Assembly (NCBI RefSeq): GCF_003946265.1
Contig: NZ_RHNO01000001.1
Coordinates: forward strand, 124,001-188,000
Length of the DNA: 64,000 nt
Origin: Levilactobacillus yonginensis
GTDB lineage: Bacteria; Bacillota; Bacilli; Lactobacillales; Lactobacillaceae
Reading direction: 5' to 3'
Shown here: positions 1-64,000 of the stretch, piece after piece
Numbering within the stretch: the first letter of the stretch is position 1
Layout: the number at the start of each line of letters is the position of its first letter
The notes under the pieces: model-generated
Told to the model about the DNA's origin: nothing
Database searches by the model: none
What the model saw: the letters and a program-made list of their open reading frames with translations, nothing else
Made by a program: the position numbers and the translations under genes

Positions 1-1403
1 CGGGAGTCATTGGGTTAAAGCCGACTGCGGGGATGATTCAAGGTGATAGTGCTAGCAGCAGTATGGCTAGTTTTGCGGAAACTAAGAGCATGCAGGATAC
101 GCAGACACTCTTTGACAACATGCTCAGCGGGAATGTGACCGCTGATGCCGCACCGCAGGATTTGAAATCAGTAAAGATTGCTTACTCAACGAAGTCACCC
201 GTGGGCACGCCGGTGAGCCAGGATGCTGTGAACGCGGTGATGCGCAGCGTTTCGTTCCTGAAGGCTCAAGGATTCAACGTGGAACAGGCGGACAGCCCAG
301 TAGATGGGAAAGCCTTGATGCAGGCCTACTACAAAGGGGCCACATCGAGCGGGTTTGCAGCGAACTCGTTTGCCAGATCAGCCTTCAAGCGGGACCTAGA
401 GCCAGATGACGGTAGTATTATGACTTACGCGTTGTTCGAGGCTAGTAAGAAGCTGGCCGCGGATAGTCAGAATCAGGCAAGCTATCAGGCGGAAATTGCC
501 ACGGCCAAGCAGCAGATGGCCGACTTCCATCAAAAATATCCGTTGTACCTAACGCCAACCACGGCGACTACCGCGCCTAGTAACACCGATCCGGCCTACT
601 TACCGGAATACGTTGAGAAGATGCGTAACATCTCTTCGTTAGACAGTCAGGATCAGATGCAATTAATTTACGATGCCTGGTTGCATGGCTTGAGTAAGTC
701 GCCATTTACGCAATTGGCTAACGTGACGGGGGAACCGGCCATCAGCTTGCCAACCTACGTTAGTGGCAACCAGATGCCATTAGGGATTCAGCTTGAAGCA
801 GCTACGAGTCAGGACCGCTTACTCTTGGCGATGGGTGATCTCTTCGAAAAGCAGGGCCAATTGAAGTTCTTGGACGATCAGAAGCAACCGGCCACGACTA
901 CGCCAGCGCAACCTACTACGCCAGCGAAGAAGCCAGCCGTCACGACAACGAGTCCCGATAAGTCCGTTACCGTACGTTTTCCGACACAGATATATGCTAA
1001 AACAGCGGTTAACCTCTATAAGGACGCCAATCTTACGAAACGCGTTCGGCATTATCGCGCTAAGCCACGGACTAAGAGTACAACGTTCAAGGTGTTAGGC
1101 GTCGCTTACTCCAAGCATGGGACGCTGCGTTACCGGGTCAAGGGTGGTTACGTGACTGCCAATTCGAAGCTAGTGGCGGCACTTTACTACCAGAAGAACC
1201 CTGGTAAAGTTCGGGTCATCAGCCGAGGTGGTCTTTACGAGTATCAACACTTGACGTTTAAGCAGAGTCAACGGGTTAAACACGTTAAGCAGGGACACGT
1301 GTTAAAAATCAAGTCAATTAAGGTTCATGGTCAACGGACTCGGTTAGTACTGACAAATGGTCACGTCATTACAGGAAACAAGCAATTTTTAATTAAGAAG
1401 TAG
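1..1403 (+). CDS. Secreted amidase-family protein with C-terminal DUF5776 domain (5' truncated)
   Basis: The reading frame is already open at the window edge (first full codon at base 3), so the N-terminus lies outside. The first residues read VIGLKPTAG, which resembles the 'GLKPT' segment just after the catalytic Ser region of the amidase signature family, so the Ser-Ser-Lys core should lie upstream. About 285 residues of amidase C-terminal part are followed by a Thr/Pro/Ala/Lys linker and a basic domain of about 135 residues with repeated Y/K patterns typical of DUF5776, a wall-associated module common in lactobacilli. I infer an exported, wall-bound amide hydrolase; the substrate cannot be read. 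The internal ATG at 33 is not a believable start. Confidence 0.8.
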   Translation, partial: GVIGLKPTAGMIQGDSASSSMASFAETKSMQDTQTLFDNMLSGNVTADAAPQDLKSVKIAYSTKSPVGTPVSQDAVNAVMRSVSFLKAQGFNVEQADSPVDGKALMQAYYKGATSSGFAANSFARSAFKRDLEPDDGSIMTYALFEASKKLAADSQNQASYQAEIATAKQQMADFHQKYPLYLTPTTATTAPSNTDPAYLPEYVEKMRNISSLDSQDQMQLIYDAWLHGLSKSPFTQLANVTGEPAISLPTYVSGNQMPLGIQLEAATSQDRLLLAMGDLFEKQGQLKFLDDQKQPATTTPAQPTTPAKKPAVTTTSPDKSVTVRFPTQIYAKTAVNLYKDANLTKRVRHYRAKPRTKSTTFKVLGVAYSKHGTLRYRVKGGYVTANSKLVAALYYQKNPGKVRVISRGGLYEYQHLTFKQSQRVKHVKQGHVLKIKSIKVHGQRTRLVLTNGHVITGNKQFLIKK

Positions 1404-1409
1404 TGAAAT

Positions 1410-1441
1410 AACGTCGATACCATTTGGGTGTCGGCGTTTTT
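1410..1441 (+). terminator. Rho-independent terminator after the amidase gene
   Basis: AACGTCGATACC pairs, with G-U wobbles, with GGTGTCGGCGTT and is followed by a T-run. It lies a few bases after the amidase stop codon. Confidence 0.75.
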
Positions 1442-1458
1442 GTGGTCTGAAAATAGAC

Positions 1459-1561
1459 AAAAAACAGCCCTACGCAGAGCGTAGAGCTGTCAGTGGTGAG
1501 GTGCGGCGACCTTCGGAATGCTTGCGCACCGATCGCGTACCCCCACCTTGGTTTGGCACCA
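1459..1561 (-). ncRNA. Candidate stand-alone small RNA, about 100 nt
   Basis: On the minus strand a good sigma-A promoter is followed by about 100 GC-rich bases and a strong intrinsic terminator whose arms ACAGCCCTACGC and GCGTAGAGCTGT lie at 1464-1490, with a T6 tail. There is no open frame with a ribosome site. GGTGCG and CGCACC can pair around the middle, suggesting a structured RNA. It does not lead into any minus-strand gene, so it is not a leader. The SRP RNA tetraloop region (GGAAG...AGCA) is absent, so I do not call it ffs. Identity unknown. Confidence 0.6.
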
Positions 1562-1567
1562 GGAGCT

Positions 1568-1596
1568 AGTATCGCACGTGGCAAGAATGAAGTCAA
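1568..1596 (-). promoter_or_regulatory. Sigma-A promoter of the candidate small RNA
   Basis: Minus-strand TTGACT (1596-1591), a 17-bp spacer, then GATACT (1573-1568). Transcription would begin near 1561 and run to the terminator ending at about 1459. Confidence 0.65.
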
Positions 1597-1610
1597 GGAT
1601 ATTTAAGGAT

Positions 1611-1626
1611 TGTTTCATGTGAAACA
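1611..1626. promoter_or_regulatory. parS-like 16-mer
   Basis: TGTTTCATGTGAAACA differs at one central base from the Firmicutes parS consensus TGTTNCACGTGAAACA bound by ParB/Spo0J. The identical 16-mer recurs in reverse orientation at 30558-30573. It sits just upstream of the small-RNA promoter and about 75 bp before the AlkD-like gene. It could instead be an unrelated operator. Confidence 0.5.
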
Positions 1627-1701
1627 TCCTGGCATGATATCTCCCCAAAGCCCCGGCCGTGTGCGATAATTGGAGAAAATAGTGCGGGGAGATGGCGTCA
1701 A

Positions 1702-2448
1702 ATGGAGTTAACCACGACGGTGTGGACGGCGGCAACTTATCAGGAATTCTTGCAAGACTTACGGGATTTGGGGGATGACCACTTCCGGGATCGGAGTGCA
1801 AAGATTGTAGCGACCGAGCGACCATTGTTGGGAATCCCAATGAAGACGCTGCGGTCACTTGGGGTGGCAATCAGTCAGGGGATGCCACACGATTTCTTAG
1901 CAGTAGCTGGGACAGAATATTATGAAGCGGTTATCATTCAGGGGTACGTGCTGAGTCGATTGCCACTGGATGTTGCTTACTTTACGAAGCTATGCGACGC
2001 CTACATTTCTAAGGCGGAAAACTGGTCGGTGTGTGATATGGTGATTCATTTTAATCAGGTCAAAGCGTTCCGGGCGGAATTTTTGACCGTGATTCAACGT
2101 TACCTGCAGTCGGACAATCCATGGTTTCAGCGGACCGGGTTGGTGTTTCTCCTGAAGTTCTATCTAACACCTGAATTCACTGAGGTTGCCCTACAATTAG
2201 CGGTGAGCGTAGTCAGTACCAACTATTACGTGCAGATGGGCCAGGCCTGGTTACTGGCGGCGGCCTTTCCTAACCAACAGGCCACAATCTATCATCTGTT
2301 GCGGACGGAGTTTTCCCTGCCAGTTGTGCAGCGGACTGTTCAGAAGATTAAATCGTTGCGACACACGACAACGAACGAGAAGGCTTCGTTAACGGCGTTA
2401 TTGGCTGAGAAGCGGACTGAAGCGAAACGAAGGGGCGGGCAAGCTTGA
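1702..2448 (+). CDS. DNA alkylation repair protein (AlkD-like HEAT-repeat glycosylase family)
   Basis: A 248-residue protein of the AlkD/AlkC-like family. Members are built from helical HEAT-like repeats and remove alkylated bases from DNA in the cytoplasm. The length is normal, and the hallmark segment NWSVCD (residues 107-112) matches the region that carries the active-site Trp/Asp in AlkD. The start ATG follows a GGGGAGATGG ribosome site. The stop codon overlaps the TTG start of the next reading frame, suggesting translational coupling. No signal peptide. Family assignment is fairly sure; whether it is an active glycosylase cannot be told. Confidence 0.85.
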   Translation: MELTTTVWTAATYQEFLQDLRDLGDDHFRDRSAKIVATERPLLGIPMKTLRSLGVAISQGMPHDFLAVAGTEYYEAVIIQGYVLSRLPLDVAYFTKLCDAYISKAENWSVCDMVIHFNQVKAFRAEFLTVIQRYLQSDNPWFQRTGLVFLLKFYLTPEFTEVALQLAVSVVSTNYYVQMGQAWLLAAAFPNQQATIYHLLRTEFSLPVVQRTVQKIKSLRHTTTNEKASLTALLAEKRTEAKRRGGQA

Positions 2449-3013
2449 AGACGTTACAAACGAAGTTAACGCAATTGTTTCAGATGCCGTTGCTAGTGGT
2501 TCAGCTGTTAGCGGCGTGGTGTGTTGCCATTTTGGTGATCTGCTTGTGGCTACTGGCGACGCATTTTTCAGCGTAAACGTGATTACGGCGTTTGGCCTGA
2601 CCTTGCCGTCGGTCCTTCATGCGACGTGGAGCGGCTGTAAATTGCTATTTTGGTATGGGGTCTTTTCACTGATTCCATGGCAGTGGTCGTTGGTAATACC
2701 GGTCATGTGGAATTTAGCATCGCTGACTGGTGCTGGGCTACAACTGGTTTTGGCCCTATTACAGGGAAATTTAGCGGTCGCTATCTTAAGATTAGCCTTT
2801 ATCTTGGGGCTAGGCGTCGCCACGTTTTATCTAGCGCTGCTGGCCCGTAAAACACAGTTGGTAGCACCGTTAAGGGTCAGTGGGGCTGTTTACTTGCGTC
2901 GTTGGTGGCAGGCCTTAGCGGCAAACATCAGGTTAAATTGGCGGAGGTTAGCCGGTGGTTGGGCGCTGTACGTGTTGAGTTTAGCGATTTTTAATCCAGG
3001 CCAGTTATTTTAA
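2445..3013 (+). pseudogene. Small membrane protein gene with an apparent single-base frameshift
   Basis: A TTG start at 2445 overlaps the AlkD stop and opens a hydrophobic frame (MKTLQTKLTQLFQMPLLVVQ...) that stops at 2574. The sequence then continues in another frame to 3013 as a hydrophobic protein with about three further membrane segments. Adding one T to the T5 run at 2564-2568 joins both parts into one protein of about 190 residues. I therefore read one gene, broken by a real mutation or a homopolymer sequencing error. The family was not recognised. The alternative is a separate gene starting at 2516, but it has no ribosome site. Confidence 0.6.
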
Positions 3014-3068
3014 AGCTTTTCTACAGTGTTGTTTTTGACACCGTCTTTGTTTGGCTATTTGTATTGAT

Positions 3069-3103
3069 TTTGTTATTAATAATAAATTGTGATTAATAAC
3101 AAA
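3069..3103. repeat. Perfect AT-rich inverted repeat
   Basis: Twelve-base arms TTTGTTATTAAT and ATTAATAACAAA around an 11-bp centre. It follows the broken membrane gene and has no T-run, so operator or weak terminator are both possible. Confidence 0.55.
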
Positions 3104-3160
3104 GCACTGTGGCCTTTGGACGACAAGGCTTCCTGCACTGCCTGCAGAATTAATCGGATT

Positions 3161-3191
3161 GCTACCCCATTGAAAGGTCAGCGGGGGTAGC
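3161..3191. repeat. GC-rich hairpin upstream of a secreted-protein gene
   Basis: GCTACCCC pairs perfectly with GGGGTAGC across a 15-base loop. No T-run follows. It sits 62 bp before the next start codon. Confidence 0.45.
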
Positions 3192-3252
3192 TTAGAATGA
3201 GAGTGGTTAGGGGACAGAACTTTTTTATCACTTGAAATCGGAGGAGCGACAG

Positions 3253-3783
3253 ATGAACATGAAACGGATGGTCACCTTGCTATTAGCTGCAGTAATGGTG
3301 TCAACGGCGGTTGTTACACTTGGAACTCAGCAGGTAGCGGCGGCGAAGACCCGCTACACAATCAGGACTTTTCCCAAACGTATGCGGGGAACGTGGTATA
3401 CCTATTCAGGGGGCAGGTATTATCGCGTCAAGATTACGGCCAAGAAAATCAGTGGCGCAGCGGGTACATGGCATTTACACCCTAAGAAGGTCACAGCAAC
3501 CACTAATTTTCGCAGTCGGCGACATCGCAATTGGATCTATGGGACGACGTTTAAAATTGACGGTGAAAAGTGGACGTGGACGTACGGTTGGACCCAGGGA
3601 GCTGGCGCAGGGGACTACTATCGTGGCGTTGCCCATCGACTCGATGGTAAGACGTATCACACGCTGCAATTGGCAAGTGGTGCTGAAGCTTGGACCGATG
3701 CGTACGCCTATCATAGTAAGCGTGCCGCGAAGAAGTATGCTAACCATTTTTTCGGGAATGAGCGGCTACGCGATGATTTTTAA
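3253..3783 (+). CDS. Small secreted protein, 'P..m.GTW' family
   Basis: A 176-residue exported protein. I chose ATG 3253 because GGAGGAGC lies six bases upstream and the product starts with a clean signal peptide (basic MNMKRM, hydrophobic core, AAA-type cleavage near residue 31). The mature part is rich in Tyr, Trp, Lys and Arg and starts PKRMRGTWY, a motif shared with several other small secreted proteins in this window. No catalytic motif was recognised and the function is unknown. It ends 22 bp before the next gene, which is of the same kind, so the two are probably co-transcribed. Confidence 0.75.
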   Translation: MNMKRMVTLLLAAVMVSTAVVTLGTQQVAAAKTRYTIRTFPKRMRGTWYTYSGGRYYRVKITAKKISGAAGTWHLHPKKVTATTNFRSRRHRNWIYGTTFKIDGEKWTWTYGWTQGAGAGDYYRGVAHRLDGKTYHTLQLASGAEAWTDAYAYHSKRAAKKYANHFFGNERLRDDF

Positions 3784-3805
3784 ATAATTTAGGAGACGAT
3801 ACATA

Positions 3806-4249
3806 GTGAAGTTGAAAAAAATGTTCATGTTCGTGGCGTTATTAGTGGGTGTTGGAATTGGGTTAGGAATGATGCAATCGCCAGTATCGGCTAGTGCTAG
3901 TCGGGCGATTCCACGGGCTTACCGGGGACACTGGTATGGCAATCACACGACGTTTATCGTGAAAAAGCATTCGGTGTATTCGAATTATAATGGCACTAAA
4001 AGTACCCTTAAAGGGAAACGACTCTACGTTTCTAATGGAAAAAATGGCTGCGCTTGGGGAGTTAGTGGTACCGATGCAATATTGTCGAACAAACGCGTAA
4101 AACGGACAATTCATGGTAAACGCCAGGCTGTGTTGATGAATTTTGCGGACGATTACAAGCCCGCTGCACCCTACTCTGTCCGATACTTCACGCGACACAA
4201 GTCGGATCGCAATAAGAAACTGATGGGTCACGTGAATTACAGATTTTAA
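3806..4249 (+). CDS. Small secreted protein, 'P...rGhW' family
   Basis: A 147-residue protein with a GTG start 10 bp after AGGAG. The signal peptide runs to about residue 31 (...VSASAS). The mature protein begins IPRAYRGHWYG, the same Pro/Gly/Trp opening as the gene before it. A Lys/Arg-rich, beta-type composition with short strands suggests a small beta-barrel or lipocalin-like fold, but that is inference. No enzyme motif was seen. Probably exported and co-transcribed with the preceding gene. Confidence 0.75.
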   Translation: MKLKKMFMFVALLVGVGIGLGMMQSPVSASASRAIPRAYRGHWYGNHTTFIVKKHSVYSNYNGTKSTLKGKRLYVSNGKNGCAWGVSGTDAILSNKRVKRTIHGKRQAVLMNFADDYKPAAPYSVRYFTRHKSDRNKKLMGHVNYRF

Positions 4250-4264
4250 CTGAGGAGGTACTGG

Positions 4265-4369
4265 ATGAGAATCTGGTGCCTTTTTGCTGGCGGTTTTCGA
4301 GCATTCAGAAGATGTATAATGAGGACGATAGGTTTATTAGGAATACATATCTTTGGAGTGATTTTTTGA
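4265..4369 (+). CDS. 34-residue leader-type ORF coupled to the DMT transporter
   Basis: ATG 4265 has a strong GAGGAGG site seven bases upstream. The frame encodes a Cys/Arg-containing, partly hydrophobic 34-residue peptide. Its TGA stop (4367-4369) overlaps the TTG start of the transporter (4366-4368), the arrangement expected for translational coupling. No family was recognised. It may be a regulatory leader peptide or simply a coupling ORF. Confidence 0.45.
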   Translation: MRIWCLFAGGFRAFRRCIMRTIGLLGIHIFGVIF

Positions 4370-5256
4370 AAAAAATAGCACCAATTTTCGTAGCACTGGG
4401 CGCCGTTAGTTTTGGAATTCCGGCGTCATTGTTCAAAATTGCGCGGCGAGAGGGCGTCGTCAACGGACCATTGCTATTCTGGTCCTTCCTTAGTGCGGTC
4501 ATTATTTTAGGAATCATCCACGTTGCGCGGCGACGCTGGCTGCGATACCAGCACACTAATTGGAAACAAATCTTGTTGGTGATTGCGGCGGGAACGGCTT
4601 CTGGGTTTACCAATACTTTTTACATACAGGCGTTAAAATTAGTTTCGGTAGCTGCAGCGGCAGTCATGCTGATGCAGGCGGTCTGGTTGTCAGTTTTGCT
4701 GGGATCACTGATTCACCATCGGTGGCCATCACGTCTACAAGTTTTAAGTATCGTCCTCGTTTTAGTGGGCACGGTTTTGGCGGCTGGTCTCTTTCCGATT
4801 GAGGGGGCCTTATCACCGTTGGGACTGTTCTTTAGCTTCTTAGCGGCCTGTGCTTATGCTTGCACGATGCAGTTTACAGCCAGTCTGGGAAATAACTTGG
4901 ATCCCTTAAGTAAGACTTGGCTATTGTGTGTGGGTGCTTTCCTCTTGATTTCAGTCGTTTGGGGCCCACAGATTGCGACGGCACCGGTTACCGGAGATAC
5001 GATTAAGTGGGGAATTCTGATTGCCCTCTTCTCGATGGTCTTTCCGCTGGTGGCCTATTCGATCTTTATGCAATATTTGGAATTAGGAATTGGCCCAATC
5101 CTGTCATCATTGGAACTGCCATCATCCATTGCAGTTGCCTTTATACTATTAGGAGAAACGGTCAGCGGCTTACAGATGGTCGGCGTCGTGATTATTATCT
5201 CAGCGGTTATTCTGCCAAATGTTTGGGGGATGCGTCGGCGAGAACAGTTGAATTAA
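4366..5256 (+). CDS. DMT-superfamily (EamA) transporter
   Basis: About 296 residues with ten hydrophobic segments in two EamA repeats, typical of drug/metabolite transporters that export metabolites across the cytoplasmic membrane. I chose the TTG at 4366 because GGAG lies seven bases upstream and the product then opens with a normal MKKIAPIFVALGAVSFG first segment. Starting 90 bp upstream would add a hydrophilic stretch with no ribosome site. It is coupled to the 34-residue ORF in front and ends at a strong terminator. The substrate is unknown. Confidence 0.8.
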   Translation: MKKIAPIFVALGAVSFGIPASLFKIARREGVVNGPLLFWSFLSAVIILGIIHVARRRWLRYQHTNWKQILLVIAAGTASGFTNTFYIQALKLVSVAAAAVMLMQAVWLSVLLGSLIHHRWPSRLQVLSIVLVLVGTVLAAGLFPIEGALSPLGLFFSFLAACAYACTMQFTASLGNNLDPLSKTWLLCVGAFLLISVVWGPQIATAPVTGDTIKWGILIALFSMVFPLVAYSIFMQYLELGIGPILSSLELPSSIAVAFILLGETVSGLQMVGVVIIISAVILPNVWGMRRREQLN

Positions 5257-5275
5257 ATACTGCTTGGATAGAGAT

Positions 5276-5315
5276 AAAGGGACCTCAGTGACAAATATGT
5301 CGCTGAGGTCCCTTT
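5276..5315. terminator. Strong bidirectional terminator
   Basis: AAAGGGACCTCAGTGACA pairs with TGTCGCTGAGGTCCCTTT across a four-base loop. It closes the plus-strand transporter and probably also the small minus-strand ORF that follows. Confidence 0.85.
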
Positions 5316-5325
5316 ATGTGACGTG

Positions 5326-5403
5326 TTAATTTCGTCCGAAAGTCATGATACAAACCGTTGTAAATAAAGCAGCAAAGCATGAAATGAATTTAGCCAACTG
5401 CAA
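5326..5403 (-). CDS. 25-residue hydrophobic peptide (hypothetical)
   Basis: On the minus strand GGAGGAGGAGA directly precedes TTG 5403, opening MQLAKFISCFAALFTTVCIM, then TFGRN and a stop. One short membrane-type helix with two Cys and a polar tail. A second in-frame TTG at 5397 gives better spacing. Size and composition resemble membrane-acting small peptides, but no known type I toxin was recognised and no antisense RNA can be proved. Confidence 0.35.
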   Translation of the reverse strand: MQLAKFISCFAALFTTVCIMTFGRN

Positions 5404-5662
5404 TCTCCTCCTCCAAAAGGTGACCGGTTATTGAGGCCATCATAGCATGAATCAAGGGGGAGCGGGAAAGAATCGTTTTACCCATTAAGTTGCTTAGTGG
5501 GAAGTCTGAGGGCTCCCTGATTAATCGTGGCGCAAAGTCATTCAGGCCCTACGATTATTCCCGGGATAGAAGCATCGTGAAAAGTAAAGGTACCTGGTAT
5601 TCTGAAACCAATAAAATTGTTGGAGGGATTCGTATGCAAGCACCGATTACTTATTTAGCTTT

Positions 5663-5696
5663 AAAAAAGGTGCTTGATTGAAGTCAATCAAACACC
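5663..5696 (-). terminator. Terminator of the 40-residue secreted peptide gene
   Basis: GGTGCTTGATT pairs with AATCAAACACC, and the A-run at 5663-5668 gives a T6 tail on the minus strand. It lies 11 bp after the stop of the small minus-strand gene. Confidence 0.7.
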
Positions 5697-5706
5697 TACT
5701 CGGTGA

Positions 5707-5829
5707 TCACTTAGTCTGAACAATTGTAGAAGTTGCGTGGCTTTCTGCCGCTGCAGTTTTAGTCAAGGCCACACCGGCCACCGCACCCATCAATAGGATC
5801 GCCAAGATAAATTTAAAAAGTTGTTTCAT
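5707..5829 (-). CDS. 40-residue small exported peptide (hypothetical)
   Basis: ATG 5829 follows AAGGAGGCG on the minus strand. The product MKQLFKFILAILLMGAVAGV continues with ALTKTAAAES and a short polar tail. It has a classical signal sequence with a possible AAA-ES cleavage site. A terminator follows at once, so the unit looks like a complete small gene. It may be a peptide signal or a membrane-anchored micropeptide. No family was recognised. Confidence 0.5.
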   Translation of the reverse strand: MKQLFKFILAILLMGAVAGVALTKTAAAESHATSTIVQTK

Positions 5830-5917
5830 CACCCGCGCCTCCTTAGCGTTCTTTAAGGGTCAGTTTACCACGACTCGTCTACAGTGGCGGTTATCCAGCT
5901 TAATTATCAGGATAAGC

Positions 5918-5953
5918 AAACCCGTCGTAGCCAAGGTAGGTTGCGGCGGGTTT
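5918..5953 (-). terminator. Hairpin downstream of the 300-residue secreted protein gene
   Basis: AAACCCGTCGTAGCC pairs with GGTTGCGGCGGGTTT with wobbles. The T-tail on the minus strand is short, so the terminator is only moderately supported. Confidence 0.5.
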
Positions 5954-5963
5954 ATGCTGAGCG

Positions 5964-6866
5964 TTAATCGCTCACGCCATCATAGCCAATGAAGGTGTAG
6001 TATTTGGTACCACCAATGGTATACAGGCTATCAAAGATGCCGGCAATCCCCTTGGTGGGGTTGCCAGTGGTATGTTGGGGTGTGTGTAGATTCTTTAGCG
6101 TCAGACAATACTGCTGAGCCCCAGAATGACTGATTCGTTTGGTATTAACGCCCTTTAAATCGTGGCTAAAGTATAGTTTTCGGTAGGGATCGTTAAAATT
6201 AGTTTTGGTGATTTTAGCAATACTGTACGGCTTTTGCGCAAACCCTAAGCCAGAATTAGCCTTGTTGTCATATTTGAGGACTTCAACGTAGCCGTCCGGC
6301 GTGATGCGAAGACTAGTTGTATGTGGCTCAATGGGGCTCAACGCCGCCTTGGCACCACCAATGTATAAGTCACCATGACTATATCCTGGCATGTAAATTG
6401 GCGCCTTAACGCGCTTGAATCCGGCTAATTTATCCGTGGCCGTGATTGTGGCTTGCGGGTCGTAAGCACCAGCACCAGGGTCCATGGTGTAGCCGGCCTT
6501 AGCACTATTTAAGAGAGCAGGGTAACTGAGCCGTGCTAAGTATAGCTGAAGACTAGGGACCAAATAGCTACCTTTTTTCGTTGTCGTTAGATTTCCCGCC
6601 ACCGTGATTCCAGCAGGCAACGTTAGTTTTTGCATGATAGCTTGACCAGTCTTATAAGTTGGTAGGTAGGCAACTTTTACTGTGATCGGTTTAGTTGTTT
6701 GGTAGTAGGCACTTAGGTTTAAGAAGTCTGTGCTGGCGGTGTAGTCTCCGACCTTAACCAGAGCACTGGGTTTTTCGGTTTGAGCTTTAGCCAAGAGACC
6801 ACCGCCTAATGCAACGGCACTAATTGCTAGCAAGCTAAGGCCAGTTTTAAGAACTTTTCTGAGGAT
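5964..6866 (-). CDS. Secreted hypothetical protein, possible non-canonical AUC start
   Basis: An exported protein of about 300 residues with no recognised domain. From TTG 6833 the product opens inside a hydrophobic segment with no ribosome site. Extending 11 codons upstream gives a full signal peptide (LRKVLKTGLSLLAISAVALG, then GGLLAKAQ) whose first codon, ATC at 6866, stands eight bases after AAGGAG. So either translation starts at AUC or an ATG was lost. The mature part is Tyr/Thr/Lys rich with a single Cys, and carries no visible anchor. Function unknown. Confidence 0.6.
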   Translation of the reverse strand: MLRKVLKTGLSLLAISAVALGGGLLAKAQTEKPSALVKVGDYTASTDFLNLSAYYQTTKPITVKVAYLPTYKTGQAIMQKLTLPAGITVAGNLTTTKKGSYLVPSLQLYLARLSYPALLNSAKAGYTMDPGAGAYDPQATITATDKLAGFKRVKAPIYMPGYSHGDLYIGGAKAALSPIEPHTTSLRITPDGYVEVLKYDNKANSGLGFAQKPYSIAKITKTNFNDPYRKLYFSHDLKGVNTKRISHSGAQQYCLTLKNLHTPQHTTGNPTKGIAGIFDSLYTIGGTKYYTFIGYDGVSD

Positions 6867-6870
6867 GAAT

Positions 6871-7278
6871 ACCGCTCCTTTCTGAGATAAACTGTTACCT
6901 CAATTATACCTTAGAATATGTGAAGAAAAATGGAAGAACTGGGATTTGTTTCATGTGGAACCAAAAGATAACCTGGGTTATATGGGTTGACTATCAAGCG
7001 TCTAATTCAAGCAGTTAACCTGGGAAATGTTTTTCAAATCATATGTGAATGAGTCGACCGTTTAAATTGTGAAAGACGTTGATATATACAGTTAGTGTTG
7101 GTCAAAATGGTTAAAATCCACCTATCTCAAACATTACTGAGACTAATTGTGAGGCTTCTTGTTATAAAAAAACTTGTAAGCAGTCCCGAAAGGATTTTCG
7201 TTGAGCAGTTGGTATACTGATTTTGGTAACCAACCACTGTCGCTAAATAGACGAAAAAAACGATTCTGGAGGGCGAAG
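6871..7278. other. Intergenic region between divergent secreted-protein genes
   Basis: About 400 bp with no gene. It holds the ribosome site and promoter of the minus-strand gene at its left end, a weak parS-like site at 6947-6962 (TGTTTCATGTGGAACC, three mismatches from consensus), AT-rich sequence, and the CTGGAGGG ribosome site of the next gene at its right end. Nothing else was recognised. Confidence 0.5.
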
Positions 7279-7698
7279 ATGATGCGTAAAACGGGGAAAG
7301 TATGGCTAATTGGTCTGACGGTTTTGACGATGGGGGTGGTGACAACTACTACCACCACCCAGGCTGAGGCAGCCAGTTGGCATGCGGGGACGCCTAAGGC
7401 CTTACGGGGAACTTGGCACCGGACATATCATAATCAGGGCACCAAAATTGGCATGCATTTCAAGGTTAGTGGCAAGTCAATCGACTTAGCTCGTAAGCAC
7501 CACACTGAATCGAAGTGGACTAATTTGAAGTACCGCCAAATTGGTAAGGGGACTTATCTTTTGGTGGGGACGTATAAAACGGGTGAGCTCACAGAAAAGT
7601 CATCTCGGCTAAAAATCATTCAGAAGAAAAACCAGCTTAAATTCAAAAATGCCTGGTCCAGCAAATATGAGTATCTCGGCTGGTACCAACAATCTTAA
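7279..7698 (+). CDS. Small secreted protein, 'P.alrGTW' family
   Basis: A 139-residue protein. GGAGGGCGAAG precedes ATG 7279, so the upstream extension is rejected. The signal peptide has a basic start, a hydrophobic core and a run of six Thr, with cleavage near QAEA-AS. The mature N-terminus AASWHAGTPKALRGTWH is clearly related to the protein at 7873-8343 (AATWYAGTPNQMHGTWY) and the one at 47846-48310. The rest is basic and beta-like. Exported; role unknown. It converges with its paralogue across a shared terminator. Confidence 0.75.
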   Translation: MMRKTGKVWLIGLTVLTMGVVTTTTTTQAEAASWHAGTPKALRGTWHRTYHNQGTKIGMHFKVSGKSIDLARKHHTESKWTNLKYRQIGKGTYLLVGTYKTGELTEKSSRLKIIQKKNQLKFKNAWSSKYEYLGWYQQS

Positions 7699-7823
7699 TA
7701 TGAAACGGTTTAGTCGGTATGGATGGACATTTGAACCGACTGAATAGTGCTTAGCTTGAACGGGGTGGTTATCGGGGTTAAGTAGCATAAATGGGGTCAT
7801 TAAAGGATTTCATCACGAAAAAA

Positions 7824-7850
7824 AGAGATTGGGATATTTTCCCAATCTCT
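7824..7850. terminator. Terminator between convergent secreted-protein genes
   Basis: AGAGATTGGGA pairs with TCCCAATCTCT. The A-run to the left gives a T7 tail on the minus strand, so it mainly serves the minus-strand gene. Confidence 0.8.
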
Positions 7851-7872
7851 TCATGCTTTTAAGGGTCCTCAG

Positions 7873-8343
7873 CTATTTCTTGTAGAAGGTGCCGAAGCTC
7901 TTAAAATGCGTCATCTTGGTATTTGTCGGGTAACGGAGAATCATTTTCCGTTTCCCAGCGAATGAGGCCACTTGGTAGGTGACGGATTCGCCGTTGCTGT
8001 AGCCACCAAGTAGGTACGTGTTGGCGGCAACTTTCGTATGAATAAGGCTAAAGACGATGCCGTAACCGGCGGAGTTGGTCTTCAGTTTTTTCTTCTTCGA
8101 GTAAATGAGATTGATCAAGTGAGACTGGCCCTTGTACCGTGTCGTGTACTGGATACGATAATAGTAATGATTCGTGGTTGGATGCTTGAACTTGTGGTAC
8201 TTAGTGTACCAGGTACCGTGCATCTGGTTGGGCGTGCCGGCATACCAGGTTGCGGCCTTAGCGGTCTGTGGTGCACTATAAGTGAAAAAAATGAGGCTGA
8301 AGCCCAAGATAAGTAAGTTAAAGATAAATTTATGATGGTTCAT
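7873..8343 (-). CDS. Small secreted protein, 'P.qmhGTW' family
   Basis: A 156-residue exported protein. ATG 8343 is chosen because GAGGAGG lies 11 bases upstream and the signal peptide (MNHHKFIFNLLILGFSLIFF...) begins there; the longer frame adds 27 residues without a ribosome site. The mature part starts AATWYAGTPNQMHGTWYTK, matching the paralogue at 7279-7698. It is Tyr/Lys rich, has no Cys and no enzyme motif. The two paralogues face each other, consistent with a local duplication and inversion. Confidence 0.75.
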   Translation of the reverse strand: MNHHKFIFNLLILGFSLIFFTYSAPQTAKAATWYAGTPNQMHGTWYTKYHKFKHPTTNHYYYRIQYTTRYKGQSHLINLIYSKKKKLKTNSAGYGIVFSLIHTKVAANTYLLGGYSNGESVTYQVASFAGKRKMILRYPTNTKMTHFKSFGTFYKK

Positions 8344-8494
8344 AAGTCGTGACGCCTCCTCTACATAGCCTAGTATAGGACTCCTGAGGGTGGGAACAAG
8401 GGACGGAAATTGAGACGTGGACAAGCATCACCGCATTTAGCCAGTTTGAGGATTACAATTTACTTCCGCCCGTTTCATTCCGGAGAATCTGTTG

Positions 8495-8519
8495 TATAAT
8501 AGCAATGTAAGCGTTTTAA
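8495..8519 (+). promoter_or_regulatory. lacL -10 element with overlapping CcpA cre site
   Basis: A perfect TATAAT (8495-8500) is followed at 8506-8519 by TGTAAGCGTTTTAA, which matches the cre consensus except near the 3' end. A cre over the transcription start is the standard arrangement for CcpA repression by glucose. Confidence 0.7.
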
Positions 8520-8534
8520 AAAGGAGGAAAACTT

Positions 8535-10421
8535 TTGAAAGCAGAAATTTCTTGGCTGGATGATCCGCAGACTTTTCGGGTCAACCAGTTACCAGCACAC
8601 AGCGATCACCGTGGTTACGCCACGGCCGCTGAAGCTGCTGAAGCAAAGAGTAGTCTGGTTCAGAGCCTCGATGGTAGTTGGGGTTTTGCCTTCTCCAAGG
8701 ATCCCCAGCACCGGCCAGTGGGCTTCTATGAACCCGATTACGACCGGTCGGACTTTGATCGGTTAGCCGTTCCGGGCCACATTGAACTCGCCGGTTACGG
8801 TCAAATTCAATACATTAACACGGCCTACCCTTGGGAAGGGAAGCACTACCGGCGTCCTGCCTACAGCATGGGCGCTGATCATCCTGAAAAGGGCATGTTT
8901 AGTACCGATCCCGAAAATACAGTTGGGTCTTACGTGAAGCACTTTACGCTCAATCCTGAACTCCGGCATCAACGGGTCAGCATCGAGTTTGATGGTGTGG
9001 AACAGGCCATGTATTTGTGGCTGAACGGCCACTTTATCGGGTACGCTGAAGACAGTTTCAGCCGCGCTGAATTTGATTTGACACCGTACCTCCAAGATGG
9101 TGAGAACCTCTTGGCCGTTGAAGTCTTTAAGCACAGTACGGCCGCCTTCTTAGAAGACCAAGATATGTTCCGCTTTTCCGGTATCTTCCGTAGCGTGCGG
9201 TTAGTGGCTAAGCCCGCCCTACACCTGGAAGACATGACGATTCGCGCCGGGGTTGACGACGCCTTCGTAACGGGAAACCTCAATGTGAAATTAGCATTGT
9301 CCGCTGCCGATAAACTAGCTGGTGCCGTTAAGGTCAGCCTGTTTGACGCTACTGGCAACGTTGTTTGGACGGATGATTCTGAAGCCGCCGCTGAACTCAC
9401 GGTGCAAACGACCGTTAACCACGTTCACTTGTGGAATCACCATGATCCGTACCTCTATCGGTTGGAAGTTACCCTGTTAGATGCTGATAGTCAGGTCGTT
9501 GAAGTTGTGCCTTACCCGGTTGGTTTCCGTCGGATCGAAATGAAAGACAAGATTATGCAGCTGAACGGGAAACGTTTAATTTTAAACGGCGTTAACCGTC
9601 ACGAATGGGACGCCCACCGGGGTCGCGCCGTGACAGCTGCTGATATGGCTCACGATATGCAGGTATTCCACGACAATCACATCAACGCCGTGCGGACCTG
9701 TCACTATCCTGACCAAGATGATTGGTACTACTTATGCGACCAAAATGGAATCTACATGATGGCCGAAAACAACTTGGAAACCCACGGGACTTGGCAAAAG
9801 ATGGGTGCCGTTGAACCGTCTTACAACGTACCTGGTAGCTTGCCACAGTGGCAATTAGCCGTCCTGGACCGAGCCAAGAGCAACTATGAAATGTTTAAGA
9901 ACCACGCGGCCGTTTTATTCTGGTCCCTTGGAAATGAAGCGTACGCTGGCGACGATATTGCGGCCATGGATAAGTTCTACCATGACGCTGACCCAACGCG
10001 TTTGACCCACTACGAAGGTGTTTGCCGGAACCGGGTCTACGAGGACCGGATTTCCGACATGGAAAGTATGATGTACGATCCGCCTCGTGAGATTGAAAAG
10101 TACCTGCAAAATGATCCCGACAAGCCATTTGTTAACTGTGAATATATGCATGACATGGGTAATTCCATCGGGGGCATGAACAGTTACATTGATTTGATCG
10201 ATAAGTATCCAATGTATCAGGGTGGCTTTATCTGGGATTACATTGACCAGGCGCTCTGGACCAAGGATGAAGTGACCGGCCAACCCGTTCTCCGCTACGG
10301 TGGGGATTTTGATGACCGGCACGCCGATTATGAATTTTCTGGTGACGGCCTACTCTTTGCGGACCGGACACCGAAGCCAGCACTGCAGGAGGTGGACTAC
10401 TACTATGGCCAACACGACTAA
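8535..10421 (+). CDS. lacL: Beta-galactosidase large subunit (GH2)
   Basis: A 628-residue large subunit of the heterodimeric lactobacillar beta-galactosidase, which hydrolyses lactose to glucose and galactose in the cytoplasm. TTG 8535 follows AAAGGAGG. Sugar-binding and immunoglobulin-like GH2 domains come first, then the TIM barrel with the acid/base Glu in NNLETHGT and the nucleophile Glu in [12 protein letters not shown]. It stops where LacZ-type single-chain enzymes continue; the missing C-terminal domain is encoded by the next gene, whose start overlaps by 17 bases. CcpA control is suggested by the upstream cre. Confidence 0.96.
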
Positions 10422-11370
10422 ACTAAACGTTATTTATGGCGACGTGACGCTAGGACTGAGCGGTCCTGGTTTCCATTATATCTTTGCATACGACCGGGGC
10501 GGCCTGGAGTCGCTTGTTCGTTACGGCAAGGAATGGTTGTATCGGACACCGAAGCCAGCCTTCTGGCGGGCGACGACCGACAATGACCGTGGCAACGGGT
10601 TTTCCACGAGTTCCGCTGCTTGGTTAGGTGCCGACATGTTTAGCGCCTGCACCAAGATTGAGGTCGCCGTTAATGGTCAGTCGATTCCGCTGCCTATTGC
10701 GCCGGAAAACAACAAATATTCCGACCACGAAACGGCCGAGACTGTGGCTATCAAATTTACGTACACCACGACGACGGTGCCAGCCACCACAGTCACCGTT
10801 GAATACGTCGTTGATGGGGCTGGTAAAATGACCATCAACACCCACTACCACGGGGCTGCTGGTTTACCAGAGTTGCCCGTTTTGGGATTGCGATTCGTGA
10901 TGCCAACGGCGGCTACTGGTTTTGACTACCAAGGCCTTTCGGGTGAAACGTATCCCGACCGGTTGGCAGGTGGTCGGCCAGGGACTTACCACGTTGATGG
11001 GTTGCCAGTTACGCCATACATGGTGCCACAGGAATGTGGGATGCACATGGCCAATGACTGGGTGAAGGTTACTCGGGCCACGACGCAAAATAACGCCGAC
11101 CCGGACCACCAACCATTTAGCCTGACAGTCAGTCAAAACGGTCATCCGTTTGCCTTCAGTTGTCTGCCATACACGCCGGAGGAACTCGAAAACGCGACCC
11201 ACATTGAGGAGTTGCCGGTTGCCCGTCGGACCGTATTGACGGTGTACGGCGCCACCCGTGGTGTCGGCGGTATCGACAGTTGGGGGGCCGATGTTGAACC
11301 GCAATATCACGTTGCTGGGGATAGCGACCATGATTTCAGTTTTGAGATCAACGGTACTACGGAAGCTTAA
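10405..11370 (+). CDS. lacM: Beta-galactosidase small subunit
   Basis: A 321-residue protein corresponding to the C-terminal beta-sandwich of LacZ, with the family segments RATTDNDRG and YTPEEL. It associates with LacL to complete the active enzyme. ATG 10405 lies inside the end of lacL behind CAGGAGG, giving a 17-base overlap and coupled translation that should balance subunit amounts. Length is normal. A terminator follows 25 bp after the stop. Confidence 0.95.
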
Positions 11371-11394
11371 GATCTTAACGAAAATACGTACAGA

Positions 11395-11431
11395 GGGTAG
11401 TCAGAGATGTATCGTCTCCGGCTACCTTTTT
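11395..11431 (+). terminator. Terminator after lacLM
   Basis: GGTAG pairs with CTACC, and AGAGA with TCTC, in an imperfect hairpin followed by T5. Confidence 0.6.
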
Positions 11432-11514
11432 GTTTGGTCGAGATTAGCGGTTAAATACCTTGATGACGCGGGTTTAAGTCGCGGACAGTGGTCGACCGAT
11501 TAGGTAATAACTTA

Positions 11515-11523
11515 TGCTATAAT
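11515..11523 (+). promoter_or_regulatory. Extended -10 promoter upstream of the antiporter
   Basis: TGCTATAAT is an extended -10 with a perfect TATAAT. No good -35 lies 17 bp upstream. It would drive the 43-residue ORF and the antiporter. Confidence 0.5.
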
Positions 11524-11592
11524 GACCAGCAGATAAGTTAATGGTGTAAAAGGGTCGTTCTCAATAATTAAGTTATTTATGGAGGGAATCGT

Positions 11593-11724
11593 ATGGGTTT
11601 AGCAGCGGGGCCGTCAACTAAAGACAAGCTCGTGACGAAACTGACGACGACCGGTCGACTAGCGTTACTCAAACCAGACATCTTCGTCAAAGGCCGCCCG
11701 TTACTGGGAGGTCTGGTCGGGTAA
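11593..11724 (+). CDS. 43-residue ORF upstream of the antiporter (hypothetical)
   Basis: GGAGGGAATCGT places a strong ribosome site before ATG 11593. The peptide MGLAAGPSTKDKLVTKLTTT continues to ...RPLLGGLVG and stops 21 bp before the antiporter ATG. It is neither a signal peptide nor a membrane helix. The good ribosome site supports translation. It may be a leader peptide or a remnant. Not recognised. Confidence 0.4.
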   Translation: MGLAAGPSTKDKLVTKLTTTGRLALLKPDIFVKGRPLLGGLVG

Positions 11725-11745
11725 AGTCAGTTCGGAGGTTCTGTT

Positions 11746-13737
11746 ATGGATATTGTCTTTTTAGTCTTATTGCTTTTGATTGCTGTGGTGGGTGGTAACG
11801 TTTTAGGGAAACATTTCCCCCGGGTACCGCAGCCATTTTTCCTGATAGGTTTGGGTTTGTTATTCGCCTTTTTCCCGTTATATCGGGGATTTCAATTCAG
11901 TCCAGATGTGTTCACCTTTGCTATTATTGCGCCACTTATGTACGATGAGTCGAAAAATGTTTCTCGGTACTGGGTGGGTCGCGGAATCGTAAACATCTTC
12001 TCCCTAGCCATCGTATTGGTTCTTCTAACGGTGCTGGTCGTGGGGGCAGCGTTGCACTGGTTGTTCCCACTCTTTCCATTGAGTCTAGCATTTGCACTGT
12101 GTGCCGTGGTCACACCGACCGATGCGTCAGCGGTCAGCGCCATTGCGCCTGAGAGTAAGGAATATCGGGTTCCTCAAACCATCCTGCAAAATGAATCGTT
12201 GTTTAACGATGCTTCCGGCATTGTGGCTTTCGATGTTGCGTTGACCGCGTATATTTCCGGCCAATTTGCGTTCAGTACAGCCATGCTGGATTTTGGCAAA
12301 GAGTTCTTGGGTGGGCTGCTCTTCGGGGCAATCTTAGGATTGGTGATTGCGGCGGTTCGGCAACAGCTGATTCGATGGGGTGACAATTCACCGTTGGTGT
12401 TGGTGACAATTGAATTAGTTACACCGTTTGTCCTCTACTACTTAGCAGATAAGATTGGCGTGTCCGGCATTTTAGCTGTGGTAGCTGCCGGATTGATTCA
12501 GGGAGGCGAACGAGAACAGCTTCGGTTGACGTCGAGTCGGATGCAGATGTTAAGCGCGAACGTTTGGGAGATTATTAATGGCATGCTGTCCAGCCTAGTC
12601 TTCGTTCTACTGGGAATCTCGTTGCCCAGGGTGCTCACGGCAATTTGGCACAATCAGCAGATTCCGTGGTGGGAATTAGTTTTGGCCGGTGGCTTGGTTT
12701 ACGTTCTGAAATTTAGCTTGCGGCTACTGTGGTCGCGTTACTTTGTGTGGACCCATAAACCCAGCAAACATCGTTGGTCGGATAGTTGGTTGATGGCCTT
12801 AAGTGGCGCCAACGGAACCATTACGTTGGCCCTGGCCTTCTCGCTACCGTTGGTCGTCAATGGTCAGCCATTCGCTTTACGCGGAGCGCTGATTTTTACG
12901 GCCACAGTCGTGATTCTACTAAGTCTGTTGGTGCCCACGTTTGCGTTGCCAGTCTTGCTTAAGGCTGGCCCCACGCAAGGTGAATCCGCTCTGAAATGGA
13001 GCCGGCACATGCGGTTGACGGCGATTCATCAGTTAGAAGCCGAAACGGATCATCCTAGTGAGGCCCAAATTGTCTTGGATGCGCTGCGCCAGCAATTTCA
13101 ATGGCGCCAGGTACCGCACCGTCGGCAGCAACGGCAGTTATTCAAGCAGGCGGATATGGCCGAAGAGGCGCAGATTGCGGAACTATTGGCAGACCAAAAG
13201 ATTAGTCAACGGGAGCTAGACTATTACCGGCGCTTCCTACGTTATAGTCGGTTCACGGTTGATCAACGGTGGTGGAAAAATCTGGTTTTACGTATTTGGT
13301 TCAGCATGCACATGGGCCATGCTTATCATGATGTACAGACCGCCCAGGATACATTTATGACTTCGCCGATAGTGATGGAACAAGTATATTGGCAAGATAA
13401 ATTCGCTCAGCTAGGGAAGGATATTCGGGTCTTAGAAAACGAAGGTTATCAGGCGGCGATGGCCAAATTAACCATGGTGCAAACAGCGGCGAACCGGACG
13501 GCTAATGACGTGGTTAAACGTTATTATCATGAGCGGCACCGGCGATTAACGGCAGAGAAGCCAGATCCCACGATTATCTACCAACTATTTCTCGCGGCGT
13601 TTCACGCGGAGTACGAGTTGGTTCAAGCGGAATTGGCAGCGGGCCGGATGACGACCGACGTTGCGAATACGCTTCAGGAACAAATTATTTTTGATGAGAT
13701 GAGTTATATTCAGAATCAATCGGCATTTTTAGCTTAA
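11746..13737 (+). CDS. Na+(K+)/H+ antiporter, CPA1/NhaP type
   Basis: A 663-residue cation:proton antiporter. Residues 1 to about 410 form some twelve membrane segments with the CPA1 hallmarks VVTPTDASAV and ESLFNDASG, whose Asn-Asp pair carries ions. A hydrophilic tail of about 250 residues, rich in Gln, Glu and Arg, follows and should lie in the cytoplasm, where such tails sense pH or nucleotides. It is longer than minimal NhaP proteins but in the range of firmicute members with large tails. Role: sodium extrusion and pH control. It is preceded by a small ORF and closed by a terminator. Confidence 0.9.
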   Translation: MDIVFLVLLLLIAVVGGNVLGKHFPRVPQPFFLIGLGLLFAFFPLYRGFQFSPDVFTFAIIAPLMYDESKNVSRYWVGRGIVNIFSLAIVLVLLTVLVVGAALHWLFPLFPLSLAFALCAVVTPTDASAVSAIAPESKEYRVPQTILQNESLFNDASGIVAFDVALTAYISGQFAFSTAMLDFGKEFLGGLLFGAILGLVIAAVRQQLIRWGDNSPLVLVTIELVTPFVLYYLADKIGVSGILAVVAAGLIQGGEREQLRLTSSRMQMLSANVWEIINGMLSSLVFVLLGISLPRVLTAIWHNQQIPWWELVLAGGLVYVLKFSLRLLWSRYFVWTHKPSKHRWSDSWLMALSGANGTITLALAFSLPLVVNGQPFALRGALIFTATVVILLSLLVPTFALPVLLKAGPTQGESALKWSRHMRLTAIHQLEAETDHPSEAQIVLDALRQQFQWRQVPHRRQQRQLFKQADMAEEAQIAELLADQKISQRELDYYRRFLRYSRFTVDQRWWKNLVLRIWFSMHMGHAYHDVQTAQDTFMTSPIVMEQVYWQDKFAQLGKDIRVLENEGYQAAMAKLTMVQTAANRTANDVVKRYYHERHRRLTAEKPDPTIIYQLFLAAFHAEYELVQAELAAGRMTTDVANTLQEQIIFDEMSYIQNQSAFLA

Positions 13738-13759
13738 ACCCAATTGTTATAGATGCAGT

Positions 13760-13797
13760 AACACCACCTGAGGCAGTTCGCTCGGGTGGTGTTTTTA
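13760..13797 (+). terminator. Terminator after the antiporter
   Basis: AACACCACCTGAG pairs with CTCGGGTGGTGTT, followed by T5. Confidence 0.85.
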
Positions 13798-13973
13798 GGT
13801 TATTTCACCGGCACTCATGGTGATAGGCATTTGCCGGAAGCTAACAACGAAGCCAGAGTTGGCGGAAACAACAACCTTTTTTAAGTACTTCAGTTTGATT
13901 ATTTAGACAAATAATACGATATATCATCTAAACCGTTAAATTATGATATTCTATATTTACAGGAGCTGATAAC

Positions 13974-14618
13974 ATGATTGACCAAAAATCTCTGACCAGT
14001 AAGTTGACTCACGTCATTTTAATTGAAGGGTTTCAAAAATTATCGATGAGTAAGCTGGCTGCGGCCGTTAATGTTAGCCGAGCCAGTCTCTACCTATACT
14101 TTAAAAATAAGGACGACATTGTGCAGGCAGTCGTGGCCCGTCACTTGAAGTTCATTGCCGAACATCCAGTACCCAAGCATTTTACGGCCACGTCATTTTT
14201 ACCAATTTGGTTGGATTCATTACTCCTAATGGGGTCGACGACCTCAACGTTTACAACTGACTTGCAGAAGGCCTATCCAGCGTTATATCAAGAGTTTACG
14301 GGGGCCTATCGGGCCTACTTTGAGGGCTTAAAAGCTTACGTTGCGGCTGGGCAGCAGTCAGATTTTATTTTGGACGTTTTCTCGGCAGATTATGTGCTGT
14401 TCCAAGCGCAAGCGTTGGTTAGAACGGTTCTGGACCAGGTTCGAGCGGGCCAACTTTCGTTGAATCAGGCTGATGATTACTTAGCCGCCACGCTTCATTT
14501 ACAGTTGGCGGGTCTGCTGACGCCAAATAGTCAAGCCAAACTGGATGTGCAGCAGGTGGTCGGCTTTGAGCAGACGGTGTTGAAAGAATTTCGAGAAACG
14601 TATGCGTTGATTTCTTAG
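13974..14618 (+). CDS. TetR-family transcriptional regulator
   Basis: A 214-residue one-component repressor with an N-terminal helix-turn-helix (KLSMSKLAAAVNVSRASLYL, residues about 23-42) and a helical ligand domain. ATG 13974 follows CAGGAG. It stands alone between the antiporter terminator and a structured repeat, so its target may be itself or a distant gene. The DNA upstream (13900-13950) is AT-rich and could hold its operator, but no clear palindrome was found. Ligand unknown. Confidence 0.85.
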   Translation: MIDQKSLTSKLTHVILIEGFQKLSMSKLAAAVNVSRASLYLYFKNKDDIVQAVVARHLKFIAEHPVPKHFTATSFLPIWLDSLLLMGSTTSTFTTDLQKAYPALYQEFTGAYRAYFEGLKAYVAAGQQSDFILDVFSADYVLFQAQALVRTVLDQVRAGQLSLNQADDYLAATLHLQLAGLLTPNSQAKLDVQQVVGFEQTVLKEFRETYALIS

Positions 14619-14700
14619 CTAAAGGTTGAAAGTTCGAAAACCGTTATCCAACCAAGAGTAGTAAGGCGTTATCGGCTTAAAATTAGCCTCACCCAGTCAC

Positions 14701-14870
14701 CTGCGGCTGTCAGAGATTCCGCCTGCTGTGGGGAACGCCTCCGGCCTGAAAAGCGGTCCTTCGGCTCGGTTTGAAGCCTGGAAAACTACCAGTCTTCAAA
14801 CACGTCCTACGCTGTAAGCCGAGAATCGGCTAACACCGTCGACACAGCTGGCTCCACCTCTGCCCCCCCT
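14701..14870 (+). repeat. Structured dispersed element, copy A
   Basis: One of six related elements. The closing stem pairs CAGAG, GCC and GCTGTG (14710-14730) with CACAGC, GGC and CTCTG (14843-14861). Inside are a hairpin with loop AGCGGTCC, a hairpin TTTGAAG.CTGG / CCAG.CTTCAAA (14770-14800) and a hairpin AGCCGA / TCGGCT. The motif TAACACCGTCGACACAG follows the last hairpin. No ORF is supported. It fills much of the 590-bp gap after the tetR gene. Confidence 0.75.
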
Positions 14871-15088
14871 CCGGTTAAACGGGTTCTTGGAAACTAAGCT
14901 AGCTTAGATACCTGACTAAACCCCAATACGCGATCCTTTTTGTATCAGGCGTAGTGGGTGTTTCAGTGCCTTCAACTTTTAGTTCTTAATGGTAGACTGC
15001 CTTGAAACGGATGACGGCGTTGTGGCCAGCTAATTCTCTGATTATGGATGCATAAAAAAACATCGCTAGAACTTTTTTACTTTTTCAC

Positions 15089-15119
15089 TTGCCTTGAAGT
15101 ACACATGAAGGTTTAATCT
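15089..15119 (+). promoter_or_regulatory. MerR-type promoter 1 (19-bp spacer)
   Basis: TTGCCT (15089-15094), a 19-bp spacer holding CCTTGAAGTACACATGAAGG, then TAATCT (15114-15119). Long spacers with a dyad between -35 and -10 are the mark of MerR-family activation. It drives the NAD(P)-binding protein and the MerR gene itself. Confidence 0.75.
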
Positions 15120-15206
15120 AAGGTCATTCAAGTTTAAACGTTGTTTTGAAAAGCAGACCATCAGCGTGCATAAACGTTGGCGGAATCAGACGAAGGAGTC
15201 TTTGTA

Positions 15207-15860
15207 ATGCGTAAAAATGTCATGATTTTAGCAGCTAACGGCCAGATTGCCCGGTTAGTTGAAAGTCGAGTTCTAGCGGAAAAAGAATTTGCTGATGTTA
15301 CGTTGACCCTATTCTTGCGGGATACGAGCCGCCTACAAAGTTTGCAGGCCAACCCTCGCGTGACCTTAGTTGAGGGCGATATCACCGATGAAACGGCCGT
15401 TAGTGCCGCCATGGCCGGGCAAGACTTGGTCTTCGTTGCGGTGGTTGACCATGACCAACAAAACTGGTTGACCAAAAACGTGGTGGCGGCAATGCAAACG
15501 AATCATGTTTCCCGGGTGCTTTTCACCAACGTATTGGGCATCTACAATGAAGTTGGCGGTGAATTTGGTCGTTGGAATTTTGAGATGATTGGGGCTGGCA
15601 TGGCACCTGCACGGCGGTCCGACACCTTATTGGCTGGCTCAGGCTTAGACTACACGACGTTGCGGTTGCCGTGGTTGAATGACCGGGGCATCGCCTACAC
15701 GGTAACGACTAAGGATCAATCTTACAATGGGGTTTCGGGTTCTCGGGCCAGCGTGGCCGACGTGGTTTTAAGCATAATTGCCGATCCCACGCGCTACAGT
15801 CGTGATAGTATTGGGATGGCTGACCCTGCAACTGAGGGTCAAAGTCGTCCGGTTTATTAA
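15207..15860 (+). CDS. NAD(P)-binding oxidoreductase, NmrA/atypical SDR type
   Basis: A 217-residue Rossmann-fold protein. ATG 15207 follows AAGGAG with nine-base spacing; the ten extra upstream residues lack a site. The dinucleotide loop reads ILAANGQIAR near the start, and YTTLRLPWL (near residue 145) is the conserved strand of NmrA-like and NAD(P)H-binding atypical SDRs. Substrate unknown. It is the first gene of a unit with the MerR regulator 25 bp downstream, behind a MerR-type promoter, so it probably belongs to an electrophile or aldehyde stress response. Confidence 0.8.
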   Translation: MRKNVMILAANGQIARLVESRVLAEKEFADVTLTLFLRDTSRLQSLQANPRVTLVEGDITDETAVSAAMAGQDLVFVAVVDHDQQNWLTKNVVAAMQTNHVSRVLFTNVLGIYNEVGGEFGRWNFEMIGAGMAPARRSDTLLAGSGLDYTTLRLPWLNDRGIAYTVTTKDQSYNGVSGSRASVADVVLSIIADPTRYSRDSIGMADPATEGQSRPVY

Positions 15861-15885
15861 GCGAGTTTTAAGGAGTTGAATCAGG

Positions 15886-16323
15886 ATGAATATTAAAGAA
15901 GCTAGTGAAAAGACGGGGGTCTCCTCTGCAGCAATCCGGTATTATGAAAAGGAATCACTGATTCCGGCCATTGACCGAACTCCCGTTGGTAACCGGGACA
16001 TTGACGATCGCATTATTCGCCGGATTCGGTTTGTGACCCAGATGCGGAGTGCCGGGATGAGTGTTGAGAATCTACGGCGCTACATCCAACTGTTTGACGC
16101 GCAGGAGGACAACACCAAGGAACAGAAGGCGTTATTGCAGGAACAATTGGCCGTTATGGAAGAAAAGCGGGACGACCTGCAGGCGGCCATTGATCATCTG
16201 AACTACAAGCTTAATCACTTCTATGACCATATGGAAGCCACCGAAGAGGAGCTCCGAGCCTTAGAACGGGAGCATGCCGATAAAGTTGCTAAACAGACGG
16301 ATGATGACTGGGGACAATATTAA
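15886..16323 (+). CDS. MerR-family regulator (AdhR/NmlR-like), cysteine-free
   Basis: A 145-residue activator with the MerR winged helix at residues 1-70 (MNIKEASEKTGVSSAAIRYY) and a long coiled-coil dimer helix at about 78-120. It contains no Cys at all, whereas several AdhR/NmlR relatives sense aldehydes through one. It is probably autoregulated from the 15089-15119 promoter. The same operator type lies before the flavodoxin operon (17390-17420) and the zinc alcohol dehydrogenase (18963-18993), suggesting a small local regulon. ATG follows AAGGAG. Confidence 0.88.
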   Translation: MNIKEASEKTGVSSAAIRYYEKESLIPAIDRTPVGNRDIDDRIIRRIRFVTQMRSAGMSVENLRRYIQLFDAQEDNTKEQKALLQEQLAVMEEKRDDLQAAIDHLNYKLNHFYDHMEATEEELRALEREHADKVAKQTDDDWGQY

Positions 16324-16460
16324 GCTTGATTCGGCATGATTCGCTAAGATAGGCATCCGACTATGGCGTAGTACAGTTCAGGTTGTTAATCGCTCTCAAA
16401 TAAATTTGGGATTTTGTTTCAGACTTCTTCAAAGATGAAAAATTGAATAAGCCGTTATTC

Positions 16461-16498
16461 TTGTGACTCAGCTAGCAAGCGTATATACTGAGATATAC
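16461..16498 (+). promoter_or_regulatory. mazEF promoter with overlapping palindrome
   Basis: TTGTGA (16461-16466), 17 bp, TATACT (16484-16489). The palindrome GTATATACTGAGATATAC (16481-16498) covers the -10, the expected place for autorepression by MazE or the MazEF complex. Confidence 0.65.
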
Positions 16499-16519
16499 AA
16501 AATAGGGGGGGCGGCTGAA

Positions 16520-16798
16520 ATGATGAAGCCATCTGTAAATGAACACGTAATTGGTGAATTTGAAACCAGAAAAATTGGTAATTCTTTAGTCTTAACCGTG
16601 CCTAAAAAGGCTGGTATTGGCGAAAGAAAGAAGTATTTGTTGGTTAAAAAAGTCGATGGTTCATTGGAGTATCGGCCGGTGGAAAAAAATCCATGGTTGG
16701 CTGGTGAGTATGCGGATATTGACTTTGAGACCTTGAACAAAGATTTAAATGGTTTTGCTAATGGTTCATCAACCGGGCAGGAGAACATCGAATGGTAA
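16520..16798 (+). CDS. mazE: MazE/AbrB-type antitoxin
   Basis: A 92-residue antitoxin. ATG 16520 is taken because a G-rich GGGGGGGCGG site lies just upstream. The N-terminal half has the SpoVT/AbrB-like swapped-hairpin DNA-binding pattern (RKIGNSLVLTVPKKAGI). The acidic C-terminal half should wrap the toxin. It overlaps the toxin start by seven bases, so the two are translationally coupled. It is expected to repress its own promoter through the palindrome over the -10. Confidence 0.88.
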   Translation: MMKPSVNEHVIGEFETRKIGNSLVLTVPKKAGIGERKKYLLVKKVDGSLEYRPVEKNPWLAGEYADIDFETLNKDLNGFANGSSTGQENIEW

Positions 16799-17148
16799 CT
16801 TTGAAGCAAGGTGATATCATTTTTATTGATGCAGAACCACACGCTGGTCATGAAGAAGGCGGCCACAAGCCACAAGATGGAAATATTCGACGGCCACTGG
16901 TCGTTATTTCAAATGATGCTTATAATGCCCAAACTAAGATGATTGTTGGTATGCCAGTCACGTCTAAGCTACTTACTGATCGACGGATCTTTTTACCGAT
17001 TGCTGACCCAGCCAGTGGGGTTAAAGGGTCAATTATCACTTACATGATTCCTAATTATGACTATATAGCTAGGCACGCTGAGGTTGTTGGAAAAGTTACG
17101 TCGAGTGTGTTGGCGGACTTATTACAGCGCGCACATAGTATTTTTTAG
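16792..17148 (+). CDS. mazF: MazF/PemK-type endoribonuclease toxin
   Basis: A 118-residue toxin of the MazF/PemK family, which cuts mRNA at short sequences and halts growth when its antitoxin decays. Family signs are GDIIFIDAEP at the start, RRPLVVISND (conserved Arg-Pro and the following strand), VGMPVTSK and the C-terminal VVGKVTSSVL. Full length and apparently intact. ATG 16792 lies within mazE. A terminator follows 41 bp after the stop. Confidence 0.92.
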   Translation: MVTLKQGDIIFIDAEPHAGHEEGGHKPQDGNIRRPLVVISNDAYNAQTKMIVGMPVTSKLLTDRRIFLPIADPASGVKGSIITYMIPNYDYIARHAEVVGKVTSSVLADLLQRAHSIF

Positions 17149-17189
17149 ATATCATTACTATGCCAAATCTAGTTGGTATGAAACGATTT

Positions 17190-17224
17190 AAGGGTAGCTA
17201 CCTAGCGGGTGGCTGCCCTTTTTT
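17190..17224 (+). terminator. Terminator after mazEF
   Basis: AAGGGTAGCTACC pairs with GGGTGGCTGCCCTT, followed by T6. Confidence 0.85.
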
Positions 17225-17389
17225 ACGATATGGAGGTGCGCTAAACAATCATACCTGAGACCCAGAAAATTAGCCCGTGTAACTGACCAGGCAACAATTT
17301 ATTTTAAAAATTTTCAAAGTAAGGGGTGACAAATGTCGGTTGGATTTCGTTAGTAAGAGTATGGCGGTCCAATTAATTTCGAAATTTCC

Positions 17390-17420
17390 TTGCCTTCAAC
17401 CCACTCGAAGCTTGTATGCT
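17390..17420 (+). promoter_or_regulatory. MerR-type promoter 2 (19-bp spacer)
   Basis: TTGCCT (17390-17395), a 19-bp spacer with CTTC...GAAG dyad, and TATGCT (17415-17420). Same -35 and spacing as the promoters at 15089 and 18963. It lies about 20 bp before the AAAGGAG site of the flavodoxin gene. Confidence 0.7.
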
Positions 17421-17453
17421 AGAGGTAACAAGTTAGCTAAAGGAGATCTTCAT

Positions 17454-17930
17454 ATGGCAGCAGAAGTGTTAATTGTCGATTATTCGTGGTCTGGCACTAC
17501 CGCTAAAATGGCGGCGGCCTTACAGCAGGTAACGGGCGCACAACTGGTTAATTTGACAGTGGCGCCAACCACTTTTGGGTCGGATATGTACGCGACGGCC
17601 GACATTGCCAATCAACAATTGGCGAGCGGACAGCTCCCCCAGTTGACCAATTCATTGCCTGATTTGAGTCAGTTTGACAGCATTTTAGTTGGTGGACCGG
17701 TTTGGTCAGCCAAGGTCTCGACACCGGTCCGGACCTTCCTCGGGAATTTAAAAAAGTACACCGAGACAGTTGCGCCATTTTATACAGATGCGGGTACCCC
17801 GGGTGACTACGAGGCAGATTTTGCAAAGCTGCTGCCACTAGCGACGATTAAGCCGGGCATCGGCATGACAATCCAAGATCTTCAGCAGGCGGACGCACAA
17901 TTGACTGCTTGGTGGGAACGGACGCGTTAG
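17454..17930 (+). CDS. Flavodoxin-family protein
   Basis: A 158-residue flavodoxin-fold protein. ATG 17454 follows AAAGGAGATCTT; upstream extensions are rejected because the promoter lies there. The phosphate-binding loop YSWSGTTAKMA (residues 9-19) and GGPVWSAKVSTPVRTFL are typical of flavodoxin-like oxidoreductases that bind FMN and carry electrons. No signal peptide. It is followed 12 bp later by a reductase, and both sit behind a MerR-type promoter, suggesting joint action on an electrophile or in redox stress. Confidence 0.85.
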   Translation: MAAEVLIVDYSWSGTTAKMAAALQQVTGAQLVNLTVAPTTFGSDMYATADIANQQLASGQLPQLTNSLPDLSQFDSILVGGPVWSAKVSTPVRTFLGNLKKYTETVAPFYTDAGTPGDYEADFAKLLPLATIKPGIGMTIQDLQQADAQLTAWWERTR

Positions 17931-17942
17931 GAGGATTTCGAA

Positions 17943-18956
17943 ATGAATAAAGACGATAAAATTACAATTTTAGGAGTGACCGGCTATACCGGCGCTTGGC
18001 TAGCCAAAACATTAAGCGACGCTGGGTACACCAACATTACGGGAACCTACCGCGATGCGCAAAAGATGGCAACTTTGACGAAATTACTACCTAACATTCA
18101 CGGCGTTCAGGCCGATTTATTAGCGTCCCCGGATCAGGTAGTGATCGCTCTGACCGATGCTCAGTGGGTGTTTAATAATTCGGCACCCTTCACGGGCCAG
18201 GAACGGACGACGGCTGACTTTGTCCGCACCAAGGTCACGGCAATCGATAACTTATTTAAGGGATTGGCCCGGGCCCAGACCGCTCAAAAATTAATTCAAA
18301 TGGGGTCGGTGGCAGCAATCGATATGGGTATTGCGGATACCAGCGTGACCACCATCGACGAGGACACCTGGCCGGATTTAGCCCACATGGATGCAGCCTA
18401 CGAACCGTTCGTCAATATGAAGGTGCGGGAGGAACAGCGCGTGCGCGAGTTAGCCGGTATTATGGGGTTAGCGGTAACCGTCGTTCATCCCACTAACATT
18501 GTGGGTCCCAGCTATACACCATGGCAACATGATATGATCTACGCATACCTGCACGGCAGTCAACCGTTAGTGGATGGTCCCATGGACAGCGTGGACGTTC
18601 GGGATATTGCCGGCCTTGAGTTGGCATTGATGATTAATCCAGCGAGCGATGGTAAACGTGTCATGGGACTGGGGTTCACGAGCACCTATGGCGAGTTGGA
18701 AGCGATCGTTCGAGCGACGCTGTCCGAAGACAAAATTACGCAATTGTTCGGGACGTTGCCAACTCTTATTTCAGCGCAGACGGCCCTGGCCCTCTGGCAG
18801 CCAATTGCCTACACGTCCTTTTATCAGGATCAGGCCTGGCGCTTGAATCCGCAATCAGTCTTGCAAACGAAGTACCCAGCGTTCTATCACTATCAATATA
18901 CGGACGCTCAGGTGACGTTTAAACAAGCGCTCCAGAAAATGTTGGCCGATGCGTAA
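17943..18956 (+). CDS. NAD(P)-dependent epimerase/aldehyde-reductase-like extended SDR
   Basis: A 337-residue extended SDR of the dihydroflavonol/aldehyde reductase type. The nucleotide loop GVTGYTGAWLAKTL opens the protein, and NSAPFTG and VTVVHPTNIVGP are family strands. Odd point: where these enzymes have the catalytic YxxxK, this protein seems to read FVNMK, with a Tyr five positions earlier (YEPFVNMK). Either the Tyr is shifted or it is replaced by Phe, so activity is uncertain. GGAGG precedes the ATG, and it forms an operon with the flavodoxin gene. Confidence 0.82.
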   Translation: MNKDDKITILGVTGYTGAWLAKTLSDAGYTNITGTYRDAQKMATLTKLLPNIHGVQADLLASPDQVVIALTDAQWVFNNSAPFTGQERTTADFVRTKVTAIDNLFKGLARAQTAQKLIQMGSVAAIDMGIADTSVTTIDEDTWPDLAHMDAAYEPFVNMKVREEQRVRELAGIMGLAVTVVHPTNIVGPSYTPWQHDMIYAYLHGSQPLVDGPMDSVDVRDIAGLELALMINPASDGKRVMGLGFTSTYGELEAIVRATLSEDKITQLFGTLPTLISAQTALALWQPIAYTSFYQDQAWRLNPQSVLQTKYPAFYHYQYTDAQVTFKQALQKMLADA

Positions 18957-18962
18957 AAGCGC

Positions 18963-18993
18963 TTGCCTTGAAGTGAACTTTAAGGTTTAAGCT
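18963..18993 (+). promoter_or_regulatory. MerR-type promoter 3 with clear dyad
   Basis: TTGCCT (18963-18968), a 19-bp spacer, and TAAGCT (18988-18993). CCTTGAAGTGAACTTTAAGG (18967-18986) is a near-perfect palindrome, the best operator of the three. It lies only seven bases after the preceding stop codon. Confidence 0.8.
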
Positions 18994-19026
18994 GAGTTTA
19001 CCAGTTAGAAATTGGAGGATGAATTT

Positions 19027-20070
19027 ATGAAAACAGCAGTATTCGTTGAACCGGGTAAAGTTGAAGCCCAAGAGTTGCCTAAGCCAGAGGTGAAAAATCC
19101 GACCGACGCCGTGTTGAAAATTGTGCGCGCGTGTGTCTGTGGGTCCGATTTGTGGTGGTACCGGGGCATCAATGATCGTCAAAAGAATACGCCGGTGGGT
19201 CACGAAGCTATCGGTATCGTTGAGAGCGTAGGGGCTGATGTCACCAATGTGCGACCTGGTGACTTTGTGATTGCGCCATTCACCCATGGATGTGGTCACT
19301 GTGCAGCTTGTCTGGCGGGCTTCGACGGTAACTGTGAGAACGCGCGGACCGACGATGAGATTGTTGGTTACCAAGGAGAATACTTACGTTTCAAGAACGC
19401 TGACTGGGCCTTGGTCAAGGTTCCTGGCCAACCAAGTGACTACTCCGACGCACAATTGAATGACCTGTTGACGTTGGCTGACGTGATGGCCACGGGTTAC
19501 CACGCCGCTGCCACCGCTGAAGTTAAAGCTGGCGATACGGTCGTGGTTATGGGCGACGGTGCCGTGGGCTTGTGCGGCGTGATTGCTGCGAAGCTGCGCG
19601 GGGCTAAGCGTATTATTGCCATGAGTCGGCACGCTGATCGTCAGGCGCTGGCACAGGAATTTGGCGCGACCGATATCGTCGCTGAACGGGGTGACGAGGC
19701 CGTTCAACGGGTCATGGCACTGACCGATGGCGCTGGTGCCGACGCTGTGTTGGAGTGTGTTGGGACGGCACAATCCGTTGATACGGCCGTAAAAGTTGGC
19801 CGAGCGGGGGCCGTGGTTGGCCGCGTTGGTGTGCCCCAAAAGGCTGAAATGAACACCAACAATCTATTTTGGAAGAACATTGGTCTGCGTGGGGGTATTG
19901 CTTCCGTGACGACGTATGACCGGGCCGTACTGTTGGATGCCGTCTTAAAAGGTGAAATTCATCCGGGCAAGGTCTTCACGAAGCGCTTTGACCTCGACCA
20001 CGTGGCTGAAGCTTATGCTGCAATGGATAAGCGTGAAGCCATCAAGTCATTATTGGTGATTGGTGACTAA
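19027..20070 (+). CDS. Zinc-dependent alcohol dehydrogenase (MDR)
   Basis: A 347-residue medium-chain dehydrogenase. ATG 19027 follows TTGGAGGATG. The catalytic zinc site is CVCGSD with GHE, and the structural zinc knuckle is CGHCAACLAGFDGNC. The Rossmann loop GDGAVGLCG lies near residue 180. It oxidises or reduces an alcohol/aldehyde with NAD(P). The third MerR-type promoter directly in front makes an aldehyde or quinone detoxification role likely, as in AdhR-controlled adhA of Bacillus. A terminator follows. Confidence 0.9.
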   Translation: MKTAVFVEPGKVEAQELPKPEVKNPTDAVLKIVRACVCGSDLWWYRGINDRQKNTPVGHEAIGIVESVGADVTNVRPGDFVIAPFTHGCGHCAACLAGFDGNCENARTDDEIVGYQGEYLRFKNADWALVKVPGQPSDYSDAQLNDLLTLADVMATGYHAAATAEVKAGDTVVVMGDGAVGLCGVIAAKLRGAKRIIAMSRHADRQALAQEFGATDIVAERGDEAVQRVMALTDGAGADAVLECVGTAQSVDTAVKVGRAGAVVGRVGVPQKAEMNTNNLFWKNIGLRGGIASVTTYDRAVLLDAVLKGEIHPGKVFTKRFDLDHVAEAYAAMDKREAIKSLLVIGD

Positions 20071-20166
20071 TTACGCGAACATGTTGGCATGTAAGTGATA
20101 GGTTCATAATGATAAATCGCAGTAATTAATAATTGAATTATTAAAAAATACAGTTCGACAGAGAGT

Positions 20167-20215
20167 GCCCTATGATTGTTTTGACAGCTAAGTCTAGCAA
20201 TTGTAGGGCTTTTTT
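20167..20215 (+). terminator. Terminator after the zinc alcohol dehydrogenase
   Basis: GCCCTATGATTG pairs with CAATTGTAGGGC, with the T6 run immediately after. Confidence 0.75.
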
Positions 20216-20266
20216 GAACTAGTTATTCTGATTTTCAGTGTTCAGTTAGTATTTGGATAGCCAACC

Positions 20267-20857
20267 CTAGAGCTTAAACGTCCGCAAAACTTGTTGTCGT
20301 TGGGCCAACGACTTTTTCTCAACTTGAGCGAAGTTGTGCCACTTAAAGTGCCAGAGCCGCGTTTTCAGGAAAGTTCCTCGGAACAAGAGCTTGGCGAGTG
20401 GTGCCCCAAACAGCAGGCGGTAGGCCCAATTGGGGGTGCTCATGGTCGTGATAATGTCGACCTGGGGTTGCTTGGTCAGTTTAGTCTGCATGTTATCGGC
20501 TTGATAGAGCTGGCCTTTGGCATAGACCTTGTCGAGAAAGCCCTTAGTCATGGCTGGCATGACTTCCCACCAGACGGGGAACATGAAGATGATGCGGTCG
20601 GCGGCGAGCAAGCGTTGCTGGTAATCGGCAACTTGGGGGTCGATTGGTTGCCCCCGCCGCCAGTTACTCAGGTCGTCCGCGGACATCACGGGATTAAAGC
20701 CGTCCGCGTGTAGGTCGATGAGATCGATGGCGTTATTTTCCTGATGAAGTTGGGCAGTAACTTGTTTGAGGAGAGCTGCTAAAAAGGAACGGTGGTGTGG
20801 CACGTTGTCGCCAGCGGTGGCGGTGTATGGGTGATCAAAGATAATGACAGTTTTCAT
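20267..20857 (-). CDS. NAD(P)H:quinone oxidoreductase (flavodoxin-like fold)
   Basis: A 196-residue flavoprotein of the NQO1/KefF/MdaB family (PF02525 type). The start is ATG 20857 (MKTVIIFDHPY) with a CGAGG site; the 22 upstream residues are dropped. IFMFPVWWEVMPAMTKGFLD is the family's flavin and quinone loop. It probably reduces quinones or nitro compounds by two electrons. It is divergent from a Crp/Fnr-type regulator 100 bp away, which likely controls it. Confidence 0.85.
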   Translation of the reverse strand: MKTVIIFDHPYTATAGDNVPHHRSFLAALLKQVTAQLHQENNAIDLIDLHADGFNPVMSADDLSNWRRGQPIDPQVADYQQRLLAADRIIFMFPVWWEVMPAMTKGFLDKVYAKGQLYQADNMQTKLTKQPQVDIITTMSTPNWAYRLLFGAPLAKLLFRGTFLKTRLWHFKWHNFAQVEKKSLAQRQQVLRTFKL

Positions 20858-20957
20858 AGTTAAGACCTCGTTTTTAATGAATAAAGAGAGTATAAATGAG
20901 GGGGAGCCCCGCGGCATTAACATTTGTTAATTGCGCAGATTGAAGGAGGAGACTGTG

Positions 20958-21527
20958 ATGGAAATACCCACATATTTAGCCCAAAAATTACCAGAAATTG
21001 GTGAACACTGGTCAGAACTTCACGACCTGTTCATCTCTAAATCAATCCCGGCAGACACGACATTGCTGGCGGAGGGGGACGTTGCCACCGAACTCTTTAT
21101 TGTGACGAACGGGGCCCTGCGTCTCTGGCACAACAGCGATGGGCGGGACATCACTCTGCAATTTTTCTTTGAAAATCAGGTCGTTTCGTCCTTTGAAAGC
21201 TTTTATCTAGATCAACCCAGTGGTTTTTCCATTGAGAGCTTTGAAGATACGCAGGTGTTAATTCTGCCGAAGACGGCGTTTGATCGGATTCGGCAGCGCT
21301 ATCCTACGATTGAACCGGCCATTACGCGGTTTATTTGCGAGCGGTTCATCGCCTACCGCAACATTTTTTTTGACCAAATACAGCACTCACCTGAGGAACG
21401 TTATCAGCAACTAGTTAACGATGAGCCGGAGATTCTGGAGCGCGTCCCTCTGCGGTTGGTGGCGTCGTACCTGGGGATGACGCCGGTGTCACTGAGTCGG
21501 ATTCGTACGCGGTTAAAGGAAAAGTGA
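20958..21527 (+). CDS. Crp/Fnr-family regulator
   Basis: A 189-residue regulator with an N-terminal cyclic-nucleotide-binding-like beta-roll (residues about 25-115) and a C-terminal helix-turn-helix (LVASYLGMTPVSLSRIRTRL). ATG 20958 follows GAAGGAGG. There is no Cys cluster for an iron-sulfur centre. It is divergent from the quinone reductase, a common pairing, so I infer local control. Ligand unknown. Confidence 0.85.
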   Translation: MEIPTYLAQKLPEIGEHWSELHDLFISKSIPADTTLLAEGDVATELFIVTNGALRLWHNSDGRDITLQFFFENQVVSSFESFYLDQPSGFSIESFEDTQVLILPKTAFDRIRQRYPTIEPAITRFICERFIAYRNIFFDQIQHSPEERYQQLVNDEPEILERVPLRLVASYLGMTPVSLSRIRTRLKEK

Positions 21528-21610
21528 TGTAATGAGTTCATTTTGGGTACCTTATTAGGAATAATCAATAACGTGGCTTAAGTGCACAACGATTATGATT
21601 AACTAAAAAT

Positions 21611-21658
21611 AGCAATCAACCCACGGATTCAGTATGCAGAATCTGTGGGTTGGTTGCT
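21611..21658. terminator. Bidirectional terminator between crp/fnr and yoeB
   Basis: CAACCCACGGATTC pairs with GAATCTGTGGGTTG; flanking AGCAA and TTGCT extend the stem. It lies between convergent genes. Confidence 0.75.
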
Positions 21659-21661
21659 GTT

Positions 21662-21919
21662 TTAATAATGGTCTCGGACTGAGAAGATATAGAGGGTATC
21701 CCCTGAAACTTGATAAATTAAGTGATGCTCACTGGTAATTCGGCGAGACCTTTTACCAGTCAACTCGAATTTGAGAGGTTCGGGTTTTCCAATTCCCGAA
21801 AAAGGATGACGATCAACGTCTTTGATTACACGATTTATCCGTTTTATCATCGCCTTATTTCCCGTATCATGCCAATACATATAATCTGCCCAGGCATCAT
21901 CAGACCAAGTTTTATTCAT
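21662..21919 (-). CDS. yoeB: YoeB-type mRNA interferase toxin
   Basis: An 85-residue toxin of the RelE/YoeB family, which cuts mRNA on the ribosome. It starts MNKTWSDDAW and ends SVRDHY, close to the usual YoeB ending with the catalytic His-Tyr. The conserved Glu lies in PLKFEL and the Arg in RSRRITSEHH. Length is exact for the family. It overlaps the antitoxin gene by eight bases, as usual for yefM-yoeB. Confidence 0.93.
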   Translation of the reverse strand: MNKTWSDDAWADYMYWHDTGNKAMIKRINRVIKDVDRHPFSGIGKPEPLKFELTGKRSRRITSEHHLIYQVSGDTLYIFSVRDHY

Positions 21920-22181
21920 GATCAGTTTCCTCGATTAAAGGATGGCTTTCAAACTTTCCGGCTGAAAACTGCTGGTTGCCGCGCTTGATTTTTTCCATAA
22001 GATAAGAATTGGCAGTTATTTTTGCGGTTTCAATGAGCGAATCGTATTCTTCGACGGATAATACAACAACATCATCTTTAGAATCCTTGGTAGTCACGAT
22101 CAAAGGTTCTGAATCGTCATTAACACTTTTTAGATGAGACTTTAAATTTTGTCGAAAATTTGAGTAATTAACAGCTTGCAA
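21912..22181 (-). CDS. yefM: YefM/Phd-type antitoxin
   Basis: An 89-residue antitoxin. TTG 22181 (MQAVNYSNFRQNLKSHLKSV) is chosen because AGGAGGGATAAAC lies directly upstream. The YefM/Phd DNA-binding fold spans about residues 1-55, including DDVVVLSVEEYDSL, and the acidic C-terminus neutralises YoeB. It is expected to repress its own promoter with YoeB as co-repressor. Confidence 0.9.
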   Translation of the reverse strand: MQAVNYSNFRQNLKSHLKSVNDDSEPLIVTTKDSKDDVVVLSVEEYDSLIETAKITANSYLMEKIKRGNQQFSAGKFESHPLIEETDHE

Positions 22182-22198
22182 GTTTATCCCTCCTCTTA

Positions 22199-22204
22199 TG
22201 TACA
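22199..22204. promoter_or_regulatory. TGTACA core, possible YefM operator
   Basis: TGTACA lies 18 bp upstream of the yefM start. The known YefM operators of E. coli contain a TGTACA core. A six-base match is weak by itself, but the position fits. Confidence 0.4.
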
Positions 22205-22275
22205 ACAAACTCGTTTAAAAAACAATTGTTATGCCTCACTATCCTATGTTGCACTTGATTTGACAGTTGAGGACT

Positions 22276-22312
22276 AAAAAAGCGCGTCACCGCAATTTCA
22301 CGGTGGCGCGCT
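22276..22312 (-). terminator. Terminator after mleP
   Basis: AAGCGCGTCACCG pairs with CGGTGGCGCGCTT, giving a T6 tail on the minus strand, just after the AEC transporter gene. Confidence 0.85.
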
Positions 22313-22322
22313 TAGTAGTTAA

Positions 22323-23294
22323 CTAGATAAATTGAATCAGTGACATCAGGACGGGTACCACGATAATGAATAGCACGGTACTAGTCGTGACGATGTTGGT
22401 GGCGTATTCAACGTCACCGTGGGCCTCGTTAGCGAGGATTGGCAGTACCGCTAACATTGGCGTTGCGGATTGAACAATCAACGTTTGTGTGGCCAGGGTT
22501 GGGAAGTTAGCCCCCAGGTGACCAGCAGCCAGTAAGACGGCTACCATCAAAATTGGGGACAGTACAAACCGGCCCAGCAGGGCAACGATGGTATCGCGGT
22601 CAAAGTGAATACTCTTCAAACCGGCGTCGGCCAAGACGATCCCAATGTAAATCAGGGATAATGGCGTTACCAGGTTACCCACGTAGGTCAGCGTTGAGTT
22701 GATGAAGCTGACCTTTAGGACGGGGATGTTGAGCAGTAGGAAGACCAGTGCTACCAGGAACCCAACCAGTGGCATAGGAATAACTTTCTTCCAGTCGATG
22801 TGGTTGTGGTGCTTTTCCTTGGGCTTGGTTGGGTCGTCGTTTGAAATCAGGAAGACCCCGAACGCCCAGGTCGAGACGGTGTTGACGATATAGTAGACCA
22901 GGAAGTAGGTCATACTCTTATCACCAAACAGCGCGATGTTCAGCGGCAACCCAATGAAGATGGTGTTGGCGTTAACAATGGCGTTGATGAAGATTCCTTT
23001 ACGACCGGGTTTAACGTGCATGATCCGGACCAGACCGAACGCAATCAGGTAGCCGATGATGACGGCGATAAACGCGTAACCCAGGTAACCGGAGAAGGAG
23101 ACCAATTGGCCCCGCGTCAGGCGACTCAGCACCGAAACGAAGATGGATGCTGGCAGTGCGATATTTTTAATAAACTTTGAAATAGTCCCGCCGAACTTAT
23201 CGTCGAACCAGCCTTGGCGGCGTAACACGAAACCAAGAATCATGATTAAGACAACGACGAGGACGCTTTGAATTGAATTCCATAAAACAGCCAC
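22323..23294 (-). CDS. mleP: Auxin-efflux-carrier-family transporter, probable malate permease
   Basis: A 323-residue membrane protein with about ten segments of the AEC family, which includes the malate/lactate carriers of lactic acid bacteria. GTG 23294 follows AAGGA with eight-base spacing. It is on the same strand as, and downstream of, the malolactic enzyme gene, so I infer malate uptake (malate/lactate exchange or uniport) that generates proton motive force. The gap of 600 bp to mleS is unusual: it carries two structured repeats (23351-23511 and 23704-23861). It ends at a terminator. Confidence 0.85.
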   Translation of the reverse strand: MAVLWNSIQSVLVVVLIMILGFVLRRQGWFDDKFGGTISKFIKNIALPASIFVSVLSRLTRGQLVSFSGYLGYAFIAVIIGYLIAFGLVRIMHVKPGRKGIFINAIVNANTIFIGLPLNIALFGDKSMTYFLVYYIVNTVSTWAFGVFLISNDDPTKPKEKHHNHIDWKKVIPMPLVGFLVALVFLLLNIPVLKVSFINSTLTYVGNLVTPLSLIYIGIVLADAGLKSIHFDRDTIVALLGRFVLSPILMVAVLLAAGHLGANFPTLATQTLIVQSATPMLAVLPILANEAHGDVEYATNIVTTSTVLFIIVVPVLMSLIQFI

Positions 23295-23350
23295 GAGAGA
23301 CGTCCTTCTTTCAAATAATGTTTTTATGTTGTGACGGTGGGTCGCTTACA

Positions 23351-23511
23351 GCCATCAGGGGCAACACTGTGGGGCAACCGCTGAAGCCAAAGGGCGGTCT
23401 TCAACGGCGCCTTAGAAGCTTGCAGAAGTCGCAAGTTTCTAGCGCGACCCGTGTTCTAAGTCGGGATAATACCCCGACTAACAACATCGACACAGTGTTG
23501 CCCCTGATGGC
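23351..23511 (+). repeat. Structured dispersed element, copy C
   Basis: The closing stem is perfect over 21 bp: bases 23351-23371 (GCCATCAGGGGCAACACTGT plus G) are the reverse complement of 23491-23511. Inside are a hairpin with TGAAG/CTTCA around the loop GGGCGGT, a hairpin TTAGAA.CTTGC / GCAAG.TTCTA and a hairpin AGTCGGG / CCCGACT. TAACAACATCGACACAG precedes the 3' closing arm. It lies between mleP and mleS. Confidence 0.8.
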
Positions 23512-23703
23512 TTCAAGCTAAGTCGCTAATTAGTGTTGGCTATGACAGATGACGGTAACTTAGTGGATGGTTGCTAATCAATTGTGACTGGTGAGTATTG
23601 GCTTGAAGCGGTGCTGTTCTGACTTTAGCGATACTAAAGTTTACAGGATGCTTAGTTTGAAAATACTAACCATCTAATTAATCGTCAGTATGAGCCGGAG
23701 GAT

Positions 23704-23861
23704 GCCAGGGACTGCGCAGTGTCGATGTCCTTAGTCGGTGGTTTACCGGCTTAGGACATGGGCCGAGCTTGGAAACTCACGGGTTGGGTGAGGTTTCAAG
23801 TCGCCCTGAAGACTCGGGATTTATCGAGGCTTCAGGGTTGCCCCACAGCGCGGTCCCTGGC
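23704..23861 (-). repeat. Structured dispersed element, copy E (inverted)
   Basis: The same architecture read on the minus strand. The closing stem is GCCAGGGACCGCGC / GCGCAGTCCCTGGC. The first hairpin is CCCTGAAG / CTTCAGGG, the second CTTGAAACCTCAC / GTGAGTTTCCAAG, the third GTCCTAAGCCGGT / ACCGACTAAGGAC. ATCGACACTG follows. It lies 192 bp from copy C in opposite orientation. Confidence 0.8.
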
Positions 23862-23896
23862 AGCCGCAGGCGGACAACCATAACTTAGATGTTTTT

Positions 23897-25519
23897 TTAT
23901 TCAGGAACCCACTTCATATCAGCAACGGCTTGCTTGGCATCAGCAATTGGTTCCTTGTTGAGCTTCTGGTCGAGCACGCTTTGTGCCACGATTTCAGCCA
24001 ATTTTTGTGAGAAGCTGGTCAGTTGTGAAACGGGTGGTAAGACGGCAGCACCTGGTTGTGACGTGTCGACGATGCCACCTAAGGCGTGGCAAGCGGCGGA
24101 CAGCGTTTCGCCGTTCAAGACCTTAGCCGTGGCGGCAATCAGACCGAAGCCTAACCCAGGGTACATCAAGGCGTTGTTGCCTTGGCCGATGTGGTAAGTG
24201 GTGCCCTTGTAATCAACGTCCTTAGCGGGAATTCCCGTGGCGATGAGGGCCCGACCATCCGTCCATTTAACCAAGTCTTCGGCAGTTGCTTCGGCCAGCT
24301 TAGTGGGGTTGGACAGTGGGAAGATGATTGGGCGGTCGGTGTGAGCAGCCATGTCCTTCACGATTTCTTCAGTGAAAGTACCAGGTTGTGTCGAAGTCCC
24401 AATCATGACCGTTGGGTGGACCGTCTTAACGACAGCAGCCAGATTAGTCAGTTCGTCGGCATTATCAAATTCAGAACGATCACGCGTGAAATCACGTTGG
24501 GCAGCGGTCAGGTCAGGGGTGTCATTGAACAACAACCCTTGCTTGTCGACGGCGTAGAAGTGCTTCCGGGCTTCGTCTTCTGACAGGCCAGCACGCTTTA
24601 ACTCGTCTAAAATTTGGTTGGCGATTCCCATCCCAGCGGTACCGGCACCAAACGTTAAGAACTTTTGGTCCTTGATGTCTTCTTTGGAGATGTTCAGGGC
24701 GCCGAGAATCCCGGCCAGGACGACCATCCCAGTACCTTGGATGTCATCGTTAAAGGTGGCAAATTTATCTTTGTACTTGTCGAGAATGACTTGGGCGTTG
24801 GAGCGACCAAAGTCTTCCCAGTGCAAGAGTGATTCAGGGAATAACTTCTGTTCTGCGGTAACGAATTGATCGATGACGTCGTAGTATTGATCGCCATAGA
24901 CCCGTTTGTGGTGGTTCCCTAGGTACAGGGGATCATCCAGCAAAGTTTGGTTGTTGGTGCCGGCATCAATGCTGACTGGGAGTACTTGGGCGGGGTCGAT
25001 GCCAGCGGCGGCGGTGTAAACCATCAGTTTACCAACGGCAATATCCACACCGTTGACGCCCCAGTCACCCATGCCAAGAATTCCTTCAGCGTCGGTAACC
25101 ACGACTAAACGAATGTCCCGGTCGCCCGCAGCGTTCTTCAATGAAGCTTCAATGTCAGCTGGGTCATCAATTGAGATGAACGCAGCGTTTTGCGGGTCGG
25201 TGAAGAGGTGGCTGTATTGTTCAATGGAGTCGGCCACTGTTGGGTCGTAGACGATGGGCATGAACTCAACGACGTGTTCGTCCATCAAGCGGAAGAACAA
25301 CGTCCGGTTTTCATTGAATAAGTTCATCAGGAACAAGCGCTTTTCCAGGTTGTTTGGCTTGCTTTGAAATTGGGCATAGGCTTGGGTGGCCTGTTCGTCC
25401 AGCGTTTGGACGTGACTTGGTAGGGTACCGACGAGTCCTAAGGATTGACGTTCTTCCTTAGTAAAGGCCGTGCCTTTGTTTAAAAATGGGTTATTTAAGA
25501 TTTCATCTGCAGTTTTCAT
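23897..25519 (-). CDS. mleS: Malolactic enzyme
   Basis: A 540-residue malic-enzyme-family protein, the usual length of malolactic enzymes, which convert L-malate to L-lactate and CO2 with bound NAD and Mn2+. ATG 25519 ([20 protein letters not shown]) follows TGGAGGAATC. Very typical segments include [45 protein letters not shown] and the NAD loop [14 protein letters not shown]. With mleP and the divergent mleR it makes a complete malolactic locus that raises pH and energises the membrane. NAD malic enzyme is the only close alternative. Confidence 0.95.
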
Positions 25520-25559
25520 TGATAGATTCCTCCAGTTCATAATTAACTTTACGAGACAT

Positions 25560-25624
25560 ACTATAAATGGTGGCTAATTCTATAGTCAAATGTGGCACCT
25601 ATTATAAATTTATTTTATAATAGG
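25560..25624 (-). promoter_or_regulatory. mleS promoter and MleR-type palindrome
   Basis: Minus-strand TTGACT (25589-25584), 18-bp spacer, TATAGT (25565-25560). Next to it a 27-bp palindrome at 25598-25624 has arms CCTATTATAA and TTATAATAGG. It sits between the divergent mleS and mleR genes and is the best candidate for a LysR-type operator. Confidence 0.6.
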
Positions 25625-25655
25625 TAGATAAATGCTGAGTTGAAGGTGATTTTAA

Positions 25656-26540
25656 ATGAATACGAAGGACCTAGCCTATTTTAATCGGCTGATTCAAGAA
25701 AAAAACTTTTCGAAGGTGGCGCTGGATTTTGGCGTGACCCAACCAACAGTCACGATGGCTATCAAGCGGTTAGAGACGGCATTCAAAACGAAACTCGTAG
25801 TGCGTGACCGCGTACACAATAAATTAGACGTGACCGCCAGCGGGCAACAGCTAGCGGTTCACGCAGCCACAATTCTGGGGGAGCTAGACATTGCCCACCA
25901 AGAATTGGCCCACTTGGCGCAAGAACAAACGGTGCTGGGGTTACCACCAATTATTGAAAACTATTACTTTCCGAAGGTGGCGGCTCGGTTACAGGCACAG
26001 GGGATGCTCGAGAATATTCGGACACTAGAGGGCGGCTCAGTTTGGTTGCGCAACGCGTTAAAGGATGGTCAGGCGGATCTGGCCTTGCTGGGTTCTGCGG
26101 AACCGTTAGCCTATCAAACACTCTTGGCCGAGGAGTTTGACCGGCAACCGTTTAACATCTTTGTGTCGGTACATCACCCGCTGGCCAATCGCAAACGCAT
26201 CTACTTTAGTGAGTTAAAACAAGAAAAATTTGTCCTGTTCACCAGTAGTTTTGTTCACAACACGGCGTTTAATAAGTTAACGCGACGCAATCATTTCCGG
26301 CCGGACGTCGTGTTCCGCGCCAGCGATACGCACGTCATTATGAATCTGGTAGCGGAAAATGTCGGCGTTACTTTTCTAACCGATATCGTTGACCAACACC
26401 GCGATGACGTGGTGCGGTTGGAGTTGTTGGACGACGAACAGCCCGAGTTTATCACCAGTATCGTCTCGCGGACCTCCCACGTGTTAACGCCAGCCCAGGA
26501 AACGGTGCTGCGGATTATGCGGGAGACCTTGGAGGAATAG
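25656..26540 (+). CDS. mleR: LysR-family regulator of the malolactic genes
   Basis: A 294-residue LysR-type activator with an N-terminal winged helix (NFSKVALDFGVTQPTVTMAI, residues 17-36) and a substrate-binding domain of the periplasmic-binding-protein type from about residue 90. It is divergent from mleS across a 136-bp region with a strong palindrome, the standard MleR arrangement, so malate-dependent activation is inferred. Start ATG 25656; the upstream GAAGGTG site is modest. Length is typical. Confidence 0.9.
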   Translation: MNTKDLAYFNRLIQEKNFSKVALDFGVTQPTVTMAIKRLETAFKTKLVVRDRVHNKLDVTASGQQLAVHAATILGELDIAHQELAHLAQEQTVLGLPPIIENYYFPKVAARLQAQGMLENIRTLEGGSVWLRNALKDGQADLALLGSAEPLAYQTLLAEEFDRQPFNIFVSVHHPLANRKRIYFSELKQEKFVLFTSSFVHNTAFNKLTRRNHFRPDVVFRASDTHVIMNLVAENVGVTFLTDIVDQHRDDVVRLELLDDEQPEFITSIVSRTSHVLTPAQETVLRIMRETLEE

Positions 26541-26594
26541 ATAGGGTCGAGGGGAGCCTTAAGTGAAATTAACATGTTAGGTTCAATAACTAGC

Positions 26595-26627
26595 AAAGCC
26601 CCTGAGAATTATCTTCTCGGGGGCTTT
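26595..26627. terminator. Terminator between mleR and the convergent tetR gene
   Basis: AAAGCCCCTGAGAA pairs with TTCTCGGGGGCTTT around a five-base loop. Confidence 0.85.
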
Positions 26628-26641
26628 TACAATGGTATTTA

Positions 26642-27184
26642 TTAAATTCCTGGTGCAATTAAAGACCAAAGTCGTTCAAACCGGTCGGTATAATCGTCAT
26701 CAAACCAGACTTCTTTAAAATTGGGCAAGGCAAAGACGGCAAAGGCTGACAGAATGGCATTGGATTGTTCGTGGTGGGGGTCGTGGTAACCCATGATGGT
26801 GTCGATCTGGTTAGCAGCTTCCTGTAGAACTTGTTTGAGGGCCCGGGGGTCGTTGTCAATATAGGTCGTGTTGAGGGCAAACATGCTGGGGTTTTGCCGG
26901 TAGGCGTTTCGCTTGGCGTTGGCGAAGCCCCACAGCCAGTCGTGGAGCTGTTGTTGCCGGCTGGCAGTCTGGGAGACTGAAATTTTTGCAATGATATTTT
27001 GATGAAACCAGTCCTGGGCGACAGCCTGCCAGAGACCCTGCTTATCGTCAAAGTAGCGGTAAATGGTGGCATGAGTGATGTCTAAACTGTCTGCCACTTG
27101 AGTGAGAGAGACGGTCGCTGAATGCGTCTGGGTAATTAGTAGGCTAGCCGCGTCAATAATGGCTTCTCGAGTCGTTTTCGTCAT
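26642..27184 (-). CDS. TetR-family regulator
   Basis: A 180-residue repressor. The N-terminal helix-turn-helix reads VSLTQVADSLDITHATIYRY (residues about 25-44), followed by a Trp-rich helical ligand domain. GGAGCC precedes ATG 27184. It is divergent from a quinone-oxidoreductase-like gene 141 bp away, with AT-rich DNA between them, so it probably represses that gene and itself. Ligand unknown. Confidence 0.85.
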   Translation of the reverse strand: MTKTTREAIIDAASLLITQTHSATVSLTQVADSLDITHATIYRYFDDKQGLWQAVAQDWFHQNIIAKISVSQTASRQQQLHDWLWGFANAKRNAYRQNPSMFALNTTYIDNDPRALKQVLQEAANQIDTIMGYHDPHHEQSNAILSAFAVFALPNFKEVWFDDDYTDRFERLWSLIAPGI

Positions 27185-27325
27185 GAGTCAGGGCTCCTTA
27201 TCTGTTTTTCTGTAGTGTAACATGAAATGGCTAAAAGTAACAATAATTGAATTTTGTAATTTATCTGGTATACTAGCTTTAATAAATGACAGACAAAAAA
27301 ACGTTACTTTGAAGGAGACTGACCA

Positions 27326-28330
27326 ATGAAAGCTGCCCAATTAACCACCTATGCGAAAGATTTTCAGCTGACCGTCACCACGTTACCCGTTCCAGAAATT
27401 GCTGCCGGTGAGGTGCTAGTCAAAGTGAAGGCTGCCGCCGTTAACCCCTTGGATCAGTTGATTGGTTCAGGAAGCTTACGGGTGTTGTACGGGTATGCCC
27501 GTCCCGTAACGATGGGCAACGAGATTGCTGGGACAGTTGAGCGGTTAGGTTCAGCCGTGACCGATTTTCAGGTTGGAGATGCGGTCTACGCCCGGTTGGT
27601 GATTGCTAAGCTAGGTGGCTTCGCTGAGTACGTGGCGGTTCCTGCGCGTGCATTGGCGGCGATGCCCGGTGGTTTGAGCTTTGATCAGGCCGTGGCAGTG
27701 CCACTGACTGGATTAACGGCGTATCAAGCACTGCACGAAAAGCTGAATTTAGCTGTTGGTGCGACTGTCTTTATCCCTGGTGGTTCGGGGTCCTTTGGTC
27801 AATTGGCGATTCCGTTAGCTAAGGCGGCGGGGTTAAAAGTCATCGTTAGTGGCAATGCCCGCTCCAAGCAGGCCTGCCTAGACTTAGGTGCCGACCGTTA
27901 CTTGGATTATCGTGAGGAAGATTACTGGGAAGTCTTACACGATGTGGATGCGGTGATTGATACGTTGGGGGCGCAAGAAATCCCTCACGAATTGGCCATC
28001 CTGAAGCGTGGCGGTCAATTGCTTTCATTGAAGGCGGGACCAAACAAATTATTTGGCCAAACGGGCGGTTTCCGTTGGTGGCAACGGGTGCTCGTTTCAC
28101 TGGCCGGCTTGAAGATGGACCGGATGGCCCAGAAACAGGGCGTTACGTATCAATTTCTCTTTGTACGGCCGGATGGTCAACAGCTAGAGACTGTGACCAA
28201 GCTAGTTGAACAACTTAACATCGTTCCAGCCGTGGACAGTCAGGTGTACGGGTTGGACGATGTGAATGCTGCGGTTCAGGCAATGAGAACCGGTAAGCAC
28301 CGCGGGAAAGTCATTTTGCGGCTCGATTAG
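27326..28330 (+). CDS. NADP-dependent quinone oxidoreductase-like MDR protein
   Basis: A 334-residue medium-chain dehydrogenase of the zinc-free quinone reductase type. AAVNPLDQLIGSG, MGNEIAGTVERLG and VPLTGLTAYQAL are family blocks, and the nucleotide loop is IPGGSGSFGQLAIPLA (residues about 150-165). The usual zinc ligands are absent. It probably reduces quinones or enals with NADPH. GAAGGAG precedes the ATG. Divergent from a TetR regulator, a common detoxification pairing. Confidence 0.88.
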   Translation: MKAAQLTTYAKDFQLTVTTLPVPEIAAGEVLVKVKAAAVNPLDQLIGSGSLRVLYGYARPVTMGNEIAGTVERLGSAVTDFQVGDAVYARLVIAKLGGFAEYVAVPARALAAMPGGLSFDQAVAVPLTGLTAYQALHEKLNLAVGATVFIPGGSGSFGQLAIPLAKAAGLKVIVSGNARSKQACLDLGADRYLDYREEDYWEVLHDVDAVIDTLGAQEIPHELAILKRGGQLLSLKAGPNKLFGQTGGFRWWQRVLVSLAGLKMDRMAQKQGVTYQFLFVRPDGQQLETVTKLVEQLNIVPAVDSQVYGLDDVNAAVQAMRTGKHRGKVILRLD

Positions 28331-28426
28331 GTTTTACGGAAATCCATAATTTTGGTATGCTAGCAGAAGTCGTTTTAAAATTTTAGCCTCACCCATGTTG
28401 CGAGGTTTGAAGGAAAGTGAACCGCT

Positions 28427-29044
28427 GTGCTAGCCATGTATTTACGGGGCTTACTCTTAAGTATTGCCCTGGTGTCGTCTATCGGCATGCAAAATTTATT
28501 TCTGTTTAACAATGCCATTAATCAAAAATTATCGCGCGCGTGGCCGGTGACTATCATGATCTGGATTGCCGACACAGCACTGACGCTGGCGGCTTTCTTC
28601 GGGATGGGGGCCATCATTAGCTCCCATGAACTATTTAAATTAATTATCATGTTCTTGGGTGGTGTGTTAGTTATCTGGATTGGGTTTGGTATCTTGCGGT
28701 CGGCTGCGAGTTTCAAACTAGAGAGTGCTAATACGCCGTTACCCATGAAAAAGTCGTTGGTGAACGCTTGGGTCGTTACCTGGGCCAATCCCCAGGCGCT
28801 GATCGATACCAGCTTGATGTTTGGGGCCTTACGGGGGTCGCTGACTGATAGCCAGGTGACGCCATTTATTACGGGAGTTATTTCCGCGACCGGTATCTGG
28901 TTCTTTGGCATCACGCTGTTACTAGGACTGCTCAAGGAACGGTTGCCGCAGAAATTCTTGTTGTGGGTGAACATTCTGTCGGGGGTCGTCGTGATGGGCT
29001 ACGGCTGTTATCTGTTGTGGCAGGCGGTTATGATGGTTATCTAA
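28427..29044 (+). CDS. LysE/ArgO-family amino-acid exporter
   Basis: A 205-residue protein with six hydrophobic segments of the LysE family, which exports basic amino acids or related compounds. Typical blocks are SIGMQNLFLFNNAI at the N-terminus and WANPQALIDTSLMFGA in the middle. GTG 28427 follows AAGGAAAG; an in-frame ATG at 28436 is an alternative. The substrate is not defined. It ends before a strong terminator. Confidence 0.87.
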   Translation: MLAMYLRGLLLSIALVSSIGMQNLFLFNNAINQKLSRAWPVTIMIWIADTALTLAAFFGMGAIISSHELFKLIIMFLGGVLVIWIGFGILRSAASFKLESANTPLPMKKSLVNAWVVTWANPQALIDTSLMFGALRGSLTDSQVTPFITGVISATGIWFFGITLLLGLLKERLPQKFLLWVNILSGVVVMGYGCYLLWQAVMMVI

Positions 29045-29104
29045 TTTAAAAGCAAGTTTTGCATTTTAGGTGATTGATATTAGGCTAAACGAGTCTAAAT
29101 ACAA

Positions 29105-29148
29105 AAAGAAGTGGTGGTCGTGGATATTTCCATGGCCGCCACTTCTTT
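29105..29148. terminator. Bidirectional terminator
   Basis: AAAGAAGTGGTGGTCGTGG pairs with CCATGGCCGCCACTTCTTT. It separates convergent lysE-type and LURP-one genes. Confidence 0.85.
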
Positions 29149-29163
29149 TGTTGGTTCACCAAC

Positions 29164-29664
29164 TTAGTTACTGCCACCACTACTAGCGGCGGCAGCCGCC
29201 ATTCGCTTGACGTAGTCGATGGCAATGACTAGGCCCACGAGTAAAAGTTCCTGGTCATCGTCGATGATGGTGATTTCATACTTGTCGCCAACACTGAACC
29301 AACGTTTGGTCACGCGACCCACGACGGTGCCTTGCCGGGATACGTCAAAATTCATATCCCAAAAGTCACCGGTAACGGTGAGACCAGCGGCCGTCAGCTC
29401 ATAGCGCGGCTTCAGTAGCGTCAGACTTTTTTGAATAGTTGCTACCTGCTGGCCGCCAATTTCCAAGAAAAATTTGGGTAGCCAACTAAGTGGTTTCTTG
29501 GTAACACTGGCTACGACACGTTCGTTACGGTCGAGAATGTCAAAGTGTTTGGGAATTTGAAAGACGCTGCCGACGACTTGGTACACGGGTTGCTCACGTT
29601 CGTTGAGGACTGAAAACTTTTCTCGTAGCGAGAAGACTCGTTGATTTAAGTACAGTTTGTGCAT
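29164..29664 (-). CDS. LURP-one-related (YxjI-type) family protein
   Basis: A 166-residue protein of the LOR family, a Tubby-like beta-barrel found in plants and bacteria, possibly binding phosphoinositides or other lipids; bacterial roles are unclear. The start MHKLYLNQRVFSLREKFSVL and the repeated strand pattern (FDILDRNERVVASVTKK, FDVSRQGTVVGRVTKRW) fit the family well. A Ser/Gly-rich tail ends it. GGAGG precedes the ATG. Probably cytoplasmic; a single-gene transcript. Confidence 0.8.
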   Translation of the reverse strand: MHKLYLNQRVFSLREKFSVLNEREQPVYQVVGSVFQIPKHFDILDRNERVVASVTKKPLSWLPKFFLEIGGQQVATIQKSLTLLKPRYELTAAGLTVTGDFWDMNFDVSRQGTVVGRVTKRWFSVGDKYEITIIDDDQELLLVGLVIAIDYVKRMAAAAASSGGSN

Positions 29665-29765
29665 GGGTATTACCTCCAGGGTTCATGGGATTGGGTAGTT
29701 GTTAAGTGACATAAATAGGCAGTCCGGCATCGCTGTTGGCGACACATGACTGCCTAACTGAAGTC

Positions 29766-30461
29766 TTATTTTTCACGTGGTCGAAAGGGAATGACGTTAT
29801 CTTTGCGTTGTCCCTGTTGCATTTCAGCGAAGACTTCATTGATAAATCGGTCGAACTCTTCCTGTGAATCAGGAGCGTCTAAGTCGAGATCGTCAAATTC
29901 ACTGGTTTTATAGATTTGATGAGACTTAGCGTATTGGACGATTTGATCCAATGCCGTCTGATTGGTTTGATAGGCGTAGAGAATGTGGGTGAGTTCAAGA
30001 TCATCAATGTACTCTTGCAGACTGTCCGCATTCACGTCATTTTTAACTGATTTGAACTCGTCGTTGGGGACCAGCGAAATGTTGCGGTTGACCAGGGTGA
30101 GGTAGGTGACCTCGCCCACGCTCTCAACTTCTCGCAAGTCGGCTAGCTTGATGACGAGGGTGTTGCGCTGGTCGCTCGCAATATTTTTCACCATTAGTTT
30201 GACGGTGGCTGACGGTTTCAGCAGGTGGGGCCCCTGGTCCTCATCACTGTGGGCATCAACGTCGGCTAGTGTCATTTTTAAAAAGGCAGCTCGGTCTGCT
30301 CGCGATAGGTGCAGTTTCTCCTGCATCGTTTGGATGACCAAGGCCAGGATGGCGCTGTAGGCTTCGGGGTCGGCGTAGGTGTCGGCTGCCGGCGTGACGT
30401 CGAGCCAGGCCCCGTCGTCGTCATCTAGGCCAGCTTGAAACAATAGGCGATCGTTCTTCAT
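29766..30461 (-). CDS. Hypothetical 231-residue acidic protein
   Basis: Not recognised. A cytoplasmic-looking, acidic protein with no membrane segment or Cys. It starts MKNDRLLFQAGLDDDDGAWL and ends with a basic FRPREK tail. The middle (VKLMVKNIASDQRNTLVIKL) is strand-rich, and the C-terminal third is helical with many Asp/Glu. GGGAGG precedes the ATG, and its coding quality looks normal. It is flanked by LURP-one and CadD genes on the same strand, but with gaps over 100 bp, so no firm operon. Confidence 0.7.
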   Translation of the reverse strand: MKNDRLLFQAGLDDDDGAWLDVTPAADTYADPEAYSAILALVIQTMQEKLHLSRADRAAFLKMTLADVDAHSDEDQGPHLLKPSATVKLMVKNIASDQRNTLVIKLADLREVESVGEVTYLTLVNRNISLVPNDEFKSVKNDVNADSLQEYIDDLELTHILYAYQTNQTALDQIVQYAKSHQIYKTSEFDDLDLDAPDSQEEFDRFINEVFAEMQQGQRKDNVIPFRPREK

Positions 30462-30557
30462 GATTTCCCTCCCAAATGAGTACTCGTGGCCTCATTATAC
30501 CGTTAAGGGGCGCAAGTTCATAGGTGAAAATGTAATCGCTGTCAGATATTTTTCGAG

Positions 30558-30573
30558 TGTTTCACATGAAACA
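30558..30573. promoter_or_regulatory. parS-like 16-mer, second copy
   Basis: TGTTTCACATGAAACA is the exact reverse complement of the site at 1611-1626 and one base from the parS consensus. It abuts the stop codon of the cadD-like gene. Confidence 0.5.
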
Positions 30574-31158
30574 TTAAAGGAGAATTGCCAAGCCGACAAT
30601 GATAAATAGAATCGGTGAGAGCCAGGCGCCGAAACGGGCAAAGAAATAGCTAGCTGGTGCCGATTTGGCTAGGTAATAGCTGATGGTCAACCAGCCACCA
30701 ATCATGACTAGAAAGATTAGACTGACTGCCCCAAATGCTGGCAAGGTGAGCTTACTAAAGTAGGGGATGTAGATGCTGAGATTGTCCCCGCCGTTGCCGA
30801 CGGTCAATGACCAGACGATGGGTAGGCTGACGGCACGGGTCAACAGGGACTTTAGCCCGCCGGTGTCACGGTGTCGTAGCCAATTTCGGAGGCCCATGGT
30901 TCCCAGTAGTAGGGGAATCAGCCCTAACCAGCGCGTCCAGTGAACCACGTTAAAATGTACGACCCCGCGACTGATGACCCAGGCTACCAGCATGAGGGTG
31001 ATGATGCCTAGGTACTGGCCAATGATTACGGAGCGGCGTTGTTGGGGCGTCTTGGCGGCTAGCCAGAGTAATAGGAGTACGATTAAGTCATCGGTGTCTG
31101 TGACGAAGAAAATTCCGATGGCGGTGAAGATAAACGATAGTGACATGCGCCAATCCAT
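30574..31158 (-). CDS. CadD-family cadmium/quaternary-ammonium resistance transporter
   Basis: A 194-residue membrane protein with about five to six hydrophobic segments. TDTDDLIVLLLLW near residue 20 and VGNGGDNLSIYIPYF near residue 120 are the family's signature Asp/Asn motifs. CadD proteins export Cd2+ and possibly other cations. The start MDWRMSLSF follows AAGGATGG. No accessory regulator (CadX/CadC) is nearby, so the real substrate is open. Confidence 0.85.
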   Translation of the reverse strand: MDWRMSLSFIFTAIGIFFVTDTDDLIVLLLLWLAAKTPQQRRSVIIGQYLGIITLMLVAWVISRGVVHFNVVHWTRWLGLIPLLLGTMGLRNWLRHRDTGGLKSLLTRAVSLPIVWSLTVGNGGDNLSIYIPYFSKLTLPAFGAVSLIFLVMIGGWLTISYYLAKSAPASYFFARFGAWLSPILFIIVGLAILL

Positions 31159-31216
31159 CCTTCTCTAGAGGGTATGTTCTATCATACACTAATTATTAGT
31201 GTCGTGGATGAGAACT

Positions 31217-31410
31217 GGCCGCCTCCGGCCGCCAGGGAGGGTGCCCGCTGTGGGGACTGCCTCCGGCCTGAGGAGCGGTCCTCCGGCGCGACTTGAAACC
31301 ACGCAAAACCCGCGTGTTTTCAAGCTCGTCCCGTGGCCTAGACTCGGTCAGCCCACCGAGTTAACGCCACCGACACAGCAGGCCCCCTCCCTGGCGACCT
31401 CCGGCTACGG
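31217..31410 (+). repeat. Structured dispersed element, copy B1
   Basis: Closing stem GCCAGGGAGGG...GCTGTG with CACAGC...CCCTCCCTGGC. Hairpins inside: GCC.GAGGA / TCCTC.GGC around loop GCGG; CTTGAAAC.ACGC / GCGT.GTTTTCAAG; ACTCGGT / ACCGAGT with loop CAGCCC. TAACGCCACCGACACAG follows. A near-identical copy starts 285 bp later. It contains no credible gene. Confidence 0.85.
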
Positions 31411-31500
31411 TGGAGAGAGAAGATTCTGCCGGTGGGTTGTGTACGATGGAAAAGAGAAAGTATGTTGTCTGGTAGAAGATAATTCAGACGGATAATTTGT

Positions 31501-31697
31501 TGGCCGCCTCTAGTAGCCAGGGAGGGTGCTAGCTGTGGGGACTGCCTCCGGCCTGAGGAGCGGTCCTCAGGCGCGACTTGAAACCACGCAAAACCCGCGT
31601 GTTTCCAAGCTCGTCCCGTGGTCTAGACTCGGACAGCCCACCGAGTTAACGCCACCGACACAGCAGGCCCCCTCCCTGGCGACTTTCGGCTACGGTG
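31501..31697 (+). repeat. Structured dispersed element, copy B2
   Basis: Close tandem relative of copy B1 (period 285 bp). Differences keep pairing: the first hairpin is GCCTGAGGA / TCCTCAGGC, now perfect where B1 has one mismatch. The closing stem, second hairpin and third hairpin are as in B1 with a few base changes. Confidence 0.85.
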
Positions 31698-31927
31698 GTG
31701 GGCGAGTTTCTGCTGGTGGTTTGTGTACAAGTAGATAGACTGAAGCTTTGATATGGAATTGTCGTTAATCTGGTAGGGAATGAGAGACTCATATTGGCTT
31801 TACTTCCGCTTGTTAGAAACGAAAATGTGGTCCAGATGTTTTAGAGATAAGTCGGAGACTGAGAAAATTTGAAATTTCTCACGAAGACTGAGAAGCTTGT
31901 GGCCGAGATGGTCAATCTAAGCCGGAG

Positions 31928-32072
31928 GCGGACGGGGGTGGGGCAGCTGTGAGAATTGTGTTGGCACACAATGGGCGACTTTTAAGACACGGGGGGTTCG
32001 TGGCTTAAAATCGAGCGAGAAGCCCGTTTCTCAGGCTGAAGCGTCCCCACAGCAGGCCCCACCCCCGTTCGC
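31928..32072 (+). repeat. Structured dispersed element, copy D
   Basis: A diverged copy. Closing stem GACGGGGGTGGGGC...GCTGTG / CACAGC...GGCCCCACCCCCGTT. The first hairpin is TTGTGT / ACACAA, the second TTTTAAG.CAC / GTG.CTTAAAA, the third GAGAA / TTCTC with GCCC in the loop. The stem sequences differ from B1/B2 almost completely but stay paired. Confidence 0.75.
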
Positions 32073-32094
32073 TGGAGTGCGCCAATTTAGAATA

Positions 32095-32127
32095 AAAAAC
32101 ACGCATCCCAGTTAACTGAGATGCGTG
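32095..32127 (-). terminator. Terminator after the gtrA-like gene
   Basis: CACGCATC...AG pairs with CT...GATGCGTG around TTAA, with an A-run on the left that gives a T-tail on the minus strand. Confidence 0.8.
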
Positions 32128-32146
32128 CGAATTTAGTTGGTTTACT

Positions 32147-32656
32147 TTAATCAGCAGGGGCCGGTTGGTTCTTGAAGACTAACTTCTTGGAAACGAAGAA
32201 GTTCAGAACTAACGCGATGATGTGGCCAATGACCTTCGTGATGGTCTTGTTGGCACCAATTACGGAAATTCCTAACCATAACAGTAGCGTTTCAATCAAG
32301 AAGGTAATGACACGGGTCATGTAGAACGTTCCCATTTCCTTCATTGGCTTGTCTGACTTGTGTTTGAACACAAATTGACGATCCAACCAGAAGGAAACTT
32401 GAACACTGATCAGCCAGTCAATGAAGTTAGCCAATTGATATTCGATACCCATTGTGTGGTAGAACAGGTAGAACAAAGTGATGTTGATAACCACTGAGAC
32501 TGCACCGAATAAGAGGTAACGGGAAATTTGACCTTGAACTTTGTCTTCGACCTTTTTGAGCTCGGCGGCGTGTTCATTTTCCGTTTCGGTTAACTCAGCT
32601 TCGTATTCCGACTCGGTGGTCGGATATTCATGATGACGTAATGGGGCCATAATCAA
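32147..32656 (-). CDS. GtrA-family membrane protein
   Basis: A 169-residue protein. A charged N-terminus of about 45 residues rich in Glu precedes four hydrophobic segments of the GtrA/DPMS-like family, thought to flip or hold polyprenyl-linked sugars for wall glycosylation. The pattern SRYLLFGAVSVVINITLFYL and DRQFVFKHK is characteristic. Start is TTG 32656 or ATG 32650; the AAAGG site fits the first better. No glycosyltransferase partner is adjacent. Confidence 0.85.
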   Translation of the reverse strand: MIMAPLRHHEYPTTESEYEAELTETENEHAAELKKVEDKVQGQISRYLLFGAVSVVINITLFYLFYHTMGIEYQLANFIDWLISVQVSFWLDRQFVFKHKSDKPMKEMGTFYMTRVITFLIETLLLWLGISVIGANKTITKVIGHIIALVLNFFVSKKLVFKNQPAPAD

Positions 32657-32812
32657 TAAGAACCTTTCCGTAACGTTTTTTTAGCTGGGTCAACCGGCCG
32701 AGAAGCTTTCATCGGTTCACCTGAGTCATGAAAACGTGTAATTAAGACGCTATCCTAATTATAACGTTTCTCACTCTCAGTGCAATGGAACTTATCCGTC
32801 AATTCGACTGAA

Positions 32813-34453
32813 TTAATCGCCAACGTAGGCGTGCGTATAGTCTGCACTACCGTTAAATTTATTGTAGACGACACCCTTGATTTTAGAGTTGACCAAAGTT
32901 CCAGTCCGACCCTCATAGAGTGGGGTGACGGCTTGATCATTGGCAGCTGTTTGGGCAGCTTTGACTAAATCAGTGTAACGGGCCGTGGACTTCAATGCAT
33001 CACGACCTTCAGAAGCGTTCAGTGCTTGGTCGTAGGTCTTACTGTCGTAGTGGCCCATGTTGGAGTTGTTGGTCGATTCCAGAATCTGTAAGGATTGGAT
33101 GGGATCGGCGTAGTCCATGCTCCAGCTGGTCAGGTTAAGCTGGAAGTTTCCCTTGGAAACGTTGCTGAGCATGGAGGTAAATGGCATGGCTTGTACGTGG
33201 ACCTTCAAACCGAGCTTGCTATTCAGGGCACTTTGGATAAATTCAGCCATATTTTGACTGGCATCATCGTCTCCACAGGTGATCGTCACGCTGGCGGATT
33301 TTTTGCCCAATTGCTTTAGTGCTTGTTGGTACAGCTTCTTCGCGAGAGTAGGGTTGTAATCGACCGTGTTCTTCACCTCAGCGTCGGTCGTGAAGTCAGT
33401 CCCGGTTTTAGGATTCTTCAGCATGTTCTTGATGGCAAAGGTTTTGGCAGGCTGGGACCCGTTTTTCAAGACCTTGGTGGTCAACTGTTGGCGATTGATG
33501 GCAAGTGAAATGGCGGTTCGTAAATCGCGGTTAGCTGCAACCTTGTCTTTTTGGTTGTATTGAATGAAGCCAATCCGACCTTGTGAGACGGACTTTAAGT
33601 CCGGGTTGTTTTTGTTTTGCGTAGTTTGTTCACCATCTAGGGTAACGGCGTCCAACTTCTTAGATTGGTAAAGGTTGTAGGACGTGGTGCTCGACTTGAT
33701 GACCTTGTAAGAAATCTGCTTCAGCTTAACTGACTTGGCAGCGGCGTACGTGGCGTTCTTCTTTAAAGTCCACGTATCGCTGGTCCCGTTCCAGTTAGTT
33801 AGAACGAACGGCCCGTTGTAAACGGTAGTGGCGGCTGAAGAACCGTACTTTTTGCCGTACTTGTCGACGACTTTTTGGTTCAGCGGGTAGTAAGTCGTGC
33901 TGGCCAACATCTTCTTGAAGTAAGCGGCTGGCTGACTTAACGTGATTTTAAGTTGGTACTTACCGACTGCCTTGACGCCCAACGTTGCGGGTGCCTTCTT
34001 GCCGGCGGCGATGGCGTTCGCATTTTTAATGTTAGCGAATTGGTAGGTGAACTCCGACTTAGACTTCGGGTTCAGCGTCCGCTCCCAGGAATAAACGAAG
34101 TCCTGTGCCGTTACCGGTTGACCGTTGCTCCATTTGCCATCGTGTCGTAGGTTAATGGTGTATTGGTGGCCACTGTCACTAACGGTCGTTTTGGTAGCCA
34201 GCGCATTCTCAGCTTCGCTATTGGCATTGAGCCGGTAAAGGCCTTCGCCGACTTGGCTGAGGGCGTTGCTAGAAACGCTGTCGGTAATCTTGGCAACGTC
34301 GAGGCTGGTGATGGGAGCCGTCTGATACAGGTTCAGGTCCTGGGAAATGGCGGTCTTCGTTGATTTCGAGTGGGCGGTGATGGCGAAGATGCCACCAACT
34401 AAGATAATTCCGCTACAAAGTAATAAGGCTTTCTTGTGGTCGCGTAAACTCAT
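32813..34453 (-). CDS. OppA-like peptide-binding protein, without lipobox
   Basis: A 546-residue solute-binding protein of the SBP_bac_5 (OppA/DppA) family, which delivers peptides to an ABC importer outside the membrane. Family blocks are LRHDGKWSNGQPVTAQDFVY and WSMDYADPIQSL. The N-terminus is a hydrophobic segment (residues 9-27) but has no Cys at a usable lipobox; the only Cys, at 13, is too early. It may be held by an uncleaved signal anchor. No opp permease or ATPase gene is adjacent, so this is an orphan binding protein. The ribosome site is GGAGG, and the gene is controlled by a T-box leader. Confidence 0.88.
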   Translation of the reverse strand: MSLRDHKKALLLCSGIILVGGIFAITAHSKSTKTAISQDLNLYQTAPITSLDVAKITDSVSSNALSQVGEGLYRLNANSEAENALATKTTVSDSGHQYTINLRHDGKWSNGQPVTAQDFVYSWERTLNPKSKSEFTYQFANIKNANAIAAGKKAPATLGVKAVGKYQLKITLSQPAAYFKKMLASTTYYPLNQKVVDKYGKKYGSSAATTVYNGPFVLTNWNGTSDTWTLKKNATYAAAKSVKLKQISYKVIKSSTTSYNLYQSKKLDAVTLDGEQTTQNKNNPDLKSVSQGRIGFIQYNQKDKVAANRDLRTAISLAINRQQLTTKVLKNGSQPAKTFAIKNMLKNPKTGTDFTTDAEVKNTVDYNPTLAKKLYQQALKQLGKKSASVTITCGDDDASQNMAEFIQSALNSKLGLKVHVQAMPFTSMLSNVSKGNFQLNLTSWSMDYADPIQSLQILESTNNSNMGHYDSKTYDQALNASEGRDALKSTARYTDLVKAAQTAANDQAVTPLYEGRTGTLVNSKIKGVVYNKFNGSADYTHAYVGD

Positions 34454-34552
34454 AATGTATTCCTCCAGATTTTTTAGTCGTGGTTGTTAGAAATAACACT
34501 GAGTTTTGCCATCGTTTGAGCATAGGTGAATCCCCCTTGGTTAAATGTATAC

Positions 34553-34846
34553 AAAAAACCGTCCTCAACAGCCAATGTGTTAAGGACGGTTTTAACCGCG
34601 GTGCCACCTTAATTAGACGGGTCCCAAAAAAGAGACCGCGCCCCTCTCCACAGGAAACTAACATTTCCCTGACAACTGACGTATGTCGCACGTCTTCCCG
34701 TACTACGAAATGATTCGGGGAAGCCCTCGGTGGTCCATTTAACTACCTGCGTTCGGTCGTACTCTCAGCAACGACGACTCTCTTTACGTGCACGATAATC
34801 TTGATCTCCACTTCAATGGTTTGTTTCGGACGATTTATTGAATTGA
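34553..34846 (-). ncRNA. T-box riboswitch leader
   Basis: The minus-strand leader has the conserved T-box block AAGGTGGCACCGCGGTT (34610-34594), directly followed by a strong terminator hairpin (AAAACCGTCCT / AGGACGGTTTT with T6). Upstream lies the stem I region with AGAGAG and a distal stem. Uncharged tRNA pairing should allow read-through into the binding-protein gene about 100 bp downstream. The specifier region reads AAATGGACC, compatible with Trp (TGG) or Met (ATG); I cannot decide by eye. Confidence 0.9.
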
Positions 34847-34850
34847 GGCT

Positions 34851-34879
34851 AGTTTACCGCTGGAAAAAAGATGTGTCAA
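34851..34879 (-). promoter_or_regulatory. Promoter of the T-box transcript
   Basis: Minus-strand consensus TTGACA (34879-34874), 17-bp spacer, TAAACT (34856-34851). Start of transcription near 34846. Confidence 0.8.
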
Positions 34880-34922
34880 CTAGGAAATTTTAAAAAAGTT
34901 GCGTTTGATTAATTATTAATAA

Positions 34923-35282
34923 TTATTTATTAGTAACAAGTTCATAACTACCATCGAGTAGTTGGAAGAGACTGTGGGCGTCAGTATCTTGATTCAAGAT
35001 GATGCTGATCCAATGCTCCTTATTCATGTGGTAGCCAGCCAAGTAGCCGGGTTTGTCACGCAGGATGCTGGCCAGTTCAGGGTCAACCTTAACGTCGAGA
35101 ATCTCGAGTTCTGTGGTTCCTGTGAGGCCTAACTTGTTTTGAGGAACGTTCATAACGAGGCCAAACCACTTTCCTTGCCGATTCTTGAGAATGGCATATT
35201 TGGGATTTCTTTTAAACGTATAGACGGGCGTGATTCCCAAATTATCTTCGGTGTAAGTGAAAATATCTTGCCGTGTGACCAT
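34923..35282 (-). CDS. MmcQ/YjbR-family protein
   Basis: A 119-residue protein of the MmcQ/YjbR family (CyaY-like fold, possible DNA or small-ligand binding). YTFKRNPKYAILKNRQGKWF and the C-terminal KEHWISIILNQDTDAHSLFQ are the typical blocks. AGGAGG precedes the ATG. Cytoplasmic. Exact role unknown in the family. A stand-alone gene upstream of the T-box promoter on the same strand. Confidence 0.85.
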   Translation of the reverse strand: MVTRQDIFTYTEDNLGITPVYTFKRNPKYAILKNRQGKWFGLVMNVPQNKLGLTGTTELEILDVKVDPELASILRDKPGYLAGYHMNKEHWISIILNQDTDAHSLFQLLDGSYELVTNK

Positions 35283-35496
35283 GTATAGAACCTCCTATGG
35301 TTTAACTACTTTTAGTGTACGGCTAATCATGGGGGGATTCAATGAGGCGGGTGACGACTGATGCGGTGAACTGGTTGTGCTAGCTATTGCCAGAAATTTC
35401 GGGCATACTGGGTGAACTGACAGACACTTTTCTGATTCCTGGAAATCAGGCGGCCTGACATAGGACTTGGCAGCAACTATTGGTCACCGACTGTTC

Positions 35497-35539
35497 AAAA
35501 AAGCGTGCAAGGTTCCCATCGCAGGTAACGTTGCACGCT
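35497..35539 (-). terminator. Terminator after the RHH/SPFH pair
   Basis: AGCGTGCAA pairs with TTGCACGCT, with a T6 tail on the minus strand. Confidence 0.75.
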
Positions 35540-35550
35540 AGTTCGCTAAT

Positions 35551-36393
35551 TTATTTTTTCGCGGGTTTCGGCGTCTTATCCACGAGACCACTCTTTAAAG
35601 CAGCACCAATGGCGGGGATTTGCCCCAGGTCGGCGATGTGATCATTGGGAACAACGACCACGTTAGCGGGGGATTTGGCTAGGTCACTGAAGGCGGAAAT
35701 TGATTGGTTTTCGAAAAATTCCTTCGTGGCGGATTCTAGACTGGAATTGACCGTATCGATCCGGTATTTTTCAGCATCGGCACGGGTTCTGGTGGCTGTA
35801 GCTTCCGCGGTAGCCGTGGCCATCAGGGCGTCGTTCTTAGCCTTAGTGGTCAATTCGATGGACTTGGCTTCCCCCTCAGCCTTGGCAATGGCGGCCACTC
35901 GTTCACGGTCGGCCGTTAGTTGCTTGTCCATGGCGGATTGGATGGCCTTAGAAGGCGTTAATTCGTCAATGTTGGTTCGATCGACGTTGATACCGTATGT
36001 GTCGGTTAAATCACCAATGGCCGTGGCCAGTTCCTGGTTGATCTTGGCAGTTGAGCCTAAAGCTTCGTTCAACTCCATGCGACCAATAATATCCCGCAAG
36101 TGGCCACGGACCAATTGCGCCATGGATTCAACGGAGTCGGTGTTTTCGTATTGGTATTTTACGGAATTGGTGACGTGATAGTTCAACGTCAGGCTGGCGG
36201 ATACGTCCGCGTTATCCTTGGTGATCACGGAGTAGTTGGGCAGGGCCAGTGGTGTCATGGCCAGATTGACCGTCCGAATCTTCTGGATGCCAGGAATGTA
36301 GAAGTGAATTCCTGAAGTGACACTGTGTTTGTACTTCCCCAACGTTTCAACTAAACCTTCATTATTTTGACGAACAATCCGAATCCCAAGCAT
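35551..36393 (-). CDS. SPFH/band 7 family protein without N-terminal anchor
   Basis: A 280-residue stomatin/prohibitin homologue. Residues about 5-160 are the SPFH domain (IRIVRQNNEGLVETLGKY), then a long Ala/Glu-rich coiled coil to about 225. Such proteins form large membrane-associated oligomers that organise lipid domains or proteases. The common N-terminal membrane helix is missing: the frame starts right at the domain with a GGGGGAATTAGT leader, so the start seems real. It follows an RHH-type gene with an 11-bp gap, so both are probably one transcript. Confidence 0.85.
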   Translation of the reverse strand: MLGIRIVRQNNEGLVETLGKYKHSVTSGIHFYIPGIQKIRTVNLAMTPLALPNYSVITKDNADVSASLTLNYHVTNSVKYQYENTDSVESMAQLVRGHLRDIIGRMELNEALGSTAKINQELATAIGDLTDTYGINVDRTNIDELTPSKAIQSAMDKQLTADRERVAAIAKAEGEAKSIELTTKAKNDALMATATAEATATRTRADAEKYRIDTVNSSLESATKEFFENQSISAFSDLAKSPANVVVVPNDHIADLGQIPAIGAALKSGLVDKTPKPAKK

Positions 36394-36404
36394 ACTAATT
36401 CCCC

Positions 36405-36734
36405 CTAGATTTTTTTAAGCGTTAAGATGTTGCCGTTACTTTCGGTAATGGTATAGCTAGCCGTTCGGTCCGGCTTTTCTGGCGCCTCAAGTAGGTAGCG
36501 ATAGTAAATTCCCGCCACTAAGACTAAGCCAGATTTGGCATCTAATTCCTTGCCGGATAACGAGCGACCAATGAGCTGGCGTTGCTCCCAGGTCCCGTGT
36601 GGTGCCGCCCGGGAGAGCAATTGAACGATGTAGGCGTTGATGCTCCGACCATCGGCGTCCGCTGCCAGCGATAAACGTTGAAAGAGATCTTCATCCATGC
36701 GTAATAGAAAACGCTTTTGTTTTTCCTTAGCCAT
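36405..36734 (-). CDS. Arc/CopG-like ribbon-helix-helix protein
   Basis: A 109-residue protein. ATG 36734 is chosen for its GGGAGG site. The N-terminus KRFLLRMDEDLFQRLSLAAD continuing to INAYIVQLL has the Arc-type ribbon-helix-helix pattern (residues about 7-42). A C-terminal part of about 55 residues is strand-rich and unfamiliar. It sits 11 bp upstream of the SPFH gene and may regulate that unit. It resembles an antitoxin by fold, but no toxin is adjacent. Confidence 0.7.
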   Translation of the reverse strand: MAKEKQKRFLLRMDEDLFQRLSLAADADGRSINAYIVQLLSRAAPHGTWEQRQLIGRSLSGKELDAKSGLVLVAGIYYRYLLEAPEKPDRTASYTITESNGNILTLKKI

Positions 36735-36830
36735 AAATAATGCCCTCCCTTGTGATAGCTTAATGATATCACTTTGATATTGTAACGACAATTGCTAAGT
36801 CGTTGTGGAGAAGGTTGGTTCGCAGACAGA

Positions 36831-36870
36831 AAAAACCGGCGGATCCGTCTCTCGTACGGATTCACCGGTT
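36831..36870 (-). terminator. Terminator after the alcohol dehydrogenase gene
   Basis: AACCGG.GGATCCGT pairs with ACGGATTC.CCGGTT; the A-run on the left gives a minus-strand T-tail. Confidence 0.8.
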
Positions 36871-36886
36871 CAATTAGAACGATACT

Positions 36887-38011
36887 TTATTTGCCAGGAA
36901 CGTAGCTATCATCAATAACCAGAACGGGTTTGATGGTCTTCCCAGAAACGGAGTCGGCGTTGGCTTCGTTGATTTGACTGAACTTGTAGAACTTTTCAGT
37001 CTTATCGAAGTCAAATTGGCCCAGCTTGTAGAATTCAATCAGACGAGGAATATCAACTTGAGGAATTGAATCACCCATGTTGACCCCAACAACCTTCTTG
37101 TCGTTGACACAGAGGTCGTTCCAGGTATCCAGGTCGATGTGGTGGTTCGTCACAGCGATCGCTGCGGAAGTCCCACCTTGTGCCAAGGCACTGATGGAGT
37201 TACTGATAACAGCGGCAACCCCAGTGGTATCAACGGCGTAGTTAACACCATAGCCACCAGTCAAGTCTTGGACGGCCTTGACAACGTCGTCAACCTTGCT
37301 GCTGTTGATAACGTCAGTCGCACCGAGTTCTTTAGCTAATTCCAAACGAGAGTCCACGATGTCAATGGCGATGACTTTGGTGCAACCAGAGATCCGGCCA
37401 GCCATCATGGCGGCCAACCCAACGGCACCAGTCCCGAAGACGGCAATTGTGTCACCAGGCTTTGGCTTCAAAGTGTTCAGAACAGTTCCTGAACCAGTAA
37501 CGTAACCACAGCCCAGAGGTCCGAGCTTCCGCAGGTCCAAATCCTTGTCGACCTTAACGGCGTTCCGTTCACGAACAACCGTGGTTGAAGTGAAGGAGCT
37601 TTGGTCGAACATGTCGGCAACGTTATGGCCGCCTTCGGTGAAGTGGGCGCTCCCATCTGGACGAACACCAGATAGATTGTTTGCAGCGTAATTTTCACAT
37701 TGGGTTGGGATTCCCTTCAGGCAGCTCTTACAGTTACCACAACCGTAGAAGCTCAAGACAACGTGGTCGCCTGGCTTGAATTGGGTAACTTCTGGGCCAA
37801 CTTTTTCAACGATTCCGGAACCTTCGTGACCTAACACGATAGGGTAGTCAATAACGGCAACCCCAGTCCGTAAGGCTTCGTCGGAGTGGCAGATCCCACT
37901 GGCAACCATGTGGACTTGAATGTCGTCGGGACCCATGTCAGCCAGTTCAACGTCATCACGAATATCAAAATCAGCATTTTGCTTATCAACAACTGCAGCT
38001 TGAATCTTCAT
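36887..38011 (-). CDS. NAD(P)-dependent zinc alcohol dehydrogenase (class III/aryl type)
   Basis: A 374-residue zinc MDR. ATG 38011 (MKIQAAVVDKQNADFDIRDD) follows CGAGG. Catalytic zinc ligands are in GICHSDEAL and GHEGSG, and the structural zinc knuckle is CGNCKSCLKGIPTQC. The Rossmann loop is FGTGAVGLAAMM. It is similar to aryl/benzyl-alcohol and class III dehydrogenases. It lies downstream of an aldehyde dehydrogenase gene on the same strand, and a cre (38082-38095) suggests glucose repression. Together they could carry an alcohol to its acid. Confidence 0.9.
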   Translation of the reverse strand: MKIQAAVVDKQNADFDIRDDVELADMGPDDIQVHMVASGICHSDEALRTGVAVIDYPIVLGHEGSGIVEKVGPEVTQFKPGDHVVLSFYGCGNCKSCLKGIPTQCENYAANNLSGVRPDGSAHFTEGGHNVADMFDQSSFTSTTVVRERNAVKVDKDLDLRKLGPLGCGYVTGSGTVLNTLKPKPGDTIAVFGTGAVGLAAMMAGRISGCTKVIAIDIVDSRLELAKELGATDVINSSKVDDVVKAVQDLTGGYGVNYAVDTTGVAAVISNSISALAQGGTSAAIAVTNHHIDLDTWNDLCVNDKKVVGVNMGDSIPQVDIPRLIEFYKLGQFDFDKTEKFYKFSQINEANADSVSGKTIKPVLVIDDSYVPGK

Positions 38012-38081
38012 AATTGGCACCTCGTTTTATTAGATATGTGTTTGTTTTTACAATGTTCATTATCACACAATGAGATTGAAA

Positions 38082-38095
38082 AGCAAGCGCTTTCA
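38082..38095 (-). promoter_or_regulatory. CcpA cre site upstream of the alcohol dehydrogenase
   Basis: Minus-strand TGAAAGCGCTTGCT, one base from the cre consensus, 70 bp upstream of the start codon. Confidence 0.65.
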
Positions 38096-38208
38096 TTAAC
38101 CGTTTCATGCCAAATTACCGTGTGGAAACTTGGCATGACTCACATTTACGATGATTAAAATTGTATTAGAAAGTTTTGAAATTGCTGTTTAATCAGTCAC
38201 GTTCATAG

Positions 38209-38242
38209 AAAAACGATAATCCGAAAGCGGCTTATCGTTTTT
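38209..38242 (-). terminator. Terminator after the aldehyde dehydrogenase gene
   Basis: GAAAAACGATAA pairs with TTATCGTTTTTC just before the stop of the aldehyde dehydrogenase frame; T5 on the minus strand. It should separate the two dehydrogenase transcripts. Confidence 0.75.
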
Positions 38243-38251
38243 CAACGGGTA

Positions 38252-39727
38252 TTAACCTTGGGCTTTCTCTGGGTGACCTTGCAGGTAGATAACGTGGGTG
38301 TTCAGGAACTCTTCGATCCCGTGCTTCCCGTCATCGCCGCCAATGCCAGATTCCTTCCAGCCGGAGTGAGAACCGTTCATGGCTTCAAAGTTGAACCGGT
38401 TGATGTAGGTTTCGCCATCTTCTAGCTCACGAGAAGCCCGCATAGCATTGTCGATGTTCTCAGTGAAGATGGAAGAGGTCAGACCAAAGTCACTGTCGTT
38501 GGCCATTTCAATGGCGTCATCCAACGTCTTGAAGGTTAAGACTGGCAGGACGGGGCCAAAAATTTCATCCTGGACGATTTCAGAGTCTTGCTTAACACCA
38601 CTGATAACCGTTGGTTCAAAGTAGAAGCCCTTGGCAATCTTGACCACGTGGCCACCGGTTTCCAGTTTGCCACCAGCTGCGACGGCTCGGTCAACCATGC
38701 CAGATACCTTATCCAGTGCGGCTTGGTTAATCAGTGGACCCATGCCAATGTCTTCGTGAGCCATTGGATCGCCAACGGTGACTGCGGCCATCTTCTGTGC
38801 CAGCTCTTTCGTGAATTTGTCAGCAATGCTTTCCTGAACGTAGACCCGTTCACAGTTGTTGCAAAGCTGTCCGTTGTTATCGACTCGAGAATCAATGATA
38901 GATTGTACGGCCAAATCGATGTCGGCGTCCTTGCAAACAATTGCTGGTGCCTTGCCACCAAGTTCCAGAGAAACTTTGGCCATGTGGGTAGCTGCTGCTG
39001 CCATGACCCGCTTCCCGGAGTTAACGGACCCAGTCAAACTAATGATGCCGATCTTCTTGTTCTTAGAAAGTTCATCACCAATGACAGCCCCGGGACCGGT
39101 AACGATGTTAACAACACCCTTAGGAATGCCAACCTTTTCACAGATCTTACCAAATTCCAGGCCCAAGTTTGGTGTATCGGAACTAGGCTTCATCACAATG
39201 GTGTTCCCAGTTACCAAAGCTGGTCCCATCTTCCGCGCAATCAGGAAGAATGGGAAGTTCCAAGGTAAGATACCAGCAGCGACGCCAATAGGTTGCTTGT
39301 CGATCATGATGCTTTCGTTGGCGTTGTCGGATTGTAGAATTTCGCCTTCATAGGTCCGTGAAGCACTGGCCATGTAATCAAAGTAGTCGGCTGAGAAGAG
39401 AATTTCGGTGGTAGCTAAAGACTTGATTTTACCTTGTTCTTCCTGAAGCATTTCAATCAGGTGATCGGCTTCCTGTCGAATTTCTGCGGCAACGTCGTGC
39501 AGGTATTGACCACGGGTTGCGGCGGGAACTTTCTTCCAGGATTTCTGAGCTTCATAAGCGGCATCAATTGCCGCACGCGTTTCCTCCAATGTTGCACTGG
39601 GAACCGTAGAAATTGGTGCGCCAGTAGCTGGGTTGATCACGGTAATGAGATTGCCAGATGAAGAATCCTTAAATTCGCCATTGATGTACATTTGATAGTG
39701 CTTTAAAGCAACAGAATTTTGAGCCAT
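38252..39727 (-). CDS. Aldehyde dehydrogenase family protein
   Basis: A 491-residue NAD(P) aldehyde dehydrogenase. ATG 39727 (MAQNSVALKHYQMYINGEFK) follows AAAGGACG. The general-base Glu lies in VSLELGGKAP, the catalytic Cys in NNGQLCNNCERVYV, and the oxyanion Asn in ILPWNFPFFL. The overall pattern is closest to lactaldehyde/succinate-semialdehyde types (AldA/GabD). Cytoplasmic. The specific aldehyde is unknown; the neighbouring alcohol dehydrogenase may supply it. Confidence 0.9.
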   Translation of the reverse strand: MAQNSVALKHYQMYINGEFKDSSSGNLITVINPATGAPISTVPSATLEETRAAIDAAYEAQKSWKKVPAATRGQYLHDVAAEIRQEADHLIEMLQEEQGKIKSLATTEILFSADYFDYMASASRTYEGEILQSDNANESIMIDKQPIGVAAGILPWNFPFFLIARKMGPALVTGNTIVMKPSSDTPNLGLEFGKICEKVGIPKGVVNIVTGPGAVIGDELSKNKKIGIISLTGSVNSGKRVMAAAATHMAKVSLELGGKAPAIVCKDADIDLAVQSIIDSRVDNNGQLCNNCERVYVQESIADKFTKELAQKMAAVTVGDPMAHEDIGMGPLINQAALDKVSGMVDRAVAAGGKLETGGHVVKIAKGFYFEPTVISGVKQDSEIVQDEIFGPVLPVLTFKTLDDAIEMANDSDFGLTSSIFTENIDNAMRASRELEDGETYINRFNFEAMNGSHSGWKESGIGGDDGKHGIEEFLNTHVIYLQGHPEKAQG

Positions 39728-40247
39728 AGTAGGTCGTCCTTTCCCCAAATCAATAGACAGACTAACTTGATCCACAACACGTCATTGAATGACATTTATA
39801 AATGGTATGGTTAACACCAATCAATCATTTATAGGTGTTGAAATCAGTACAACGTTAATGATTGAGCAATCAAGGGTGCTGATGTATTACTGACATATCC
39901 GATTACTCGCCTACGTTATAACGCATTTATAGAAAGAATGCAAAACAATTCACAAGACAACATGACCATAAAATCTTGTGAGCTACTGCTGATCTTACTG
40001 CGCGTAGTAGTCGAAAATTTGATAATAGACTTGTTAAACTCAATGAAGAATTTAGTGGTCAAGGGCCTGCTTAGGACAGCTAATCGTTGATTTTTCAAGG
40101 GTTAGTGGCATCAAAAAAGACTGAATCAACGAGAATTCAGTCTCATACGAATCATTTTTGTAGAAAATTGGGATGATTTTGTAGAAAATTTACGGCACTG
40201 GGCCCTAAGATTACCGCAGCTTCTGCCATGCGGTGTTCCTCTTCAGG
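39728..40247. other. Intergenic region between aldehyde dehydrogenase and SMR genes
   Basis: About 520 bp without a credible gene. It holds the aldehyde dehydrogenase promoter area, several small inverted repeats (for example CACAAG/CTTGTG near 39955-39980), a terminator at 40113-40143 and a direct repeat TTTTGTAGAAAATT at 40156-40169 and 40177-40190. A 60-residue minus-strand frame at 39916-40098 has no ribosome site and is not called. Confidence 0.5.
40113..40143 (-). terminator. Terminator downstream of the SMR gene
   Basis: GACTGAAT pairs with ATTCAGTC, and the A-run at 40113-40118 gives a minus-strand T6 tail. It is about 100 bp after the SMR stop. Confidence 0.7.
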
Positions 40248-40571
40248 TTAATTTCCTGGACCGTACAGGTTGAGGATGACCACACCGGCAACGACCAGCA
40301 CAATTCCCAAAACACTTGCCTGGTTAATTGGTTCATGCCAATAAGTCATGGAGATAAACGTGGTGATGACGATGCCAATTCCAGCCCAGATGGCGTAGGC
40401 AACGTTTAAATCAATATTCTTCATTGCTAGCGATAGAAAATAGAAGCACAGGGCATAGGCCCCTAATGCGCCCAGGGCAGGACCGAAGCGGGTAAAGCCG
40501 GCCGCTGCCTTGAGTAAGTTTGTTCCAACAAGTTCTCCCATAATTGCAATGCCTAAGTACATGTACGGCAT
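40248..40571 (-). CDS. Small multidrug resistance (SMR) family transporter
   Basis: A 107-residue protein with four membrane helices. The essential Glu lies in IAIMGELVGTNLLKAA (EmrE Glu14 equivalent), and YAIWAGIGIVITTFIS is the conserved third-to-fourth helix block. It works as a dual-topology or paired proton antiporter for cationic drugs or guanidinium-like compounds. ATG 40571 follows GAGGGGGTG. A cre and a parS-like sequence lie in its upstream region. Confidence 0.9.
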   Translation of the reverse strand: MPYMYLGIAIMGELVGTNLLKAAAGFTRFGPALGALGAYALCFYFLSLAMKNIDLNVAYAIWAGIGIVITTFISMTYWHEPINQASVLGIVLVVAGVVILNLYGPGN

Positions 40572-40587
40572 GGTGAACACCCCCTCA

Positions 40588-40603
40588 TGTTTCGTGTGAA
40601 ACC
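40588..40603. promoter_or_regulatory. Weak parS-like sequence
   Basis: TGTTTCGTGTGAAACC, three mismatches from the parS consensus. It lies in the leader of the SMR gene. Low confidence by itself. Confidence 0.25.
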
Positions 40604-40647
40604 CACTTGTAAGATTTACCCTAACAGTTCACTAACGCTGGGGCAAT

Positions 40648-40661
40648 TAAAAGCGCTTACA
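40648..40661 (-). promoter_or_regulatory. CcpA cre-like site upstream of the SMR gene
   Basis: Minus-strand TGTAAGCGCTTTTA, with the central AAGCGCTT palindrome and one mismatch near the 3' end. Confidence 0.55.
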
Positions 40662-40698
40662 AATTTAAAAGCTGGTTAACCAGTTAAGAAGAAACGAC

Positions 40699-40734
40699 AG
40701 CAGGGGACCGGGGCAAACGTCCCGGCCCCCTGCT
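40699..40734 (-). terminator. GC-rich hairpin after the amidase gene
   Basis: AGCAGGGG.CCGGG pairs with CCCGG.CCCCTGCT. The stem is very strong; the minus-strand T-tail is poor. Confidence 0.6.
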
Positions 40735-40744
40735 AAAGATGGTC

Positions 40745-41422
40745 CTACTTGATTTTTTCGTTCGTGATGGCTTCGATGTCTGCTTTGGCAATCTTGGCCA
40801 TGTGTTTCTTCAAATGTTTGACGTCGGTTTTATTTGTAATAAAACCAGACTCAACTAGACTGTAATCAATGCCCCGCTTGCGCAGAACGTTACAGTTCCG
40901 AAGGTTCGTTCGGAAACTATAGCCATTGTAAGCGCGGTTTAAGCCAACGTATTTTTTAATAACTTTGGCCAGCCGCTTATCACGAGCCGTTGGGTGCTTC
41001 TTGTGAATGATCACGTGGCCCCCATGACCGGCTGGTGCATCTAAGTGGAACATGATAACGGTCGTTTTCTTATTAATCTTGTAGGAACCCTTGTGGTGAT
41101 ACAAGGTATCACTCACCAAGTTTTTCTTGGGATTATAGAAAGTGATTTCACTGTTTTTAACTTCCTTGGCATACTTTCGTAATTGTGGCAGCATGTGCTT
41201 CCGCAGGAAAGTTGCTTCGGTGGTGCCATTACCGCGAGCACCGGGATCGCCGGCACCGTGGCCCATGACGATCAGGTAATGTTTCTTGGCCTTGGTCTTG
41301 GGCTTAGTTTTAGTCGTGGTTGTTTTGGTAGCCGCGCTGGCGGTGGTTGTGGTCGTCGTTGCTAGCGTTAGTGGTAACAGTAACATGAGCCCCGCAACGA
41401 GACCGAAAGTCCATTTTTTCAT
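40745..41422 (-). CDS. Secreted N-acetylmuramoyl-L-alanine amidase-like protein (Amidase_3)
   Basis: A 225-residue exported protein. The signal peptide ends in a Thr-rich ATTTTTTASA stretch, followed by a Lys/Thr linker and an Amidase_3-type domain from about residue 48. GHGAGDPGARGNGTTE holds the first zinc His and the family turn, HLDA the second His region, and LVESGFITNKTD the catalytic Glu. It should cut the lactyl-peptide bond of peptidoglycan. There is no obvious wall-binding domain apart from the basic linker. Confidence 0.85.
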   Translation of the reverse strand: MKKWTFGLVAGLMLLLPLTLATTTTTTASAATKTTTTKTKPKTKAKKHYLIVMGHGAGDPGARGNGTTEATFLRKHMLPQLRKYAKEVKNSEITFYNPKKNLVSDTLYHHKGSYKINKKTTVIMFHLDAPAGHGGHVIIHKKHPTARDKRLAKVIKKYVGLNRAYNGYSFRTNLRNCNVLRKRGIDYSLVESGFITNKTDVKHLKKHMAKIAKADIEAITNEKIK

Positions 41423-41661
41423 ATGTAGATTCGCTCCCTTAAAAGTGTTAAGGATGATGAGTCTTTAACTGCATTAAGCATACGCTAAATCCGCGAAAAC
41501 GGGTAGACCTTTTTCCAAATTCAGCGAGAATATTTGATTGCTGCACCATTTAATCATCCAATTAATTGTTGATTGCGGTTTTCATTAGAGAATCAGGGTG
41601 CGATGCGCGTTCATCGCCTGGTATAATTAACATAATATTGTTTGGAGAGGGATGGACGCGT

Positions 41662-42219
41662 GTGGACGAGCAACGGGTCGTACAGATTATTCAACAGGTA
41701 CCGGAATTGATGACCATTTTAAAAGTGATTGATCGTTGTCACCTGCGGCAGGGGGCTCTGGCAGCGGGCAGCATTCGTAACACGGTCTGGCAAGTGCTAA
41801 GTCACCAGCCCGTTCAGCTGATGAGTGACGTGGATGTTGTCTTTTTTGATCCGGACCGACCAGCTAGTGATGATTTAAAAATCTATGACCACTTAGTTCA
41901 GGTGGCTCCCCAGTTTAACTGGCAGGTTAAAAATGAAGTGTACATGGCGCATTACAATTTTGCGGATACGCCGGAGTTTACGTCAGTAGCGGACGCCATC
42001 GGCCACTTTGTTGAAACCCCCACTTGTGTTGGGGCATATTTGGCAGACGGTGAGGTGAAGCTGATTGCACCACACGGGGTGACGGATCTCCTAGCGCTGC
42101 GGTGTCGGCCGATTCCCTTCTATCAACAGGATCAGCAGCATTTGGCCATTTTTCGTGAGCGCATGGCGAAAAAGCAATGGCAGCAGCGTTGGCCGCAATT
42201 ACAGATTAGCGAAAAATAG
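41662..42219 (+). CDS. Nucleotidyltransferase-fold protein (PF06042 type)
   Basis: A 185-residue protein. GTG 41662 is chosen for the GGAGAGGG site 10 bp upstream. AAGSIRNTVWQVL and the metal-binding SDVDVVFFD are the marks of the NTP_transf_6 family, a nucleotidyltransferase fold whose substrate is unknown. The C-terminal half (APHGVTDLLALRCRPIPFY) is also conserved in the family. Cytoplasmic. A stand-alone gene between terminators. Confidence 0.85.
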   Translation: MDEQRVVQIIQQVPELMTILKVIDRCHLRQGALAAGSIRNTVWQVLSHQPVQLMSDVDVVFFDPDRPASDDLKIYDHLVQVAPQFNWQVKNEVYMAHYNFADTPEFTSVADAIGHFVETPTCVGAYLADGEVKLIAPHGVTDLLALRCRPIPFYQQDQQHLAIFRERMAKKQWQQRWPQLQISEK

Positions 42220-42228
42220 AAATTAAAA

Positions 42229-42261
42229 ACGACCACCAAATAATTCTGGTGGTCATTTTTA
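42229..42261 (+). terminator. Terminator after the nucleotidyltransferase gene
   Basis: GACCACCA pairs with TGGTGGTC, followed by T5. Confidence 0.8.
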
Positions 42262-42292
42262 ATCTGCCTGGCGTGGGTCCATTAGCATAGAA

Positions 42293-42331
42293 AAACGCCG
42301 CAGCTATATCTAAATGATAGCGGCGACGTTT
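42293..42331 (-). terminator. Terminator after the DUF2798-like gene
   Basis: ACGCCGC.CTAT pairs with GATAG.CGGCG...CGT; the A-run on the left gives a minus-strand T-tail. Confidence 0.65.
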
Positions 42332-42341
42332 AGTTTAAAAA

Positions 42342-42848
42342 TTAATTTTCGATGGATTCTGGTTCAGCTGACGCTTCGGCTGGGGCAGTTCGCTTTTGAA
42401 CGGCACCCAGGATAGCGCGGGCGATAGGCCCAACGATTAAAAGCTGTAAAGGTAAAGCCATGAAGAGGTTGAAGATCCAGGTGTGCAAGTAGGTCAGGAA
42501 GAAGTTACCACCAAAGTTTTGGGTAACGACCATCCCGAAGAGGGACATCAGGGTAACCATCCCGGCCACCATCATTACAGAAATGGTGAGGGCGATACGA
42601 ATCTGCTTCTTTTTCATGTAATCGTTAATGATAAAGTGGAAAAAGATGTATTTAACACCGGGGCCAATGATTCCCAAGTCGCAGATTGCGGCGACAATCA
42701 GGGCCAGCGGATAGCCAGTCAGGACTTCACGAATGAAGTGATGTGAAAATCCGTCGGCTAAGGCGATGTTGTAGCCAGCCATGACTAAGACCATGAGGCC
42801 TGCCATGACGGCGGTGAAAAGTAGTTCTTCTTTAAAATTTTTAGGCAT
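42342..42848 (-). CDS. DUF2798-like membrane protein
   Basis: A 168-residue protein with four membrane helices in two similar halves (MVLVMAGYNIAL and MVTLMSLFGMVV), each with the short DUF2798 pattern, and a Glu/Ala-rich tail. Family function is unknown. GAGGAGCAAC precedes the ATG. It is the downstream neighbour of another membrane protein on the same strand, with a gap of 170 bp. Confidence 0.75.
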   Translation of the reverse strand: MPKNFKEELLFTAVMAGLMVLVMAGYNIALADGFSHHFIREVLTGYPLALIVAAICDLGIIGPGVKYIFFHFIINDYMKKKQIRIALTISVMMVAGMVTLMSLFGMVVTQNFGGNFFLTYLHTWIFNLFMALPLQLLIVGPIARAILGAVQKRTAPAEASAEPESIEN

Positions 42849-43019
42849 TGTGTTGCTCCTCGTTTGAATTTCCCACGAGATGCCAGCATACCACGTTTAA
42901 TTTCACGGCGTAAGGATTATTTTTGAAATGGGACAATGTTTTCGAGAAAAACGCCACCGTAGGCGTTACACGATTATAAATATTATTTATTGTGACTGAG
43001 TAATCATAAGTGGAAGAGA

Positions 43020-43565
43020 CTAGTCTTCTTCAGCTGAATCCGTGGTGTTTTCTGCGGACTTATCCTTTGCTGGTAGCAGTCGTTCCATAATCTGATTAAA
43101 GTAATCAGATGCATAACCAATCAGGAAGATTCCCAGCAACATGGAACCGTAGAGTTGTCCTACGAACAGGACCCAGTGATGGACGGGAACGTTGGTAATG
43201 ATCAACATGGTCGTTCCCCAAGCAATCAGCCAAGCGGGGACAATTGTAAACTTCATAATCGTCCCTTGTAGGAATAACACGATGAACGTCAGGAGGCCAA
43301 ACATGATGGCGCTCGGCCACAGCTGACCCATGCCTGGCACCTGGAGCAGGCGAAAGGCGATTAAGCCCCAAGCAATCCCCAAGGCAAAGCTCACTAAGAT
43401 ATTCCAAATCTTATCTTTAGGGAAACCAGCGCCAAAAAAGTAGGAAACTGCAACGAAAGCGGCGGAGCCCATCCAGAGGGAAAAGCTACCCATGACGACG
43501 CTATAAACAAGGGTGAACAATCCCACCCCAATTGAATCCAACCAGACTTTTTTACTAATTTTCAT
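43020..43565 (-). CDS. DUF1097-like membrane protein
   Basis: A 181-residue protein with five to six hydrophobic segments and a polar, acidic tail. Pattern and length fit the DUF1097 family of unknown function. The ATG follows GGGGATTCC. A cre-like site lies just upstream. A second, broken copy of this gene with its promoter region lies at 49920-50293, with closely similar flanking DNA, so the locus was partly duplicated. Confidence 0.75.
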   Translation of the reverse strand: MKISKKVWLDSIGVGLFTLVYSVVMGSFSLWMGSAAFVAVSYFFGAGFPKDKIWNILVSFALGIAWGLIAFRLLQVPGMGQLWPSAIMFGLLTFIVLFLQGTIMKFTIVPAWLIAWGTTMLIITNVPVHHWVLFVGQLYGSMLLGIFLIGYASDYFNQIMERLLPAKDKSAENTTDSAEED

Positions 43566-43583
43566 ACGGAATCCCCTTTGCTG

Positions 43584-43597
43584 ATTAAACGCTTACA
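43584..43597 (-). promoter_or_regulatory. cre-like site upstream of the DUF1097 gene
   Basis: Minus-strand TGTAAGCGTTTAAT. It overlaps a likely -10 (TTTAAT) 18 bp after TTGATT. The duplicate locus has TGTAAGCGCTTAAT at the same place. Confidence 0.5.
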
Positions 43598-43745
43598 CGG
43601 CTATTGTAATCAACAGTTTAAAGGATTCAGTTGATGGGCGCAAGGACTTTAGGTAAAACGTTATAACAAATGCTTGAAATATTTGAAAATTCACTGATTT
43701 TTATTGTGGATGAGGCTATTGTTTATTAAGCTTAATAGATAAAGC

Positions 43746-43773
43746 AAAGGACCGGGCAAGTACCCGATCCTTT
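43746..43773. terminator. Terminator after the small secreted protein gene
   Basis: AAAGGACCGGG pairs with CCCGATCCTTT around six bases. A duplicate lies at 52098-52124. Confidence 0.75.
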
Positions 43774-43793
43774 ATGTGTTGAAACACTAGATT

Positions 43794-44231
43794 TTAACGC
43801 TTGAAGATCATTGCACCGTAACTTTCGTTTCCGGTGTAGTTGCCATGTAGATTAAGGAAATGTTTCTGGATAATATCAAATTTTTTCTTATTCTGAATTT
43901 TAATTTTAACCAGCTTGGAACCCTTGTTAGACTTTTTCCAGTTGAAATGCAGGCGACCGTAGTAGATGGTTTTACTGTGTTTCTTCAGGCCAGTTAAGCG
44001 CCAGTGGTAGGTATGGCCTACAATTTTAATTTTAAGTTTATTCCCTTTGAATGTGGTGAGGTCGTTAAACCCACCTTCGGTACCACTTGTTTTACGATGC
44101 CAAACGTGTTTGCGAATATTGCTAGGCAGGTAAGTCGTTTTGGCACTAGCGGTCGTCGTTGGGATGGTGGCAAAACCAGTCGTCACCATGGCGGCGGCCA
44201 TGAATCCAATCAACAATTTTTTCATTGTCAT
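43794..44231 (-). CDS. Small secreted protein, related in pattern to the 'GTW' family
   Basis: A 145-residue exported protein. AGGAGGACACT precedes ATG 44231, and the signal peptide ends near TASA-KT. The mature part begins YLPSNIRKHVWHRKTSG, a looser version of the Pro...Trp opening seen in the other small secreted proteins, and continues as a basic, strand-rich domain ending SYGAMIFKR. The last 24 codons and the terminator are duplicated at 52084-52218. No function known. Confidence 0.7.
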   Translation of the reverse strand: MTMKKLLIGFMAAAMVTTGFATIPTTTASAKTTYLPSNIRKHVWHRKTSGTEGGFNDLTTFKGNKLKIKIVGHTYHWRLTGLKKHSKTIYYGRLHFNWKKSNKGSKLVKIKIQNKKKFDIIQKHFLNLHGNYTGNESYGAMIFKR

Positions 44232-44294
44232 AGTGTCCTCCTAATCAGGTTATCAAATAATTTTAACGTGACATTATTCGAGAAAATGGACATT

Positions 44295-45101
44295 TTAACG
44301 CATCAACAGGACGTACTGTAGCTTGAGTGTCCCAGCTTGTGCGCTACCAGTCAGGTTGGTATGAATGGCATATTCTGAGGCGTTAGCGGCACGCAGCTGC
44401 TTTTCTAAGGCCCGGACTAGGCTGACCCCTAGTTGCCCCTTACCGGTCGTTTCAATAGCCAGTTTGCCATGCTGTGGATCGGCCAACCGGTTGAGGTGGT
44501 GTACGGTCGGTTGATTGATCAGCGTCAAGTCGCGGGCATTCAGGCTCTTGAGCTTGAGTGTTTGGATGACATCTTTGACGGTGTAATCAGCGAGGCGGTC
44601 ATTGCCTGACGAATAGTAATTGAGAATCATGGATAACTGATTATTCAGTGGGTAACCGTCGTGTTGAAGCCGTTGGTAGATAAAGCGGTCAAACTGTCCG
44701 CGGTTGTTAAAGCTTACGGGTGAATCTAACTTCAAGCCGTCATTCTTAACTGTTTCGCGGTAGTAGCTGCCATCTTTTAAGTAACCTTGCCAGACCCAAC
44801 CAGCCACGCGGTGATTACCGCTGACGACGTAAAAGTAATGGGCAGTCGTGGTGCCATGGCTGAACCAGGCTTCGCGATTGACGTGCCAGGATGTATGTGG
44901 ATAGTTACGTAGATTATGTAATTTACGGGTGTGCGTCTTGTTCCAGAGATAGTGCGTGGCTGCATCACGGTTGTGGAAGACCTGTGTGTAAGGCAAGTTA
45001 TGACTTCTGCTTAACTGATAGCTACTTGCCTTAGCCGTTGTGAAGCCACCTAAACAGATGCTGAGGAGCCCTAACATCAGGGTCAAACTGAACTTTTTCA
45101 T
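44295..45101 (-). CDS. Secreted hypothetical protein, 268 residues
   Basis: ATG 45101 (MKKFSLTLMLGLLSICLGGF) follows GGGAGGGG; the longer frame is rejected. The signal peptide is cleaved near AKA-SS. The mature protein begins with a segment of about 90 residues rich in His, Tyr and Trp (WHVNREAWFSHGTTTAHYFY, VAGWVWQGYLKD) resembling the surface repeat modules of lactobacillar exported proteins. The rest (FDRFIYQRLQHDGYPLNNQL) is helical. No enzyme motif was recognised. It lies directly beside the IS200/IS605 element. Confidence 0.7.
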   Translation of the reverse strand: MKKFSLTLMLGLLSICLGGFTTAKASSYQLSRSHNLPYTQVFHNRDAATHYLWNKTHTRKLHNLRNYPHTSWHVNREAWFSHGTTTAHYFYVVSGNHRVAGWVWQGYLKDGSYYRETVKNDGLKLDSPVSFNNRGQFDRFIYQRLQHDGYPLNNQLSMILNYYSSGNDRLADYTVKDVIQTLKLKSLNARDLTLINQPTVHHLNRLADPQHGKLAIETTGKGQLGVSLVRALEKQLRAANASEYAIHTNLTGSAQAGTLKLQYVLLMR

Positions 45102-45195
45102 AAAATCCCCTCCCAAGTCAGTATACCAGTTTGGGTAACCAATTTAATATAAATTAGGCAGAATTCCCTTGCTTTCAAGCAAGGGATGAATGCCA

Positions 45196-45615
45196 CTATG
45201 CCTTTCGTTGATTAGCAATGTATCTTTCCACGGTCGTCTTGCTCATATCACCCAGGGTACTCATGAAGTAACTAGGCGACCAAAGATGTCCGCCCCAGAA
45301 CTTTTGAGCCTTTATCTCTGGATGTAGTTCAAAGAATAAGCGAGCCGAACCGCCCTTAAAGGCTTTGACAATATTAGTTGGCGCGTACTTGGGCTTAAAG
45401 CTTAGTAGTAAGTGGATATGGTCAGGCATTACTTCTATTTGCTCAATGGTCACTTCGTTCAATCGGGCTATCTTCATTAGAATATCGGTCATCTCAGCGA
45501 CTAATTTTGGCGTTGTAAATGCTTCATACCGGTATTTAGTGACCCAGACTAAGTGAAAATGAAAGTTGTAAACATAACCTCGTTCGTGAATTACTCCTCC
45601 AGCATCTTTGCTCAT
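45196..45615 (-). CDS. tnpA: IS200/IS605 transposase TnpA (HUH, Y1)
   Basis: A 139-residue single-strand transposase. FHFHLVWVTKYR and MPDHIHLLLSF carry the HUH metal site (HIH), and the catalytic Tyr is in TTVERYIANQRKA near the C-terminus. Length is exact for the family. ATG 45615 follows GGAGGTAACGT. Intact and probably active. Confidence 0.93.
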   Translation of the reverse strand: MSKDAGGVIHERGYVYNFHFHLVWVTKYRYEAFTTPKLVAEMTDILMKIARLNEVTIEQIEVMPDHIHLLLSFKPKYAPTNIVKAFKGGSARLFFELHPEIKAQKFWGGHLWSPSYFMSTLGDMSKTTVERYIANQRKA

Positions 45616-45711
45616 ACGTTACCTCCATAAATATTATTATAAGACGCTTTGCTATGGATTAAGTATACTCATATGGTACGCTTGTTATCAAGCAAAGGGA
45701 GGTGGCAGTTT

Positions 45712-46965
45712 ATGGCGAAAACAATGGCCCAATTACCTTATCATTATGGGCTCAAGGTCCGGATCTTCCCTTCAACCGAACAAAAACGGCTGATCAAGCG
45801 TAACAGTGACGCTAGTCGGTTTATTTATAATCAGATGAACGGCATGAACAATGATCTATTTTGGCTGAAGAAAGTTAAAACACCAATCACGCTTGTTTTG
45901 AAGCGAATCGCTGATTTGACTGAGCGTCTGAAGAAGCCATCAACTGCTATCTCCAATATTCATGGCTGGCTCAATCATCCGGATTTTGACAGTCTGATGA
46001 AGGCTAATGCAATCAAAAATTACAAGACCGCTTGGAAATTATTCCGCCAGGTTCATCAGGCTGGAACTCCTAAATTTCATAAGCGTGGCTACACGCAGGC
46101 CTATCAAACATCGTGTCTTTACAGTGCTAAAGTAACGGTCCTAAACATGGAGAACGGTAGTGTTAGACTAACTGACAACCACCACCTACAACTACCCAAG
46201 CTAGGGCATCTCCGATTCAAGGGACTTCCACTAAAGATTTTAGAACGAGCTAATGATATTAGAATTGGGACGACAACGGTCTCGATGGACGCAGTGGGTC
46301 ATTACTTTGTGTCCATGCAGATTGGGTCGGAATATCCATTTGTTGCCAAGCAACCAATTGTCAAATCTAAAGTTGGCATCGATTTGAATCTCGATAATTT
46401 TCTGACAGATTCCAATGGACAGGTAATTGATAACCCCCGTTACTACCGAATGATTAAAGGAAGGCTGGCTAAAGCCCAACGGAAACTGTCACGGCGATCT
46501 AGACGAGCTAAAAATGGTCAACGACGGCTATCGGAGTCAAAGAATTATCAACGACAACGGTTATTAGTGGCCAAATTACAACTTAAAATTGCCAATCAAC
46601 GTAAAAATTTTCTGCACCACATCTCTACGGACTTGATCAAAAACCACGATTTAGTCGTAGCTGAAGAACTGCGAAGTAAAAATATGTTGCGGAATCACGC
46701 TTTGGCAATGAGTATCTCGGACGTTGGTTGGCGAACCTTACTGAGCATGTTGGCTTACAAAGCTGACCTATACGGCCGAAAATTTTTGACAATCGATCCC
46801 CGAAATACAACGCAAACTTGTAGCCATTGTGGGCACGTCATGACCGGGAAGAACAAGTTAACGTTAGCTGACCGCGAGTGGACATGTCCCAGTTGTGAGA
46901 CGTTTCATGTGCGTGACCATAACGCAGCTAAAAATATTCTAGCTAAGGGTTTAGCAGCTTTGTAA
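45712..46965 (+). CDS. tnpB: TnpB RNA-guided nuclease of IS200/IS605
   Basis: A 417-residue TnpB, the ancestor-type protein of Cas12. ATG 45712 follows GGGAGG; the upstream 21 residues have no site. The RuvC residues are visible as Asp in VGIDLNLDNFLT, Glu in VVAEELRSKNM and Asp in HVRDHNAAKNIL. The zinc ribbon is CSHCGHVMTG...CPSC. All key residues are present, so it should be able to cut DNA with a guide RNA made from the element's right end. Confidence 0.92.
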   Translation: MAKTMAQLPYHYGLKVRIFPSTEQKRLIKRNSDASRFIYNQMNGMNNDLFWLKKVKTPITLVLKRIADLTERLKKPSTAISNIHGWLNHPDFDSLMKANAIKNYKTAWKLFRQVHQAGTPKFHKRGYTQAYQTSCLYSAKVTVLNMENGSVRLTDNHHLQLPKLGHLRFKGLPLKILERANDIRIGTTTVSMDAVGHYFVSMQIGSEYPFVAKQPIVKSKVGIDLNLDNFLTDSNGQVIDNPRYYRMIKGRLAKAQRKLSRRSRRAKNGQRRLSESKNYQRQRLLVAKLQLKIANQRKNFLHHISTDLIKNHDLVVAEELRSKNMLRNHALAMSISDVGWRTLLSMLAYKADLYGRKFLTIDPRNTTQTCSHCGHVMTGKNKLTLADREWTCPSCETFHVRDHNAAKNILAKGLAAL

Positions 46966-47125
46966 GAAACGAGTCCGTCTGGCAACCTGCGGACCTAAAA
47001 GGCTTTGGTAATTAGCGGATAAGTCCTATTCGTAGGCTAGCGCTGTATCTAAGCAAATTGTGGTCACCATGCCAAAGGGTGTGGTTCTCACAAGCGTCCA
47101 TTTTTTAAACGGGCGTGGTTGACGA

Positions 47126-47211
47126 TGACACTAGGGGTGCCAAGTGGCTGAGATAGCGGATGCCAATCCCTTTGAACCTGTTGAGTTAGTGCTCGTGAAG
47201 GAAAGTGTGCG
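47126..47211 (+). ncRNA. TPP riboswitch (THI-box)
   Basis: The conserved blocks ACTAGGGGTGCC, GGCTGAGATAGC, CCCTTTGAACCTG and GTGCTCGTGAAGGAAAGTG are all present in order. It binds thiamine pyrophosphate and precedes thiW by 86 bp, with a terminator between, so TPP should switch transcription off. Confidence 0.93.
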
Positions 47212-47230
47212 GTTGATTGGGGAAATCCCT

Positions 47231-47269
47231 GGACCCTCGTTTTGCGGTGAGTAAAACGGGGGTCCTTTT
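47231..47269 (+). terminator. Riboswitch-controlled terminator of thiW
   Basis: GGACCCTCGTTTT pairs with AAAACGGGGGTCC, followed by T4. It is the expression platform of the TPP riboswitch. Confidence 0.85.
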
Positions 47270-47296
47270 GGGTAAAAATACTGGGGAGTGAGTTAG

Positions 47297-47806
47297 ATGT
47301 CTAAGAAAGTTTATCCCATGACATTAACGGCCATGTTAGTAGCATTAGGCGTGATTGGCGGTAGTTTATTCTCATTTTCAATCGGGGTTGCCAAGGTGGC
47401 ACCCATGCAACATTTGATCAATCTGGTATCAGGTGTGTTATTGGGACCGTGGTGGGCTGTCGCTCAAGCCTTTCTCACCTCGTTGATTCGTAATCTCATG
47501 GGTACGGGAACGGTTCTGGCCTTCCCAGGAAGTATGATTGGGGCCTTCCTCAGTGGCTGGCTATTTCGGCTGACGGGTAAGCTGGTAGCGGGATTATTTG
47601 GTGAGATGGTGGGTTCTGGGATTTTGGGCGCCTTAGTGGCTTACCCAGTAGCCGCGTGGTTAATGGGAACGACTGGGGCAGTCTGGCTGTTTCTGCCAAG
47701 CTTCTTCATGAGCGCAATGGTGGGGGCCTTAGTGGGTTACGTTCTCTTGAAGAGTATGTGGTCAACCGTGATTGCACCGCAATTAACGAAGTTACGGGGT
47801 AAATAA
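47297..47806 (+). CDS. thiW: ECF transporter substrate-binding component ThiW
   Basis: A 169-residue membrane protein with five to six helices. It is the S component that captures a thiamine precursor, probably the thiazole moiety, and works with the shared EcfAAT module encoded elsewhere. VAPMQHLINLVSGVLLGPWW and FPGSMIGAFLSGW are typical. GGGGAGTG precedes the ATG. The TPP riboswitch directly upstream confirms the thiamine link. No thiM/thiE genes follow, so it acts alone here. Confidence 0.92.
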   Translation: MSKKVYPMTLTAMLVALGVIGGSLFSFSIGVAKVAPMQHLINLVSGVLLGPWWAVAQAFLTSLIRNLMGTGTVLAFPGSMIGAFLSGWLFRLTGKLVAGLFGEMVGSGILGALVAYPVAAWLMGTTGAVWLFLPSFFMSAMVGALVGYVLLKSMWSTVIAPQLTKLRGK

Positions 47807-47808
47807 AA

Positions 47809-47829
47809 AGACGCTAAGAAACGGCGTCT
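47809..47829. terminator. Terminator between thiW and the convergent secreted-protein gene
   Basis: AGACGC pairs with GCGTCT, with an A-run on the left giving T5 on the minus strand. Confidence 0.65.
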
Positions 47830-47845
47830 AAGTGATTTCTATATC

Positions 47846-48310
47846 TTATTTTAATAAAGCGTGGCTGGCACGGGCATCGTATTTCAAGTGTGTAACTTTG
47901 CTAGAAATGTGCTTGAAATGCTGGCCTGACTTGCGTTTTCCGTATTTCTGTAAGGTGAGTTTCTTACCATCACGGCTGACTTTGGTATAAGACCAGGACT
48001 TTTCTAGCGTGTCATACGCGCGTAGCCGATAAACGCCGTGGCTCTGGCGATAGACCAGGTGATTGCCCCCGTAATCGTGCCCACCAAAGTCAGTCATCAC
48101 GAACAGCCACTTCTTGGTTAAAATCATGGCATTGGTTGAAACCTCAGTGTCGTGGCCGTTGTGGTGGGACCGGTGCTGCGTCCATGAGCCCTTGAGCGCT
48201 TTAGGCACCCCCGTCGTCCATTTTGACTTGGCTTGTGCAGTCGTGGTTCCCCAACCAAGACAGCCAAGCAGACCTGCCGAGACAGCGACACTTGCTACAA
48301 ATTTATTCAT
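47846..48310 (-). CDS. Small secreted protein, 'P.alkGsW' family
   Basis: A 154-residue exported protein. ATG 48310 follows GGAGGGGATT. The signal peptide MNKFVASVAVSAGLLGCLGW ends near AQA-KS. The mature part starts WTTGVPKALKGSWTQHR, clearly like the protein at 7279-7698 (WHAGTPKALRGTWHRTY). A central MILTKKWLFVMTDFGGHDYG and a Lys-rich C-terminus follow. The signal peptide has a Cys but no real lipobox. No function known. Confidence 0.75.
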   Translation of the reverse strand: MNKFVASVAVSAGLLGCLGWGTTTAQAKSKWTTGVPKALKGSWTQHRSHHNGHDTEVSTNAMILTKKWLFVMTDFGGHDYGGNHLVYRQSHGVYRLRAYDTLEKSWSYTKVSRDGKKLTLQKYGKRKSGQHFKHISSKVTHLKYDARASHALLK

Positions 48311-48352
48311 ATAAATCCCCTCCGATGGGAACAAGTATAGCAAATGTTCGAG

Positions 48353-48465
48353 CGTGAGACAAAAGGCGGTTAGTCAATGAGCATTAACGTCGATAGACGA
48401 ATAATCCTGGTCCTAGATTGTTTGCCTATCGGGGTTAAATGGAGTTGACTGCTTTTTGTCGCACG
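48353..48465. repeat. Second structured repeat family, copy 1
   Basis: A long interrupted hairpin of about 110 bp. The outer arms GTGAGACAAAAGGC and GCTTTTTGTCGCAC pair, as do AGTCAA and TTGACT, and GATAGaC and GcCTATC. The internal loops GAGCATTAACGTCGA and GGGGTTAA..GGAG are shared exactly with the copy at 58296-58406. It lies between a secreted-protein gene and an MFS gene. Confidence 0.75.
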
Positions 48466-48589
48466 TTTCGGTTATATACATTTCAAACACAAAGAGTTTT
48501 GAGCTTTTTTGTCCCAAGCTATTTAATCGAGGTTTACTGGTTTTCAATCCCTGAAAAAAGTTTTAAACTTTCATCAGGAGGTTTTTCCT

Positions 48590-49774
48590 GTGAAAAAACA
48601 AGCAACGTTGTCACGTAAGACAATTTTACTAATGGCAGTGGTGACTGGGGTCATCGTTGCCAATTTAAACTTTATTCAACCCATTGAAAACCTGATTGCG
48701 GCGGATTTTAATCTGTCTAAGGCCGTGGTGGGGATGCTGGCCATGGTGACCCAATTGGGGTATGCGTTTGGTTTGTTACTCATCGTTCCGTTGGGGGATA
48801 TTTTCAACCGGTACCACTTGATTCAGTTCATGATGGTGCTTTCGATTCTTTCCTTACTCCTGGCCTTTTGGTCACCGAATGCGGGTATTTTTGCGATTGC
48901 CACCGCTTTGGTGGGAATAACATCGGTCGCGCCACAGATTATCATTCCGTACGCGGGTTACCTGGCACCGTCCCTACAACGGGGCAAGGTGTTGGGAATC
49001 GTCTTGAGTGGACTCTTGACGGGAATCCTATTGTCACGTTCGTTTAGCGGGCTCCTAGGCAGTGTCATGCCTTGGAAAAACATTTACTTAGTGGCGGCGG
49101 CAATCGATTTGGTATTTCTGGCCATTATTCACTATCAGCTGCCACACGATGCCCGCGGTCACCAAGATCTGCGGTACTGGCCAGTGATTCGGATGTTGCC
49201 TAAGCTATTTGCGACCCAAAAGGCATTACGCGGGGCGGCTATTAATGGTTTCTGTCTCTTTGGCATGTCCAACGTACTCTGGTCAACGTTGGCGTTTTAC
49301 TTAGCAGCTCAGTATCATTTGGGGAGTAACGTTGCCGGTTTGCTAGGCCTACTCGGGGTCGCGGGAGTGATTGCCGCGCCCATGATTGGAACGTTGGTTG
49401 ATCAACGTTCACCCCGGTTGACTGTGGGTCTGGGAATGATTTTTTCTGGCGTGGCTTTCGGTATTTTTTGGCTGGTTGGTCACTGGTTACTGGGATTAAT
49501 CGTTGGCATTGTGTTGCTCGATTTGGGAACGCAGTTTAGCCAGGTTTCTTGCCAGGCAATTGTACAGTCCTTGAATCGTAAAGAGAGTAGTCGGAATAAT
49601 TCAGTCTTCATGTTCAGTTACTTTTTGGGTGGTTCGATTGGCACGTTGGCAGCAACCTGGGCTTGGAGTCACGCGGGCTGGAATGGTGTCTGTGGTGTTG
49701 CCGTAGTCTTCTTGGTGTTAGCGGTACTCAGCCATTTTGCCATTGGCGAGCCTGAGAAATTAGCAACGGATTAA
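48590..49774 (+). CDS. MFS transporter, drug:H+ antiporter type
   Basis: A 394-residue protein with twelve hydrophobic segments. GTG 48590 follows AGGAGG. The loop between helices 2 and 3 (PLGDIFNRYHLIQFMMVLSI) is the MFS signature, and the helix 5 region has GIVLSGLLTGILLSRSFSG, seen in 12-helix exporters. Substrate unknown. The last 53 codons are duplicated at 54071-54232, evidence of a former second copy. Confidence 0.85.
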   Translation: MKKQATLSRKTILLMAVVTGVIVANLNFIQPIENLIAADFNLSKAVVGMLAMVTQLGYAFGLLLIVPLGDIFNRYHLIQFMMVLSILSLLLAFWSPNAGIFAIATALVGITSVAPQIIIPYAGYLAPSLQRGKVLGIVLSGLLTGILLSRSFSGLLGSVMPWKNIYLVAAAIDLVFLAIIHYQLPHDARGHQDLRYWPVIRMLPKLFATQKALRGAAINGFCLFGMSNVLWSTLAFYLAAQYHLGSNVAGLLGLLGVAGVIAAPMIGTLVDQRSPRLTVGLGMIFSGVAFGIFWLVGHWLLGLIVGIVLLDLGTQFSQVSCQAIVQSLNRKESSRNNSVFMFSYFLGGSIGTLAATWAWSHAGWNGVCGVAVVFLVLAVLSHFAIGEPEKLATD

Positions 49775-49919
49775 GCAATTTCAACTTGCAAAGGTAAGGC
49801 AAATTGCCCGCTGCTTTATTTGAATGACTTTTGGACAGGTAACGGTAATTTTCAAAGTAGATTATAACGTATTTAATTGATTCCTGGCATCTGGCTAGTC
49901 GATAATCAGTGGAGAAGGG

Positions 49920-50293
49920 TCAGTCTTCTTCAGCTGAATCCGTAGGGGTTTCTGCGGACTTATCCTTTGTTGGTAGCAGTCGTTCCATAACCTGATTAAA
50001 GTAATCAGATGCATAACCAATCAGGAAAATCCCCAGCAACATGGAACCATAGAGTTGCCCCACGAACAGGGCCCAGTGATGGACGGGAACGTTGGTAATA
50101 ATCAACATGGTCGTTCCCCAAGCAATCAGCCAAGAGGGAACAATCGTGAACTTCGTAATCGTCCCTTGTAGGAATAACACGATGAACGTCAGGAGGCCAT
50201 CCAGAGGGAAAAGCTACCCATGACGACGCTATAAACGAGGGTGAACAATCCCACCCCAATTGAATCCAACCAGACTTTTCTACTAATTTTTAT
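49920..50293 (-). pseudogene. Broken second copy of the DUF1097-like gene
   Basis: Closely similar to 43020-43565, but 172 bp are missing in the middle, which shifts the frame, and the start codon position reads ATA instead of ATG (50293-50291). The deletion joins ...GGAGGCCA to TCCAGAGG..., where the parent has GGAGGCCA and GGAGCCCA, so a short shared sequence probably mediated it. The promoter region, with its cre-like site, is still present up to about 50400. Confidence 0.85.
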
Positions 50294-50657
50294 ACGGAAT
50301 CCCCTTTGCTAATTAAGCGCTTACACGGCAATTGTAATCAACAGTTTAAAGGATTCAGTTGATGGGCGCAAGGACTTTAGGTAAAACGTTATAGCAAATG
50401 ATTAAAATGCTCGAAAATTAGTCATTTTTGGAGGATGTACGCTGTTTACCATCAATTTTTTTGCAAGAATTGGGTGATTTGAATGTAGAGCCAAAGCTAG
50501 TGACAGCAATTTTTGTCGCCGGTTACATAAAATTTATCGTAATGGTCTTTACCAATTGTGTACAGAACGTTTGCAAATACAACACAATCCCTTGCTAATA
50601 TCAGTTCTTGTGATAAGCGCTGAACACTAATAATAACTATAAGCAGGGAGAAATATA
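50294..50657. other. Duplicated promoter remnant and upstream region of the phosphatase gene
   Basis: The left 100 bp are the copied upstream DNA of the DUF1097 gene, with cre-like TGTAAGCGCTTAAT on the minus strand near 50313-50326. The similarity stops near 50400, where new sequence leading to the phosphatase gene begins. The rest is AT-rich and should hold its promoter; no clear -35/-10 pair was found. Confidence 0.55.
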
Positions 50658-52082
50658 ATGCAAAGCTCAATTGTCAAGACCCTTAGCCTAGCCGGGGTCA
50701 CACTATCATTAATGGGAGCGGGCGTTCCAAGTGTTGTTGCCGCTGCTGATGCCAATACTGCTGGCCAACCAACGGAACAAACAACCCCTAAGCCAGGAGA
50801 AACTGCCAAGCCTGGTGACAAAGACAAGCCAGCTACGGGGACTGATACTGGTAAGCCAGTGACCCCACCGGTTACCACGCCAGCTAAGCCTAAGCCACAA
50901 CCAATAAACCCCATTCCAACTGAATCATTGGGGAAATACTTGTTATCCGATCAATCTAAGGAAGCTGATCTTAAGCAACATCTGATTACTTTCCATAAAA
51001 CTAAAAATACGCGTGACATTGGTGGCTATCAAACGGCCGATGGTAAGTGGCAAATTAAGCCAAACAGTTTGTTACGTTCAGATGCATTGAACAACTTGGA
51101 CGCAGACGATATTAAGTTGTTTACGGACAAGTACCGGGTCAAGCAAGTTGTTGATTTCAGAACACCTGGTCAAGCTTCAGGGAAGGGGACGGATAAGGTT
51201 ATTCCTGGTGCCCCCAACACCAATTTATCAGTGCTGGGCGCGCACGCCTACGCTGATGGTCAAGGCGACGGTGCCTTCTACGTCCAACGTTTAGAATTTG
51301 GCTACCCAGCGGTTATGGGTTACCGTCAATTCTTGAACATGGTATTGAAGAATGAAGGCGGCGCATTCCTATACCACTGTACTTCAGGGAAAGACCGAAC
51401 TGGGATTGCGACCGTTCTGCTGATGTCGATCTTTGGGATGGACAAGCAAACAATGGTCAACGACTTCATGCTTTCACAGTACACGGGACGGACTGTGAAG
51501 ATCGAATGGATCTCGGAATACTTCCGTGAAATTGAACAAAACTACGGCTCTCTTCAAAAATACATCAACGACGTTCTGGGCTTCACACCAGCCCAACAGG
51601 AACAACTGAAGGCGAAGTATCTGATCTCAACTGATGGCAAGAATACGCCATACGTGGATAAGACAGCGGTTAAGCCAACACCGGCTCCTACTCCAGCACC
51701 AACAGCGCCAGTGACGCCAGCTAAGCCAGATAAGAAGCCAGAAACGGCAACGCCAGTTAAGCCAACGCCAGCCAAGCCTATTCATGGTGGCGCAGCTGAC
51801 AAGCCTGTAAAGGGCAAGAAGGTCAAAATTCTTTCAACCAAGAAGTTGCATACGAAGTTTACGTACAAGTTGAAGGCAAACAAAAAATGGTTTAAGGATG
51901 CCCTGTTAGCCAAGGTCTTTGGTAAGGGTCACACCCCTAAGCACTCTGCTAAGAAATGGCAGCTAACTAAGATTGAACATGTAAAAATCTCAGGTAAGAA
52001 GTACGCTTACTACCAAGTGAAAGATCACCAAGGTCATACAGCTTGGATTCTGAAGGCGCACGTGGTTAAAGTGCATAAATAG
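50658..52082 (+). CDS. Secreted tyrosine-type phosphatase with Pro-rich linkers and C-terminal basic domain
   Basis: A 474-residue exported enzyme. The signal peptide ends near VVAA-AD. Residues about 30-95 are a Pro/Thr/Lys linker, 100-330 a tyrosine/serine phosphatase domain (Y_phosphatase3 type) with the catalytic CTSGKDRTG loop (C-x5-R) after YH, and TRDIGGYQTADG near its start. A second Pro-rich linker and a basic, Tyr-containing domain of about 90 residues resembling lactobacillar surface modules follow. Phosphatases of this type can act on phosphoproteins or phosphoinositides; being outside the cell is notable. AGCAGGGAG precedes the ATG. Confidence 0.85.
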   Translation: MQSSIVKTLSLAGVTLSLMGAGVPSVVAAADANTAGQPTEQTTPKPGETAKPGDKDKPATGTDTGKPVTPPVTTPAKPKPQPINPIPTESLGKYLLSDQSKEADLKQHLITFHKTKNTRDIGGYQTADGKWQIKPNSLLRSDALNNLDADDIKLFTDKYRVKQVVDFRTPGQASGKGTDKVIPGAPNTNLSVLGAHAYADGQGDGAFYVQRLEFGYPAVMGYRQFLNMVLKNEGGAFLYHCTSGKDRTGIATVLLMSIFGMDKQTMVNDFMLSQYTGRTVKIEWISEYFREIEQNYGSLQKYINDVLGFTPAQQEQLKAKYLISTDGKNTPYVDKTAVKPTPAPTPAPTAPVTPAKPDKKPETATPVKPTPAKPIHGGAADKPVKGKKVKILSTKKLHTKFTYKLKANKKWFKDALLAKVFGKGHTPKHSAKKWQLTKIEHVKISGKKYAYYQVKDHQGHTAWILKAHVVKVHK

Positions 52083-52097
52083 GTTAATAGATAAAGC

Positions 52098-52124
52098 AAA
52101 GGACCGGGCAAGTGCCCGGTCCTT
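52098..52124. terminator. Terminator copied from the secreted-protein locus
   Basis: AAAGGACCGGG pairs with CCCGGTCCTTT. It is a copy of 43746-43773 and now sits 15 bp after the phosphatase stop, where it can end that transcript. Confidence 0.75.
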
Positions 52125-52145
52125 TATGCGTTGAAACACTGAATT

Positions 52146-52218
52146 CTAACGTTTAAAAATCATTGCGCCGTAACTTTCATTTTCGGTGTAGTTGCCATGT
52201 AGATTAAGGAAATGTTTC
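52146..52218 (-). pseudogene. 3' remnant of a copy of the small secreted protein gene 43794-44231
   Basis: The last 24 codons (ending SYGAMIFKR, stop TAG) match the end of the gene at 43794-44231 with few changes. Similarity stops abruptly at 52218, where IS30-like sequence begins, so the gene was cut by an insertion. Confidence 0.8.
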
Positions 52219-52385
52219 CACGCTCTTTTAAAGTTAGGTGGTGGCCCTTGGGACGATTCATGGTAAGCTGTTCTTGCATCAAGACGAAGACTTCTTTCAT
52301 TGTTTGTGTGAGAACTCCAATGATACCTGAGATTTACGTCTTGGTGTATTTATTTTGTCCTAAATTCTAAGTGGCTAACTTGATT
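52219..52385 (-). mobile_element. Probable IS30-family fragment (transposase N-terminus)
   Basis: On the minus strand ATG 52300 opens MKEVFVLMQEQLTMNRPKGH and HLTLKERG, which resembles the N-terminus of IS30-family transposases, then joins in frame to the secreted-protein remnant. The upstream bases to about 52385 could hold the left end (CCACTTAGAATTTAGGACAA). Only a stub remains. It could also be an unrelated short frame. Confidence 0.45.
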
Positions 52386-52411
52386 ATAAAATTCGCCTAA
52401 AATTTAATAAT

Positions 52412-53422
52412 CTACTTACTCAGCTTAAACAATTTTGTCTGATATTTAACATCCGCATGATTACTTAACCCACTAACTTTAACCGTATAAGCGTGGTTGA
52501 CTTTCACCTTGCTCAGTGCTGGCTGGTAGGAAATACTGGTCTTGAACCAGCCATAGCCGGTCGCATCATTGTAGTTGGTCACATGGGTCACCTTAATCTT
52601 CTTATGCGTCGTATTATCAGTGACCTTGACGACTGGCTTGCTGGCCTTTTCTCCCGTCCCAATGCTGTATGAAAGCGACCAGACACCGCCCTCAACGGCA
52701 TTGATTGGGAAAACACCAGCTTTAGGATAAGCAACTTCCTTAGCTAACCCATCTTTAGGATCAAAGGCCCGGCATTTGGCGCCGCCCTCAAATACCTTGA
52801 GATCATTGTAAATACCGGCTTGACCGACACCAATTTCAATCGTGTTGCCTAGCAACCATTCGCGGTGACCGGGAACGTAGTCAGACTGTCCTGAATCTAC
52901 CAGATAATTCAAAACGTTGTCATAGGGCTTAACCACGCCCTCACCAATATTGCTATAACCCGTGGCATCGACGCCCCGATTCCAAGCCGTCTTTGAAACG
53001 TATCCGGGCCGCTTGATACCCGTCAATTCATGTGCCAGCCCTTCATCCGCAGCGGCCATCGTGGCAGCACCATACTGCGCATCCTCATTCCACTGGGGAT
53101 TAGCTTTAATTGTATTCAGGCCATACATTTGCCGGTAAAAGTTAACGGATTTGACCGTAGCGTTGATGTACTTTTGGCTCAGCTTGCCCGGTTTAAATGA
53201 CTTCTTCAATGATGGTTTTTGCGCGTACATCCCCTTGGTGCTGTTAGAGATGCCTTTCAGCTGTTGCCGATAACCTTTGATGGTTGCCCGTTCCTGGGTG
53301 GTAAAGGCCTTCTTTTCGGTCGGTTCTTTAGCCTTGGTTTTCGCCGCAGCCGGTTGGATACCTAATGCGCCACCAAACGTGACGGCCAAGAGGCCAAGCA
53401 TAAGGGTGGTTGTTTTTTTCAT
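52412..53422 (-). CDS. Secreted CAP-domain (SCP-like) protein
   Basis: A 336-residue exported protein. The signal peptide ends near PAAA-KT. Residues about 80-225 form a CAP/SCP-like domain: VNFYRQMYGLNTIKANPQWN, AATMAAADEGLAHEL with the cavity His, and PGHREWLLGNTIEIGVGQAG are its conserved blocks. The C-terminal 100 residues are a strand-rich, Lys-rich domain. CAP proteins in lactobacilli are extracellular with unclear activity. GGGAGTC precedes the ATG. Its upstream region is truncated by an IS605 remnant 48 bp from the start. Confidence 0.87.
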   Translation of the reverse strand: MKKTTTLMLGLLAVTFGGALGIQPAAAKTKAKEPTEKKAFTTQERATIKGYRQQLKGISNSTKGMYAQKPSLKKSFKPGKLSQKYINATVKSVNFYRQMYGLNTIKANPQWNEDAQYGAATMAAADEGLAHELTGIKRPGYVSKTAWNRGVDATGYSNIGEGVVKPYDNVLNYLVDSGQSDYVPGHREWLLGNTIEIGVGQAGIYNDLKVFEGGAKCRAFDPKDGLAKEVAYPKAGVFPINAVEGGVWSLSYSIGTGEKASKPVVKVTDNTTHKKIKVTHVTNYNDATGYGWFKTSISYQPALSKVKVNHAYTVKVSGLSNHADVKYQTKLFKLSK

Positions 53423-53470
53423 GATGTGACTCCCTTTCTGTATGTATAGCCTTAATCATACACGAGCGGC

Positions 53471-53929
53471 ATGACACAATATGTCATTGAGCAACTTGCG
53501 CGTAAGATTTTTCATGTGAATCATTGGTTAGCTAAGACACTCGTTGCGGTATATGGTTCGCATACGCTTGTTGTTTTGGAAGACCTAACCAATGTGACGT
53601 TTAACACCGATGACCTGCCTAAGTCCCTACGAAACAGCCATCGCTCCTGGTCCTTTTTCCAGCTAGGATCGTTCTTAACATATAAGGCTCAAGCTATTCA
53701 AAGTGCTGTTGTGAAAGTCAATCCGGCCTTCACCTCACAATGCTGTCCCAAGTGCGGACTGGTTGAGAAAACCAATCGGCATCACGATACTCACGAATGT
53801 TGGTGTGCCCAATGCCAGTATCGTTGTAACGATGACAGATTGGGAGCAATGAATATTGTGATGCTTGGCCAAGATTGGTTGAGTGGCGTCAAGTATCCTG
53901 AGATTAAGAAGTTAACAGCTATTGGGTAG
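53471..53929 (+). pseudogene. C-terminal fragment of a second TnpB
   Basis: A frame of 152 residues holding only the C-terminal half of a TnpB. The RuvC-II Glu lies in LVVLEDLTN, the zinc ribbon is CCPKCGLVEKT...CWCAQC and the last Asp is in CNDDRLGAMN. The first RuvC Asp and the RNA-binding half are missing. It is not closely similar to the TnpB at 45712-46965, so it belongs to a different IS605-type element. There is no ribosome site or start at the left edge. Confidence 0.85.
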
Positions 53930-54070
53930 ATCCTGATAGTTAAACGGGTAGCCGTCAATTCCCCGATGATGTTGCCACTACGAGTAGGAGTACCTAACGG
54001 GTACGTTGGACTACTGTGTCGTCAGACACGTGAGCGACAAGCCTCTGAATTCATTCAGGGGTAATTGACG
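53930..54070 (+). mobile_element. Right end of the truncated IS200/IS605 element, possible reRNA/omegaRNA region
   Basis: Follows the tnpB fragment and contains several short hairpins, including TGTCGTCAGACA and CCTCTGAATTCATTCAGGGG at 54043-54062, as expected for an IS605 right end and the RNA scaffold of TnpB. It ends at about 54070, where sequence similar to the MFS gene starts at once. Confidence 0.65.
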
Positions 54071-54232
54071 TTCAGTTACTTTTTGGGTGGTTCGATTGGC
54101 ACGTTGGCGGCAACCTGGGCTTGGAGTCACGCAGGCTGGAATGGTGTCTGTGGCGTTGCCGTAGTCTTCTTGGTGTTAGCAGTACTCAGTCATTTTGTCA
54201 TTGGCGAACCCGAGAAATTAGTAACGGAATAA
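54071..54232 (+). pseudogene. 3' remnant of a second MFS transporter gene
   Basis: Fifty-three codons and a stop, nearly identical to the end of the MFS gene at 48590-49774 and in frame (FSYFLGGSIGTLAATWAWSH...). The 5' part is gone, replaced by the IS605 right end. This shows that a second MFS gene was hit by the insertion and then deleted. Confidence 0.85.
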
Positions 54233-54259
54233 GCTATTTTAACTTGAAGAGGTAGGGAA

Positions 54260-54291
54260 TCGTCTGGTAGTTAATGTCAGACGATTTTTTT
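54260..54291 (+). terminator. Terminator after the MFS remnant
   Basis: ATCGTCTG pairs with CAGACGAT, followed by T7. Confidence 0.8.
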
Positions 54292-54301
54292 GCGTTCCAA
54301 G

Positions 54302-54354
54302 TTGACACGGTGTCACTTCCGTGATATTATCCTTAGCAGTGACACGGTGTCACT
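54302..54354 (+). promoter_or_regulatory. TetR-controlled promoter with two operators
   Basis: TTGACA (54302-54307), 17 bp, TATTAT (54325-54330). The palindrome TGACACGGTGTCA covers the -35 (54303-54315), and the perfect 17-mer AGTGACACGGTGTCACT lies after the -10 (54338-54354). Two copies of GTGACAC-G-GTGTCAC flanking the -10 strongly suggest autorepression by the following TetR protein. Confidence 0.85.
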
Positions 54355-54376
54355 TATCCCGAAAGGAGTTTTAACA

Positions 54377-54886
54377 GTGCCTTCATCGACATTTAAAAAT
54401 TTAGCATCAGACAAGCAAAAACGCATCATGGCGGCTTTGCTCACGGAATTTTCTAATCATAGCCTAGCAGACGCGCAGGTTGCCAGAATTGTGAAGACTG
54501 CGGGGATCGCCCGCGGGGCCTTCTACAAATACTTTGATGATTTGACGGATGCCTATCAAACATTGTATCGACAAGCCATGCAGGAAATTCATCGCGATTT
54601 CAGTTCGCAAGGCACAACCCAATTTTCAGAAGAATCGTACTATCAAGCAGTCACGGCGTTTGTGGATCACTTCAGTGGCGGTCAGTACGATCAGCTGATT
54701 AAACGGCACTATGGGGAAAACGAAAGTCTCTTGCCGGAGGCGCCGATTCCCGCCGACTTGCCAGTGGTGGATTGGGCGGCAATGACGCTGAGTCACGCGA
54801 CGATTAAGGAAATCATGCTGGTTCCGGCGAACCGAGATACCGCGTTGGACCGATTTCGACAAGCATTACAACGTTTAGGAGAGTAG
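54377..54886 (+). CDS. TetR-family regulator of an ABC exporter
   Basis: A 169-residue repressor. GTG 54377 is chosen because AAAGGAG lies just upstream, after the operators. The helix-turn-helix is at about residues 27-47 (DAQVARIVKTAGIARGAFYK). It is the first gene of an operon with an FtsX-like permease (11 bp on) and an ATPase, so it should respond to a compound the transporter exports. The operators at 54302-54354 are its likely targets. Confidence 0.88.
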   Translation: MPSSTFKNLASDKQKRIMAALLTEFSNHSLADAQVARIVKTAGIARGAFYKYFDDLTDAYQTLYRQAMQEIHRDFSSQGTTQFSEESYYQAVTAFVDHFSGGQYDQLIKRHYGENESLLPEAPIPADLPVVDWAAMTLSHATIKEIMLVPANRDTALDRFRQALQRLGE

Positions 54887-54897
54887 GAGGAACGCCC

Positions 54898-55959
54898 GTG
54901 TTTTTAGCCCTAAGAGAAATTCGCCACGAAAAGCTGCGGTATGGCTTAATCGTTGGTATGATCGTTCTGGTCACGTATCTGGTATTTGTGTTGAGTGGTC
55001 TGGCTTACGGCCTCGCCCAGCAAAATACGCAAGCGCTAGATACCTGGGATGCGAGCAAGATTGCGCTCAATAGTGATGCCAACGATAGCCTATCGCAGTC
55101 ATTGATCACGAAGCAGACGACCGATAAGTTAAGCTTGACCAAGCATGAAGCCTACGTCGGTCAAGCGGGGGTGGTGGCCAAGGCCAAGGGGCAGGCCAAA
55201 TTATCGGCTCAGTTCCTGGGTATTCAGAAAAATCAGTTTATCTACCATAGACTAACGACGATTGCCGGACATAAGCCGACCACTAACCATCAGATTTTAG
55301 TGGATGATAGCTTTAAGGATAATGGTTATCGGTTGGGTGACAAGGTGACTTTGAATTCACTTACCGGAAAGTATCAAATTGTCGGCTTTACCCACAATGC
55401 TAAGCTCAGTGTGGCCCCCGTCGTATACGGGACGCTGCCGACTTGGCGGTCTTTGAGCCATGTGACGCCCACTTACCAAGCCGGGGGAATCGTTTCTGAC
55501 CGGTCAACCTTTAAGGGGGCCGAAAGTAGTTTGCGGACACTGAGTCTCAGCCAGTTCATCAATAAGTTACCCGGTTATTCGGCTCAAAATATGACGTTTA
55601 GCTTCATGATCGGTTTTCTCATGATCATTGCCATGGTGGTGATTGCCGTCTTCCTCTACATCTTAACTATGCAGAAACTGCCGAACTACGCGGTGTTGCG
55701 GGCACAGGGGATTCCAGCGAAGGTGCTGGTCACAACGACGATTACGCAGGCTTTACTGCTAGTCGTGGGTGGCTTGCTGATTGGGGCCGGGTTAACTGCT
55801 TTGACCGTATCCGTCTTGCCGTTCGGGGTACCATTAGCCTTTAACGTGCCACTGTTGGTGGGAGTGACGGGTGGTATCCTGTTGACCGGGGTAATTGGCG
55901 CGTTGATTCCGGTCCGAATTATTTTGCGCGTTGACCCCGTCAGCGTGATTGGAGGTTAG
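54898..55959 (+). CDS. ABC transporter permease, FtsX/MacB type
   Basis: A 353-residue permease. GTG 54898 follows AGGAGG. One membrane segment lies near residue 20, then a large extracellular domain (about 40-225), then three segments (about 235-350) typical of FtsX-like permeases (type VII ABC systems). Such systems export peptides or lipophilic compounds or transmit mechanical signals. It pairs with the ATPase gene two bases downstream and the TetR gene upstream. Confidence 0.88.
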   Translation: MFLALREIRHEKLRYGLIVGMIVLVTYLVFVLSGLAYGLAQQNTQALDTWDASKIALNSDANDSLSQSLITKQTTDKLSLTKHEAYVGQAGVVAKAKGQAKLSAQFLGIQKNQFIYHRLTTIAGHKPTTNHQILVDDSFKDNGYRLGDKVTLNSLTGKYQIVGFTHNAKLSVAPVVYGTLPTWRSLSHVTPTYQAGGIVSDRSTFKGAESSLRTLSLSQFINKLPGYSAQNMTFSFMIGFLMIIAMVVIAVFLYILTMQKLPNYAVLRAQGIPAKVLVTTTITQALLLVVGGLLIGAGLTALTVSVLPFGVPLAFNVPLLVGVTGGILLTGVIGALIPVRIILRVDPVSVIGG

Positions 55960-55961
55960 GA

Positions 55962-56636
55962 ATGATGCCAACTTTAGCTTTGAAAAATGTGAATAAAACC
56001 TTTGGTCACGGGACTAACGAGGTTCAAGTCCTGACTGGCGTTAACTTTGAGGCCGTTGCTGGCGAAGTTAGCTTGGTGATTGGGCCGTCGGGTTCCGGTA
56101 AGAGTACTTTTTTGACGATTGCTGGTGGGATTCAGACGCCAACGTCGGGGGAGGTATTGGTTGAAGACCGGTCGTTACTGGCCTTGTCGGGGAAGGCACG
56201 GGATGCCTTTCGTCTAAATCAGATTGGCTTTATTCTCCAAGCCTACAATTTGGTGCCATACCTGACCGTTGCAGATCAATTTACGCTGGTCGACCGGGTT
56301 AAAAAACAGGGTAACCTGTCGACCACGGAACTCGCAACCCTGTTGGAACAGTTGGGGATTGCAGAATTAACCCAACAGTATCCTGGGGAACTCTCTGGTG
56401 GTCAAACTCAGCGAGTTGCGATTGCACGGGCACTGTACCAGAATCCGGAGATTATCTTGGCCGACGAACCAACGGCCGCACTAGATAGCGACCGGGTCAA
56501 AGTCGTGGGTAGCTTATTACACGACCTGGCCAAGCAACATCATAAGGCCATCGTCGTGGTGACTCACGACTTACGGTTACAGGAGTTTGCGGATAAAACG
56601 TATAAGATTATGGATGGTCGTATGACTTTATCCTAA
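55962..56636 (+). CDS. ABC transporter ATP-binding protein (MacB/LolD-like)
   Basis: A 224-residue ATPase. Walker A GPSGSGKSTF (about residues 41-50), signature LSGGQTQRVAIARAL, Walker B IILADEPTAALD and the switch His in VVVTHDLRL are all present. Length is normal. It energises the FtsX-type permease encoded just upstream. TTAGGAATG precedes the start. A terminator lies 70 bp after the stop. Confidence 0.93.
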   Translation: MMPTLALKNVNKTFGHGTNEVQVLTGVNFEAVAGEVSLVIGPSGSGKSTFLTIAGGIQTPTSGEVLVEDRSLLALSGKARDAFRLNQIGFILQAYNLVPYLTVADQFTLVDRVKKQGNLSTTELATLLEQLGIAELTQQYPGELSGGQTQRVAIARALYQNPEIILADEPTAALDSDRVKVVGSLLHDLAKQHHKAIVVVTHDLRLQEFADKTYKIMDGRMTLS

Positions 56637-56708
56637 AAAAATAAAAAAATTTTTAATCAATCGTGCTAGTTTTCGTGAAAAACTTGGGATAATTGGTCTA
56701 GTTTTCTG

Positions 56709-56741
56709 AAAAAGGGCTGCCTGTGGGGGCGGCCCTTTTTC
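56709..56741 (+). terminator. Terminator after the ABC operon
   Basis: AAAAAGGGCTGCC pairs with GGCGGCCCTTTTT. Confidence 0.85.
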
Positions 56742-56825
56742 ATGTTTTCACACTCTTGAATTGGTATAGACTGATTGTTTGGAATAACCGAAATCAGCTG
56801 TCAAGAATGCTCAGTACGTCACGAA

Positions 56826-56862
56826 AGAAAGCGTTTACAAGGAAACGTGTAAGCGCTATAGT
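56826..56862 (+). promoter_or_regulatory. Sugar porter promoter with two cre sites
   Basis: TTTACA (56834-56839), 17 bp, TATAGT (56857-56862). AGAAAGCGTTTACA (56826-56839) matches cre in 13 of 14 positions and covers the -35; a weaker TGTAAGCGCTATAG (56849-56862) covers the spacer and -10. Strong CcpA repression is expected. Confidence 0.8.
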
Positions 56863-56901
56863 GTATTTGCTGATTATTTATGAAGGGTGAGGACGATTAA
56901 C

Positions 56902-58284
56902 ATGAATCGACATTTAAGTACTTTTTTCATATTCACATTCGGAGCGTTAGGTGGCCTGCTATTCGGGTTTGATACCGGGATTATTTCGGGGGCTTCACCA
57001 TTAATCGAGCACAACTTTAGTCTAAACATTGCCCAGACGGGATTTATTACCTCGTCCGTCCTGATTGGATCTTCAGTCGGGGCTTTAGGGGTTGGACCAT
57101 TAGCTGACCGGTATGGTCGGAAGCGTTTGTTGATTCTGGCAGCCATCATGTTCTTGCTGGGGTCATCACTGTCCATGGTCGCCGTTGGATTCTGGTCCAT
57201 GGTCATTGCCCGGATTATTTTGGGCTTGGCCGTTGGGTCTGCCTCAGCTTTAACACCAGCTTACTTGGCCGAATTGGCTCCTGCAGAACGTCGGGGTTCA
57301 TTGGGAACGTTATTCCAACTGATGATCACCTTAGGGATTCTGCTGGCGTACGTGTCTAACCTGGGTTTCTTGCACCATAACCTGCTGGGTGTCCGTGACT
57401 GGCGGTGGATGTTGGGATCAGCTTTGATTCCAGCCGCACTGCTGTTGATCGGTGGTCTGTTATTACCTGAATCACCACGGTTCTTGGCTGAACAGGGTAA
57501 AAATGATGAAGCTTTAAGTGTTTTAAAAATGTTACGTAAAAATAGTAATGACGATCCTAAGAAGGAATTGGCTGATATCCAAGTTGTTGCCAATCAACCT
57601 AAGGGTGGCTTGAAGGAACTTTTCACGGTTGCTCGACCGGCCGTTGTTGTTGCCATCGGTATTATGTTGCTCCAACAATTAGTTGGGATTAACTCCGTGA
57701 TTTACTTCTTACCACAAGTGTTTATCAAGGGGTTCGGCTTTCCTGAAGGCAGTGCCATCTGGATCTCGGTTGGGATTGGGATCGTGAACTTTGTCGTGAC
57801 CGTCTTAGCAACGTTTATTATGGATAAATTCAATCGGAAGACCTTCCTGATGTTTGGGTCGATCGTCATGGCCGTTTCACTGGGTGTGCTTGCAGTGATG
57901 AACTTTACTATGGATGTTCAAACTGCAGCCGTACCAACCATGATTTTGATTGCTGTTTACATCTTCGGGTTCGCCATTTCTTGGGGCCCAATTGCCTGGG
58001 TTACCATTGGTGAAATTTTCCCATTGAGTGTACGGGGAATCGGTTCCTCCATTGGGTCCGCTGCCAACTGGATTGGGAACTTCTTAGTTTCGCAATTCTT
58101 CCTGGTTATGCTGGCTTACTTCCACAACAATGTTGGGGGCCCATTCGCAGTCTTTGCCGTCTTTGCGGTTCTTTCCATGTTCTTCGTTCACTACTTAGTT
58201 CCCGAAACGCGGGGCAAGTCACTGGAAGAAATCGAAATGGAATTACGTCACAACGACAAGCAAGCTGAAATGTCAGATAAATAA
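56902..58284 (+). CDS. Sugar porter (MFS), pentose/hexose:H+ symporter type
   Basis: A 460-residue, twelve-helix member of the sugar porter family (XylE/AraE/GalP type). Signatures are GALGGLLFGFDTGIISGA, GPLADRYGRKR, PESPRFLAEQGK, QQLVGINSVIYF and PETRGKSLEEIE. ATG 56902 is chosen since GAGGACG lies upstream. It brings a sugar in with protons. Xylose, arabinose or galactose are plausible, but no metabolic genes are adjacent to decide. Under CcpA control by two cre sites. Confidence 0.92.
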   Translation: MNRHLSTFFIFTFGALGGLLFGFDTGIISGASPLIEHNFSLNIAQTGFITSSVLIGSSVGALGVGPLADRYGRKRLLILAAIMFLLGSSLSMVAVGFWSMVIARIILGLAVGSASALTPAYLAELAPAERRGSLGTLFQLMITLGILLAYVSNLGFLHHNLLGVRDWRWMLGSALIPAALLLIGGLLLPESPRFLAEQGKNDEALSVLKMLRKNSNDDPKKELADIQVVANQPKGGLKELFTVARPAVVVAIGIMLLQQLVGINSVIYFLPQVFIKGFGFPEGSAIWISVGIGIVNFVVTVLATFIMDKFNRKTFLMFGSIVMAVSLGVLAVMNFTMDVQTAAVPTMILIAVYIFGFAISWGPIAWVTIGEIFPLSVRGIGSSIGSAANWIGNFLVSQFFLVMLAYFHNNVGGPFAVFAVFAVLSMFFVHYLVPETRGKSLEEIEMELRHNDKQAEMSDK

Positions 58285-58295
58285 ATTATTGAAGA

Positions 58296-58406
58296 GTGAG
58301 ACAGCAGGCGCTTAGCTAGTGAGCATTAACGTCGACCGTCGAAAAATCCTGGTTTTGGATTATTTGACGGTCGGGGTTAAGCGGAGCTAGCTGCCTGCTG
58401 TCTCAC
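58296..58406. repeat. Second structured repeat family, copy 2
   Basis: An interrupted hairpin of about 110 bp. Outer arms GTGAGACAGCAGGC and GCCTGCTGTCTCAC are perfect; TAGCTAG/CTAGCTG and GACCGTCgA/TgACGGTC follow inside. Internal blocks GAGCATTAACGTCGA and GGGGTTAA..GGAG equal those of the copy at 48353-48465, while the stems differ but pair in both. Confidence 0.8.
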
Positions 58407-58423
58407 GTTTCAGCGAGATAAAA

Positions 58424-58460
58424 TAAGGGTCCAGGACTTTTGTCCTGGACCCTTATTTTT
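58424..58460. terminator. Strong terminator after the sugar porter
   Basis: AAGGGTCCAGGAC pairs with GTCCTGGACCCTT around TTTT, followed by ATTTTT. Confidence 0.85.
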
Positions 58461-58573
58461 GTCTGTAGGCGACATAAAAATCTGGAATATCAGTATCTAA
58501 AATTAGTCGATACTGAGAGTAAACCCAGTACGGCAACAAAATTTTTCACGTATTTTGACTGGATGATTAGCCG

Positions 58574-59533
58574 CTAAGCCAACTGAGCTAGTTGTGTGGT
58601 GAGTTCCTGACGCAGGGCTTGTTTAACGACAGCTGGTGCCAGTGTTAGCTGGGCTTCGTTCCCCAGATAGAGACACCACCGGGCGAAGGCATTCAGCTGC
58701 TGTGGCTGGGTAACATCCACGGTACATTCGAGCTTGGCCGTCTGTTGAAAGGGGTCCAAAAACTGGAGTACTGCCGTGGGATGGGGGTGTTGCCGAAACT
58801 GTTGAATGGCTGTGGCGCGTAGAAATAATGTGACGTTCGGTTTAGGTCGCGCGGCTTTGATGGCAACTGTAATTACCTGTGGTTCCAGCGCCTGAGCCTG
58901 GGTGACCGGTGTAATTTCCCGAATGGCTGTCACGGCGATTTCTCGAAAGTGTTGCGTAGTCAGGTCCCAGGCGTCGACGTACCAGGCATCCTGGCGATTG
59001 TAGACGTGTCGGATCCAAACCGTACAAGTGGTATCTACCAGCTGGAACTGCAATTGTCGGTTGGTAAGACACGCGTTAAGCAAGGTCTTGAGCATGGCTG
59101 GCGCAAAGTCGGTGAGCTCGGTCAGTTTGGTATTGGCGGGGTTAGTGTGACTGAAGACCAGCAGTTCTTGTAGTGTCAGGAGGTCATCCTGCTGAGTCTG
59201 GGAGGCAATTGCCACGAGCTTTTCGGTCAGCGTGTTACGGTTCTGCAGGTAGGGCAACTGGGTGTTCAGGGTCGCCAGAAAGCTCACGAACAGAGCCTTG
59301 AGTTCCTCACTGTTAAATTGGACGGCCGGAAGTAGTTGGTTCTGCATGACGGCGTATCCGCCATCGCGGCCGACATTTGCCGTCAGTGGCATGCCAAGTT
59401 CCTGGATATTATTTAGGTCGCGGATGACCGTACTGCGTGAGACGTGAAAGTGGGTCATCAGTTCACGAATCGTAAAGAACTGGCGATTATTGATATAACG
59501 CATCATTGTATTGACCCGAGCCGTTTTATTCAT
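58574..59533 (-). CDS. HTH/WYL-domain transcriptional regulator
   Basis: A 319-residue regulator. ATG 59533 (MNKTARVNTMMRYINNRQFF) follows GGAGAAAATTC; the 38-residue upstream extension is rejected. The N-terminal DeoR-type winged helix includes FTIRELMTHFHVSRSTVIRDL (residues about 20-40). The middle and C-terminus hold the WYL domain (AWYVDAWDLTTQHFREIAVT), which binds small ligands or nucleic acids. It is divergent from two GyrI-like genes 80 bp away and probably controls them. Confidence 0.87.
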   Translation of the reverse strand: MNKTARVNTMMRYINNRQFFTIRELMTHFHVSRSTVIRDLNNIQELGMPLTANVGRDGGYAVMQNQLLPAVQFNSEELKALFVSFLATLNTQLPYLQNRNTLTEKLVAIASQTQQDDLLTLQELLVFSHTNPANTKLTELTDFAPAMLKTLLNACLTNRQLQFQLVDTTCTVWIRHVYNRQDAWYVDAWDLTTQHFREIAVTAIREITPVTQAQALEPQVITVAIKAARPKPNVTLFLRATAIQQFRQHPHPTAVLQFLDPFQQTAKLECTVDVTQPQQLNAFARWCLYLGNEAQLTLAPAVVKQALRQELTTQLAQLA

Positions 59534-59613
59534 GAATTTTCTCCTAATAGTGTCAGTTTTTGAAACTATTAATTCGTATACTGAGTCTATCATCTTAAGG
59601 AGGCCACGACAAT

Positions 59614-60084
59614 ATGGCAAATTACACGATTGAAACGAAACCAGCATTCACTGTTTTAGGGTTAGACAAAGTCTTGACGGGCGGGTTCTCAGAAATGGGT
59701 CAACAGAAGCAGGACTTCTGGCAAAAGATCAACGCCGATCACGCGCTGGACCAACTGACGGGGATCAACGACTATCCATTCGCTGTCAATGAAGCCATTA
59801 ATGGCGAATTTCATTACTACGCCGGTCGGCAGGTTGCTGCTGATACGCAGGCGGCTACTGGCCAACGATTGATTGAATTTCCAGCCGGGAAATACCTGGT
59901 GATCACCGGTACGGCTGCGGATCAAATGGGTCTTTACAATTCCCTGGAAGGCCCAGTCTTTGGTGAAATTCTGCCACAGCTGGATGATTACGCCTACGTA
60001 GGTGGGCCTAACACGTCTTACGTGACGGGGACGGACGCCAATGGTGTTCACGGTGAAATGCTGGTTCCTTTGGTCGAAAAATAG
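59614..60084 (+). CDS. GyrI-like (AraC effector-binding fold) protein
   Basis: A 156-residue stand-alone effector-binding domain. MANYTIETKPAFTVLGLDKV, FHYYAGRQV and EFPAGKYLVITGTA are the usual blocks of the GyrI-like/SHS2 fold that binds small hydrophobic or cationic molecules. AAGGAGG precedes the ATG. The next gene, 19 bp on, encodes a second GyrI-like protein, and a WYL regulator is divergent, suggesting a small sensing or sequestration system. Confidence 0.85.
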   Translation: MANYTIETKPAFTVLGLDKVLTGGFSEMGQQKQDFWQKINADHALDQLTGINDYPFAVNEAINGEFHYYAGRQVAADTQAATGQRLIEFPAGKYLVITGTAADQMGLYNSLEGPVFGEILPQLDDYAYVGGPNTSYVTGTDANGVHGEMLVPLVEK

Positions 60085-60102
60085 GTCAGGAGGTCTGAGC
60101 CG

Positions 60103-60735
60103 ATGAAACACGAATGGCGAAAGGCTGAAAAAGCCTGGTATCTGCCGAAAGAACCGCAAATATTGACGTTACCCAAGCTGAATTTCATTATGATTACCGG
60201 GACGGGAGATCCGAATCAACCAGCCTTCGGTGAGCACGTGGCGGCACTCTATCCCGTTGCGTATGACTTACGGATGGCACTGAAACGCGGCGAGTTGGGC
60301 GAGCCTTACGAGTATACCGTCTATCCGTTAGAGGGTGTGTGGTCCACCAATGATGGTTCACGGGGAACCACTCTCAACAAGGCAGCGTTGACGTATAAAA
60401 TTATGCTGCGCCAACCCGACCGCCTGACTGCGGATGATTTTGCGCAGGCGCTCGCTCGGGTTCAACAGAAGAAAGACAATCCTTGGTTGTCGCAGGTGAA
60501 GTGGGAAACGTACGCGGAAGGGTTAGTCCTACAAACCATTCATCACGGGGCGTTTGATGATGAACCCGCAACCTTTGCGAAGTTACAGGCGGTTTTAAAG
60601 GAACGAAACTATCGCGTTATTCCTACGATGGGCAACTACTGGCACCGAGAAATCTATCTCACCGATCCACGGCGGACGGCACCGGAAAAAGCGAAAACAG
60701 TGTTGCGATATCGAATCGAACAGGTCACGAAGTAG
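60103..60735 (+). CDS. GyrI-like small-molecule binding protein (YdhR/SbmC type)
   Basis: A 210-residue cytoplasmic protein of the GyrI-like family. MKHEWRKAEKAWYLPKEPQI, FIMITGTGDPN and YPLEGVWST match the common form found next to regulators in lactobacilli. The C-terminal MGNYWHREIYLTDPRRTAPE is also conserved. Some members hydrolyse or bind cyclopropanoid or cationic toxins; no such activity can be claimed here. GGAGG precedes the ATG. Confidence 0.85.
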   Translation: MKHEWRKAEKAWYLPKEPQILTLPKLNFIMITGTGDPNQPAFGEHVAALYPVAYDLRMALKRGELGEPYEYTVYPLEGVWSTNDGSRGTTLNKAALTYKIMLRQPDRLTADDFAQALARVQQKKDNPWLSQVKWETYAEGLVLQTIHHGAFDDEPATFAKLQAVLKERNYRVIPTMGNYWHREIYLTDPRRTAPEKAKTVLRYRIEQVTK

Positions 60736-60758
60736 TGCTTAGTTAGGCAACGATGACA

Positions 60759-60788
60759 CAAAAAAGCCACCCAACCGGGTGGCTTTTT
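60759..60788. terminator. Terminator after the GyrI-like pair
   Basis: AAAAAGCCACCC pairs with GGGTGGCTTTTT around AACC. Confidence 0.9.
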
Positions 60789-60863
60789 CAGTAATACCAA
60801 TCGTTTCAACTAGGATAGCTGTGCGCAGTGGTTGACTGCTAAAGCTATCTAGGTTATCAAGAA

Positions 60864-62036
60864 TTATTCAGCGTCGTAAGCAGCTTGGAAGATCTTGACA
60901 ATGTCTTCCTTCGTCCCCTTACGAGGGTTAGAGAAGGCGTTACCGTCTTTCAAAGCGTTTTCGGCCATCAGTTCGAAGTCTTCAGGCTTAGCACCGATTT
61001 CCTTGATGGACTTAGGAATACCAACGTCTTGTGACATTTGCTTCATGGCCTTGATAGCCAATTCGGCAGCGTCACGGGTTGATAAACCGTCCGTGTTTTC
61101 ACCCATGATCTTAGCCAATTCGGCAAAGCGTTCTGGGCAAGCGATGATGTTGTATTCTTCTACGTATGGCAGAAGCAGGGCACAGCAGACACCATGAGGG
61201 GCGTCGTATTGGCCACCGAGTTGGTGAGCCATGGCATGAACGTAACCTAAGTTGGCGTTGTTGAAGGCCATCCCGGCTAACATTTCAGCTTCGACCATCT
61301 TAGTCCGGGCATCCAGGTTGTGACCGTTAGCAACGGCTTCACGTAAGGAAGTTTCAATTAACTTGATGGCTTCGATACATTGTGAGTCGGTGATTGGGTT
61401 GTGGTCCACAGAAACGTATGGTTCGATGGATTGAACAAAGGCGTCCATCCCAGTAGCGGCAGTTAAGCCCTTAGGAACGTCCAACATCAAGGTTGGGTCG
61501 TTGAAGGAAACCAATGGAATGTTCCGCCATGAAACAACAACGAACTTCAAGTGGGTTTCTTCGTTCGTGATAACGGCGTGACGGGTCAGTTCTGAACCGG
61601 TCCCGGCAGTCGTGTTCACAGCAATCAATGGTGGCAAAGCCTTGTCGAGCGTTTCAATCCCAGCTAACTTGGTGATGTCGTCACCGTTAGTCAAGATGAT
61701 CCCGGCACCTTTACCAGTATCATGGGCAGAGCCCCCACCAACAGTAATGATGGAGTCCGCACCGGATTTTTCATAAAGTTTTTTAACTTCTTTAATGTTA
61801 CGGATCTTAGGGTTTGGTTCAACGTTGTTGTAAACAACGTAGTCAACACCGGCAGCCTTCAATGAGGCCAACGTTTGTTGAACGGCACCGCCTTCAAGTC
61901 CTTCAAGGAACTTATCAGTAACGATGACGGGCTTCTTCATGCCAAGAGTCTTTGCACGATCACCAATCTTGTTAATAACGCCAGGGCCAAAAAAGTTGAC
62001 ACTGGGCATCAGGAAATCATAACTACGTTCAGCCAT
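60864..62036 (-). CDS. dhaT: Iron-containing alcohol dehydrogenase, 1,3-propanediol dehydrogenase type
   Basis: A 390-residue group III Fe-dependent dehydrogenase. GGGSAHDTGKGAG binds NAD, TTAGTGSELTRHAVI is the family block, and iron ligands lie in GMDAFVQSIE and YVHAMAHQLGGQYDAPHGV. The N-terminus MAERSYDFLMPSVNFFGPGV is like that of the lactobacillar 1,3-propanediol oxidoreductase, which reduces 3-hydroxypropionaldehyde made from glycerol and so recycles NADH. Lactaldehyde reductase (FucO) is the main alternative. GAAGG precedes the ATG. No glycerol dehydratase genes are in this window. Confidence 0.88.
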   Translation of the reverse strand: MAERSYDFLMPSVNFFGPGVINKIGDRAKTLGMKKPVIVTDKFLEGLEGGAVQQTLASLKAAGVDYVVYNNVEPNPKIRNIKEVKKLYEKSGADSIITVGGGSAHDTGKGAGIILTNGDDITKLAGIETLDKALPPLIAVNTTAGTGSELTRHAVITNEETHLKFVVVSWRNIPLVSFNDPTLMLDVPKGLTAATGMDAFVQSIEPYVSVDHNPITDSQCIEAIKLIETSLREAVANGHNLDARTKMVEAEMLAGMAFNNANLGYVHAMAHQLGGQYDAPHGVCCALLLPYVEEYNIIACPERFAELAKIMGENTDGLSTRDAAELAIKAMKQMSQDVGIPKSIKEIGAKPEDFELMAENALKDGNAFSNPRKGTKEDIVKIFQAAYDAE

Positions 62037-62094
62037 AAAGCAAATGCCTTCTTTCAGAAGTTTTGAAAATCATTAATATCAATTTCACAAGGTA

Positions 62095-62123
62095 ATTATA
62101 ACCGAAATACTTACAGTTGACAA
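62095..62123 (-). promoter_or_regulatory. Promoter of the iron alcohol dehydrogenase
   Basis: Minus-strand TTGTCA (62123-62118), exactly 17 bp, TATAAT (62100-62095). It lies 59 bp upstream of the start codon. Confidence 0.8.
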
Positions 62124-62444
62124 CCGGTTTGCCAAAAAGATTGTTAATTTATTTACAAAACATCGGCAGCCTTGCTATTAAAGGCTTTCAGTTAACAGCT
62201 AAAATTAAGTCGTTCGATTTCAAGTTAACCACCCTGATTATGAAAATTATGATGGATTTCACGAACAGGCGCAGTTTAGCGATTAAATCCGCACCTTTTG
62301 GGCCGGCATTCAATGAAAAGAAAAATATTAATCATATGATTTATATTTTGCGTTAGCCATTGTAGTTATTGACTAGATAGCTTAAAATTAACTTATCGAG
62401 ACATCATTTATACATAGAAAAGTTTTATGCGGAGGTAAGATAAC
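62124..62444. other. AT-rich intergenic region between divergent genes
   Basis: About 320 bp with no credible gene; a 79-residue plus-strand frame at 62117-62356 has no ribosome site. The right end holds GCGGAGG before the lipoprotein ATG and should hold its promoter. No operator or repeat was recognised. Confidence 0.5.
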
Positions 62445-63212
62445 ATGAAAGTGAGAAAACACTGGCTCGTTGCAATTGTGGCACTGTTAGCCATTGGTGG
62501 TTTGGCCGGGTGTTCATCCGGTGTGAACGACCAAGCCAAAAATGCTGATCAAGCAAGTTCAAGCAACTCATCCAATGCCAAGACGGCGAAGGACGAGTCC
62601 ATCTTGAAGGAAGCACAAGAATTAAACGCGGATGGTAAATACAAGAAGTCCAACCAGAAGTTGAGCACCATCGATTTGGCCGACTTGAACAAGAAGGGTT
62701 TTGGCACGCTGAAGACGGAATTCTTCAACCTACAAAAGAGTAACGATAAGTTCTTGTTGAAGAAGAGTCAGTCCGGTAGTAAGACCACTACCACGAACGG
62801 CGGTGGGTCGACGACGTCCAATACCACGCCAACGACTAACAATAGTTTTGATAGCTACGGGAAGTTCACGGGGGACTACTACTTCTACAACGATGATGAT
62901 GGCGACCGGCAACAATCTAGTTTGACCATTAATTCTGATGGTACTGTGGTTCAGAACAACAACGATGGTTCCGCCTTCCACGGTTCAGCTACCGTCAAGA
63001 GTTCTGGTGAGACTGGCGTATTGTCCTACGATGTCACGTCAGATACGAACGATACCAAGAGTATTAATGCTAACGTTGAAGTTGATGTCGTTTGGAGTAA
63101 CGGCGAACACGAAACTTACTATGGCTACATGTCATACGACGGCGATTCCGTGCTGACCGATGGCAAGAGCTACGATGGCGACCTGGTCAACGAAGTTTGG
63201 GTTCACTATTAA
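62445..63212 (+). CDS. Lipoprotein of unknown function
   Basis: A 255-residue protein with a clear lipobox (GGLAGC, Cys at 23) after a basic start and hydrophobic core, so it is lipid-anchored outside the membrane. A Ser/Asn/Lys-rich region (24-50), a helical segment (DESILKEAQELNADGKYKKS), a Thr/Gly/Asn linker (about 108-132) and a C-terminal beta-rich acidic domain (FTGDYYFYNDDDGDR...) follow. The domain was not recognised. GCGGAGG precedes the ATG. The next gene also encodes a lipoprotein. Confidence 0.8.
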   Translation: MKVRKHWLVAIVALLAIGGLAGCSSGVNDQAKNADQASSSNSSNAKTAKDESILKEAQELNADGKYKKSNQKLSTIDLADLNKKGFGTLKTEFFNLQKSNDKFLLKKSQSGSKTTTTNGGGSTTSNTTPTTNNSFDSYGKFTGDYYFYNDDDGDRQQSSLTINSDGTVVQNNNDGSAFHGSATVKSSGETGVLSYDVTSDTNDTKSINANVEVDVVWSNGEHETYYGYMSYDGDSVLTDGKSYDGDLVNEVWVHY

Positions 63213-63232
63213 AGATTAATAATTAAACGAGG

Positions 63233-63276
63233 CACGGGGGATTCTCTGATAACTGGGGACTTGCCCGTGTTTTTTT
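63233..63276 (+). terminator. Terminator after the lipoprotein gene
   Basis: CACGGG pairs with CCCGTG across a long loop, followed by T7. Confidence 0.65.
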
Positions 63277-63300
63277 AATCAAATCGAAGGGAGTCCCTTA

Positions 63301-64000
63301 TGAAAAAATGGGTATTAATGGGTCTGAGCATGTTGGCCGTCGTGGCCCTGGTAAGTGGTTGTCAGAAAAAGACGACCAACAGCGGCAAGGAGTCGGCGGA
63401 CCGGGCGACCCGACCAAGCACGAAGTCTAAGTCATCCAGTAAACGGGCGGCTAGTTCCGCCAGCAAACATCAGGCGACACCAGTTAAAGCAAAACAGTCA
63501 TCGCCGTTCAAACCAATCGTGGCGCAGACCATGGGCCACTTAAAGGGGCAGAATGCTGTCTACGTTCAACAGATTGGGCACGATGCCTACCAGTGGCACG
63601 TTAAGTCACAGAAGGCAGCGAGCGACATTAAACTGTTTATCTTGGCTACCGTGTATCAACAGGTTCAGGCGGGTAAGTTTAATTTAACTGCCACTTACAC
63701 GTTAAAGGATAGCGACAAGGTCGGAGGAACTGGGAGCTTACAGGGGATGGCCGCCGGAACCACGTTGACGAACCAAGAGCTCTTGAAGTATATGATGACG
63801 GTGAGCGACAATACGGCCACCAACGTGGTGATTCGTGAGGTTGGCGGCTTTGACGCCGTTAATCGCGAGATTAAGCGCCTAGGGGCCACGCAGACAGTCC
63901 TCCAACGGAAGATGATGGATCAAAAGTCGTTGGCGGCAGGTAAGGATAACATGACCTCTGCCCTTGACTTGGGTCAATTATTAGTTAAGTTGTGGCAACA
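63301..64000 (+). CDS. Class A beta-lactamase-fold serine hydrolase lipoprotein (3' truncated)
   Basis: The frame is open to the window end (233 codons seen). MKKWVLMGLSMLAVVALVSG is followed by Cys, a lipobox that anchors it outside the cell. A Ser/Lys/Thr-rich linker runs to about residue 65. The domain then shows the SxxK motif as ASDIKLF, with the nucleophile Ser, and the SDN motif as TVSDNTATN. These mark a beta-lactamase2/class A type hydrolase; in lactobacilli such lipoproteins are more likely penicillin-binding-like or esterase-like than true resistance enzymes. The KTG motif would lie beyond the window. AGGGAG precedes the ATG. Confidence 0.85.

Follow-up and report, generated by a model that had tools for sequence, protein, structure and literature searches.

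An abundant family of paired, folded arms near gene 3' ends in Levilactobacillus yonginensis, one subfamily of which lies within a MITE

Six similar structured elements lie between genes in a 64,000-nucleotide stretch of the Levilactobacillus yonginensis chromosome (hereafter, the window), raising the question of whether they represent a functional RNA or a mobile hairpin element, the two possibilities offered by the original prediction. With a covariance model, we confirmed all six copies and their homology to one another. They are S-type arms located at 14694-14879 (copy 1, + strand, 155 bits), 23339-23522 (copy 2, +, 126 bits), 23690-23876 (copy 3, -, 140 bits), 31216-31409 (copy 4, +, 201 bits), 31501-31694 (copy 5, +, 199 bits) and 31917-32084 (copy 6, -, 108 bits, with a shortened third hairpin), the bit scores not being independent because all six are among the model's 45 training rows. 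Copies 4 and 5 are tandem duplicates (94% identical). Copy 3 is the inverted partner of copy 2 across a 167-bp gap (23523-23689), as copy 6 is of copy 5 across a 222-bp gap (31695-31916), neither gap having a strand. The end of copy 6, GTCCCCACAGC, is the complement of the GCTGTGGGGAC start in other copies and the model sets it on the - strand, so this copy, previously read as direct, is inverted; therefore, the TTGTGT/ACACAA first hairpin and the GAGAA/TTCTC third hairpin, reported as variants, came from comparing non-homologous hairpins. The conserved TAAC-type motif described before the 3' arm is present as CGACACAG in five of the six copies, counting CGACACTG of copy 3 as a variant, and is lacking in copy 6. 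A terminator-like hairpin with a T-run (32094-32128, - strand; read from the sequence by eye, unscored) lies 3' of a GtrA-domain gene (32147-32656) and ends about 10 bp from copy 6.

Rather than the six copies initially described, the covariance model search recovered at least 150 arms in this genome, which at 190 nt each amount to about 1% of the 2.69 Mb chromosome. The earlier picture was thus incomplete, having missed the family size and the paired architecture as well as the orientation of copy 6. Searching the genus with a model built from the copies, a check proposed with the prediction, located the family in 33 of 35 Levilactobacillus genomes, and it occurs in 60 of 251 sampled Lactobacillaceae genomes (10 of 40 genera). 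The unit is dispensable: the site flanked by the transporter and malic-enzyme genes is empty in 11 aligned relatives and that flanked by the Cad- and GtrA-type genes in 9, and two of the 35 genus genomes have no arms.

Each arm is about 190 nt long and forms 68 base pairs in six helices, with a long closing stem and two three-way junctions. The predicted closing stem and three hairpins are present, together with a helix that had been overlooked (GGGAC/GTCCC), which encloses hairpins 1 and 2. Across 45 copies, an alignment drawn from one genome, two-sided changes were found in 52 of the 68 base pairs, and the covariation score was 0.357, compared with 0.131 ± 0.005 in 500 shuffles and at most 0.090 with slid partners. 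The fold of copy 5 had z = -6.5 on the + strand and -5.0 on the - strand (200 dinucleotide shuffles per strand). Selection on structure, as first proposed, is strongly supported by this covariation and by the in-place compensatory changes between sister species described below. The absence of a named RNA class also held: at the Rfam 15 gathering score, a TPP riboswitch (47123-47220) was the sole match in the whole window, and a permissive search of 14400-32400 (E up to 5) returned five matches, none over the elements in either search, so a known Rfam class was rejected. A tRNA or tmRNA gene was likewise rejected (ARAGORN, 0 genes in the window), as was a giant hairpin between paired arms, given that likeness was 0.634 within pairs and 0.637 across pairs (27 pairs). 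No account of such elements was found in the literature searched.

We show that the tail-to-tail arrangement of copies 2/3 and 5/6 is a genome-wide rule. Among 119 arms kept by hand from 222 hits, after removal of reverse-strand self-hits, places in two loci and two of the three hits cut at locus ends (the one at L027 was retained), 99 have, no more than 600 bp away, a partner of opposite orientation. Adjacent pairs in this genome are (+,-) in 46 cases, (-,+) in 1 and of the same orientation in 8; in other species, leaving out reverse self-hits and locus L031, the corresponding counts are 10 (+,-), 1 (++) and 0 (-,+), and in one near-complete chromosome all 18 pairs are (+,-). At its gap side, the arm carries a weakly conserved stretch of about 25 bp. 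In locus L154, a 126-codon ORF lies between two far-spaced arms.

The arms are placed near gene 3' ends. With gene context taken from automatically called ORFs (100 codons or more), for which 89 of 152 arms had enough flank, the gene on the arm's 5' side turned its 3' end toward the arm in 59 of 87 cases, often 0-30 bp past the stop, and its 5' end in 28. T-runs of at least 5 preceded the arm by no more than 60 bp in 32/86 cases, as compared with 2/79 at 300-360 bp and 3/86 in the first 60 bp after the arm. Flanking genes of 82 arms, both arms of a pair being counted separately, were convergent in 34, codirectional in 42 and divergent in 6, the comparison being 10, 28 and 7 among 45 stretches in the window. 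A home-made rule detected recognisable terminators only before the arm in 20 of 86 arms, only in the gap in 21, in both places in 4 and in neither in 41. The arms are not uniformly within 3' UTRs.

Copy 1 lies in a mobile context, being carried by an internally deleted, 364-bp unit of subfamily B (14619-14982, + strand) with the terminal inverted repeat CTAAAGGTTGAAAG on the left, a near complement on the right, and an imperfect flanking duplication (7/9, offset 2) overlapping the TetR-type gene's stop codon. Both ends were found in 6 of 11 subfamily B copies, giving units of 353-595 bp whose best flanking 9-mer matches (offsets up to 3) were 9/9 in two, 8/9 in one, 7/9 in two and 4/9 in one; the end motifs numbered 36, against 1 for the reversed pattern. 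Members are fairly uniform, the main aligned pieces being 84-94% identical, and no ORF of transposase size fits in the units. Subfamily B is a MITE, with terminal inverted repeats and target duplications. A match to Rfam or to an IS/MITE end had been named as grounds for refuting the original prediction; Rfam yielded none, and MITE ends were found in the subfamily that houses copy 1.

These features, along with the patchy distribution of sites across species, speak for a purely selfish MITE whose arms are needed for transposition only, with no host role and with insertion preferring gene 3' ends. The A copies argue against this explanation. Their gaps differ between units, and shared 6-mers within 30 bp of the outer ends were found in 4 of 19 A units, with no clear abutting duplication (C15 is a possible exception), so target duplication around these units was rejected. 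A shared interior was also rejected, with 11 short matches (31-106 bp) between gaps or flanks of different units, which are taken as partner arms or remnants. In five genomes, one of which (G019) gave just three matches, only spacings of about 250-600 bp between B ends were noticed by eye; a 1-3 kb transposon with B ends was rejected, and neither an autonomous partner nor a pair of widely spaced ends came to notice.

Comparison with L. tongjiangensis bears further on this question. Divergence over 30 orthologous arms was 5.6%, a value biased low because most lay in G028 regions chosen for their high model scores, as compared with 18-25% in the gaps and 10-12% in the mostly coding flank. Nine arms, included only as partners or via malic-enzyme loci, averaged 92.6% identity, which also exceeds that of the gaps. 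Of 31 arm pairs, one (L175:625 with L202:636, 51.7% identical) was excluded as non-orthologous before divergence and compensation were counted. We observed 17 two-sided Watson-Crick exchanges in place, against a mean of 0.7 and a maximum of 3 in 500 partner shuffles, some of which double changes could be mimicked by gene conversion between copies. Copy 2 retains its closing stem alone in L. tongjiangensis, its interior being gone. The copies look constrained where they stand, and since transposition-only selection would not give constraint and covariation in place after the species split, we regard the purely selfish explanation as doubtful. Those A copies that we examined are old and free of clear transposition marks, and they are constrained in place; hence, the mobile half of the initial alternative stood for one subfamily, and the two halves are not exclusive.

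The reading we favour, tentatively and at somewhat less than even chances, is a REP/BIME-like module at gene ends, seeded by a MITE and built of very large folded arms. Such a module would comprise two ~190-nt folded arms, tail to tail, seeded by a non-autonomous transposon mostly at gene 3' ends and kept since the arms do work at gene ends. The A copies would descend from B-like MITEs, and the arms may act as oversized REP/BIME elements, forming double-sided gene-end boundaries. An arm could be transcribed either when the transcript of the neighbouring gene is extended at its 3' end or, in antisense, from the gap; its GC-rich cloverleaf might block both 3'-to-5' decay and transcription running on into the next gene, and the inverted arrangement would provide one arm for each flanking side. 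A protein binding the conserved motifs is a likely participant.

Several observations count against this reading: arms not uniformly within 3' UTRs, gene 5' ends on the 5' side of 28 of 87 arms, the dispensability of the unit, the choice of orthologous arms by high score, the decay-rate correlation of bcr3 alone among the bcr repeats (see below), and mixed strand signals. The unpaired bases of the + strand are rich in A (32%), whereas A.C exceeds G.T on that strand in paralogues, mainly in the closing stem (109 vs 39 in 45 copies; 343 vs 143 in 150 rows that include duplicates and reverse self-hits), and in one-sided changes between orthologues (51 vs 30), and the complement gives the lower-energy fold in 58 of the first 60 of 97 arms, or in 42 of 60 once shuffles are subtracted. 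These signals conflict, as expected if both strands matter, and the fold is conserved; both are in keeping with a DNA-level element that extrudes as a cruciform or serves, folded or double-stranded, as the DNA target of a nucleoid, gyrase or replication factor, the pairs marking domain borders. Also in its favour, blastn with one arm returned no matches in plasmids or phages, a search that cannot rule out diverged copies because it relied on one 192-base query each. A pattern search of viral contigs gave no matches. However, a cruciform would not usually have two three-way junctions with conserved loops, and some strand bias exists, so we consider a DNA-level role rather unlikely. Divergent promoters in each gap producing two small RNAs, each arm being read outward on the complement strand, would fit the wobble bias, the lower energy of the complement and the weakly conserved gap-side stretch, but are the least probable explanation, given that this stretch is not promoter-like by inspection, the loops would be A-poor and the gaps diverge fastest.

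Returning to the gene-end module, the retention of shape while letters change suggests a role for the copies that has not been described so far. A bolder version, which we consider unlikely, holds that the arms represent a folded domain of a new class served by a partner protein of its own, and that their hundreds of copies act on the chromosome as genome-wide, two-sided gene-end insulators spread by a transposon and adopted by the host. A structured element at no fewer than 150 sites without an Rfam match matters because the host function of repeated extragenic structures has long been an open question for REP and BIME elements. Here, the arms hold their fold in place as their surroundings change, providing many natural replicates for testing host function, and the hosts include culturable fermenting bacteria, making a direct test possible.

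Among known systems, MITEs in general resemble subfamily B in size, inverted ends and target duplications (up to 9 bp), yet the interior of subfamily B holds conserved folded arms, and the A members examined are constrained while having no such ends or clear duplications. The bcr1-bcr18 repeats of the Bacillus cereus group are described as intergenic, some with conserved secondary structure and some MITE-like, with 155-165 copies per strain over all 18 families, 84/165 and 62/155 of them (40-51%) within an mRNA in two Bacillus cereus strains, and with a decay-rate correlation for bcr3 only (PMC3446304). Compared by description only, they differ in that no tail-to-tail pair rule is mentioned for them in the available portion of that paper. 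Mobilisation by a Y1/RAYT transposase was rejected by co-occurrence only: a Y1_Tnp domain is present in 23 of 35 genomes and does not track the arms, as 11 of the 12 genomes without it have at least 37 arms scored, and G012 (5 matches) and G025 (1) carry it without arms. REP/BIME elements of enterobacteria and GTAG- or CGTC-tagged REPs are portrayed as extragenic, high-copy and folded, forming inverted dimers mostly downstream of genes, with single stems of 5-13 bp (PMC3733652); the word 'Firmicutes' has no hits in that source. Our arms are likewise extragenic, numerous, folded, in inverted pairs and mostly at gene 3' ends; a possible further likeness, to GTAG-type REPs, is the GTAG on the complement at the gap-side end of 30 of 45 arms. 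They differ in having ~190 nt, 68 pairs and two three-way junctions instead of a single short stem, and share with BIMEs the architecture of inverted pairs in extragenic 3' regions.

The structured intergenic family was originally predicted as six copies, and all six are real: 14694-14879 (+), 23339-23522 (+), 23690-23876 (-), 31216-31409 (+), 31501-31694 (+) and 31917-32084 (-; inverted, contrary to its predicted orientation). As a count of the family, six falls far short. Copy 4 (31216-31409) gave 42 blastn matches in its own Levilactobacillus genome (2,693,691 bases, 63 contigs; the window is C1:124001-188000), and a covariance model trained on 45 own-genome copies retrieved at least 150 arms, the folded elements of the family (E <= 0.01, 112-202 bits), with the best 150 of 1032 first-look candidates scored. 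This is a lower bound because at least two window copies are absent from that list. Arm matches occurred in 33 of 35 genomes of the genus, our own included (E <= 1e-4), and at least 70 arms in 23 of these when the best 73 candidates per genome were scored; two genomes had no arm matches and one had 9 (E <= 1e-4). Under stricter filters, with the best 10 candidates scored per genome, a family sample of 251 genomes in 40 genera yielded matches in 60 genomes, belonging to 10 genera (E <= 1e-6). In one compared genome (G031), C1:1-310000 holds 1 of 141 arms and the other bins of the 2.99-Mb contig hold 9-26 each, so that one region of this main contig is possibly avoided by arms.

Read in + orientation, the arm begins near TGGCCGCCTCCGG and finishes near CCTCCGGCTAC. 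Its long closing stem, P1, terminates in GCTGTG/CACAGC and surrounds helix P2 (GGGAC/GTCCC), within which hairpins H1 and H2 lie. H3 and a linker of three bases come after P2, so that the fold has two three-way junctions and is nested throughout. Across 45 copies, 89.5% of pairing cells pair (76.5% after shuffling), two-sided changes affect 52 of 68 base pairs, and the covariation score is 0.357, compared with 0.131 +/- 0.005 for shuffles, none of 500 scoring as high. Slid-partner controls score 0.037-0.090, a comparison biased in favour of our structure, which was drawn by hand on one copy. Nearly all covariation sits in the three hairpins and P1, with two-sided changes in only 1 of the 5 P2 pairs.

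In a sample of orthologous arms, the fold has been kept at individual loci since the species of our genome and L. tongjiangensis split. L. tongjiangensis 218-10 is the closest named genome found (malic-enzyme protein 99% identical), and 5.6% of sites differ between the two in 30 orthologous arms, a sample biased toward high-scoring arms. The gap between inverted arms diverges by between 17.8% (its first 50 bp) and 25.1% (at 101-200 bp); for the largely coding 5' flank the figure is 9.6-11.9%. Seventeen base pairs changed on both sides and are still Watson-Crick (500 partner shuffles: mean 0.69, maximum 3). Together with the low arm divergence, these exchanges indicate that the fold was maintained at single loci.

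Arms are predominantly arranged tail to tail. Among 152 own-genome arms (the 150 model-scored arms plus two further window arms), neighbours less than 1.5 kb apart were (+,-) in 26 cases, (-,-) in 3, (+,+) in 2 and (-,+) in 0. A wider set of 119 arms, to which weaker ones had been admitted, contained 99 with a facing partner within 600 bp, and adjacent pairs numbered 46 (+,-), 1 (-,+) and 8 of the same orientation. The same arrangement recurs at loci from other species of Levilactobacillus and Lactiplantibacillus (10 (+,-), 1 (++), 0 (-,+)) and in all 18 pairs on the G031 main contig. Of the 46 (+,-) pairs in our genome, 45 have a gap of 65-375 bp and one has a gap of 528 bp; the gaps of different units of the A group have only short matches in common. 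Paired arms are no more alike than any two arms (0.634 vs 0.637, 27 pairs), and therefore a single giant hairpin between them is ruled out as the conserved feature. A lower-scoring second arm type, 'W', takes the partner position in aligned G031 units and in subfamily B; by reading, it has the same general layout with a different closing stem.

The 5'-side gene points its 3' end at the arm in 59 of 87 arms with a called gene there, and many of its stop codons lie 0-30 bp away. T-runs of at least five occur in the 60 bp before 32 of 86 arms (farther away: 2 of 79). Terminator-like hairpins on the + strand precede 24 of 86 arms, ending 3-36 bp upstream (other strand, 7 of 86), and follow 25 of 86 within 350 bp (other strand, 23 of 86); 41 of 86 arms have neither. 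Gene context was convergent for 34, codirectional for 42 and divergent for 6 of 82 arms, the two arms of a pair being counted separately; 45 window intergenic stretches of 60 bp or more gave 10, 28 and 7. An isolated near-perfect hairpin (21604-21665, stem ~27 bp) lies downstream of a cNMP-binding-domain gene, and a TPP riboswitch (59 bits) occupies 47123-47220 (+).

Signals as to which strand folds conflict. Where an upstream gene points its 3' end at the arm, the + strand is also the sense strand of that gene. Unpaired positions on the + strand (32% A, 32% C, 16% G, 20% T) are A-rich, as expected of RNA on that strand. On the same strand, A.C mispairs exceed G.T mispairs (109 vs 39 in 45 copies, mostly in P1; 343 vs 143 in 150 rows), as they do among one-sided changes between orthologues (51 vs 30). 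The complement strand has the lower folding energy in 58 of the 60 arms compared, a count that drops to 42 once shuffles are subtracted.

Site occupancy is patchy between species. The transporter/malic-enzyme interval spans ~600 bp here (ORF coordinates), 442 bp in L. tongjiangensis and 151-236 bp, free of arms, in eleven other aligned loci; the Cad-/GtrA-type interval spans ~990, 807 and, in nine other aligned loci, 71-132 bp, with 97-1472 bp in eight further, unaligned loci. Arms oriented like copy 2 (23339-23522) also lie beside the malic-enzyme gene in L. enshiensis (L045, 11880-12046), Lactiplantibacillus songbeiensis (L056, 11877-12037) and L. dongliensis (L058, 11976-12131), the latter two ~60 bp from the transporter gene. 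These species are far from L. tongjiangensis, and their arms speak against simple lineage specificity; the site may reflect either repeated insertions or partly old inherited occupancy. In L. tongjiangensis itself, the interior of copy 2 is gone (L031 ~12007-12013), and the closing stem remains as a palindrome, a bare hairpin. Nearest own-genome paralogues have a median identity of 81%, with 4 of 121 rows at 95% or more and the top rows being B copies; therefore, no sign of recent A-arm spread was seen in these rows.

Subfamily B, which includes copy 1 (unit 14619..14982), is a MITE of 353-595 bp ending in CTAAAGGTTGAAAG and its complement. Both ends were found in 6 of 11 copies, and our genome contains 36 end motifs vs one match to the reversed pattern. 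Among the six two-ended units, the flanking 9-mers agree at 9/9 positions twice, at 8/9 once, at 7/9 twice and at 4/9 once, with offsets of up to 3 allowed; different units, compared at offset 0, gave a mean of 2.8 and a maximum of 5 (n = 30). Inspection by eye of the end-motif matches in five genomes revealed no autonomous partner, and the presence of Y1 transposases did not track arms across genomes. The window holds a Y1 (IS200-type) transposase gene (45196-45615 (-); G000:C1:169208-169573), beside which a 438-codon ORF (45649-46965 (+)) may, at a guess, encode a TnpB-like companion. A second repeat of ~137 bp, unrelated to the arms, lies at 48342-48478 and 58284-58420 (74% identical), the latter with 28-bp inverted ends starting TGAAGAGTGAGACAGCAGGC (58290-58412). 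A further duplication (43022-43691 and 49922-50419, 94% identity) includes a small gene; an internal part is missing from its second copy.

We found no description of the arm family in the literature, including passages of PMC2267715, PMC12306157, PMC3733652 and PMC3446304; this is weak evidence, most subscription journals lying outside the search. Arms are not filed under the GTAG REPs because both the single short stem and the transposase co-occurrence of that class fail, and they resemble it in working at most. Their architecture is that of REP/BIME elements: inverted pairing, extragenic placement mostly 3' of genes and strong folds. Stabilisation of mRNA, attenuation and the binding of gyrase are among the roles reported for those elements (PMC2267715, PMC3733652). 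By this analogy, the arm module may act on transcripts. A MITE-like origin combined with partial UTR transcription would make the module akin to the bcr repeats of Bacillus cereus (PMC3446304). From this REP/BIME architecture and probable bcr-like origin, we propose a module that a MITE would seed and the host would retain as a two-sided element at gene ends.
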